Shown piece by piece: positions 1 to 37,718 of a DNA stretch of 37,718 nucleotides. Origin of the DNA: an uncultured beta proteobacterium (GTDB taxonomy: Bacteria; Pseudomonadota; Gammaproteobacteria; Burkholderiales; Burkholderiaceae_C); the NCBI GenBank assembly GCA_903945325.1, contig CAJAVE010000084.1:1-37718 (forward strand). Direction: 5' to 3'. Position 1 is the first letter of the stretch; every line of letters begins with the position of its first letter. The notes beneath the pieces were generated by a model. That model was not told the origin of the DNA, searched no databases, and saw only the letters and a list, made by a program, of their open reading frames with translations. Made by a program: the position numbers and the translations under genes.

Positions 1-62
1 GGGCCGCCTTGCTGTGTATCATTGCCATCGGTTCACCCAATCACCCCTAGGAGGTTCACACC

Positions 63-1103
63 ATGGCACTGATGGATTTCATCAAGAAACAGTTCATAGA
101 CATCATTCAGTGGACCGAAGACGGTGACGGCACACTGGCCTGGCGCTTCCCCATGCGCGACATGGAAATCCAGAACGGCGGACAGCTGGTGGTGCGTGAA
201 TCACAAATGGCGATCTTCGTGAACGAAGGCAAGGTGGCCGATGTGTTTGGCCCCGGCACCCACAAGCTCACCACCCAGACCCTGCCCGTGCTGACCTATT
301 TGAAGAACTGGGACAAGCTGTTTGAGTCCCCGTTCAAGAGTGATGTGTATTTCTTCAGCACCCGCCAGCAGATCGACCAGAAATGGGGCACGCCCCAGCC
401 CATTACCATCCGTGACAAGGACTTTGGCGCTGTGCGGCTGCGCGCCTTTGGCAACTACGCCTTCCGCATTGCGGACCCCAAGCTGTTCCATACCGAGATT
501 TCGGGCACCCGCGAGGAATACACGGTAACTGACGTCGAGGGCCAGCTGCGTGGCCTGGTGCTGCAAAACATCAGCGATGCGGTGGCCAGCAGCGGCATTC
601 CGTTCCTCGACCTTGCGGCCAACCAGATGGAGTTTGCCAAGGCGTTGCGTGAGCAACTCGATCCCGAGATGGCCAAGCTCGGCCTGAAGATCGAAAGCAT
701 GACGGTTCAGAGCGTCTCGCTACCCGAAGAGCTACAGAAGATTCTGGACCAGAAGATTGGCATGGGCATGGTCGGCAACGATATGGGCAAGTTCATGCAG
801 TACCAGACGGCGCAGGCTATTCCCAAGTTTGCAGAAGGTGGCGGCGGTGGTGGCAGTGGCATTGCCGGTGACGCCATGGGCCTGGGTGCCGGTGTGGCAC
901 TGGGCCAGGTACTGGCTCAAAATCTGCAGGCCGGTTTGCAGACCCATGCGGCACCGGTCGCAGCAGCGCCCGCAGTGGCCGCGCTGAAACCCGAAGACAT
1001 CATGGCCACTCTGGAGAAGCTGGCGGATCTCAAGGGCAAGGGCATTCTGACGCCCGAAGAGTTCGACGCCAAGAAGGCCGAGTTGTTGAAGAAGCTGGTG
1101 TAG
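63..1103 (+). CDS. SPFH-domain protein with C-terminal SHOCT domain
   Basis: 346 residues. The N-terminal two thirds (about 1-240) read as an SPFH/band-7-like 'virion core protein' family domain. A glycine-rich linker (about 257-280) and an Ala-rich stretch follow, then a short C-terminal SHOCT-type domain (about 313-346, with 'GILTPEEFDAKKAELLKKL'). No signal peptide or clear membrane segment is seen. The start is fixed by a strong AGGAGG ribosome site about 8 nt upstream of the ATG. Relatives are thought to oligomerise at membranes and often lie beside DUF4178 and DUF350 genes, as here; the exact role is unknown. Bases 1-62 hold only this ribosome site and unassigned sequence. Confidence 0.85.
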   Translation: MALMDFIKKQFIDIIQWTEDGDGTLAWRFPMRDMEIQNGGQLVVRESQMAIFVNEGKVADVFGPGTHKLTTQTLPVLTYLKNWDKLFESPFKSDVYFFSTRQQIDQKWGTPQPITIRDKDFGAVRLRAFGNYAFRIADPKLFHTEISGTREEYTVTDVEGQLRGLVLQNISDAVASSGIPFLDLAANQMEFAKALREQLDPEMAKLGLKIESMTVQSVSLPEELQKILDQKIGMGMVGNDMGKFMQYQTAQAIPKFAEGGGGGGSGIAGDAMGLGAGVALGQVLAQNLQAGLQTHAAPVAAAPAVAALKPEDIMATLEKLADLKGKGILTPEEFDAKKAELLKKLV

Positions 1104-1124
1104 CTGGGTTTCGGGGGCGGGCCC

Positions 1125-1210
1125 GGTAGGGGCGGCAGAGCGTTCTGCTGCGTGTCCCCCGGCCTGCGGCCTCCTCCTTGACCTTCGCATAACGCTCTAC
1201 CGCCCCTACC
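1125..1210. repeat. Long imperfect inverted repeat (20-bp arms)
   Basis: Arm 1125-1144 and arm 1191-1210 are reverse complements with one mismatch in 20 and are separated by 46 nt. The element fills the gap between the SPFH gene and the DUF4178 gene. It could form a long RNA stem or be a small palindromic mobile repeat. No T-run follows, so it is not a typical intrinsic terminator. No second copy was noticed in the window. Confidence 0.6.
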
Positions 1211-1213
1211 TCC

Positions 1214-2722
1214 TTGGCTAACGAAAACACCGCTGCCCAACGCGCTTACCGGGCGCCCTGCCCGGGATGTGGCGCGCCGGTAGAGTTTCGGTCGGCCCAG
1301 TCCACGCATGCGGTGTGCGGCTACTGCCAGAGCACGGTGGTGCGCGATGGCGACGTGCTCTCGCGCATCGGCAAGATGGGCGAGCTGTTTGACGACCACA
1401 GCCCCTTGCAGCTGTTTACCTCTGGCACCTACAACAAACGCCATTTCACGCTGATCGGGCGCCTGCAATACAAAACGGCCGAAGGTACCTGGGCCGAATG
1501 GAACGCCCTGTTTGACGACGGGCAGTCAGGCTGGCTGGCCGAAGACAACGGTGCCTATGTCTTTACCCAACCCGATACGGTGCAGCGCAACATGCCGCCG
1601 GCCGACCGGTATGTACTGGGCAAGCAGGTCGGTGTCAATGGCAAACCCTTCAGCGTGGCCAGCAATGTTTCGGCGATGCTCATCAGTGCACAGGGTGAGT
1701 TGCCCAAGCTGCCACCTTTGGGTCAAGCCTTTGACGTGGTGGAGCTGCGCAGCGCCAGTGGCGAAGTACTTAGCATCGACTACACCGCCACACCGCCCGT
1801 GGTCTCCCAGGGCAAGGCGGTCCTGCTGGATGACCTCGCGTTCAAGGGCCTGAAGGACGAGTCGGTCAAAGACGAAACAGGCCGCCAATTCAATTGCCCG
1901 CATTGCGGCGCACCAGTCGCCGTGGCGCTGGCCACCAGCAAAAGCATCACCTGCGGTAGCTGCAACAGTCTGATTGATCTGAGCCAGGGTATCGGTGGTG
2001 AACTCAAGTCCGCCATTCAGGACGAGCCCATCAATCCGCTGATTCCCCTGGGGACACTGGGCCAGTTGCAGGGAACGCAATGGCAGGTGGTAGGCTTCCA
2101 GCACCGCATGGGTGTGGCGCCGGGAGATGACGAGCACTTTGGCTGGAGCGAATACCTGCTCTACAACCAGAAGCGGGGCTTCAGTTTTCTGGTGGACTCC
2201 GAAGAGGGCTGGAGCCTGGTGCGTCCCACCACCGGTGCGCCCACAATGACCAGTTCCAGTGCGACCAGCGCCAGTTACATGGGCACCAATTACACGCTGA
2301 AGTACAGCTACCAGGCAGAGACCAATTACGTGTGCGGCGAGTTTTACTGGCCGGTGACCCGGGGTCAGAAGACCGCCAACAAAGACTTTGCCAACGGCCG
2401 GCGCCTGTTGTCGATGGAAAAAAGCGACAGCGAGCTGGTGTGGTCCAGTGGCGACCAACTGGCCAGCGACGTCGTGGCCAAGGCCTTTGGCCTGGAGGAC
2501 AAGAAGGAATTGCTGACCCGCAGTGATGCGTCCCCTTTCAGTCCAGCCCGCAGTGTTGGGATTGGTACCATCATTGTGGTGCTGGTCATTCTGCTGATAC
2601 TGTTGTCCCTGATCAGCCGTTGCTCCCGTTGCGACCCGCGGGTGGAGAACTGCTCGTCTTCCAGCTCACGCAGTTCGGGCGGATCGTTTGGCGGTTTTTC
2701 CGGTGGTGGTGGCCACAAGTAA
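1214..2722 (+). CDS. Zinc-ribbon DUF4178 protein with C-terminal membrane anchor
   Basis: 502 residues from a TTG start; no good ribosome site is visible and no better start was found. There are two zinc-ribbon knuckle sets, C16-x2-C19/C35-x2-C38 and a second CPHC/CGSC pair near residues 228-250. Each precedes a DUF4178-like beta-rich region, so the protein is an internal duplication. A hydrophobic segment near residues 450-470 is followed by a Cys-containing, Ser/Gly-rich tail. The family has no firmly assigned biochemical activity. Its genes recur with DUF350 and polyamine aminopropyltransferase genes, which is the order seen here. A membrane-associated complex with its neighbours is inference. 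Confidence 0.8.
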   Translation: MANENTAAQRAYRAPCPGCGAPVEFRSAQSTHAVCGYCQSTVVRDGDVLSRIGKMGELFDDHSPLQLFTSGTYNKRHFTLIGRLQYKTAEGTWAEWNALFDDGQSGWLAEDNGAYVFTQPDTVQRNMPPADRYVLGKQVGVNGKPFSVASNVSAMLISAQGELPKLPPLGQAFDVVELRSASGEVLSIDYTATPPVVSQGKAVLLDDLAFKGLKDESVKDETGRQFNCPHCGAPVAVALATSKSITCGSCNSLIDLSQGIGGELKSAIQDEPINPLIPLGTLGQLQGTQWQVVGFQHRMGVAPGDDEHFGWSEYLLYNQKRGFSFLVDSEEGWSLVRPTTGAPTMTSSSATSASYMGTNYTLKYSYQAETNYVCGEFYWPVTRGQKTANKDFANGRRLLSMEKSDSELVWSSGDQLASDVVAKAFGLEDKKELLTRSDASPFSPARSVGIGTIIVVLVILLILLSLISRCSRCDPRVENCSSSSSRSSGGSFGGFSGGGGHK

Positions 2723-2755
2723 TGCAATCCCTTTTTCGTTTTGTAGGAGAGTCTC

Positions 2756-2974
2756 ATGGGCTTTGAAATGTTAAAACCCGGCGCGGTTCTCGCCTCGCTG
2801 GTGTTTGCGCTGATCGGCGTAGCGGTTTTCTGGCTGTGTTTTGTCATCATCGACAAAATCACCCCCTACGATTTATGGGGCGAGATCGTCGAGAAGCAGA
2901 ACGTGGCGCTGGCGCTGGTGGTGGCCGCCATGAGTTTGGGCATCTGCGTGATTATTGCCGCCGCTATCCATTAG
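2756..2974 (+). CDS. DUF350 (YjfL-like) small membrane protein
   Basis: 72 residues with two strongly hydrophobic segments (about 9-32 and 47-70) joined by a short polar loop. This is the DUF350/YjfL pattern, here a single unit rather than the usual longer duplicated form. A GGAGAG ribosome site lies just before the ATG. It begins 33 nt after the DUF4178 gene and ends 8 nt before the aminopropyltransferase start, so the three are probably one operon. Function is unknown; inner-membrane location is predicted from hydrophobicity. Confidence 0.8.
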   Translation: MGFEMLKPGAVLASLVFALIGVAVFWLCFVIIDKITPYDLWGEIVEKQNVALALVVAAMSLGICVIIAAAIH

Positions 2975-2982
2975 GCCTCCAC

Positions 2983-4515
2983 TTGAGCCGCAGCCCCAGA
3001 CCGCTGGAAGTCACGCTACTGGCCAGCGTGTTCGTGGTGGCCGCCTGCGGTCTGGTGTACGAGCTGGCGGCAGGCGCCCTGGCTTCTTACCTGTTGGGCG
3101 ATTCGGTCCTGCAGTTCTCCACGGTTATAGGCAGCTACCTGTTTGCCATGGGCGTGGGCTCCTGGCTGTCGCGGTTTTTTGATCGCCAGTTGCCGGCGCA
3201 CTTTTTGCGTATCGAGTTGCTGGTGGCGCTGGCTGGTGGTTTTTTGCCAGCTCTGCTGTTCCTGGCAAACGCCTACACGCCGGGAGCCTTCCGGTTTTTA
3301 CTCTATGCCATGGTGGGTGTGGTTGGCATCCTGGTGGGGCTGGAAATTCCGCTGGTCATGCGTATTCTCAAACGCGAAGTGGCGCTCAAAGACCTGGTGT
3401 CGCAGGTGCTGACTTTTGACTATCTGGGCGCGCTGGCGGTATCCGTGGCCTTTCCGCTACTGCTGGTGCCGCAGTTGGGGTTGATCCGCACGGGCCTGCT
3501 ATTTGGCCTGCTCAATGCGGCGGTGGCATTCTGGACGCTGTGGGTGTTTCGCGATGAGTTGCGCCGCTTCGCTGCGCACGCATGGGCTTGCGTGTTCACG
3601 GTGGGCGCGCTGGCCGCCGGTTTTGCCGTGGCAGACCAGATCACCACACTGGCTGAGGACAAGTTCTACCACGACCGTATCGTGCTGGCAGCCACCTCGC
3701 CCTACCAGCGCATCGTCGTCACCAACGGGCGAGCCGGGCACAAACTCTTCCTCAATGGAAACCTGCAGTTTGCCGAGCGCGATGAATACCGTTACCACGA
3801 GGCCCTGGTTCACCCGGCCATGTCAGCCTTTGGCGCGCCGCGCAGGGTGGCCGTGCTGGGTGGTGGGGATGGCATGGCGGTGCGCGAGATTCTCAAATAT
3901 CCCAGTGTCGAAAGTGTGACCCTGGTGGAACTGGACCCCAACATGACCGGCCTGTTCGCCAACGACCCGGCCATGGCCGCGTTGAACGCGGGTGCTCTGC
4001 GTTCGCCGAAGCTGCGCATCGTGAATACAGACGCATTTCAGTGGCTGCAGGTTGACGACAAGGCGGAGCCAGAGATGTTTGATGTGATCGTGGTGGATTT
4101 TCCCGACCCCACCAATTTTTCCATCGGCAAGCTCTACACCAACAGCTTCTATTCGCTGCTGGCGCAGCGCCTCTCACGCAGTGGCTATGCCGTTATTCAG
4201 ACCACCTCGCCGCTGGTGGCACGGCAGAGTTTCTGGACTGTGGCCGCTACCATTGAGTCGGCTGGTCTGCAAGCCACGCCGTACCACGCCAATGTGCCTA
4301 CCTTTGGCGAATGGGGCTACATCATTGCCAGCCATCGGCCTTGGCACAGGCCTTCCAAATTACCCGACGGGCTGCGTTTTCTGGGAACGGATACCCTGCC
4401 TCTGCTGTTTGACTTTCCCAAAGACATGTCGCGGGTTCCGGCAGAAGTCAACCGCCTGTCCAATCAGGTACTGGTGACAACCTATGAGCAGGAGTGGGGC
4501 CGGGTTGGGCCCTGA
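2983..4515 (+). CDS. Membrane-anchored polyamine aminopropyltransferase
   Basis: 510 residues from the proposed TTG at 2983; the frame stays open further upstream but there overlaps the DUF350 gene. The N-terminal 210 residues form about six to seven hydrophobic segments. The C-terminal half is a spermidine-synthase domain with the nucleotide-binding motif LGGGDGMAVREIL, the acidic strand LVELDP and the catalytic-type DFPDPTN motif. Soluble SpeE enzymes transfer an aminopropyl group from decarboxylated S-adenosylmethionine to putrescine. The membrane-fused subfamily keeps this domain but its substrate is less certain. The expected partner SpeD is encoded 30 kb away at 34.3-34.7 kb. Confidence 0.85.
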   Translation: MSRSPRPLEVTLLASVFVVAACGLVYELAAGALASYLLGDSVLQFSTVIGSYLFAMGVGSWLSRFFDRQLPAHFLRIELLVALAGGFLPALLFLANAYTPGAFRFLLYAMVGVVGILVGLEIPLVMRILKREVALKDLVSQVLTFDYLGALAVSVAFPLLLVPQLGLIRTGLLFGLLNAAVAFWTLWVFRDELRRFAAHAWACVFTVGALAAGFAVADQITTLAEDKFYHDRIVLAATSPYQRIVVTNGRAGHKLFLNGNLQFAERDEYRYHEALVHPAMSAFGAPRRVAVLGGGDGMAVREILKYPSVESVTLVELDPNMTGLFANDPAMAALNAGALRSPKLRIVNTDAFQWLQVDDKAEPEMFDVIVVDFPDPTNFSIGKLYTNSFYSLLAQRLSRSGYAVIQTTSPLVARQSFWTVAATIESAGLQATPYHANVPTFGEWGYIIASHRPWHRPSKLPDGLRFLGTDTLPLLFDFPKDMSRVPAEVNRLSNQVLVTTYEQEWGRVGP

Positions 4516-4525
4516 TAATGAAGCG

Positions 4526-5044
4526 ATGAAAGTTTTTGGAATCGCCGGTCACTCCGGCATGGGCAAGACCACGCTGCTGGAGCGGCTCGTCCCCGAGTTG
4601 ACCGGGCGCGGCCTGTCGGTGTCGCTGATCAAGCACAGCCATAAATCGATTGACATCGACCGCCCTGGCAAAGACTCCTACCGCCTGCGCGAAGCCGGTT
4701 GCAGTGAAGTGGTCTTGCTGGGCAATGAACGCTGGGCGCTGATGCACGAGTTGCGCGGCGCGCCCGAGCCTTCGCTGGACTATTTGATTGGCCGACTACA
4801 GCCCTGTGACCTGGTGCTGGTGGAGGGCTTTAAGGAAGGCCATTTCCCCAAAATTGAGGTGTGGCGCGCAGAGCTGGGCCGCGAAACCCTGTGGCCGCAG
4901 TGGCCGGGCATCATGGGCATCGCTTCGGACGCTATTGGCACACCGGCAGACCCCCAGCACGGTCAGCCACTGCCCCTCTGGTTTGACCTGACCGACACGC
5001 GCGCCATTGCAGATTGTGTGGTTGCACACGCCATGGCGGTCTGA
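4526..5044 (+). CDS. mobB: Molybdopterin-guanine dinucleotide biosynthesis protein MobB
   Basis: 172 residues. The Walker A motif GHSGMGKTT is at residues 8-16, followed by the MobB signature IKHSHKSIDIDRPGKDSYR and the later strand LVLVEGFKEG. MobB is a GTP-binding accessory of MobA in adding GMP to molybdopterin. The start at 4526 is preferred over an upstream in-frame ATG because the protein then begins directly at the first beta strand. It lies 10 nt after the aminopropyltransferase stop, so co-transcription is likely even though the pathways differ. Length is normal for stand-alone MobB. Confidence 0.9.
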   Translation: MKVFGIAGHSGMGKTTLLERLVPELTGRGLSVSLIKHSHKSIDIDRPGKDSYRLREAGCSEVVLLGNERWALMHELRGAPEPSLDYLIGRLQPCDLVLVEGFKEGHFPKIEVWRAELGRETLWPQWPGIMGIASDAIGTPADPQHGQPLPLWFDLTDTRAIADCVVAHAMAV

Positions 5045-5067
5045 GTCATGGCGGCGTGGAGCGGCTT

Positions 5068-6753
5068 GTGATCCCTCGCCGCCAATTTTTGGCCACTGGC
5101 CTGGGTGCAGCATGGGCTGCAAGCGGTTGCCAACCCGCTGCGCACGCCAACGCCCACATCCAGGGCGGGTTTACCGGCGTGCAGCCCGAGCGGGGCCATT
5201 GGTTGCGCGACGGTGTGCAGGGCGGCAAAGGCTGGCCCACGCCCACCAGGACCTTGAAGACACGGGTGTTGATTGCAGGCGGCGGTGTGGCCGGTCTGGC
5301 AGCCGCACGCGCCCTGCGCCTGCAGGGCATGAATGACTTTGCCCTGCTGGAGCTGGAAGACTCGGCGGGTGGCAACAGCCGGGGCGGTGAGATAGCGGGC
5401 CTGCCCTGCCCCCTGGGCGCACATTACCTGCCCCTGCCGGGTGACGACGCTCCCGAGGTGCAAGACCTGCTGGAAGAGCTGGGTCTGCGCACACGCGTGG
5501 CCGGCCGTTGGCAGTACGACGAGCGCCACCTGTGCCACAGCCCGCAAGAGCGCCTGTTCTTCAACGGCGAGTGGCAAGATGGTTTGCTACCTCTGCAGGG
5601 CGTGGGCGCAGACACCCTGGCGCAGTACGAACTATTTGCCCGGCTGGTGGAACAGGCACGCAAGACTGCCCGTTGGACGATTCCGGTGCAAAAAACGGCT
5701 CTAGCCCCCGTGCAACATGCGCTAGCAGCTACTACTTTCATAGCGTATCTGGACCAACACGGTCTGAACGATCACCACCTGCGCTGGTACCTGGACTACT
5801 GCTGCCGCGACGACTATGGTGCCGGTATCGCCACCGTGTCGGCCTGGGCGGGAATTCACTACTTTGCCAGTCGCCACGGCTTTCATGCGCCGGGCACCGA
5901 GGGCGCCGAGCGCGAAGGGCTGCTCACCTGGCCCGAGGGCAATGCCTGGCTCACCCGCCGCATGGCCGCGCCATTGGGTGAGCGCCTGCATACCGGCCGT
6001 GTGGTGGTGCGCATCGCCAGTGCCAGGCATGGCGCTGAGGTGGACGCCTTCAACACCGCCACCCAGACGCTGGAGCGATGGCAGGCGCAGCGGGTTGTAG
6101 TGGCACTGCCGATATTTGTGGCTGCGCGCGTGGTTGAAAACCCGCCCGAATTTTTGCGCCAGGCCAGTCGCCAGATTGCCTATGCGCCGTGGCTGGTGGC
6201 CAATATCCATCTGCAAAGCCCCTTGCACGACCGCCCCGGTGCCGCACCGAGCTGGGACAACGTGTTGTATGACGATGCCCGGGGCCAGGGCGGCCTGGGT
6301 TATGTGGACGCCACGCACCAAAGCCTGTTGTCGACTCCTGGGGCCACCGTGCTGACCCACTACCGCGCGCTGGGCGACTTTTCTGGTGATGCGGCCCTGG
6401 GGCGCAAGCGGCTTCTTGAGCGGCCGTGGGGTGCCTGGCGGGACGACACACTGTCCGATTTGTCACGCGCCCATCCGGATCTGGCATCCAAAGCCACCCG
6501 CATGGACATTACCCGTTATGGCCACGCCATGGCCATCCCCACACCGAATATTAATGGTCAAATCGGGCTGCAGCCCCCGTCCACTGTGCGCAAGCAGCTC
6601 CTAAAAAAGGAGCAAGATACTGCCCGACCGGGCCTGACCTGGGAGCGCCTGGCATTTGCCCACAGTGATTGGGCGGGCTACTCGGTGTTTGAAGAAGCCT
6701 TTACAGCGGGGCACGGGGCTGGGATGCATTCCACGAATCACCCTACTCCATGA
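5068..6753 (+). CDS. Tat-exported FAD-dependent amine-oxidase-like oxidoreductase
   Basis: About 561 residues from GTG 5068, chosen because a GGAG ribosome site lies 6 nt upstream and because it puts the twin-arginine signal (RRQFLATG, then a hydrophobic run ending ASGC) at the N-terminus. GTG 5056 is an alternative. A Rossmann FAD motif GGGVAGLAAA follows at about residue 71, with an ELE acidic strand end and a GG doublet, as in flavin amine oxidases and phytoene desaturases. The SGC at the end of the signal could also be a lipobox. Substrate is unknown; a polyamine link is suggested only by neighbours. Two dispersed repeats (5697-5744 and 6565-6614) are translated in frame. Its 3' end overlaps the convergent gene by 11 nt. 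Confidence 0.8.
   Translation: MIPRRQFLATGLGAAWAASGCQPAAHANAHIQGGFTGVQPERGHWLRDGVQGGKGWPTPTRTLKTRVLIAGGGVAGLAAARALRLQGMNDFALLELEDSAGGNSRGGEIAGLPCPLGAHYLPLPGDDAPEVQDLLEELGLRTRVAGRWQYDERHLCHSPQERLFFNGEWQDGLLPLQGVGADTLAQYELFARLVEQARKTARWTIPVQKTALAPVQHALAATTFIAYLDQHGLNDHHLRWYLDYCCRDDYGAGIATVSAWAGIHYFASRHGFHAPGTEGAEREGLLTWPEGNAWLTRRMAAPLGERLHTGRVVVRIASARHGAEVDAFNTATQTLERWQAQRVVVALPIFVAARVVENPPEFLRQASRQIAYAPWLVANIHLQSPLHDRPGAAPSWDNVLYDDARGQGGLGYVDATHQSLLSTPGATVLTHYRALGDFSGDAALGRKRLLERPWGAWRDDTLSDLSRAHPDLASKATRMDITRYGHAMAIPTPNINGQIGLQPPSTVRKQLLKKEQDTARPGLTWERLAFAHSDWAGYSVFEEAFTAGHGAGMHSTNHPTP
5697..5744 (+). repeat. Dispersed ~50-bp repeat copy inside oxidoreductase gene
   Basis: The sequence runs GGCTCTAGCCCCCGT, then a short spacer, then GCTAGCAGCTAC and CATAGC. 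It shares its layout with the intergenic copies at 10.3, 11.4 and 18.9 kb. It is read through in frame as part of the FAD oxidoreductase. Confidence 0.55.
6565..6614 (+). repeat. Second dispersed repeat copy inside oxidoreductase gene
   Basis: GGGCTGCAGCCCCCGT, then GTGCGCAAGCAGCTCC, then GGAGCA. It has the same layout as the 10.3-kb copy and lies near the 3' end of the FAD oxidoreductase, in frame. Confidence 0.55.
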
Positions 6754-8782
6754 CGGCAACAATGCTGCTGTAGTCATCCTTCCAGGGCCTAAAGTTGGCC
6801 TGTGGGCTGATGCGGGTAGCACTGCCCAGCAGGGGGTTCTGGAAGAATGCCGTGTCACTGCTGATCAGCGCCCAACGCGAGCGCAAAACCAGTTTCTCGG
6901 GCTGGCCGACCGCGTCCACCAGTCGAACTTCCTTTTGAAAGTGATCTGCCGCTGTCTTGACCACCGGGCGCAGGTCCAGAAAGCGGTTGGTAATGTGCAC
7001 TGCCAGCACGCCCTGGGGTTTGAGGTGCCGGAAATACTGGGCAAAAGCCTCGTAGGTCAGCAAATGGATGGGCACCGAGTCACCCGAGAACGCGTCGACC
7101 ACCAGCACATCCAATTGCTGCGCGGGCTCCAGCTCCAGTTGCAGGCGTGCGTCACCCAGCACGATTTCGGTCTTGGCCGCCGTGCGCGACAGATAGCTGA
7201 AATTCTTGTGGGCAATGTCAATGACCAGTGGGTCAATTTCGTACAGCCTGAAGTAATCATCCTTGCGGCCATAGGTCACCAGCGTGCCCACACCCAGCCC
7301 AATCACGCCGATGCGCTTCGGCCCATCGACAAGCGCAATCTGCATAGCCTTGCCCGCGCCCCCGTCAGGGCTGTAGTAGGTGGTGGGAAGGTCCAGCTGG
7401 TCGGGTGCGGTGAACTGCCTGCCGTGCGTAATCTGCCCATGAAACATGCTGCGGTATCCGTCCTCCACGTTGTTGAACACCTGCAGCGTGCCATAGAAGT
7501 TGCGCTGGGTCACCTCGGCTCCCTCGGTCTCTTCCCTATGGTCATCAAAGCGCAACCACGACAGCCCGAGCAGCAGGACGGCCGTGCCCGCCACACTGGC
7601 GTACCGCCACAGCGCTCGCGAAAACGTCATGCGGGGAATCACCGCAATCGCAGCCACCAGAGCGGTCAGCACAATCGCAATCGACAGCTCGTAGTTGCTG
7701 TTGAACCAGTAGGGTGCAATGACACCGACAAAGAAGCCACCTACCACGCCGCCCACAGACAGCATCAGGTAGTAGCCCGTCAGATGGCTGGGGTGCGGCT
7801 GTAACCGGGCCAGCTCACCATGGCACACCATGCAGGCGACGAAAAAAGCGGACAGATTGATGGCCATCGCCAGATAGATCGGCAATGCATTCATGCTGAG
7901 CGTGGGCAAATAGGCCATTGCGCCCAGACCCAGCACCAGCAGGGGCAGATAGATCCGGCGCTGGTAGCGTCCATGGCGCTCATAGGCCAGGATGAACGAA
8001 AGCAGGTACAGCGCCAAAGGCGCCACCCAGATCATGGGAATGGGCGCAATGTTGGTGGTCAGGAAGCTCGTGTCCGCCACCATCAGGATGGACGGGCAGG
8101 CCGCCAGTGCCGCCCACATCAGTTTGTCAGTCCAGCGGGGGGCCGGCCCCTCGTTGTGGGTCTGCATCACGATCGGCTCGCCCTTGCGTCCGCGCCACGC
8201 CAGCAAGCCGCAAGCGGCAACAAAACAGGCATACAAACCCGACCACAACCAGGATTGCCACAGCGTCGGAAACACCGGCTCCACGGCAATGGGGTAGGCC
8301 AGCAGTGCCAGCATGGAGCCGAAGTTGGACAAGGCGAACAACCGGTAGGGCACCACACCAAAGCGCTCGCGGGCAAACCAGGCTTGCAGCAGGGGCCCGG
8401 TGGTGGACAGCACGAAGTAGGGTAGCCCGATGGACACGGTCAGCAAACCCAGAATGCGCAGCGTGGGGTTTTCGGCACCCAGGGGTTTCCAGTCCAGGCT
8501 GGGCGCAATCGGGATCAGCAGCAGACTGACCACGAGCAGACTGCCATGCAGCAGGCTTTGGCGGGACGGACTCAGGTAACGGATGACCCAGTGCGAATAG
8601 AAGTAACCCAGCAGCAAGACCAGTTGGAAAAACAGCATGCAGGTGGTCCAGACCGCCGCTGAACCGCCAAACCACGGCAAAATCATCTTGCCGATCAGAG
8701 GTTGCACCTGAAACAGCAGGAAAGCACTCAGGAAAATAGTCAGCCCGTAGTGGACGGTCAGGCGCAGATTGATGGATTGCAT
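6743..8782 (-). CDS. Fused multi-spanning membrane / spermidine-synthase-like protein
   Basis: 679 residues. The N-terminal 430 residues contain about ten to twelve hydrophobic segments, starting with the typical FLSAFLLFQVQPLIGKMILP of the 'fused MFS/spermidine synthase' family. The C-terminal 230 residues are a class I methyltransferase-fold domain with VIGLGVGTLVTYG, a YEIDP acidic loop and VVDAFSGDSVP. It is an inner-membrane protein. The substrate is not known, and the domain resembles aminopropyltransferases without proof of the same reaction. It is convergent with the FAD oxidoreductase (11-nt overlap) and divergent from the 8886 gene, with about 100 nt between them for promoters. Confidence 0.85.
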   Translation of the reverse strand: MQSINLRLTVHYGLTIFLSAFLLFQVQPLIGKMILPWFGGSAAVWTTCMLFFQLVLLLGYFYSHWVIRYLSPSRQSLLHGSLLVVSLLLIPIAPSLDWKPLGAENPTLRILGLLTVSIGLPYFVLSTTGPLLQAWFARERFGVVPYRLFALSNFGSMLALLAYPIAVEPVFPTLWQSWLWSGLYACFVAACGLLAWRGRKGEPIVMQTHNEGPAPRWTDKLMWAALAACPSILMVADTSFLTTNIAPIPMIWVAPLALYLLSFILAYERHGRYQRRIYLPLLVLGLGAMAYLPTLSMNALPIYLAMAINLSAFFVACMVCHGELARLQPHPSHLTGYYLMLSVGGVVGGFFVGVIAPYWFNSNYELSIAIVLTALVAAIAVIPRMTFSRALWRYASVAGTAVLLLGLSWLRFDDHREETEGAEVTQRNFYGTLQVFNNVEDGYRSMFHGQITHGRQFTAPDQLDLPTTYYSPDGGAGKAMQIALVDGPKRIGVIGLGVGTLVTYGRKDDYFRLYEIDPLVIDIAHKNFSYLSRTAAKTEIVLGDARLQLELEPAQQLDVLVVDAFSGDSVPIHLLTYEAFAQYFRHLKPQGVLAVHITNRFLDLRPVVKTAADHFQKEVRLVDAVGQPEKLVLRSRWALISSDTAFFQNPLLGSATRISPQANFRPWKDDYSSIVAVME

Positions 8783-8885
8783 GGAGTGGGCTTGGTCAAT
8801 TGGGGATCCACGTGTGTGGAGCCCTCAGTTTAGTTCGCTGGGTTGACTACACTCGATACCTCTTCAACGCAACTCCGCAGCGGCC

Positions 8886-9491
8886 ATGGAAATAGCAGTA
8901 TTGGTGATGATTCTGGCTTTTGTCGGGTATACCTTCCAGGCCCGTGACGAGCGTCGGCGCATCGGTTTACTGGCCCACTACCTGGGCCAGTACCAGATTG
9001 AAAAACTCATGGAAACGCTGACCGAAGGCTACATGCGCGCCCTGGGCGAGCCCGACCTGCAACGCCAGGCGCAGATCTGGAGCATCTTGACCACCACCGA
9101 GACCGCGCTGTGCGAACAATTCAGGCGCTTTGTCGTCGACTTGGCAAAGCTGGACGGCGACGCAGCACGGGTCAGCAAGCTGCCACTTTCCATCTATTTC
9201 ACCGCCAAGCTCTTGCCCAACGAGAGCTTCGATCTGCGCAAGATGCTGTCCATCCACGCGCGTGGCATCGACCAGGCCGTCGCCAACAATTCCCAGTGCA
9301 GTGCCAAAGACAAAGCCTTTACCGTGCTGGCTGAGATGTTTCTGATGCAGCACACCTGCCACTGGTACTGCAAGTCCAAGGCGGTAGCCTCCACACGCAT
9401 GGTCTTGCGCCACCAAACGCCGTACGCCAAAGTGCTGGAGTCAGTGGCGCCCGATACGCGCAAAGCGTATTGCGCGTTGGCTGCGCGCTGA
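8886..9491 (+). CDS. Hypothetical protein with N-terminal membrane segment
   Basis: 201 residues, not recognised. Residues 1-17 form one hydrophobic helix with a basic/polar stretch after it, so it is probably a membrane-anchored cytoplasmic protein. The rest is mainly helical with several Cys and His, no obvious catalytic motif. It is 39 nt upstream of the parA-like gene and probably co-transcribed with it. Confidence 0.65.
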   Translation: MEIAVLVMILAFVGYTFQARDERRRIGLLAHYLGQYQIEKLMETLTEGYMRALGEPDLQRQAQIWSILTTTETALCEQFRRFVVDLAKLDGDAARVSKLPLSIYFTAKLLPNESFDLRKMLSIHARGIDQAVANNSQCSAKDKAFTVLAEMFLMQHTCHWYCKSKAVASTRMVLRHQTPYAKVLESVAPDTRKAYCALAAR

Positions 9492-9530
9492 TCGCCCCCT
9501 TTCTTTTTCATAACCCAGGGTCTATTTCTC

Positions 9531-10295
9531 ATGCAGCACGTTGTTTTCAACCAAAAAGGTGGCGTCGGCAAATCCACCATCACTTGTAATCTGGCCGCCA
9601 TCAGCGCCTGGCAGGGCCTGCGCACGCTGGTGATCGACCTGGACTCCCAGGGCAACTCCACCCGTTACCTTTTGGGCGCCAATATGCCAGACGACATGCC
9701 CAATGTGGCGGAGTTCTTTGAGCAAAGCCTCAAATTCACCATCCGCGACAAGTCGGCCAGCGAATACATCGTGCACACCCAGTGGGAAGGCCTGGACGTC
9801 ATGCCCTCCAGCCCGCTGCTCGATGAGTTGCACGGCAAGCTCGAGTCGCGCCACAAGATCTACAAACTGCGCGATGCGCTGGAGCTGCTGGCCGAAGACT
9901 ATGACCAGATCTACATCGACACGCCCCCGGCACTGAATTTCTACACCCGCTGCGCGCTGATCGCGGCCCAGGGTTGCCTCATCCCATTTGACTGCGACGA
10001 CTTTTCGCGCCGCGCGCTCTACACCCTGCTGGAGAACGTGCAGGAAATCCAGGCCGACCACAACTCTGAACTCAAGGTGGAAGGCATCATCGTCAACCAG
10101 TTCCAGGCCCGCGCCAACCTGCCCCAGCGCATGGTGCAGGAGCTGATCGATGAAGGCCTGCCGGTGCTACAGCCCTACCTGCGCTCGTCGGTGCGCATCC
10201 GAGAGTCGCACGAGCAATCGCTGCCCATGATCTTTCTGGACCCCAGCCACACGCTCACGCATGAGTTTGTGGCGCTGCATGATGCTTTGGGTTGA
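9531..10295 (+). CDS. Orphan ParA-family ATPase
   Basis: 254 residues. The deviant Walker A motif KGGVGKST is at residues 9-16 (MQHVVFNQKGGVGKST), with a Walker A' strand VIDLDSQGNSTR and a Walker B-like strand IYIDTPPAL. ParA ATPases move DNA or protein cargo along the nucleoid. No ParB gene or parS-like cluster is seen beside it, so it is either an orphan ParA/MinD-like positioning protein or works with the preceding 201-residue membrane protein (inference). Confidence 0.85.
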   Translation: MQHVVFNQKGGVGKSTITCNLAAISAWQGLRTLVIDLDSQGNSTRYLLGANMPDDMPNVAEFFEQSLKFTIRDKSASEYIVHTQWEGLDVMPSSPLLDELHGKLESRHKIYKLRDALELLAEDYDQIYIDTPPALNFYTRCALIAAQGCLIPFDCDDFSRRALYTLLENVQEIQADHNSELKVEGIIVNQFQARANLPQRMVQELIDEGLPVLQPYLRSSVRIRESHEQSLPMIFLDPSHTLTHEFVALHDALG

Positions 10296-10310
10296 ATTTG
10301 CAAGCTATTC

Positions 10311-10362
10311 AGGGCTGTAGAGCCCGTCGGTATTGCGTAAGCAGCTATTGAAGTTGTAGCAA
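10311..10362 (+). repeat. Dispersed repeat, left copy flanking the Phd/VapC module
   Basis: Begins AGGGCTGTAGAGCCCGT. Bases 10327-10351 are identical over 25 nt to 11409-11433 on the other side of the toxin-antitoxin pair. The 273-nt gap 10296-10568 contains this repeat and the upstream region of the antitoxin gene. Confidence 0.75.
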
Positions 10363-10568
10363 CTGCAGGGTTGCTCCATTTGCCGCGTTGCCGCATCCGT
10401 ACGCTCTGATGCTGCGCTTTGCGCTGAGCCCACACGCGAGAGGCCTTTCCTCTCACGAGCCGGATGAGCTGGCCAAACGCATTTCGGAGCCTGCGGAAAG
10501 CCTGCCTTGCAATTCAAGGAAGTGAAGATACTATTGATGCTGTTTTCGGTATCGAAAAAGGAGCTTTT

Positions 10569-10856
10569 ATGAATTTTGTCACGGTGGCAGACATCAAGCG
10601 CAGCGGTTTTTCGGTGTTGGAGGCTGCCTTGGCGCGTGGGCCTGTGCACCTGATGAAGCGCAATCGCCCCAGTGCTGTGCTGTTGAGTCCCTCCGATTAC
10701 GACCTGTTGGTTCAACAGGCGCGTCGCAATGCAGTGGCCCCAGTTAACGCGGGTTTGGACATCCTGTTGGCGCAAGACTCCGCTAGCGAGGGTTTGAGTG
10801 CGTCGGCAATGCACGCGCGCTTGACTGAAATGGGCGAAAGCTGGGGCGAACGGTGA
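10569..10856 (+). CDS. Phd/YefM-family antitoxin
   Basis: 95 residues. The start ATG at 10569 has an AAGGAG ribosome site 6 nt upstream and matches the normal length; a longer frame from 10464 adds an unlikely N-terminus. The N-terminal part has the Phd/YefM pattern of a short strand, then 'SGFSVLEAALARGPVHLMKR', then 'AVLLSPSDYDLL'. Such proteins bind their own promoter and neutralise the partner toxin. The stop codon overlaps the GTG start of the PIN toxin gene, so the pair is translationally coupled. Confidence 0.85.
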   Translation: MNFVTVADIKRSGFSVLEAALARGPVHLMKRNRPSAVLLSPSDYDLLVQQARRNAVAPVNAGLDILLAQDSASEGLSASAMHARLTEMGESWGER

Positions 10857-11275
10857 GGCTTTTTATGGATGCCTGTGCCCTGATTTATCGGTTTGAGGGG
10901 GGTGCAGAGTTCCGTCAGGCAACCACGGCGTTGTTGGCACAGCTGACTGCAGGCCAAGCCGTAGTGGATGTGGCAGTGTCTCGTTTGTCCGTGCTGGAGT
11001 GTTGCGTGAAACCGTTGCGTGAGGGCAATGCGGCCCTGTTACAGCGGTATACCGATCTATTTGCGGTGTTAGACATCATTGAACTGGATGCGGCGGTGGT
11101 GGATGCAGCAACCAGCATCCGTGCGCGATTTGGCTTGAAAACGCCAGATGCCTTGCAGGCCGCCAGTGCGCTGACCTGGCAAGACGGGGGCGACGATGTG
11201 CTGTTTGTGACTGCTGACACACGTTTTGACGGGGTGGCGGGCCTCCAGGTGCGCCGGATTACTCCGAAAGCGTGA
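10853..11275 (+). CDS. PIN-domain ribonuclease toxin (VapC-like)
   Basis: 140 residues from GTG 10853 (ATG 10865 is an alternative). The N-terminal motif FMDACALIY with the first catalytic Asp, a Glu in VLECCVKP, and the later Asp-containing 'LKTPDALQAASAL' and 'FVTADTRFD' fit the PIN-domain acidic quartet. VapC-type toxins are Mg-dependent RNases that often cut tRNA or rRNA. The partner is Phd-like rather than VapB-like, a common mixed pairing. The module sits between two near-identical dispersed repeats. Confidence 0.85.
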   Translation: MRLFMDACALIYRFEGGAEFRQATTALLAQLTAGQAVVDVAVSRLSVLECCVKPLREGNAALLQRYTDLFAVLDIIELDAAVVDAATSIRARFGLKTPDALQAASALTWQDGGDDVLFVTADTRFDGVAGLQVRRITPKA

Positions 11276-11404
11276 AGCAACCCAGCCACAACCAGGGCTA
11301 TGGGTGTGCCAGGGTGGCGGCCAGTTGGGTGGCGTGTTTGCCCGCCTTGCCGCAGTGGAGTGGCGATTTTCAAGGAAATTCGTAAGCCCTACAGGACCGC
11401 AATG

Positions 11405-11446
11405 CCCTTCGGTATTGCGTAAGCAGCTATTGAAAATGTAGCAAAT
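11405..11446 (+). repeat. Dispersed repeat, right copy flanking the Phd/VapC module
   Basis: Same element as at 10.3 kb; 25 consecutive bases (11409-11433) are identical. Together they form a direct repeat around 10.36-11.40 kb. The gap 11276-11540 otherwise holds a palindrome at 11490-11499 before the viperin gene and no further gene that I can see. Confidence 0.75.
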
Positions 11447-11489
11447 ATTCCGCGGCAGCGGCGCCACGGGTCAGCGCAAAAAGCTGGCC

Positions 11490-11499
11490 GCAAGCTTGC
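11490..11499. promoter_or_regulatory. Palindrome GCAAGCTTGC upstream of viperin operon
   Basis: A perfect 10-nt palindrome. Taking the equivalent 12-nt window (11489-11500), it ends 40 nt before the proposed viperin start at 11541. The same core with the same spacing precedes the cas2/cas1 operon and the CARF-wHTH/cmr operon. Downstream C-rich sequence (GCCGCGCCTCGC) also resembles the other two (GCCAC.CC.C.CC). A shared operator is inferred. Confidence 0.55.
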
Positions 11500-11540
11500 C
11501 GCGCCTCGCATTTTCGGGATTGAGAAACACAATTCCGTCA

Positions 11541-12494
11541 ATGCGAACAAACACCTCCAACACTGCGGCCCGCTACCAAGGTCAACTTGTCATCAATTGG
11601 CATATGACAGAAGCCTGCAACTACCAATGCAGCTATTGCTACGCGCACTGGACCAAGCCCGAAAGCGGGCGCGACGTGATGCACAACGCCGACCTCACAC
11701 AACGCTTACTGTCCCAACTGTTTGCGTTCTTTTCGCAGAACCCGTCTAACCCACTCAGGGCCGAGATGCAATGGGACTCTGTTCGCCTGAACCTGGCCGG
11801 GGGTGAGCCGTTGCTGAACCAAAAACGCACGCTCGCCATCGTCGCAATGGCAAAGGCCATTGGCTTTGACGTATCCATCATCACAAATGCCAGCCGTCTG
11901 GATGCCCCCACGCTCAGCGCTCTGGCACCGCTGACGTCCATGATCGGCATCAGCCTTGACTCGGCAAACACCACAACCATGCGTGAAATCGGGCGCAAGG
12001 ACAGCAAAGGCCGCATGCTCAATCTTGAGACGCTTTCCAGCTCCCTGCGCGAGGCGCGCCTTGCACACCCCGCCTTGCGCCTCAAGGTCAATACCGTGGT
12101 TAACCAATTGAACTGCGATGAAGACATGACCGCACTGGTCAAAAGCTTTGCACCAGACAAATGGAAAGTGCTGCGCATGCTCCCCGTGCTTACCAATCAG
12201 CTTGAGGTGACCGACTCGCAGTTCGCCGCATTCCTGGCGCGGCACCAAGCGCATGACACCGTCATCAGTGCGGAAGACAACGACTCTTTGACCGAGTCCT
12301 ACATCATGGTCGACCCCAAAGGCCGGTTTTTCCAGAACTCCATCGCTTTGGGTGCTGCGGGCTACCACTACAGCCGTTCAATCGTCGAAGCCGGAGCCGA
12401 TGCGGCATTCTCGGACCTGACGTTTTCAGCACGCAAATACCTCTCGCGCTACAGCCAAACCCGGGCCCATGAAATGCAAGAGACCTTGGTATGA
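11541..12494 (+). CDS. Prokaryotic viperin (radical SAM antiviral ddhNTP synthase)
   Basis: 317 residues from ATG 11541; an upstream TTG at 11496 would lie inside the palindrome. The radical SAM cluster motif is C26-x3-C30-x2-C33 (CNYQCSYC), followed by GGEP at 87-90. Several stretches match animal viperin closely: ISLDSANTTTMREIGR (viperin ISCDSFDEEVNVLIGRG), KVNTVVNQLNCDEDM (KINSVINRFNVEEDM), WKV (RWKVF) and 'DSQFAAFLARH' followed by SYIMVD (FERFLERH..SYLILD). Viperins convert a nucleotide triphosphate to a 3'-deoxy-3',4'-didehydro form that stops viral RNA synthesis. Which nucleotide is used here cannot be told. There is no adjacent nucleotide kinase gene. It leads an apparent five-gene operon. 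Confidence 0.88.
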   Translation: MRTNTSNTAARYQGQLVINWHMTEACNYQCSYCYAHWTKPESGRDVMHNADLTQRLLSQLFAFFSQNPSNPLRAEMQWDSVRLNLAGGEPLLNQKRTLAIVAMAKAIGFDVSIITNASRLDAPTLSALAPLTSMIGISLDSANTTTMREIGRKDSKGRMLNLETLSSSLREARLAHPALRLKVNTVVNQLNCDEDMTALVKSFAPDKWKVLRMLPVLTNQLEVTDSQFAAFLARHQAHDTVISAEDNDSLTESYIMVDPKGRFFQNSIALGAAGYHYSRSIVEAGADAAFSDLTFSARKYLSRYSQTRAHEMQETLV

Positions 12495-12531
12495 ACCATC
12501 AATCCACGCCAAAAGGCTGGGGGAAGGCACT

Positions 12532-13461
12532 GTGAAACTATTCAAAAAAATCAGCGACGTTCTGGACAATGCCCGCATTGCCTACACGTTTTCGGCATTT
12601 GAAGACAAGGCGCGTGCGCAGCACTTGGCCAGCGCTGCACGTCGTTTTTCAACAGGCGCGCTCGAAGTCGATGCCTACAAAAGAATGGAAGCCACGCACA
12701 CCATCGCTGATCAAAGGTTTGTGCAGCCCGAAATTGGACTAAACATCAAGGTCGTCCGCATTCAAGCGGCACTTCACACCAGTGCCACACGCCTTGCGAT
12801 TTTTGAGCGGGACTACCCGCGTGAGCTGCACTCCCTGCATGCGAAGAGAAGGGAACTTATCGACGAATGCCGCTCGATCAACAGCGCCAAGTCAGAAGCC
12901 TATGACGATCTGCAAAGCGCCGTCGACGATCTGGATGACTGGCACTCCCGGTCAAGCGGCACTTTTTTTGGAAACGGCGGCAAAGCACTTCCTAAACGCG
13001 CAGTCTTTGGGCAAAGCCTGGGCGACCGTGATTCACTAAAAGACGACCGTGACGTGGCAGGCAGTGAAATTGCCGCCTGCAAAAAGGCACTGGCCTCAAA
13101 GCGACTGGAAATCAAGCAAGTTGAAGATCGCATCGGTCAGGTCAAGGCCGACCAACAGCAAATGCGTGACCTACGCGCACACGGCTGCAGCGCGCGCACG
13201 TTTCATGAGGCCGTTGTCGACTGCACAAGAGAACTAGACCAAACCAAGAGGGATATTGCCCAACTGCAAGTCAACCGAGTTGAGTTCATAACCGCCGCCA
13301 AATACCGCACGGGAACGATATCCATTGAGGCAGAAATCGCAAAAGTAAGAGCGAGGCGCGACGCATTCATCCATTCTTTTGACACCGCACAAGCCAGCGC
13401 CCAGCGCAAGGCCTCGCATCGCGCCGAGTGGCTTGAAAAAAAAGGACAAAAGAAATCATGA
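12532..13461 (+). CDS. Coiled-coil protein in viperin operon
   Basis: 309 residues from GTG 12532, chosen because a GGGGGAAGG ribosome site lies about 6 nt upstream and because the longer frame overlaps the viperin 3' end. Not recognised. It is rich in charged residues and Ala/Leu/Lys, with long heptad-like stretches (about 65-120 and 170-245, the latter with KRLEIKQVEDRIGQVKADQQ), so a long helical coiled coil is likely. The layout loosely resembles PspA/phage-shock-type or scaffold proteins, but I cannot place it in a family. It is followed by an ATGA-overlapping membrane peptide, which suggests a membrane-linked partner for viperin (inference). Confidence 0.7.
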   Translation: MKLFKKISDVLDNARIAYTFSAFEDKARAQHLASAARRFSTGALEVDAYKRMEATHTIADQRFVQPEIGLNIKVVRIQAALHTSATRLAIFERDYPRELHSLHAKRRELIDECRSINSAKSEAYDDLQSAVDDLDDWHSRSSGTFFGNGGKALPKRAVFGQSLGDRDSLKDDRDVAGSEIAACKKALASKRLEIKQVEDRIGQVKADQQQMRDLRAHGCSARTFHEAVVDCTRELDQTKRDIAQLQVNRVEFITAAKYRTGTISIEAEIAKVRARRDAFIHSFDTAQASAQRKASHRAEWLEKKGQKKS

Positions 13462-13577
13462 TTCGCACTGTTGCTATGGGTATTGCTGCATTCATTCTGG
13501 CTTCGTATATTTTGAAAGCCCTTATCGTCGTTTCCATATTTACCACCCTCGTAATTATTATGAGAATCTTCAAATGA
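13458..13577 (+). CDS. 39-residue single-span membrane peptide
   Basis: ATG overlaps the preceding stop as ATGA. The product MIRTVAMGIAAFILASYIL then continues hydrophobic to a basic end (MRIFK). One or two transmembrane segments fill almost the whole peptide. Overlapping start and co-direction argue that it is a real gene. No family recognised; it could be a small membrane anchor or toxin-like effector for the coiled-coil protein. Confidence 0.55.
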   Translation: MIRTVAMGIAAFILASYILKALIVVSIFTTLVIIMRIFK

Positions 13578-13599
13578 AACCCAGTTGCTATTCGCAGAC

Positions 13600-13950
13600 A
13601 TGAAAGAATGCTCCCCCGATGCGCTAGACCCAGACAGCGATCTTGAGACACTTCTGGGTGGCTATTACTATCTGATTGAAGACACGCGCAAAGACTTTTT
13701 GAAAATGATGGACATGTCTGGCTGTGCCGATCTTCAATCCATGATGGAGACAAGAGGTTTGGACCTTGCCTTGTGCTTAGGGTCGCCCGTAGCACTCGCT
13801 GTGGTGGGGCGCTGTGCCAGCAATACTGGAGGACCAGTATTTGTGATTCGCAAGACGCTACTTGACAAGTATCCCAGTATTCACTGGCACATGGAACAGG
13901 CAAGTATGTGGACAACTGAAGGAAAAAAATGCGAAAAATATTCCATGTGA
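13600..13950 (+). CDS. Hypothetical protein in viperin operon
   Basis: 116 residues from ATG 13600 (TTG 13585 adds five residues). Not recognised. An acidic N-terminus is followed by 'LGGYYYLIEDTRKDFLKMMDM' style helices, and there are five Cys. No signal peptide or membrane span is seen. The base composition is lower in GC than the flanks, as for the next small gene, which hints at recent acquisition. It overlaps the next gene by 22 nt. Confidence 0.55.
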   Translation: MKECSPDALDPDSDLETLLGGYYYLIEDTRKDFLKMMDMSGCADLQSMMETRGLDLALCLGSPVALAVVGRCASNTGGPVFVIRKTLLDKYPSIHWHMEQASMWTTEGKKCEKYSM

Positions 13951-14117
13951 CTGGAATAATAGCAGGGGGCACAGCTATTTTGGTTCTGATAAATGGCACC
14001 CTTGCCTCGCTAGCGTCGCCTTCAATGGCAGCAGCTGACTATCTCTTGATAGGAATGACCTGCATGGTAGTGTGTCAGCTTTTAATAAAGCTCTCGGAGT
14101 CTGGATCCGACGTCTGA
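13929..14117 (+). CDS. 62-residue two-span membrane protein
   Basis: Begins MRKIFHVTGIIAGG with a purine-rich stretch (GAAGGAAAAAA) before the ATG. Two hydrophobic segments (about 7-30 and 37-55) are separated by a short loop. It is the last gene of the apparent viperin operon and ends 23 nt before the decayed end of the CRISPR array, which is transcribed toward it. No family recognised. Confidence 0.55.
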   Translation: MRKIFHVTGIIAGGTAILVLINGTLASLASPSMAAADYLLIGMTCMVVCQLLIKLSESGSDV

Positions 14118-14140
14118 CATTCGCATTGGGCGGCAAAGCA

Positions 14141-16289
14141 GTCTTAATCCCTTTTGAATCAGGGCTCCAATATCAGTTCATAGTCTCTTCTACAGCAGTT
14201 CTAGCCAGGACAGGAGCATCAATATCAGCCACGCTAAGGCTACTCCTGCCGGGAAGAGCAAGCTGGAGAGCTTTCTTTTAAGGTCATCCATTTAGGTCTC
14301 ACTTCTTTCCCTAACCAGGATTAAGTCTCAATCCATTTTGAATCAGGGCATTCAATATCAGCCTTGGCAGCAGTCGATCCTGGAAATGTCATCTCTTAAT
14401 CCCTTTTGAAGCAGGGCATTCAATATCGGACTATGAGTAGAAAAATGGTGGACCGAAACGTGTCTTAATCCCTTTTGAATCAGGGCATTCAATATCAGCA
14501 TGAAGATCGCGGACAAGCCCTGCCGCTAGGGTCTTAATCCCTTTTGAATCAGGGCATGCAATATCAGATTCAAGCTGGTTTCATGGCCAATGGTAAGTTG
14601 TCTTAATCCCTTTTGAATCAGGGCATTCAATATCAGTACTTCTCGGGGCAGGTGCGCGCAGCACTCGTCTTAATCCCTTTTGAATCAGGGCATTCAATAT
14701 CAGCTGATGTGATCAGCAAAGCAGAAACCGCCTTGTCTTAATCCCTTTTGAATCAGGGCATTCAATATCAGGAGCAAGTATGTAACGCTCTAGTTTACCG
14801 TAGATCTTAATCCCTTTTGAATCAGGGCATTCAATATCAGCGTAACCGTATCACGATCGTGAAGATGCGCAAGTCTTAATCCCTTTTGAATCAGGGCATT
14901 CAATATCAGGTCAAAACGGCCGCTAGCAAAGCCATTGCGGTCTTAATCCCTTTTGAATCAGGGCATTCAATATCAGGTCCCTGCTGAGTGGGTAGACTAC
15001 TATTGTGAGTCTTAATCCCTTTTGAATCAGGGCATTCAATATCAGTACACCTTGCGAAGTGACCCGCGTATTATCCGTCTTAATCCCTTTTGAATCAGGG
15101 CATTCAATATCAGCCGATAGAAACAGCAGAGCGTTACAGGGGAGTGTCTTAATCCCTTTTGAATCAGGGCATTCAATATCAGGGCGAGGCAGGCGCGGGC
15201 AAGACCGCCATTGGTCTTAATCCCTTTTGAATCAGGGCATTCAATATCAGCTTTGACATACAGTTGAAGATCGTGCGCAAGAGTCTTAATCCCTTTTGAA
15301 TCAGGGCATTCAATATCAGGTTTATCGGGTATCGGTGATGACCTGTCGCAAGTCTTAATCCCTTTTGAATCAGGGCATTCAATATCAGCAAAACCTTGGA
15401 GCCGTTCAAACTTATTTGCGCGTCTTAATCCCTTTTGAATCAGGGCATTCAATATCAGAGTCAATCCCGCAGCAAACCGTCCCGATTTCGCGTCTTAATC
15501 CCTTTTGAATCAGGGCATTCAATATCAGCTTAGGTGAACTGCTACGGCAGAAAATGGCTGAGTCTTAATCCCTTTTGAATCAGGGCATTCAATATCAGGG
15601 ACTTGCAGGCAAAGTTGAAAGGCGGTGCAGTCTTAATCCCTTTTGAATCAGGGCATTCAATATCAGAGCTATCATCAGTAAGATGAACGACAGCGACAGT
15701 CTTAATCCCTTTTGAATCAGGGCATTCAATATCAGGCAGACACACAACGGGTTTGGTTATCTAAACGTCTTAATCCCTTTTGAATCAGGGCATTCAATAT
15801 CAGCCATCGCACTGGATACACTCTGCGCCATGAAAGTCTTAATCCCTTTTGAATCAGGGCATTCAATATCAGGAGGCAAAGCAGAATCTCACGGAATTCA
15901 AGAAGTCTTAATCCCTTTTGAATCAGGGCATTCAATATCAGATATCTCAGTTTGTAGACGCAGTTATCAGTGCGTCTTAATCCCTTTTGAATCAGGGCAT
16001 TCAATATCAGACTACTTCAAGCAACAATCTACGACCTAGCCGGTCTTAATCCCTTTTGAATCAGGGCATTCAATATCAGGCTGAAACCTGAAACTGTAAA
16101 GACCTTGGAAGCGTCTTAATCCCTTTTGAATCAGGGCATTCAATATCAGGTCCGTGGACAGCAAACTTTGAGCACCATGCGCGTCTTAATCCCTTTTGAA
16201 TCAGGGCATTCAATATCAGGGTCCGCTTGATTCCCCTCACCGCTTAATTCTTGTCTTAATCCCTTTTGAATCAGGGCATTCAATATCAG
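14141..16289 (-). CRISPR. Type III-B CRISPR array, 29 repeats plus decayed tail
   Basis: 29 repeats of 37 nt start at 14325, 14393, 14462, 14531, 14600 and so on to 16253, with a period of 67-70 nt and 28 spacers of 30-33 nt. On the plus strand the repeat begins GTCTTAATCCCTTTTGAATC and ends CATTCAATATCAG. On the minus strand it ends in ATTAAGAC, like the ATTGAAAC handle of many type I/III crRNAs, so transcription runs leftward. A decayed repeat (14141-14176) and repeat scraps (14211-14228, about 14296-14320) lie at the left, as expected for the old end. Repeats 14393 and 14531 carry point changes. The repeat contains two possible short stems (TTGAAT/ATTCAA and CCCT/AGGG). Confidence 0.97.
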
Positions 16290-16432
16290 TCCAGGCATCA
16301 AAAACTTCAATTCCGACAAGCACTTGCGGGGGTGTTTGGGGGATTTTCGAAGTTCTCAAAACCTATGTTCCAAGGCAAGTATTTGCCATCATGTGAGTAT
16401 CTTCGCACAGCCTGCCGCGCGTTTGCTGCAAT
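16290..16432 (-). promoter_or_regulatory. CRISPR leader region
   Basis: 143 nt between the cas2 stop and the newest repeat (16253-16289). It contains a G/C-homopolymer patch (16328-16342) and A-rich patches next to the array. Its place at the well-kept end, beside the adaptation genes, marks it as leader. No clear promoter was identified, so array transcription could also continue from the cas2 operon. Confidence 0.7.
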
Positions 16433-16714
16433 TTATGCAAGCCACAGGTCTTCTGGCAACATGGCGTCGCCCAGCGTGGCGCGCCAGCCGTTTTCTGGCA
16501 GGCGGTAGGCGCGCACATCGTCTTCGCGTGCGTCAATCAGCGTGGCAATGTGCGCCATCAGCGTGCCCATTTTGGCGTTGCTGGCTTCCACTGCAAATAC
16601 TGAATATTGCATGGGTATGCCCTCTTTTTTCAGATGCTTGAAGACGCGGGCCAGGCGGCGCGGGTGGGCTATGTCGTAGGTCACCAGCCATGACGCGGTT
16701 TGGTGCAGGCTCAT
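16433..16714 (-). CDS. cas2: Cas2 (leader-proximal copy)
   Basis: 93 residues with the Cas2 ferredoxin-like pattern: LVTYDIAHPRRLARVFKHL with the conserved Asp at 14, then the second strand QYSVFAVEAS, then a long helix. Cas2 dimers bridge two Cas1 dimers in the spacer-integration complex. Its ATG overlaps the stop of the adjacent cas1 paralogue (ATGA). This is one of two cas2 genes, and the two differ clearly in sequence. This one is the more typical. Confidence 0.92.
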   Translation of the reverse strand: MSLHQTASWLVTYDIAHPRRLARVFKHLKKEGIPMQYSVFAVEASNAKMGTLMAHIATLIDAREDDVRAYRLPENGWRATLGDAMLPEDLWLA

Positions 16715-17499
16715 TCCTTGGTCGCTTTCATGGCGGTGCGGTAGAGGCTGTTCAGGTGCAGCAGCAGGGCTGCACCGTTGCGGGCGATCCAGCGCTCAAA
16801 CAGGGCAATGGTTTCTTTGTCGGTGCTGGTGGTGTCTGCCAGGTCGCCGGTGCACAGGTTCATTTCGGCCCACAGCAGCTCGCACAGGTCGGTGTCCAGG
16901 TCTACCGCGTCGGATTGCGCGTCCCAAAGCAAGGGCGGCGCACCGTGTGCGGCCAGTTGGGCGCCAATATAGGCGAGCAGGTGGCCACGTAGCGCGCTGG
17001 GCAGGTGCTGGCGGTATTGCCTTGCGTAGACCCAGTCGCGCTTGGTGGCCTCCCACATGGCGGGGCTGATGGTTTCTGCCTGTGTTTGGCCCCAGCGCAT
17101 CAGCACGTCCATGCGCCGGGCACGCAGCCAGAGTTGATAGCGCTCGGGGCCGTCCGGGGTTTCCAGCCACAGCTCCAGTGCGGTGGCAAGCTTGGGGTGT
17201 TGGCGCTGGTGGGGGTAGCAGGTGCCCAAGGCCTCGCCGCGTGCATTCACCCAGCTGATACCGATGCCGTGTTGCAGACACAGTGCCAGTGCTGCGCCAC
17301 TCCAGTCGACCACGGTGCTGCTCACCACTCGGGCCACGCGCACCAGCGGGTAGCGCAGGGTTTGGGCGCGGTCGTTGCGCACTACCAGGGCCTCTGCGGT
17401 GCAGCTGATGTGCTTTTTGTCACGCGTACCCAGGTAGAGCGCGCGGGCGCCGGGGCCGGGCGCGCCAACTGCTGCGTGGTGGTGGGATGGGCTCAACAT
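16711..17499 (-). CDS. cas1: Degenerate Cas1 paralogue (probably catalytically inactive)
   Basis: 262 residues from ATG 17499, which overlaps the stop of the other cas1 by 7 nt (ATGTTGA). The N-terminal beta domain is Cas1-like (LYLGTRDKKHISC..ALVVRND..; GIGISWVNARGEALG). The helical domain is shortened. The region expected to hold the catalytic Glu reads LRGHLLAYIGAQLAAHG, the His of the GFYH motif is replaced in PPLLWDAQ, and only the last Asp (TDLCELLWAE, D204) appears kept. So this copy should not catalyse integration alone. A structural role with the intact Cas1 is inferred. Confidence 0.75.
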   Translation of the reverse strand: MLSPSHHHAAVGAPGPGARALYLGTRDKKHISCTAEALVVRNDRAQTLRYPLVRVARVVSSTVVDWSGAALALCLQHGIGISWVNARGEALGTCYPHQRQHPKLATALELWLETPDGPERYQLWLRARRMDVLMRWGQTQAETISPAMWEATKRDWVYARQYRQHLPSALRGHLLAYIGAQLAAHGAPPLLWDAQSDAVDLDTDLCELLWAEMNLCTGDLADTTSTDKETIALFERWIARNGAALLLHLNSLYRTAMKATKE

Positions 17500-18506
17500 G
17501 GCTCGTCGTCCTCGTCGTTGGGGGCCATCCAGTGCATACCGGTGCCACGCAGGTCGCGCGCCAGTGCTTGCGCCTGGGCGCGCAGCCAGCGTTGCCAGGG
17601 TTTGGCGTGCTCGTTCCAGCTGGCGTAAAAAACACCGCGCCCCGCCTTGCCCAGCAGGCAGGCGCTCCCGTCGGGCGCGGTGGTGAAGTGGTCGGCACTC
17701 AGGGTGCGGCTGCGCAGCAGCTCCCACACCCACAGGTCTACCGCCGGGCGCAGCGCTTCGATCAGGTCGCTGGCCAGGCTCTCGCGGCCAAAGGCGGGGC
17801 GGTGGTAGAAGCCCAGCAGCGGGTCCAGCCCCGCCACGCCACAGGCCTGCACGGCTTGCGCGTGCAGCAGGGTGTAGCCCAGCGACAGGCAGACGTTGAC
17901 CGGGTCGCGCGGCGGGCGGCGGTTGCGCCCGGTGAAGTGCAGGGCTGGTGGCATCACCCCGGCCAGGCCGCCAAAGTAGGCTCGGGCGGCTGCGCCCTCA
18001 TGGCCGCGCAGGGTGTCCAGCGGTGGCACAGTGTGGCTGGGCTCGGCGGCATAGCTGTCTAGCGTGGTGCGGATGGCGTCCAGTGTTTGCAGCGCGTCAA
18101 AGGTGGGCTTGCGGGCGTCGGGGCGCTGGCCTTGCAGCAGGCGCAGCGCGCGGCTTTGGCGGGCCAGCTTGGCGCGCACCACACCCAGCGCCCAGGCTCG
18201 GCACCAGGCGTCGTCCATCACGCGCAGGGCTTGGGCCAGGCGCACGGCGGCGTCGTTGTGCTGCGGGCCCAGTACGATGGCCACGCGCCGTGGGTGGCGC
18301 GGGCTCATCAGCACGGTGGTGGCGCCAGCGTCGGCCAGTTTGATGAGCACGCCACTGTCCAGCCGGGTCTGGCTGCCGTGGATGACGCAGCGGTCAATCA
18401 GTTTGAGCGGTACGGTGCCTCGGCGCTCACCCGCTTCATACAGGGCCAGGGTTTCGCCCTCGGATTTGACTTCGAGTTGTGCGCGGTCCAGTAGCAAGAG
18501 TCCCAT
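17493..18506 (-). CDS. cas1: Cas1 CRISPR integrase (catalytically intact copy)
   Basis: 337 residues. The metal-binding triad is visible: E170 in LRGHEGAAARAYFGGL, H235 in LLGFYHRPAFG and D247 in ESLASDLIEALRP. The N-terminal beta domain starts MGLLLLDRAQLEVK. Cas1 with Cas2 integrates new spacers at the leader end. It lies 5 nt downstream of the second cas2 and overlaps the degenerate cas1 by 7 nt, so all four adaptation genes form one operon transcribed toward the array. No reverse transcriptase fusion is present. Confidence 0.93.
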   Translation of the reverse strand: MGLLLLDRAQLEVKSEGETLALYEAGERRGTVPLKLIDRCVIHGSQTRLDSGVLIKLADAGATTVLMSPRHPRRVAIVLGPQHNDAAVRLAQALRVMDDAWCRAWALGVVRAKLARQSRALRLLQGQRPDARKPTFDALQTLDAIRTTLDSYAAEPSHTVPPLDTLRGHEGAAARAYFGGLAGVMPPALHFTGRNRRPPRDPVNVCLSLGYTLLHAQAVQACGVAGLDPLLGFYHRPAFGRESLASDLIEALRPAVDLWVWELLRSRTLSADHFTTAPDGSACLLGKAGRGVFYASWNEHAKPWQRWLRAQAQALARDLRGTGMHWMAPNDEDDEPC

Positions 18507-18511
18507 GGTGT

Positions 18512-18796
18512 TTATCCAACGTAAAAGTAGTCAGGGTCTGCCGGTGCTACGGCCTTGCCCAGTGCAAACAACTTGCTGCGTGGGTCCAGGCGCAGCAGCA
18601 GAAAGCGGTCAGTGGCGGCGTCCAGCAGGGCACGCATGTCGGTCACCAGCGCTTCGCGCTCTGCACATGTCAAAAACAGTTCATGTGCAGACTTTTGGCC
18701 ACCGGTGGCGTAGCGGCGCGCCAGCTTCAGGGCCGCGCTCAGGCGGCGGGGTTCGGCAACGTCGTAGCAGGCAAGGTGCAGGTCGCGGTGGGGCAT
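18512..18796 (-). CDS. cas2: Second, divergent Cas2
   Basis: 94 residues. Cas2 layout: LACYDVAEPRRLSAALKLAR with Asp 12, then HELFLTCAEREAL in place of the usual second strand, then a helix and a strand FLLLRLDPRS. It is first in the cas2-cas1-cas1-cas2 operon. Immediately before its ATG lies a 17-nt inverted repeat, and 39 nt before it a palindrome shared with other defence operons. No Shine-Dalgarno sequence is visible between the inverted repeat and the start codon. Confidence 0.85.
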   Translation of the reverse strand: MPHRDLHLACYDVAEPRRLSAALKLARRYATGGQKSAHELFLTCAEREALVTDMRALLDAATDRFLLLRLDPRSKLFALGKAVAPADPDYFYVG

Positions 18797-18813
18797 GCGC
18801 CAATTGTTGGCGC
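18797..18813. promoter_or_regulatory. Inverted repeat abutting cas2 start codon
   Basis: GCGCCAATTGTTGGCGC: a perfect 7-bp stem with a 3-nt loop, ending exactly at the cas2 ATG on the minus strand. In mRNA it would hold the initiation region in a hairpin, or as DNA it could be an operator. Confidence 0.55.
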
Positions 18814-18835
18814 TTTGGGGGTTTTGGCGGGGTGT

Positions 18836-18847
18836 GGCAAGCTTGCC
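18836..18847. promoter_or_regulatory. Palindrome GGCAAGCTTGCC upstream of adaptation operon
   Basis: Perfect 12-nt palindrome ending 39 nt before the cas2 ATG. A possible minus-strand -10 (TATACA) lies directly upstream, so a bound protein would overlap the transcription start. The same element precedes the viperin and CARF-wHTH genes at the same distance. Confidence 0.6.
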
Positions 18848-18871
18848 GGTGTATAAATCGGATGCACAAAT

Positions 18872-18920
18872 AGGCTGTAAGCCTCGTCAGTATTGCGCAA
18901 CTAGCTATGAAAGTTGTAGC
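18872..18920 (+). repeat. Dispersed repeat copy between cas genes
   Basis: AGGCTGTAAGCCTCGT, then TATTGCGCAACTAGCTATG, then GTTGTAGC. It is the same family as at 10.3 kb and supplies the stop codon of the cas6 scrap next to it. Confidence 0.6.
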
Positions 18921-18991
18921 GTATACCCGCTCATACCCATGGTGGCATTTTTGCCCCCATGCAGCCACTGGCCCAACCACAGCCAGGGCCG
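18905..18991 (-). pseudogene. 3'-terminal fragment of cas6
   Basis: About 28 codons read RPWLWLGQWLHGGKNATMG then a changed tail and stop. The intact Cas6 C-terminus reads WPWLWLGQWLHVGKNATMG. At DNA level 18952-18990 and 20594-20650 are nearly the same over about 50 nt. It lies between the second CARF nuclease and cas2, so a duplication or rearrangement of the cas6 region has happened here. Confidence 0.8.
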
Positions 18992-19028
18992 CGCAATAGT
19001 GGGGCTTACAAGTTCAGGTAGCTTGCAG

Positions 19029-20555
19029 TCACCTCGATTTTTTGAAAGTTGCCAGAACATTTCGGATGCTGGACTGCAGGTTTGCCAACCCCAAGCCAGG
19101 CTTCGGCTTCAACTGGCCGAACACCCACAAATTTGTTTCCGTCAGTCGGTCATCGCCATTCGTGCCGGGAAGCGCTATTTTGCTTAGCTCGACATGCAGC
19201 GCACCGATGACTCTTGGCCAGGCGTTGGATGCGGGGGCGTGCGCTGATCTCTTGGAAATCGCCAACAAGTATTGCGACTGATCCAGCATTTGCACAAGAG
19301 CCCAGCACTCACCCCGCTGCTCACACATGCGTTCAAGCTCATTTGACAGGTGCAGGGTTCCGCGCTCATCGGTCATGATGTTAATAACGTCGCCATTGCT
19401 CAGCACATCGCTGCCGTTGGATTGGTGGGCTCGCAGCGCCATTTCGGCCGTTAAAACCGCTGCACTTGGTGTGAGTTTTGAGTCAATCCAGCCCAACAGC
19501 GTACTAAACACTTGCGGCGCTTGTGCCTGGGTTAACAGTTTTACGCCCAAGGCATCAGCCAGGCGTCGGGTGCCCAAGTCCTCGCGCCAGCCCGGACGCA
19601 GAGCAATGGCAAGCGCACCCCGGCCACCCAAAGAGTGGGCCAGTTCCGCTACATCCGCCAGTTGAGTGCCCTTGAGATGGTCTTGCGCACCCGGTAGTTT
19701 GATGTCAATACACACCAGTCGCCCGCGATGGCAGCCCACCAAATCCACCTCGCGCACCACTTTGCCTTCTATGGCACTGTCCACAACCTTCAGGGAGTGT
19801 TTGATATGAACGCCACATTCGATTAGCCCAGCACCGATGTAACGCTCAAACGCATCACCGCCACTGATACAGGCAACGCCCAACGCCTGGAGCATGTCGC
19901 GCCACTTCCAGCGCAGCGCAATGACTTGGCGGGTTGCTTCGTCCAGCGGCATTGATTCAAGCAACTGGGTCGTGATTTGGTGCGCCTCAGAAAACTGAGT
20001 CGCCACCAGGTCGTCCACAGACAAAATCCAGTCAAGGGTGTCAGGCAGCGGGACGATGGCATCCAGAGTGGCGTGCAATTGCTGTACCGTCAAAAAGCCA
20101 TGCGTGTCATGCACCAGTTCTACCCATTGCCCGTCGATCTCCTGGTAGATGACCCTGCGAGACTGCAGGTCGGTGGAGAGCGTCAACTCAATCGCGGCGG
20201 CTGACATGGGCTTTGTGCCCCCGGTGACGTTGACTAGCCAGTGGCTATCGGGATGGGCTTCAAACCAGTCAAGCAGGCCATCGCGTACGGCGGCAGGCCA
20301 CATTTCTCCTACAGCAATATCCACCGCAAAAGTCAGACCATTGCGGTGTGCCCAGCGGCGCATGACGTCCTGCAAACGCCTTGCAGGGGCACCCGAGCGC
20401 CTATCGTCGCGGGTGCAGTAGATATGTACCGATTGCAAATGGCGACCAAACTGGTGCGCCGTGTGCAGCAAAAACTGTAGCGCCGGAAACAGCTGTTCAC
20501 TGGCGAAAACGACCACCCGCACCGGCAACGTCGCTTCAATTGGAGGAGAAGACAT
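19029..20555 (-). CDS. CARF + PD-(D/E)xK nuclease with C-terminal extension (Card1/Can2-like)
   Basis: 508 residues from ATG 20555, which begins 2 nt after the cas6 stop. The N-terminal CARF domain carries the ligand-loop motif VNVTGGTKPM (108-117). A PD-(D/E)xK nuclease core follows: E237 in DAFERYI, then REVDLV (D271) and CIDIKLPG (D284, K286). Card1/Can2 proteins are activated by cyclic tetra-adenylate from Cas10 and cut DNA and/or RNA. The catalytic Glu-x-Lys is Asp-x-Lys here. A further 150-200 residues at the C-terminus are not recognised and make it about 110 residues longer than the other copy at 21.7-22.9 kb. Confidence 0.8.
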   Translation of the reverse strand: MSSPPIEATLPVRVVVFASEQLFPALQFLLHTAHQFGRHLQSVHIYCTRDDRRSGAPARRLQDVMRRWAHRNGLTFAVDIAVGEMWPAAVRDGLLDWFEAHPDSHWLVNVTGGTKPMSAAAIELTLSTDLQSRRVIYQEIDGQWVELVHDTHGFLTVQQLHATLDAIVPLPDTLDWILSVDDLVATQFSEAHQITTQLLESMPLDEATRQVIALRWKWRDMLQALGVACISGGDAFERYIGAGLIECGVHIKHSLKVVDSAIEGKVVREVDLVGCHRGRLVCIDIKLPGAQDHLKGTQLADVAELAHSLGGRGALAIALRPGWREDLGTRRLADALGVKLLTQAQAPQVFSTLLGWIDSKLTPSAAVLTAEMALRAHQSNGSDVLSNGDVINIMTDERGTLHLSNELERMCEQRGECWALVQMLDQSQYLLAISKRSAHAPASNAWPRVIGALHVELSKIALPGTNGDDRLTETNLWVFGQLKPKPGLGLANLQSSIRNVLATFKKSR

Positions 20556-20557
20556 GG

Positions 20558-21595
20558 CTAAGTTTCTTGCATTTTCAGTGTGTAGCGGCCCAACCCCATG
20601 GTGGCGTTCTTGCCCACATGCAGCCACTGGCCCAGCCACAGCCAGGGCCAAAGCTCAGCCAGGGTGTCGGCGCTACCGTGCAGCGTCCAGGTACCTAGCA
20701 CGCCGCCCAGCGTCATGGCCTGCTGCTGGCGGCTGGAGTAGCGCGTCCAGTCGAACCACTGCAGTTCCTGGGTGTCGGTCAGGGTGTCGGCCAGCGCGGT
20801 GGCGTGTTTGGCGGCCTCACCCCAGCTGCTGTGCCCTCCAAAAGTAGGGGGGCTGCCAGCGTGGAATTCCATCAGCAAGGCGGTACGCCGTGCGATGGCG
20901 GCGACCAGCGCACGCGGGGAAAGTTGCCCCACACCCAGTGGCTTGCCTTGGCTCTGAAGGCGCATTGGGGTGTGGATGTGCAGCGAAAGTTTATAGTCTT
21001 TTTGGCCTGCAACACCCGTGAAATGTGCGCGACCAGCTATCAATTGAGTAGTAAATATCGCAGCCGATGGCACTGCCAGGTTGGCGCTGTGATCGGTCAG
21101 CGTGGGCTGCAGCATTGTCCACACGGGGTGCGCGGTGCCGCCCGCGTCGACGCAGTCCACTTGCAGCAGGTCTGCGGGAATGCGGTCGCGCGTCAGCCCC
21201 TGCGCCAGGGCGCGCTGCAGGGCAAAGGTGACCAGCGCCAGCTGGTCGGTGGCGTGCCCGACGAGCACGAGATGAAACTCAAATTCTTCACCCGCCTGCA
21301 GTACCCGCGCGCCGGGCGCAGGCGGCTCCAGCACATAGGCGTTGGGGATTTGGCTGAAGTCCTGCAGCGCGTGTGTGCCCTTGGGCGGCGGCGGTGCTTC
21401 AAAGATGCGGGTGTAGGGGCAGGTTTGCAGCAAGGGGCAGCCAGGGCAAGTGGGCGCGCGCGTCATGCAAGCCACGTTGCGCAAGGCCGCGCCAAACTGG
21501 CCGCGCAAAAGGGAGCCTGCATAGTGCGGCAGCTCCAGGGACTGCTGCACGCGGGCGGTGAACCGGTAGCGGGCGAGGGGAATATTGCTATGCAT
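20558..21595 (-). CDS. cas6: Cas6 pre-crRNA endoribonuclease
   Basis: 345 residues, RAMP superfamily. The C-terminal glycine-rich RNA-binding loop WLHVGKNATMGLGRY is typical of Cas6. A Cys cluster CPGCPLLQTCPY near residues 53-64 is common in the larger Cas6 C-terminal-domain subfamily. It should cut within the 37-nt repeat to leave an 8-nt 5' handle (ATTAAGAC on the crRNA strand). The gene is followed 2 nt later by the second CARF nuclease, and its 3' end is duplicated as a scrap at 18.9 kb. A possible dispersed repeat near 21.03 kb lies in frame. Confidence 0.9.
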   Translation of the reverse strand: MHSNIPLARYRFTARVQQSLELPHYAGSLLRGQFGAALRNVACMTRAPTCPGCPLLQTCPYTRIFEAPPPPKGTHALQDFSQIPNAYVLEPPAPGARVLQAGEEFEFHLVLVGHATDQLALVTFALQRALAQGLTRDRIPADLLQVDCVDAGGTAHPVWTMLQPTLTDHSANLAVPSAAIFTTQLIAGRAHFTGVAGQKDYKLSLHIHTPMRLQSQGKPLGVGQLSPRALVAAIARRTALLMEFHAGSPPTFGGHSSWGEAAKHATALADTLTDTQELQWFDWTRYSSRQQQAMTLGGVLGTWTLHGSADTLAELWPWLWLGQWLHVGKNATMGLGRYTLKMQET

Positions 21596-21661
21596 TTGGT
21601 AGCTTGTTGCGCAATGTTTATGGGGGCTGTGGCTATTTTTGACTACAAGGCAGGGGCCAGC

Positions 21662-22852
21662 TCAGGCTTGCCGGGCCGACAGCCACAAACGGGCAATGAC
21701 ACCTTTCAGGTCTTTCAGTTGGGCACCCGACACAATTTCGATGTGGGACTCTTTGGCCCGCTGGCGGTCGGCCTCGCTGTTTGCGAGTTGGCCCCGGTAG
21801 TCCACCACCATGCCACGGGTGCGCAGGCCGCCGAGCTTCAAGAGTGATTCCATCTTGTACAGGGCCTCGGTGGCCTTGTTGTCGTCGCCTTTGCCGCCTT
21901 GGGCCAGGTTGGCGGTTTTGCACTCAATCAGGTGCAAGGTGTTGCGGAACAAAAAGGCGACGTCGATTTCGTTCTTGTCTTTGGCCTTGCTGCGTGCATC
22001 CTGCCCGCCAAAGGCGACCCGCACGCCCATGGCGACGTCGGTCAGGCCGTCATGCTGGGCGCGCAGGGATTGCAGCGCTTCAAACACATGGGCTTCGAGC
22101 CAGCCGCCGTTGGCAAAAAATCGGGATTCTTCATCTTTGAAAATGAGCGTGTCACCCTGTTGGCGCAGCAGGCCCGCGTCCGCAAATAAGGCAACCACAT
22201 CGCCCAGCGCCATCGAGCTTTGATCACGGTTCAACTCGACACGCAGATTGTTGTCTCGCGCAGCACGCGCCAGCGCGTTGAGCGCCCCCAATGCGCGACC
22301 GGCACTGGACACACGGTCAACCAAGCGCGCGGTCAGGTCGCGTAGTTCACGCGTAATCTGCGGATGCTCTTGTGTGGTGACGCTGTAGCCGTGGGCGCGC
22401 AGCATTTCGTGCACCTTGAGTTTGGCGCGCAGGGGCTGGGGCGCCTGACCGCTGGCATCTTGACCGATGACGAGTACCTGGTCGCTCTCCACATTCACGT
22501 AAAACACCGGCTTGCCTGCGGAGCGAAATGCCTCCTGCGCTGCCACCGCCATCAGCTTGGTTCCGCCGGTGACGTTCAGCGCGATGTTGTCGCTCTCATG
22601 CTCGGCCAGGTAGCTCAGAAACGCGTCAGACAGCGCGCCGTAGTCATAGGCATTGGGTAACTCCAGCGTCTCTACGACCATGCCGCTGGCCTTGGTCTGA
22701 ATGACTGCGCGCAGGGCTTGCGCGGCATGTTTCATTTGTGCGCTGCAGGCCAACACCACTTTTTTGGGCCGCCAGACCTCGTCGATCAGTGGTAACAAGT
22801 TGGGCGTGGCCTGCGCCGAGACGAGGCAGAGGTGGGTGTCGTATGCGGACAT
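21662..22852 (-). CDS. Card1/Can2-type cyclic-oligoadenylate-activated nuclease
   Basis: 396 residues from ATG 22852 (a TTG six codons upstream is weaker). The CARF domain spans about residues 1-150 with ALNVTGGTKLM (NVTGGTK at 93-99). A linker/wHTH-like region (about 150-240) and a PD-(D/E)xK nuclease follow: GGWLEAHVFEAL, then NEIDVAF (D297) and LIECKTA (E310, K312). This is the full canonical active site. Family members are switched on by cA4 and degrade nicked or single-stranded DNA and RNA, slowing the infected cell. It starts 10 nt after csx16, whose product probably removes the activating signal. Confidence 0.9.
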   Translation of the reverse strand: MSAYDTHLCLVSAQATPNLLPLIDEVWRPKKVVLACSAQMKHAAQALRAVIQTKASGMVVETLELPNAYDYGALSDAFLSYLAEHESDNIALNVTGGTKLMAVAAQEAFRSAGKPVFYVNVESDQVLVIGQDASGQAPQPLRAKLKVHEMLRAHGYSVTTQEHPQITRELRDLTARLVDRVSSAGRALGALNALARAARDNNLRVELNRDQSSMALGDVVALFADAGLLRQQGDTLIFKDEESRFFANGGWLEAHVFEALQSLRAQHDGLTDVAMGVRVAFGGQDARSKAKDKNEIDVAFLFRNTLHLIECKTANLAQGGKGDDNKATEALYKMESLLKLGGLRTRGMVVDYRGQLANSEADRQRAKESHIEIVSGAQLKDLKGVIARLWLSARQA

Positions 22853-22862
22853 GTTGGGGTCT

Positions 22863-23156
22863 CTATTCAATTGCTTGGAGGTGGAACCGCTCTACGCGGG
22901 CTTGCAGCCGATCCAGGTCGTCCGCCGAGAGTTCTTGCCCGCGCAAAGTACTGGGCAGCGCCACACTCACATGCCAATACGCAGCGCCTATGGCGCACAC
23001 CTGCGCGGCCAGATTGACGGGCAGACTGCCAATGACGGTGTCACCATGCTGCACTTGGGCCGTGTCAAGGTGCGCCACAAACTGGGTCACGTTCAATTTT
23101 TGGCGTTTTGCCCATTCAATGGCACCTGGGTGGCGGGAGACGAAGTAGGTGGTCAT
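22863..23156 (-). CDS. csx16: Csx16, CRISPR ancillary protein (probable ring nuclease)
   Basis: 97 residues. It begins MTTYFVSRHPGAIEWAKR, the signature N-terminus of the Csx16 (VVA1548) family, and continues with PVNLAAQVCAIGAAYWHVS. Csx16 has been reported as a small ring nuclease that removes cyclic tetra-adenylate in type III systems (recalled knowledge, not checkable here). Its ATG overlaps the stop of the decayed mntA copy (ATGA). The placement directly before a cA4-type nuclease fits an off-switch role. Confidence 0.87.
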   Translation of the reverse strand: MTTYFVSRHPGAIEWAKRQKLNVTQFVAHLDTAQVQHGDTVIGSLPVNLAAQVCAIGAAYWHVSVALPSTLRGQELSADDLDRLQARVERFHLQAIE

Positions 23157-23404
23157 GCACTGCCTTGCAGCGCAACGCCGCGTTGCTCCACCAACGCGCG
23201 CAACGTGGGTGGCAGGTCGTTGGCATCGGTGATGTCCACACGCCAGGGTAACGGGCTGTCCTCCAGGTCGGAATAGGGTTTGGGGCCGCGCCCAAAAGGC
23301 CAATCAAGCACGCGCGAACCAAACGCAAGTGCCGTTGCATGCGGCAGGCGCAGGCGCAACAGACTTTGAATCTGCTCGGGCTGCGACGCGGTGATGTCAA
23401 ACAT
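23153..23404 (-). pseudogene. Decayed MntA-like nucleotidyltransferase (internal deletion)
   Basis: 83 codons still open, beginning MFDITASQPEQIQSLL and ending ALVEQRGVALQGSA. Compared with the intact copy at 24.3-24.7 kb it lacks about 22 residues directly after YSDL, removing the second Asp of the catalytic DxD and the next strand and helix. Its stop overlaps the csx16 start, so translation through it may still help express csx16. Loss of adenylyltransferase activity is predicted. Confidence 0.8.
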
Positions 23405-23510
23405 CCGCAGGGCCCTTTGCCTCAAGCTGGGCTTGCCAGCGGGTCGAGGCGCGGCGCAGCGAGGCAAAGGCATCTTCCACGGGGGTAAGGTCCAGGCGTG
23501 ATGCAGACAT
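23397..23510 (-). pseudogene. Remnant of HepT-like HEPN gene (37 codons)
   Basis: Reads MSASRLDLTPVEDAFASLRR, then ASTRWQAQLEAKGPADV and stop. The N-terminus matches the intact HepT copy (LDLTPLQGALTSLRRG...RWQA) and the last residues match its end (GAADA). About 100 residues in the middle, including the RX4HXY active site, are gone. The overlap with the following mntA start is kept as in the intact pair. Confidence 0.8.
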
Positions 23511-23532
23511 GGTGGAAGGCTTCGCTTGCGTC

Positions 23533-23934
23533 TCAATGCGCAGAGGGTCGGAACGAGATTATTTTCAATCCAACCGTGTCGGCAATTAAAAGCCAATCCC
23601 GATCACCTGTCATCACGGGGCATTGCCGTAAGCGCGCCGCTGCCAGGCAAGCTCTGTCCCCCAAGGACAAGCCGTGTTGGCGCGTTAGGGGGCGCAGGCG
23701 CGCAGCTTCCAAAGCAGTGTCTGCCGTAAAGGGCTCTGCCAGCAAGGCCAGTTTGCTCAGGGCCTTTTGAGCCTCTGGCCAGCTCATTCCTTTGTCGCAC
23801 AACTTACTGAGAACCTCCGTCTGGTTGACGACACAGATGCTGCCCTGCCCAGCCAGGATTTCGGCTGCCACGATGTCGCAGCCCGGTTCGTTTTGCAGAT
23901 AGCCCAGCACGGCGGAGGTGTCCAACACGATCAT
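23533..23934 (-). CDS. PIN-domain toxin (VapC-like)
   Basis: 133 residues. MIVLDTSAVLGYL carries the first catalytic Asp (D5). A Glu in QTEVLSKL, then LSLGDRACLAAA and VMTGDRDW complete the PIN acidic set. Normal VapC length. The start overlaps the antitoxin stop (ATGA). It is a site-specific RNase toxin by family. It sits inside the type III CRISPR locus, between an intact and a decayed HepT-MntA pair, which suggests insertion as a cassette. Confidence 0.9.
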   Translation of the reverse strand: MIVLDTSAVLGYLQNEPGCDIVAAEILAGQGSICVVNQTEVLSKLCDKGMSWPEAQKALSKLALLAEPFTADTALEAARLRPLTRQHGLSLGDRACLAAARLRQCPVMTGDRDWLLIADTVGLKIISFRPSAH

Positions 23935-24182
23935 TGTGTTTCGTCTCGCGCGTTTTCAGCCCGGCGGTCGGTAATCAATTCGTCCGCCAAAGAGATATTT
24001 GCGGGCACGTATTGCCGCACCATTGCTTGCGCTTCGCGCATCTGCGCCAAACGTGTCGTCAGCACTGCCTCGCCCCCACGTAATTCCCAAAGAATGGTGT
24101 CACCTTCCTTGAGTCCCATGGAATTGCGAATTTCAGCAGGTATGACAACTCTGCCGCCATCTGACATTTTCATGCTAATCAT
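23931..24182 (-). CDS. AbrB/MazE-fold antitoxin (VapB-like)
   Basis: 83 residues from ATG 24182; an ATG at 24173 is also possible. It has the swapped-hairpin AbrB pattern: GGRVVIPAEIRNSMGLKEGD, then TILWELRGGEAVLT. The C-terminal half would wrap the PIN toxin. Antitoxins of this kind bind palindromes in their own promoter, and an inverted repeat (24193-24210) lies just upstream. Confidence 0.9.
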   Translation of the reverse strand: MISMKMSDGGRVVIPAEIRNSMGLKEGDTILWELRGGEAVLTTRLAQMREAQAMVRQYVPANISLADELITDRRAENARDETQ

Positions 24183-24192
24183 GACAAATTAC

Positions 24193-24210
24193 CATTTAGT
24201 GAAGTAAATG
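24193..24210. promoter_or_regulatory. Inverted repeat upstream of AbrB antitoxin
   Basis: CATTTAGTGAAGTAAATG: 6-bp arms with a 6-nt centre, 10 nt before the antitoxin start. An AT-rich box (TATAAAAT on the minus strand, about 24213-24220) lies next to it. Together they look like an autoregulated promoter, so this pair has its own transcription within the cas locus. Confidence 0.55.
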
Positions 24211-24333
24211 TCATTTTATAGGAGCTTGATATAGGTGTGTCACGATGCAGTGATGCCTTTGGCTCCGCTACCTGCCAGCAGCCTGTGTCAGGCAAGGCGG
24301 GGGCTTGGGGGCGGGGGATGGTGAAGATGCGGG

Positions 24334-24672
24334 TCATGTGCGGGATGACGGCGGAACTGCCCGGCCTTGCAACAGAGCACCGTGTTGCAACACCAGCGCG
24401 TGCAGCGCGGGTGGCAGGTCATTGGCATCGCTGATGTCCACCCGCCAGGGCAGCGCGCTTTCTTCAACATCGGCGCGCAAATGGGCCAGCTCCAATGCGT
24501 CAGTTGCGGTCAACCCAAACAAGGCGATGTCCAGATCGGAATAGGGTTTAGCGCCACGGCCAAAGGGCCAATTGCGCACCCGTGAACCAAAGACCATGGC
24601 CGTGGCGTGAGGCAGGCGCTGGTGCAGCAGGTGCTGAACCAACTCTTGCTGTGCAGCCGTGATGTCAAGCAT
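24334..24672 (-). CDS. mntA: MntA-like nucleotidyltransferase antitoxin
   Basis: 112 residues from ATG 24672, overlapping the hepT stop by 8 nt. The minimal nucleotidyltransferase motif is intact: FGS (G29-S30) and SDLDIALFG (D46, D48), the GS-x(n)-DxD pattern. MntA antitoxins attach AMP residues to a Tyr of the HepT RNase and block it. ATG 24684 would add four residues. A gap of about 150 nt separates its stop from the AbrB/PIN pair. Confidence 0.85.
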   Translation of the reverse strand: MLDITAAQQELVQHLLHQRLPHATAMVFGSRVRNWPFGRGAKPYSDLDIALFGLTATDALELAHLRADVEESALPWRVDISDANDLPPALHALVLQHGALLQGRAVPPSSRT

Positions 24673-25096
24673 CGGCAGCGCCATGGTTTTGCAGTTGGGT
24701 GAGCAGCGCCTGGGCTTCGTCGGCAAAGGCTGGCAGGACGGCCGCTACATCCGCCGCCTTGGCGGCGTTGTAGGTGTGCGAGGTGGTGTTGCGTTTGTCC
24801 CTGAAAATCATCCAGGCTGCCACATCGCGCACCAGTCCACGCTCGCCACCGCTGCGCATCAGTTCGCGAAAGCTCATGGCATCGACGCTGCGGGCATCCG
24901 CCAAGTCGCGTTCCAAGCGCCGCGCCAGCATTTTCCAGCTCAGCTCAAAGGTGTACTCAAAGCGCTGAATGCAAGCGTCGCGCAGTTCTTCGTCTTGCTC
25001 CCCCGCCGCCTGCCAGCGGGCTAGGCCACGGCGCAGGGAAGTCAGGGCACCTTGCAGGGGGGTGAGGTCTAGAGGTGGGGGGGCTGCAACGTTCAT
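24665..25096 (-). CDS. hepT: HepT-like HEPN RNase toxin (HI0074 family)
   Basis: 143 residues. The HEPN active-site motif RX4HXY is complete at R102-H107-Y109 (RNTTSHTY). The preceding helices (FEYTFELSWKMLARRLE) match the 'nucleotidyltransferase substrate-binding' HI0074 group. The ATG overlaps the cmr6 stop as ATGA, so translation is coupled to the Cmr complex genes. HepT-MntA is an established toxin-antitoxin pair; a role as an accessory of the type III response is inference from this coupling. Confidence 0.87.
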   Translation of the reverse strand: MNVAAPPPLDLTPLQGALTSLRRGLARWQAAGEQDEELRDACIQRFEYTFELSWKMLARRLERDLADARSVDAMSFRELMRSGGERGLVRDVAAWMIFRDKRNTTSHTYNAAKAADVAAVLPAFADEAQALLTQLQNHGAADA

Positions 25097-26238
25097 GATT
25101 TGATGGCTATCAATACGTTACTTGCCACTTGGACTTCAAATTTTTCAAAGCATTGGTTCTGGCGGATTTTGTTTTGCAAGCTTACCGGAAGCGATTGCAG
25201 CAATGCCTCACCATTTGGTGCGTAGGCATTGGCAGATTTTCCATTCGCTTCTGCGGTCAGCGTGTTGTTTCCTCGATTGAACTTGAGCCGTGCAGCGGGC
25301 CAATTTTCTACTGGCGCAGTGGGAGCGACGGTAGCAGTTGGTGCAGCGGCACTGGTACCCGCGACTGACTGGACACTAGCAGCCACCATGGCCCCGTAAC
25401 CCACGGACGTCTTGGCTCCAAAACCCACCCACTCAAAGGCGTGGTGAAAAGCGCGATCCAACAGTGAACGCCATTGGTTTACCAGCGCCTCAGGTAAGCG
25501 GCTGGGGTGGCACACCACATGGAAGTCAAATTGGGATTTGGCGGGCACAGCCAAAAAGCTGACCGGAACGGGTGCGCCAGAGTCATGGGGCGCTTCGTCG
25601 CCCTGGTAGTACTTGCCGTAGTGCGGGGTCATGATTTCGACCGCCAACTTGCCACTTGCGGGGCTGGGGAATACGTCCCAAAAGTCGAGCGCACCGCGTT
25701 TGGCGTCTTCGGGTTGGTTGACTTCTTCGGGGCCAAAAAGCGCGTCAATCGCATCAGCGGTAAAACCCTCTTCACCATCATCCGCCAACTCTTGCATGGT
25801 TCGTCGCACGATACCTTTGACTCCGCTACCCGCCAGGTACGGCAAGCCGTAGGGCGTGAGGAAGGCAAAGCCATTTTCGATTGGGTGCTCGTTGCCCAGG
25901 CCCGTGGCAAAGGGGGCAGTGGAAGTGGTGGGGAGGCGATAGCCGTTACTGCCGTAGTGCTTGATAAGGGCCAGTTGGCGGTCGCGGATGCCTTTCAATA
26001 CATTCACGCTCGACGGCGAGAATGGGCAAAGATCCTTGAGAACGCCCGCGCACTCCCGATCGAAGATGGCTCGTTCGTCTTTGCCTTGAGGGCGTGATTT
26101 CTTATAGGGCTCGAAGGTGTTGCCATTGGCCCCCTGCCAATGCTCTAAATACAAATTAAACCGATGTCCCGGTGCTGCATCCTTCAAATCTTTGGGGAAA
26201 AAGTCTGGAATTGCAGCGATGCGTTGCGGAAGTGGCAT
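25093..26238 (-). CDS. cmr6: Cmr6, type III-B effector subunit
   Basis: 381 residues. The RAMP features are typical of Cmr6: YLAGSGVKGIVRR (about 134-146), PHYGKYYQG and GFGAKTSVGYG (near 271-281). A Pro/Ala/Thr-rich linker and a C-terminal extension of about 95 residues follow the core and make the protein longer than many Cmr6. Cmr6 caps the Cmr4/Cmr5 filament near the crRNA 3' end with Cmr1. It begins 2 nt after cmr5 and its stop overlaps the hepT start. Confidence 0.93.
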   Translation of the reverse strand: MPLPQRIAAIPDFFPKDLKDAAPGHRFNLYLEHWQGANGNTFEPYKKSRPQGKDERAIFDRECAGVLKDLCPFSPSSVNVLKGIRDRQLALIKHYGSNGYRLPTTSTAPFATGLGNEHPIENGFAFLTPYGLPYLAGSGVKGIVRRTMQELADDGEEGFTADAIDALFGPEEVNQPEDAKRGALDFWDVFPSPASGKLAVEIMTPHYGKYYQGDEAPHDSGAPVPVSFLAVPAKSQFDFHVVCHPSRLPEALVNQWRSLLDRAFHHAFEWVGFGAKTSVGYGAMVAASVQSVAGTSAAAPTATVAPTAPVENWPAARLKFNRGNNTLTAEANGKSANAYAPNGEALLQSLPVSLQNKIRQNQCFEKFEVQVASNVLIAIKS

Positions 26239-26240
26239 GG

Positions 26241-26612
26241 TCAGACCCCTTGCTTGTCAACTGCATCCACAAACTGCCGAATCCATTTCAGCAGCTCCAA
26301 CGCTTCGTCGGTATAGCGCAGATAGTCGCGTGACTCACCTTTTTGCAGCATGACCATAAACGACAAAAAGTCACGCGGCGCAGGTTGTGGTGCAAGACGC
26401 TGAAGCAGGCCAGACATCAGGTCATGCAGTAATTGCCGGTGCTCGGCATCTTTGCCGCTGTAAAACGCCAGCGTGGGCATCAGCCCGCTGTTCATGATGA
26501 GCGCAGGCGCGCCTTTGGCTAGGTTTTTGTATTTCTTGCCGTGCTGCTGTATGCCTGCCGTGGCATAGCCCCAGGCCAGTGCGGCGCGTTTTTGGTCAAG
26601 TGTTTGGGTCAT
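26241..26612 (-). CDS. cmr5: Cmr5, small helical subunit of the Cmr complex
   Basis: 123 residues, mostly helical. TLDQKRAALAWGYATAG at the N-terminus and 'GLMPTLAFYSGK' followed by 'YLRYTDEALELLKWIRQF' are the Cmr5 pattern. Cmr5 forms the minor filament that lies along the target RNA. It sits between cmr4 (16 nt) and cmr6 (2 nt). Confidence 0.93.
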   Translation of the reverse strand: MTQTLDQKRAALAWGYATAGIQQHGKKYKNLAKGAPALIMNSGLMPTLAFYSGKDAEHRQLLHDLMSGLLQRLAPQPAPRDFLSFMVMLQKGESRDYLRYTDEALELLKWIRQFVDAVDKQGV

Positions 26613-26628
26613 GAAAATTCCTTCAACC

Positions 26629-27576
26629 TTAGGCAGCCTGCACCATCACCAGTCCGCGCCCGGTGGTGGCATCGCCGCCAATCTGCAAGAGCTTGCCGCC
26701 AATGCCCGAGGTTGCCGAGCTGGCGCCGGCAAACACGTGTGCCAGTACCTCTGGTGCGTTCAGCAACGCGGTGGACTCCGCATTGCGACTGTTCTTTTTG
26801 AAACGCTCAATGCTGGCCTGCGCCAGGCCCACCATTAGCGTCTCGGGCGGCAGATTTTCTACATAAAACAAGCCACCGTCCGATGCGGTGCCTGACGCAT
26901 CATCAATGCGCACGTGCGGCTCTACCACCATGGCGTGGCGGGAGAAGTGGGAAAAGTCGGTGTCGTGCAGCAGTACCATATCGGCCCTGAACTTGTCGGC
27001 AAAGAAGTTGCTACCGCTGCCGCCCAGGGCACGGGTGGCAATCCATAGGGCAATGGCTTTGAGCTTGTCATCCACCTCGGCGGGGAATTCAAACGCTTCC
27101 AGAACGAGCTGCTTGCCTTGCAGCAGGTTGGCACTGGCAGCCAGTGCCTTGTCGGCGTCGACCGACGGAACCGACCAATCGAGCGCCATGCCCGCTTGCG
27201 TTGCCATGCGGTGCAGCCGGGCCAGCGCCAGCGGGCTGGTGACATAGGCAAAGCCGCCTTTGAGTGAGCGCACGGGCAGGGCGACCAGTTGCGCATCGCT
27301 CAGACTCAAGGCACCGGCAAAGTCCGACGCGCTGGTGTCCGGGCCAAATATGCGGCTAATTAAGCTGTTGGGTTTGCTGCTATCGCCCTCGGCACGCGGC
27401 CAGGCGCGGTTGAAGTGGTGGCGCAAAGCGCCTTTCAAGCCACTGCCCGCAAACATGGGGTGCAAGGTGTGCACCTCGCGCTGAATCGGGCTATCAATGG
27501 CGCCAATGGCGCTGCCCGCGCCCATGTGGACGGGGCTGACGGCATAGTAAAAAACGAGTTGGGAAGCTTCAAACAT
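26629..27576 (-). CDS. cmr4: Cmr4, backbone subunit and target-RNA nuclease
   Basis: 315 residues. The N-terminal Cmr4 signature is VSPVHMGAGSAIGAIDSPIQ, with D28 in IDSPIQRE as the expected catalytic Asp that cuts target RNA at 6-nt steps. MFAGSGLKGALRHHF follows. A C-terminal GIGGKLLQIGGDATTGRG loop is the RAMP Gly-rich loop. Several copies polymerise along the crRNA. It lies 37 nt after cmr3. Confidence 0.95.
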   Translation of the reverse strand: MFEASQLVFYYAVSPVHMGAGSAIGAIDSPIQREVHTLHPMFAGSGLKGALRHHFNRAWPRAEGDSSKPNSLISRIFGPDTSASDFAGALSLSDAQLVALPVRSLKGGFAYVTSPLALARLHRMATQAGMALDWSVPSVDADKALAASANLLQGKQLVLEAFEFPAEVDDKLKAIALWIATRALGGSGSNFFADKFRADMVLLHDTDFSHFSRHAMVVEPHVRIDDASGTASDGGLFYVENLPPETLMVGLAQASIERFKKNSRNAESTALLNAPEVLAHVFAGASSATSGIGGKLLQIGGDATTGRGLVMVQAA

Positions 27577-27613
27577 TGGGAATCCTCAAGTAAACGTGAC
27601 AGCAAAAAAGGTG

Positions 27614-28807
27614 TTAATTCCAGGCCGCCAGCAAGGCGCGGTTGTAGCCCTCGGCGCGGCGCATCTGTTGGTTAGGGTATAGATCATCAGGCCAAAGCCC
27701 TTTGGCGACCCACGCGGCAAGCTTGCCCGAATCGCCCGCGAATTCGTCAAACCAATACACGCTGCCTGCGGGTACGGCAGCTTGCGCGGGTTTGGGTGCC
27801 CAGTGGTACAGGTCCCAACCGCTGACCACTTCGCGGCGGCCCAAGGCAGCGCAGGCCAGGCGGGCGCTAAAGCCATCGCCTTGCAGGCGGTAGCTGCCAT
27901 CGTCGTGCTGGGTAACGCCTTCGGGTAACCAACCTTGACTGAACAGTGCAGGGGTTTGTAGCAGCAGGCGAAACTGCTTTGTAGAGCCGGGGATGTTGGC
28001 AACCACAGGCGCAGTGAACGCCACTTTGCGGTACTGCGCGCTGCGGCCATCGCCACCCAGGCGCAGCAAACCGGCATCGGGCAACAGGTTTCCCACGCCT
28101 TGAATGCCGACCAGAAAGCCGGTGCTGGCAAAGATGCCTTGCGGGTTGAAAGCGAAACCTTCGGTGGTGTATATCTGCCCTTCTTCTGCAGTGCGGGCAT
28201 CGGCGTTGAGGCCAATGCCCAAGCGAGGGTCGCGCTGATAAATGTGTTTGCTCTCGACACTGTGGGCCTTGTCCATTTGCTCTGCTGCATGGCCTTGCAG
28301 GTGGTGCGTCAGACCCTTGCCGCGCAGAAATACACCGCCTTGGGGTTTTTCTTGCTTGGCGGACACCAAGGTGGCACGCAGCGGCAGGTCGCCTGCGGAC
28401 TGCACGCCAGACGAGTGCGCGCGGGGCTGCAGGGTGGCAAAGTGGCTGCCCAGCAGAGCCAAGTCGGCGGGCAGGGGCGAAATGGTCTCGGGCGCAGAGC
28501 TTTGATGGCCAGACTGGCCCGCCATAGAAAGCCAGGTTATGCAAAAGTCCCCCGGCAACTCTGGTGTGCCTAGACATTGGGCCAGCGCCGCATCGCTGCA
28601 TTGGCCCTGCTTCAAAAATGCGGTCATCTGTACCGAGTCTTTGCCGAGCAGCGCCGAACGGAATGCCCCTGCGAACAGCGAAGGCGGTGGCGGCATGAGG
28701 CAGGCACCGTGCTCGCCACTGTCGCCAAAGGCCAGGTTGCCACGCACAAACAGGCTGTCGGTGGGGCGCACGTAGTAATAGGTTGTGTCTTTGTGGGTGG
28801 TACTCAT
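27614..28807 (-). CDS. cmr3: Cmr3, crRNA 5'-handle-binding subunit
   Basis: 397 residues. The N-terminus YYYVRPTDSLFVRGNLAFG followed by 'PPPPSLFAGAFRSALL' is the Cmr3 pattern, with two RAMP folds expected. Cmr3 pairs with Cmr2 and binds the crRNA 5' handle. The start overlaps the cmr2 stop (ATGA). A GGCAAGCTTGCC stretch at 27716-27727 is in coding sequence (Gly-Lys-Leu-Ala) and probably has no regulatory meaning. Confidence 0.93.
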   Translation of the reverse strand: MSTTHKDTTYYYVRPTDSLFVRGNLAFGDSGEHGACLMPPPPSLFAGAFRSALLGKDSVQMTAFLKQGQCSDAALAQCLGTPELPGDFCITWLSMAGQSGHQSSAPETISPLPADLALLGSHFATLQPRAHSSGVQSAGDLPLRATLVSAKQEKPQGGVFLRGKGLTHHLQGHAAEQMDKAHSVESKHIYQRDPRLGIGLNADARTAEEGQIYTTEGFAFNPQGIFASTGFLVGIQGVGNLLPDAGLLRLGGDGRSAQYRKVAFTAPVVANIPGSTKQFRLLLQTPALFSQGWLPEGVTQHDDGSYRLQGDGFSARLACAALGRREVVSGWDLYHWAPKPAQAAVPAGSVYWFDEFAGDSGKLAAWVAKGLWPDDLYPNQQMRRAEGYNRALLAAWN

Positions 28808-31800
28808 GCTGCGGCCTCTTCGCGTGGGTTTTGCGTTTTGGCTTCGTGTTTGATTTGCCGGGCAATGTCCTGAAAGCTACGGGCCTCGCGGGCGAAGAAT
28901 TCGCTGGTGACCAAAAAGTTTTCGATCGCCGTTTTGGGGTGCGCGGGGTGCATCACATCGCACACAAAGTCAACCACTTGGCGGGCTAACTCTGCGCTGC
29001 CCTTTTGGCGCTTGAACTGGTAGGCCAGTGAGCTTGTCATTTGATCGCGCCAGACCACACTCTTTGAATCCTTCGCATCGTCCGTCAAGCCTTCAAACCA
29101 AAGCTGTGCTTTAAAAATGGCCCCGCGTGAAAAGTCGGTCAGTGCCAGTTGCTCGGCCAGTTGCTTCATCAAGGCCAAGGCGCTTTGCGACGTGTCGGGT
29201 TGCTGGGTGGCGGTATTCACGGGCCACCAGGGGCTGGTGACATTGACCTCGCCGCCGCCGCGTTTGAGCACACGCAGGCAGAAGGCATCGCGGTTGATGT
29301 CTTCACCCTTACCGTTTTTGCCACGCGGGGTGTTCTTGGCCCGGCTTTCTGCCGCCCGCAATTCACGCAGCACCAGCCCCAATGGTGCGCTATGGTGCGC
29401 CACCACCGCGCCCATGGAGGCAGTGGCTTTGTGGCCCATGAGCGTCATCAGGCGGCCACCCAGCAAGCCAAAGCCTTTTGCCAGCAACAGCTTGCGTTGC
29501 CTGGCGTTGCCACCGGGCTGCAGGGTGCCAATGCGCTCACCCAACTGCATCGCATCACTGGGCGCAATACCGCTATAGGCCAGACGCAGAAGCTGCATAC
29601 AGTCAAACAAATCATCTACTGCCACCAACGCCAGCACGTCGTCGCCCCCGGCATAGAGCAGCTTGCCTTTGCAGCAGTCTTCCACAACGTGGCGGGCCAG
29701 GTGGGTGGAAAAGTCGTTCAGCGCTTGCGAAATGACACCATGGCGGCCGGGTGATACCGGACGCTTGGTGTCGAGGTATCGGCGTACCGCGTCGCCTTGT
29801 TCCTTTAGGTGCTTCTCCCGCGTCTCCAGGTTCTGCATCTCGGCCAGCACACTGCTGTGCCAAGTTTCGCGGTACTTCAGCTTGTAGTCGTCTTCATTCC
29901 CGGCAAGCCAGCCGCCCATGCGGTCGCCGTCCATCAGGATCAGGGCGTAGTAGGTCTCGGGGCGGCTGTCGCCCAGCAATTGGTGAATAGTGCGCTCCAG
30001 ATGCTGCGCTTGGGCAGCATCATCGGGCGTGTTATCCAGCATGTCGGGCAGTTTGCGCAGCGTCACCTGCTCTGTTTCTGATAGCTGTCCACGCTGGTAC
30101 AGCGTGCGCAAAAGGGCTTTTGGCAGGGTCACGTTGTCATAGTCCGCAGCCGTGGCCGCCAACGCTTGCAGGGCGGAGCGCTGGTCGGTGGTAAGTGGCT
30201 GCGCGGGGTCGGCCAGCTTCTCCAGCGTAGTGGACAAGGCCAGTGCATGGGTGCTGACCACAAAGCGCCGCACGGTGCCGCCAGTCAAATCGCTGATGCG
30301 CTCGGCAAACATCGTAGGCCACAGGCGTTTGAGGGTGGCAATGGCACCCAAATGTTCGCCGGGTTTGACCCAGGATTTTTTCTTTTTGGCAAGACGGCCC
30401 CAAACGCTTTGAGCCTCGCGGTCTTTGCGGTTCAAGCCGAGCAAGGTCCGGTCGTGGGTGAGCCATTCGGCCTCGCCTGTCAGAGTGCAGCGGTGGCCTG
30501 CTTCCAACAATGGTGCAAAGGGCCGTGTGGCTTTGGCCGCACCCAAAGTGCGCTCAACCAGTTCGTACACCGCCGGATACAGGATGCCGGTGTTGGGTGC
30601 CCAGAACTGCAGGCCGTCGAGCTTGAGTTCTTTCGTCAGCACCTTCCAGGTCGACTCCTGGAACACGCCTTGTGTTTTGAGATCAGGGTGAATCTGGTCG
30701 AGGGCGGCGTGCAGTTGCCCGCTGGCGGTGGTCAATCCTTTGTCTTGCTCTTCTGCGCTGCCCACGGGCCAGATGGCTGCCGCCCAATAGGCTTCGGGGA
30801 AGCCCCTGAGTTGTTGATCGATCTGCGCATGGGTGGCATCGGTCATGGGTACGCCAGCGGCGTCAAAGGCACGTTGTGCAGCCTCACGTGTCCAGAGTTT
30901 TGCTGCATTTTTGATAGCTGCTACCGCACGTTCTGCAAGGGCTGCAGCCTGTTTTGACGGCACAATCGCCATGAACTTGTTGGGCAGGCTGGCGGCAAAA
31001 AGCGGGTTGGTGTCGGTGCGGTCGGCCAGTAGTTCGGAATCAATGTTCTCAAACAGTTGCACAAAGGCATCGCCACCCACGTCGCGCTGCATGAGCCATC
31101 GGTCCACCACCGGCACGCCGCGCAGGGCCGGGAATACCATGCAGTCTGGCCCCAGGTGGCTAACAATGGGTTGCATGGCCTCCCACACCAGGCTGGAGAG
31201 CAGGTGCGAGCCCGCCCACAAGTCCGACGTGGACCGGGCCTGGCCGATAAAGCCTTGCACCGGGCCAAAGCTCATCACCAGTAGTGCGGGCTGATCCGGG
31301 CCGGTCTCGTCACCCGCCAGTGCGGTGTGGATGGCGGACACCGTATCCACATGCGACCAGATGCTGTGGTCGGGTGTGCGCGAGTCGGCGGGCAGCATGT
31401 TCCACAGCACGCCCAGCTGGTCTGCACTTTTGCCCGCCTCGGGGCCAAAGCGCCAGAAGGCCAAAAAGGTCTTGCGCAGTTCTTCGCCCGCCTTTTCGTC
31501 GTCTTCCTGAATCAGGCTCTCGAAGTGGTTTTGGCTGACGGCTTTGATGCTGTCTACGCCAATGTCCAGGTTGAGCGGCCCCAGCTTCAGGCATTCGCCC
31601 GACAAGGGGTGAATCAGCTCGGGGTCTTTGGTGAAGTGCACGGCCTCGAACTTGGGGTAGCGTTTGGCATCATCCCCGCGCGGCCAGTTGGGCCGGTCGG
31701 CAGCGGCGGCCAGATGGTCGGCGCGTTTGTCGAATAACTTGGATGAAATCTCCAGCGCCTGGCGCAAGCGGCGCGATGTGCCTCCCTCGTGGCCCTCTTT

Positions 31801-31884
31801 GTCGCGCATCAAGACCAGTTGCTTTTCAGCCGGGTCGTGCAGCCAAGCAGCGATTTTTTTGGTGTAGTCGGTCTTGTGTGTCAT
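28804..31884 (-). CDS. cmr2: Cmr2/Cas10, cyclic-oligoadenylate synthase subunit
   Basis: 1026 residues. An N-terminal HD-type motif is present (WLHDPAEK, H16-D17, and ADHLAAAADR near 55-64), and the Palm polymerase motif LLYAGGDDVLAL is intact with GGDD near residue 747. So the protein should synthesise cyclic oligoadenylates on target binding, and the HD site may retain ssDNA cleavage. It is the large subunit of the Cmr complex, 3 nt after cmr1. A dispersed repeat (30902-30950) is translated in frame about a third into the protein, near residues 312-328, probably as a surface insertion; a weaker one may lie near 30.09 kb. Confidence 0.96.
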   Translation of the reverse strand: MTHKTDYTKKIAAWLHDPAEKQLVLMRDKEGHEGGTSRRLRQALEISSKLFDKRADHLAAAADRPNWPRGDDAKRYPKFEAVHFTKDPELIHPLSGECLKLGPLNLDIGVDSIKAVSQNHFESLIQEDDEKAGEELRKTFLAFWRFGPEAGKSADQLGVLWNMLPADSRTPDHSIWSHVDTVSAIHTALAGDETGPDQPALLVMSFGPVQGFIGQARSTSDLWAGSHLLSSLVWEAMQPIVSHLGPDCMVFPALRGVPVVDRWLMQRDVGGDAFVQLFENIDSELLADRTDTNPLFAASLPNKFMAIVPSKQAAALAERAVAAIKNAAKLWTREAAQRAFDAAGVPMTDATHAQIDQQLRGFPEAYWAAAIWPVGSAEEQDKGLTTASGQLHAALDQIHPDLKTQGVFQESTWKVLTKELKLDGLQFWAPNTGILYPAVYELVERTLGAAKATRPFAPLLEAGHRCTLTGEAEWLTHDRTLLGLNRKDREAQSVWGRLAKKKKSWVKPGEHLGAIATLKRLWPTMFAERISDLTGGTVRRFVVSTHALALSTTLEKLADPAQPLTTDQRSALQALAATAADYDNVTLPKALLRTLYQRGQLSETEQVTLRKLPDMLDNTPDDAAQAQHLERTIHQLLGDSRPETYYALILMDGDRMGGWLAGNEDDYKLKYRETWHSSVLAEMQNLETREKHLKEQGDAVRRYLDTKRPVSPGRHGVISQALNDFSTHLARHVVEDCCKGKLLYAGGDDVLALVAVDDLFDCMQLLRLAYSGIAPSDAMQLGERIGTLQPGGNARQRKLLLAKGFGLLGGRLMTLMGHKATASMGAVVAHHSAPLGLVLRELRAAESRAKNTPRGKNGKGEDINRDAFCLRVLKRGGGEVNVTSPWWPVNTATQQPDTSQSALALMKQLAEQLALTDFSRGAIFKAQLWFEGLTDDAKDSKSVVWRDQMTSSLAYQFKRQKGSAELARQVVDFVCDVMHPAHPKTAIENFLVTSEFFAREARSFQDIARQIKHEAKTQNPREEAAA
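30902..30950 (-). repeat. Dispersed repeat copy inside cmr2
   Basis: On the minus strand it reads AGGCTGCAGCCC, then a short spacer, then GGTAGCAGCTATCAAAAATG and CAGCA. This is the family layout seen at 10.3 and 11.4 kb. The frame of cmr2 is kept. Confidence 0.55.
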
Positions 31885-31887
31885 TGC

Positions 31888-33012
31888 TTAACCCTTGCGG
31901 ATGCGGTTGAGTAGCGTGGGGCTTTGTGCATTCAAAAATAGATGCACTTGCTGCCAGACTGCAATTTGGTCTTTGATTTCGGGAGGGTGAACAGTGCTGC
32001 GCTCAAAAAACGCCCGTGGCATGGCGCTGGGCAAATGCGTGATGAGGCCAAAATATTTACCGTCCTTGCTTTTGGCAACCTTGAAGCGCATCTGGCTGGC
32101 CAGGCGTGCGTTGGGCAGTCCTGCCAAACCGTGGTTGGTGACCGGGTAGGCCAATACATGCCGATCTTCCACCCGGCCGTGGGGTGCGCCGCTGTTGAGT
32201 TTGAACTGGGTGCGAAAACCGATTTTGAGGGCGGCGAGTTGCTCCATGACGAGGCGCCAGTTGTCGAAACCCAAGTACTTGCCTTCTTTTGCATCGCGGC
32301 CAGCCACCACACGCCACACAGCCGGCCGTGCATCAGCACACAAACCCACTGCGTGCGGCCATTCATTCGCAAACCGATCGCCCAAAGCGTTCGCTAAGCT
32401 GCGCAGCGGTGACTGTTCTGCCAACTTGGAATCACATAGTTCGGCCCAGCCCAGAATGCCTTCGCCTTCGACTTGCAAAGAGCCCCAGCCGTTGCGTGCA
32501 CGGGAACCCAGCGTGCCAAACCAGGCGGCCAGTTGCATGGCTTTTCGCAGCGTTTTCTCTTCGGATGTGGGGAAACGCAGTTTGAAAGTGACGTCAGGGG
32601 CTTCTGGCGCAATGGCGTTGCGATTGCCATTGGTGGTGACTGGGCCAAAGCCGAGATAGACACCCGTCCCAATCGGGCGCAGTTGTCCGGTTTGTTTGTC
32701 TTTGACTTCTGGGTGTTGGTGCGTAGCCATCCTGGGAAGCTCGGTCAACGTGCCCGTATCCCAACGTGACAAGCGCAACTGCACCTTGGACCGTCCGCCG
32801 CCATCGTCGTCCCCAGCGCTGCCAAACAGCTCGTTTTCCAGCGACAAAAGCTTGCAGTGGTCATAACCCACCTCTGGGGCTTTCACCACCCGCCACCACT
32901 GCCGCAGCAGCGCTTTGAACGGCGGCGTGCGCCACTGGGCCTGTTGTTCGGCATTGCCCAAAAAGGCGGGCGTATTGAAACTGACCTGGTAGGTCAATTG
33001 GGTCATGCTCAT
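31888..33012 (-). CDS. cmr1: Cmr1, type III-B effector subunit
   Basis: 374 residues. The N-terminus VSFNTPAFLGNAEQQAQWR followed by 'PPFKALLRQWWRVVKA' is the Cmr1 signature, and a second RAMP half has 'WFGTLGSRARNGWGSLQVEG'. Cmr1 binds near the 3' end of the crRNA guide. The ATG overlaps the stop of the CARF-wHTH gene (ATGA); an ATG two codons later is an alternative. Confidence 0.94.
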   Translation of the reverse strand: MSMTQLTYQVSFNTPAFLGNAEQQAQWRTPPFKALLRQWWRVVKAPEVGYDHCKLLSLENELFGSAGDDDGGGRSKVQLRLSRWDTGTLTELPRMATHQHPEVKDKQTGQLRPIGTGVYLGFGPVTTNGNRNAIAPEAPDVTFKLRFPTSEEKTLRKAMQLAAWFGTLGSRARNGWGSLQVEGEGILGWAELCDSKLAEQSPLRSLANALGDRFANEWPHAVGLCADARPAVWRVVAGRDAKEGKYLGFDNWRLVMEQLAALKIGFRTQFKLNSGAPHGRVEDRHVLAYPVTNHGLAGLPNARLASQMRFKVAKSKDGKYFGLITHLPSAMPRAFFERSTVHPPEIKDQIAVWQQVHLFLNAQSPTLLNRIRKG

Positions 33013-34220
33013 CTCATTTCCTCCCCGTGCGGCATGTTTGTCACCGCATCAGTCTCGAATCTAACCGACTCTGGCGACAGCGTCAGTCGGTATTTACGCG
33101 GACGGGTGCCACCGTCGTCAATTCTGTAGTGCGTCGCTGCCGGACCCAAGGCGCTATTCAGGCGCCGTTCCAGCTTGGATTTGCGTTGCGAGAAATATTC
33201 GCCATCCATACCCGCTTTGAGTGCCCGCTCGGTGGCTTCAATGTCCACCAGGGTGTGGTGGCAAGAGCGGTATTCCCGCAAGAATCGTTTGGCCCATGCC
33301 ATATCGGGCGAGCCTTTTGGAGGCGCAGGAAGCGCTGGTCCACCTTGAATTGCCTGGCGTACAAAAACGGCTAAAAGTGCCAGCTCCGCAGGTGGCAGTT
33401 CGATAGCCTGGCCGCCAGCGCGAATGCTACGGGTGGCCAAATTGACCACAAGTTCAGGCGCTGCCAGCGCCGCTTGCGCAGCAATCACGGTTTCGTTGAA
33501 GCTGGCGTGCCCTGACAGCAGCTTGGCTGGCAGGCCGTGGCGCAAACTCACAAACGGAATTTCTGCCAGCGTGACTTCGGCCATTGCTGCGTCAGCCAAA
33601 CTTTTAATGCCGTTCCTGGTAACTGTAAGCACGCGGCTGTAGGGCGTGGGGTAGAAGAAGTCAAAGCTGTTCTCAAATGGCTCGCTCACCAGCACATGGC
33701 TGAGGCGGTCTTGTGGCCTGCCATAGAGCGAGAGCGCGTAGCCCAAATAGAAGCCCATTGTTTTGCGACCCCCGGCTATGGATACATGCAATGCGCAGTC
33801 TGGGTCGGCACTGAATTCACGCACGCGCGCCGTGATGAAGTCGGCAGCAGCGCGGTTGTCGCCGATGGTGCGGATATCGTCCATGCCGCGCTCATTGGCA
33901 TCACGCATGATGTGGATGTTCTTTCGGCTAAACGTAATTCCGGGCAGATCGTAGTCTTTGCACAGCTTGTGGAACCACCCCAAATCGTCGCTGAGCAGTG
34001 AGAGTTCAGCCCGCTGTGCGCCTTCGCGGGTGGTGATGAGGTGGACTTCGGTGGGCACAAACGGCGCGTCCGGGCTGGCGGCCAATGCGTAGATGGTTTC
34101 GGTGACGATCTGCGGGGACAGGCCGCTGACGGCCAGCAGTATGCGGCGCTTGAATTGACTAGGATGCTTAACAGCGTAGGGGCTATGGATGGCTTCTGGA
34201 GCTGGCTTTTGCGTTTTCAT
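33009..34220 (-). CDS. CARF-wHTH protein, NE0113/TIGR02584-like (often labelled Csm6)
   Basis: 403 residues from ATG 34220; a GTG at 34274 would lie inside the palindrome and is less likely. The CARF domain has ILLAVSGLSPQIVTETIYAL (ligand loop 32-42) and HVSIAGGRKTMGF (147-155). The C-terminal 130 residues (LPPAELALLAVFVRQ... to ...RPRKYRLTLSP) look like a winged helix-turn-helix rather than a HEPN RNase. Databases name this family as a CRISPR ring nuclease or Csm6, but no clear HEPN motif is seen here. It may bind cA4 and DNA. It is first gene of the cmr operon and translationally coupled to cmr1. Confidence 0.8.
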   Translation of the reverse strand: MKTQKPAPEAIHSPYAVKHPSQFKRRILLAVSGLSPQIVTETIYALAASPDAPFVPTEVHLITTREGAQRAELSLLSDDLGWFHKLCKDYDLPGITFSRKNIHIMRDANERGMDDIRTIGDNRAAADFITARVREFSADPDCALHVSIAGGRKTMGFYLGYALSLYGRPQDRLSHVLVSEPFENSFDFFYPTPYSRVLTVTRNGIKSLADAAMAEVTLAEIPFVSLRHGLPAKLLSGHASFNETVIAAQAALAAPELVVNLATRSIRAGGQAIELPPAELALLAVFVRQAIQGGPALPAPPKGSPDMAWAKRFLREYRSCHHTLVDIEATERALKAGMDGEYFSQRKSKLERRLNSALGPAATHYRIDDGGTRPRKYRLTLSPESVRFETDAVTNMPHGEEMR

Positions 34221-34257
34221 GCTGGTCAGTGTATGCACGAAAGCGGTGTTGGTGTGG

Positions 34258-34275
34258 CGTGGCAAGCTTGCCACG
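34258..34275. promoter_or_regulatory. 18-nt palindrome upstream of CARF-wHTH/cmr operon
   Basis: CGTGGCAAGCTTGCCACG is a perfect palindrome. Its 12-nt core (34261-34272) ends 40 nt before the CARF-wHTH ATG. It also lies 5 nt after the speD stop, but no T-run follows, so it is not a standard terminator. The best-conserved copy of the element shared with the viperin and cas2/cas1 operons. Confidence 0.65.
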
Positions 34276-34280
34276 TTGCT

Positions 34281-34664
34281 TCAATGCGCCCCCACGGATC
34301 CGCGTTGCAGCGACTGTCGGACCACGTGCCCCGGAGAAAACACGGCAATCAGCGCATCCATCAGCGCGTTTGCCTTGCCAGAGTGGTCGGCGCCAAAGTT
34401 GCACACATACACGTCCACCGTCACACCGGCCTGTTCCGGCCAGGTGTGCACACACAGGTGCGATTCGGCCAGCAGCACGGTGGCGGTGACACCACCCGGG
34501 CCATGTTCCGTAGTGGGGAAGGTGTGCGCCAACTGGTTGACGGATTGGAGACCGGCAGCCTTGACCTCGCGCACACAGCGCTCCAGCAGCTGCACTGCGT
34601 CCGTCAGCCATTGCGTATCGCATTGGCAGTGGCTCAGATCAGCGGTCAGGTGAAGGCCTTGCAT
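34281..34664 (-). CDS. speD: S-adenosylmethionine decarboxylase proenzyme
   Basis: 127 residues from ATG 34664 (GTG 34673 is an alternative). The self-cleavage site is visible: LLAESHLCVHTWPE, with cleavage expected between E67 and S68 to make the pyruvoyl group, and a conserved Cys at 88 (VYVCNFG). The enzyme makes decarboxylated S-adenosylmethionine, the donor for aminopropyltransferases such as the one at 3.0-4.5 kb. Short prokaryotic (class 1B) length. It is divergent from tkt and upstream of the cmr operon on the same strand. Confidence 0.93.
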   Translation of the reverse strand: MQGLHLTADLSHCQCDTQWLTDAVQLLERCVREVKAAGLQSVNQLAHTFPTTEHGPGGVTATVLLAESHLCVHTWPEQAGVTVDVYVCNFGADHSGKANALMDALIAVFSPGHVVRQSLQRGSVGAH

Positions 34665-34805
34665 ACCCAGCACTGTAGATTATTTTGGGCAACCCTCTGG
34701 GGGGCAGGGAGCCACACGAAGTGGGCGACCGTGGGGGCCTTCTTATTCGCAAAGTAAAATGCAGGGCTTACCCCAGCTCTCACCATTTCCGGAGTCGCCC
34801 AGCCC

Positions 34806-36881
34806 ATGGCCAGCACGCAAAACACCCAACAGATGGCCAATGCCATTCGCGCCCTTGCAATGGATGCCGTTCAGGCCGCCAATTCCGGCCACCCCGGCGC
34901 CCCCATGGGTATGGCTGACATGGCCGTAGCCTTGTGGGGTCAGCACCTGAGCCACAACCCGGCCAACCCCAACTGGCTGAACCGTGACCGCTTTGTGCTG
35001 TCCAACGGCCATGGCTCCATGCTGATCTATGCGTTGCTGCACCTCACCGGCTACAAGCTGCCCATGGCCGAGTTGAAAAACTTCCGCACCCTGCACAGCA
35101 AAACCGCCGGTCATCCCGAAGTGGGTGTGACCCCCGGTGTAGAAACCACCACCGGCCCGCTGGGCCAGGGTCTCACCAATGCGGTGGGCATGGCGCTGGC
35201 GGAAAAGCTGCTGGCGTCCGAGTTCAACCGTGAAGGCCACGCAATTGTGGACCACTGCACCTATGTGTTTGTGGGCGACGGCTGCCTGATGGAAGGCATC
35301 AGCCACGAAGCCGCTGCACTGGCCGGTGCCTGGAAGCTGGGCAAGCTGATTGCCCTGTACGACGACAACGGTATCTCCATCGACGGCCAGGTTGCGCCCT
35401 GGTTTATCGACAACACCGCGCAGCGCTTTGTGGCCTATGGCTGGGACGTCATTGGCCCGGTAGACGGCCAAGACGCTGCAGCCGTGTCTGCTGCCATTGC
35501 AGACGCCAAGAAGACGACAGACCGCCCCACTCTCATCATCTGCAAGACCCACATCGGGTTTGGCTCGCCCAACCGCGCCAACACCTCCAAGGCCCACGGC
35601 GAGCCCCTGGGTGCGGAAGAAATTGCCCTCACCCGTGCCGCCATTGACTGGAGCCACGCGCCCTTCGTCATCCCCAAGGAGGTGTATGCCGATTGGGATG
35701 CGAAGGAAGCAGGCAAAGCTGCCGAGCTTGCCTGGAAAGAGAAATTTGCCGCCTACCAGAGCGCATTCCCCGCACAGGCCAAAGAGCTGCTGCGCCGCAT
35801 GAAGGGCGATCTGCCGAAAAACTTTGTGCAAACGGCGGTAGACACCGTCATTGCCGCACATACCAAGGCTGAAACCGTGGCGTCGCGCAAGGCCTCGCAA
35901 CTGGCACTCGAAGCCTTCACGGCGGCCCTGCCGGAGTTGCTGGGTGGTTCGGCCGACCTGACGGGCTCCAACCTGACCAACACCAAGAGCACGCCCAACC
36001 TGCGCTTCGATGCCATGACCGGTGCGGTCGTCAAAAACGAAGCGGGACAGGGGGGGCGCCACATCAACTACGGCGTACGCGAATTCGGCATGGCTGCCAT
36101 CATGAACGGCGTTGCGTTGCACGGTGGTTTCATTCCCTACGGTGGCACCTTCCTGACGTTCAGCGACTACAGCCGCAATGCCATTCGCATGGCTGCGCTG
36201 ATGAAACAGCGCGTGATCCACGTGTTCACCCACGACTCCATCGGCCTGGGCGAAGACGGCCCCACGCACCAGTCCATCGAGCATGCCGCGTCCCTGCGCC
36301 TGATCCCCAACCTGGACGTGTGGCGCCCGGGCGATACGGCCGAGACCGCTGTCGCCTGGACGGTGGCTTTGCAGAACAAGGCCAAGCCCACCGCTCTGCT
36401 GCTATCGCGTCAGAACATCAGCTATGCGCCCAAGGCCGAGTCCGCGCTGGCTCCAGACGCCTGTGGACTGGACGCCATCAGCAAAGGTGCTTATGTGCTG
36501 GCCGAGCCAAGCGAGGTGGGCCTGAAGAAGAAGCTCCAGGCGGTCATCATCGCCACCGGCTCTGAAGTGCAACTGGCTCTGCATGCGCAAAAGCTGCTGG
36601 CCGAGCGCAAGATTGCGGTGCGCGTGGTCTCCATGCCGTCCACCACCACGTTTGATCTGCAAAGCGCCGAGTACAAATTGTCCGTGCTACCTGCTGGCCT
36701 GCCCCGCGTGGCGGTTGAAATGGGTTCTACGGGTGGCTGGTGGAAATACGGCACGGCAGCGGTGGTGGGCATCGACACCTACGGTGAGTCCGCTCCCGCA
36801 CCCGTGCTGTTCAAGCACTTTGGTTTCACGCCCGAGAATGTGGCAGACACCGTGCAATCGGTTCTGCAGCGCAAAGCGTGA
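34806..36881 (+). CDS. tkt: Transketolase
   Basis: 691 residues, full length. [15 protein letters not shown] near residue 22, the thiamine-diphosphate motif [13 protein letters not shown] near 157, and the second-domain motif '[15 protein letters not shown]' are all present. It moves two-carbon units between sugar phosphates in the pentose phosphate and Calvin cycles. The region 34674-34805 before it carries the divergent speD/tkt promoters (a possible TAAAAT box near 34756). It is followed 51 nt later by gap. Confidence 0.97.

Positions 36882-37718
<837 letters not shown>

Follow-up and report, generated by a model that had tools for sequence, protein, structure and literature searches.

The window, i.e. 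the whole stretch of 37,718 nt that was analysed, contains a CRISPR-Cas system of type III-B, identified by cmr1-6, Cas10/Cmr2 and an array, together with a prokaryotic viperin. The latter carries the radical SAM motif CxxxCxxC, exceeds the equivalog cut-off and is also matched by PADLOC as a pVip. Features are listed by coordinates and strand.

11490..11499, +, putative operator palindrome GCAAGCTTGC before viperin, exact match
11528..11533, +, -10-like hexamer CACAAT (viperin), starting 28 nt after the palindrome
11541..12494, +, prokaryotic viperin (NF038283, 331 bits, cut-off 180; CxxxCxxC at residue 26)
12469..13461, +, 330-aa protein overlapping viperin, no family found
14136..16308, no strand, CRISPR array of about 30 repeats
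17493..18506, -, cas1
18512..18796, -, cas2
18803..18808, -, -10-like hexamer AACAAT (cas2), starting 28 nt after the palindrome
18837..18846, -, putative operator palindrome before cas2, exact match
20558..21595, -, cas6
21662..22870, -, CARF-PDDEXK effector nuclease (Card1-like)
25093..26238, -, cmr6
26241..26612, -, cmr5
26629..27576, -, cmr4
27614..28807, -, cmr3
27683..27688, -, hexamer GATGAT, 28 nt after the palindrome embedded in cmr3; weaker, overlapping codons
27717..27726, -, fourth palindrome, embedded in cmr3, exact match, 140 nt before cmr4
28804..31884, -, cas10/cmr2 (GGDD cyclase motif at residue 746)
31888..33012, -, cmr1
33009..34220, -, CARF5 (Cas_NE0113, TIGR02584), predicted C-terminal OmpR/PhoB-type winged helix, proposed regulator
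34228..34233, -, -10-like hexamer TACACT (CARF5), starting 28 nt after the palindrome
34262..34271, -, putative operator palindrome before CARF5, exact match, inside an 18-bp perfect palindrome (34258-34275)

Copies of the palindrome in the window and genome

The initial annotation had placed one palindrome ahead of the viperin, cas2/cas1 and CARF/cmr operons, and had considered such a 10-mer to be rare in about 37 kb. Exact copies of GCAAGCTTGC are present at all three places, with 12-bp and 18-bp extensions as it described, but a fourth exact copy within cmr3 had been overlooked. Against these four copies, 100 dinucleotide shuffles gave 0.22 on average and never as many as 4. A constant distance to the start codon had also been proposed, and the 12-nt core does indeed lie 40 nt from the ATG of viperin (11541), 39 nt from that of cas2 (18796, minus strand) and 40 nt from that of the CARF gene (34220, minus strand). 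However, the true invariant is the distance from palindrome to hexamer, exactly 28 nt at all three. The start codon was rejected as the reference point on the evidence of Accumulibacter and Thauera loci, where the ATG is 65-67 nt away and the hexamer stays at 27-29 nt.

Across the 4.69-Mb genome the 10-mer occurs 22 times, as opposed to 3 times for a reversed control, and the 12-mer 5 times, 3 of these being in the window. Eighteen of the 22 10-mer copies (the cmr3 copy included) lie inside frames of 162-939 aa, coding status being judged from the frames alone; the viperin site and one other (C22:25236, locus L002) fall within no frame of at least 90 aa. The cas2 and CARF sites are upstream of annotated starts, yet mechanical frames of at least 90 aa also cross both, and a frame across a site is therefore weak evidence of coding. 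As a test it proved unusable, since a pre-cas2 operator elsewhere (L295:5401) lies in a 425-codon frame. The embedded palindrome is formed by the cmr3 codons GGC AAG CTT GCC. All 12 cmr3 homologues with KLA at this position (of 48 aligned; related sequences) use CTT for the leucine, a rare codon in those genes overall (46/526 leucines).

Conservation and promoter layout

For comparison, the best 80 by similarity of at least 560 CARF5 (NE0113) loci were collected (1.13 Mb), originating from beta- and gammaproteobacteria and Acidobacteria. Among these best 80, GCAAGCTTGC was the commonest 10-bp palindrome, with 112 copies in 70 loci against 32 copies for the runner-up; among the 320 10-bp palindromes of equal GC content the runner-up has 11. 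Its core CAAGCTTG lies no more than 250 nt upstream of CARF5 in 65 of these best 80 loci, and the other 95 8-bp palindromes of equal GC content do so in at most 2 loci each. Sampled across the family tree, the core precedes 87 of 114 CARF5 genes, near-copies included, and 27 are without it; when the order was sampled less selectively, the exact 10-mer was found within 200 nt of CARF5 in only 8 of 21 loci. In the 80-locus set GCAAGCTTGC is followed by CARF5, csm1/cas10, csm2, cmr1, cas6 and cas2, the hexamer usually lying 28-29 nt after it; the putative targets thus span type III-A as well as III-B. The cas6 gene in the window has no exact or one-mismatch operator in the 200 nt upstream, but cas6 homologues in other loci do carry one. 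A tblastn search of viral contigs returned no CARF5.

The expectation that the motif would be kept before orthologues was borne out within the genus, where it precedes CARF5 in 7 of 7 CARF5-positive genomes and cas2 in both relatives examined (G023, G032). Moreover, 11 of 13 12-mer sites in CARF5-positive genomes (4 genomes; compiled by hand) have a hexamer at 28 nt, as opposed to 1 of 25 in 33 CARF5-negative genomes, which supports the reading that in this genus the promoter form of the palindrome goes with CARF5.

A similar spacing was found over the 80 CARF5 loci, where nAnAnT starts at 28 nt in 51/224 site-strands and at 29 nt in 15/224. After a redundancy filter that kept 182 of about 223-224 site-strands, those with flanks sharing less than 60% identity, the counts were 43/182 and 12/182, against a background mean of 1.3 per spacing (spacings 10-59 outside 27-29). 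No -35 box was seen, the first base being T in only 1 of 57 promoters if a 17-nt spacer is assumed. A fixed spacing to the -10 element and an absent -35 box are what is expected of an activator operator beside the -35 position.

That coincidence, or a functionless mobile repeat, put the palindrome at the three promoter sites in the window is scarcely credible. The 22 genomic copies, mostly inside open frames, would fit such an origin; the shuffle expectation, the identical hexamer spacing at all three promoters and the recurrence over 70 of the 80 loci, in most cases with dissimilar flanks, would not, and the comparative data in the main rule it out. The existence of an operator is well supported by these sequence comparisons.

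CARF5 and rival regulators

CARF5 scores 256 bits against TIGR02584 (cut-off 80.65), and its N-terminal half has Foldseek matches to the cyclic oligoadenylate (cOA)-binding CARF proteins Cad1, Cam1 and Csm6. When the modelled C-terminal part (residues 250-403) was searched with Foldseek, OmpR/PhoB-type DNA-binding domains took every one of ranks 1-23, although the matches are weak by E-value, the best having E 8.6e-3 (probability 0.99) and none reaching E 0.001 or below. The C-terminus is hence predicted to be a winged helix without a nuclease domain, and no other Pfam domain was found. Family searches returned NE0113, CARF5 and Csx1 and nothing named Csa3, from libraries that presumably contain a Csa3 model.

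With a site lying upstream of the -35 position, a predicted domain of OmpR/PhoB type and no -35 box, the promoters probably have the layout of an activator rather than a repressor. This layout argues against CARF5 being a repressor on the operator, or an apo-form regulator released or weakened by cOA, an explanation we regard as improbable. It has precedents in Csa3b of Sulfolobus islandicus, described as holding cas genes repressed, and in Csa3Sso, whose specific DNA binding is unchanged by cA4 (both in the parts of PMC8844856 compared).

The initial annotation had placed viperin and the CRISPR genes under one regulator, perhaps the CARF-winged-helix protein. An operator-like element common to viperin, cas2/cas1 and the CARF/cmr operon stands; that CARF5 binds it, and activates transcription at its promoters, we infer from sequence and structure prediction. 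It is likely, in our view, that the palindrome is the operator of an activator travelling with type III CRISPR loci, most likely CARF5 and probably cOA-responsive. A CARF5 dimer would bind (T/C)(G/C)GCAAGCTTGC(C/G)(G/A) immediately ahead of the -35 position, its centre lying at about -45 if the hexamer is the -10 element, and would recruit RNA polymerase to promoters with a -10 element 28-29 nt downstream and no -35 box. Recognition of target RNA by Cas10 would yield cyclic oligoadenylate, whose binding by the CARF domain would alter CARF5 activity. By controlling its own gene CARF5 would let the system amplify itself, and its activity would renew the genes for the effector, for processing and for adaptation; in this genome it would additionally turn on viperin. 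The shared sites suggest one immune switch governing the type III CRISPR genes and viperin together.

Alternatively, the operator may belong to some other CRISPR-borne protein or to a transcription factor of the host, CARF5 being merely one target; this is unlikely, if less so than repression by CARF5. The 17 genomes without a TIGR02584 match have 19 type III loci, of which 7, from 5 genomes, carry CAAGCTTG and the hexamer, as opposed to 25 of 36 in CARF5-positive genomes (Fisher p 0.025), a comparison that favours CARF5 in that CARF5-positive stretches can contain its own promoter, in which L284 and L285 had been selected for CARF5 and L307 (partial CARF5) was excluded, and whose class-level loci overlap (judged by length, L248 and L152 are one contig, as are L256 and L141; L105, L106, L107 and L109 are counted again as L111, L112, L113 and L119). 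A close coupling of CARF5 and the motif over the type III loci in the class thus held only partly, and an exclusive one is weakened because the motif occurs in genomes without detectable CARF5 (L249, L254, L259, L260, L274, L276 and L317). Five of these loci (L254, L260, L274, L276, L317) sit on contigs of only 7-9 kb; L249, L259 and L260 come from two genomes listed as 98% complete, in which CARF5 was not found. Neither a second winged-helix regulator nor any other DNA-binding protein was found among the 10 proteins beside L249 and L259 (all searched with PADLOC, 8 also with Pfam), and a C-terminal profile over 13 Cmr loci recovered none apart from the partial CARF5 in L273. The association of the hexamer with CARF5 in the genus also counts against another regulator, and a host factor is unlikely because the motif stays before CARF5 across proteobacteria and Acidobacteria.

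Viperin and comparison with known systems

The operator is not general to viperins, being absent from all 8 other viperin loci examined (L074-L076, L078, L289-L292), of which L078, 1,994 bases long, contains only part of a viperin; 3 of 7 viperin-bearing plasmid records were examined. In the genus, viperin is found in 1 of 103 genomes (E 1e-50). A capture of viperin into the proposed regulon is indicated for this genome only. It resembles other pVips in its NF038283 and PADLOC matches, but adjoins a CRISPR array and has an operator, which the 8 others lack.

Whether CARF5 is a cOA-gated master activator, which once Cas10 senses viral RNA would use one operator to switch on its own gene together with the effectors of both subtypes (III-A and III-B), crRNA processing and spacer acquisition, new defence genes such as viperin joining by acquiring the site, is finely balanced, tipping slightly against. 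If true, even operators embedded in coding sequence would belong to its immune regulon. What is chiefly known of type III CRISPR signalling is that it activates nucleases. If a bacterial CARF-winged-helix protein has a conserved operator, type III immunity would gain a transcriptional arm whose regulon is defined and whose binding site can be tested, and this would explain how other defences, here viperin, can be wired to CRISPR sensing. The palindrome, 28 nt and a -10 element provide a sequence handle for finding further members.

Archaeal Csa3 regulators are expected to bind palindromes at cas promoters, adaptation genes included (PMC8844856, in part). Csa3a, Csa3b and Csa3Sso share with CARF5 a CARF domain, a C-terminal winged helix, predicted in the case of CARF5, and CRISPR association (PMC8844856, PMC4333418, PMC7480081, parts compared). 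Unlike Csa3, CARF5 belongs to TIGR02584/PF09623, was here encountered in Proteobacteria and Acidobacteria and has a predicted OmpR/PhoB-type domain, and its operator, promoter spacing and III-A/III-B targets have no counterpart described for Csa3 in the portions of the literature compared. NE0113, having no C-terminal effector domain, was predicted to regulate transcription directly (PMC4012209, in part); the parts compared give no target genes, and the main text is without the words operator, promoter or autoregulat-. A literature search, with preprints outside its scope and few subscription papers, found no report of an operator for NE0113/CARF5. CARF5 is like OmpR/PhoB-type activators in its predicted DNA-binding fold and a site just upstream of -35, but would carry a CARF domain in place of the receiver domain and use a palindromic rather than direct-repeat site. 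OmpR/PhoB relatives bind mostly direct repeats, a point that counts against the proposed reading. Oligoadenylate signalling and viperin also meet in the interferon response, of which the CARF5 regulon, if the wider reading is true, would be a bacterial counterpart.

The palindrome in a type III-B CRISPR locus

Contig C84, from a draft genome of 4.69 Mb, makes up the window. Among the matches listed, the closest CARF relatives of its CARF5 protein bear the name Rhodoferax, which is probably the genus here too. It contains a type III-B CRISPR locus with cas1, cas2, cas6, csx16 and cmr1-6, together with a CARF-PDDEXK nuclease. Cas10 carries GGDD, the CARF protein belongs to family NE0113/TIGR02584 (PADLOC name CARF5) and viperin scores 331 bits against a cut-off of 180. 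Other features are as follows.

12469-13461, + strand: 330-aa protein overlapping viperin
14136-16308: CRISPR array, about 30 repeats
16433-16714 and 16711-17733, both - strand: additional Cas2 (63 bits) and additional, divergent Cas1-like protein (39 bits)
19029-20651, - strand: 540-aa protein bearing a weak CARF domain of the Card1 type
23533-23934 and 24665-25096, both - strand: toxin-antitoxin-like PIN-domain protein and nucleotidyltransferase-substrate-binding protein

The additional Cas2 and Cas1-like genes are flanked by the array on one side and the main cas1-cas2 pair on the other, and the genes for the PIN-domain and nucleotidyltransferase-substrate-binding proteins are within the CRISPR locus. 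Pfam, NCBIfam and PADLOC assigned the 330-aa protein to no family and, its own copy excepted, it had no homologue in the fetched loci searched; the 540-aa protein had none across 80 CARF5 loci.

The initial annotation placed the palindrome GCAAGCTTGC before the viperin, cas2 and CARF5 operons and judged that chance would give well under one copy in 37 kb. All three copies were found, with a fourth inside cmr3 (27717-27726); shuffling gives an expectation of 0.22 copies, and none of 100 shuffled sequences reached four. Genome-wide, this 10-mer occurs 22 times and its extended 12-mer form five times, three of them in the window. A single further genomic 10-mer (L002:1501-1510, i.e. G000:C22:25236) falls outside any frame of at least 90 aa, and no nAnAnT hexamer stands 28-29 nt from it on either strand. 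Close to two of the operators, the intergenic stretches 11380-11450 and 18880-18930 resemble one another by eye (TATTGCG.AA..AGCTAT) and are perhaps an intergenic repeat.

Conservation and promoter architecture

The expectation that orthologues keep the palindrome held: of 103 genomes examined in the genus, seven carry CARF5, and in each of them the palindrome before it is exact. Among other CARF5 loci of the order sample, 8 of 21 have it exactly within 200 nt, with one mismatch in L056 and L061 and two in L055 and L072. More broadly, in the best 80 CARF5 loci by similarity (of at least 560), an exact palindrome lies up to 250 nt before the CARF domain in 57, and one with a single mismatch in 7 more. 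The 8-bp core CAAGCTTG is upstream in 65 of the 80, and each of the other 95 palindromes of equal length and GC in at most 2. Copies of the 10-mer number 112, spread over 70 loci, against 32 for the next palindrome. On a FastTree tree of 114 CARF5 proteins, which has long branches and near-copies, the core is upstream of 87 genes and lacking from 27, a distribution needing 15 changes (24.5 when shuffled). The palindrome is well supported as a genuine operator of type III CRISPR loci, deeply conserved and set in a promoter architecture.

That architecture centres on a -10-like hexamer, which starts exactly 28 nt past the palindrome before viperin (CACAAT), cas2 (AACAAT) and CARF5 (TACACT); this fixed spacing accounts for the constant distance from palindrome to ATG. 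Across 224 site-strands in the 80 loci, nAnAnT occurs at a spacing of 28 in 51 and of 29 in 15, with 0-8 at other spacings. After removal of sites more than 60% alike (n = 182), 43 remain at 28 and 12 at 29, whereas spacings outside 27-29 average 1.3 and never exceed 4. A looser hexamer set is matched at 28 or 29 in 43 of 57 CARF5 promoters, and 8 of the remaining 14 have, by eye, GACAAT, TATAAC or TATAAA starting at 27 or 28. The first base of the expected -35 box, positioned by an assumed 17-nt spacer, is T in only 1 of the 57. Fixed hexamer spacing together with this want of a T suggests an activator-dependent layout. Before viperin, cas2 and CARF5 of the window (11528-11541, 18796-18808, 34220-34233), 6-7 nt separate the end of the hexamer from the start codon, which would leave the transcripts with little or no leader.

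Genes downstream of the operator

Ninety-three site-strands in the 80 loci bear a hexamer of the looser set. The longest downstream frame matches CARF5 in 44, cmr4 in 9, cmr1 in 7, cas2 in 4 and cas6 in 2; 25 are unmatched to the window's proteins and 2 have no frame. Eleven of the unmatched frames were scanned, giving type III-A Cas10/Csm1 (4), Csm2 (2), a CARF-RelE protein (1), DUF2130 (1), DUF6922 (1) and no family (2). With Cas10/Csm1 and Csm2 downstream of sites, the predicted operator serves both type III-A and type III-B systems.

The cmr4 cases arise from the copy of the operator that lies inside cmr3, at its 3′ end, and that is also found ahead of cmr4 in other loci (e.g. L111:7931, L143:17942). 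KLA is encoded at the embedded site in 12 of 48 aligned cmr3 homologues, and its leucine is CTT in all 12, whereas across these 12 genes CTT encodes 46 of 526 leucines. Retention of this rare codon points to selection on DNA, although the 12 genes are related. Many of the remaining homologues have AAG CTT two residues further on (by eye). The hexamer of the window's embedded copy (GATGAT) overlaps codons and is weaker evidence.

Site, spacing and AACAAT are all kept before cas2 in genomes G023 and G032. Among the 80 loci, a site lies within 250 nt of four out of eight cas2 genes; in order loci L052, L053, L055 and L060 the count is none of four. In G023, another site (L293:4636, - strand) with CAGAAT at 28 nt points from a second cas2 to the array some 600 nt off, and the regulon may therefore extend to transcription of the array. 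Viperin occurs in 1 of the 103 genomes of the genus and the site was absent from the fetched DNA of eight other viperin loci; its link to the operator therefore stands on one promoter, in which palindrome and spacing are both exact and the hexamer is good.

CARF5 as the candidate regulator

Being encoded in these loci, with the site usually before its own gene, CARF5 is the natural candidate for the binder. Its C-terminal 154 residues were modelled at pLDDT 87.5, and Foldseek ranks 1-23 were all OmpR/PhoB-type DNA-binding domains, at modest E-values (best 8.6e-3, none reaching 0.001). The N-terminal half matches CARF proteins whose structures were determined in complex with cA4 or cA6. In four CARF5-positive genomes of the genus, a set assembled by hand, 11 of 13 12-mer sites have a hexamer at 28 nt, two of them weak (GATGAT in cmr3, and a C94 site in a 368-aa frame that is probably chance). 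Among 25 such sites in 33 CARF5-negative genomes, some less than 90% complete, a single one has a hexamer 27-29 nt away, both strands considered.

Speaking against CARF5, core and hexamer also occur together in 7 of 19 type III loci from 17 genomes without a TIGR02584 match, compared with 25 of 36 of CARF5-positive genomes (L307, with a partial CARF5, is in neither group; L273 is counted as without, though a profile made for this analysis shows a partial CARF5 there). The seven loci represent five genomes, and five are on contigs of 7-9 kb. The other two, L249 and L259, are on contigs of 52.8 and 25 kb, and none of the proteins tested beside them proved to be a substitute regulator. L249, L259 and L260 are Cmr loci with the motif in which CARF5 was not detected, and they come from two genomes listed as 98% complete. 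Taken together, CARF5 is likely the operator's binder and probably its activator; a role as repressor is rated unlikely.

NE0113 proteins have been predicted to regulate transcription directly (PMC4012209), and no operator or regulon for them was found in the literature searched. The nearest studied kind are the Csa3 proteins of archaea; specific DNA binding by Csa3Sso was left unaltered by cA4, which counsels caution in presuming cyclic oligoadenylate control of CARF5 (PMC8844856).
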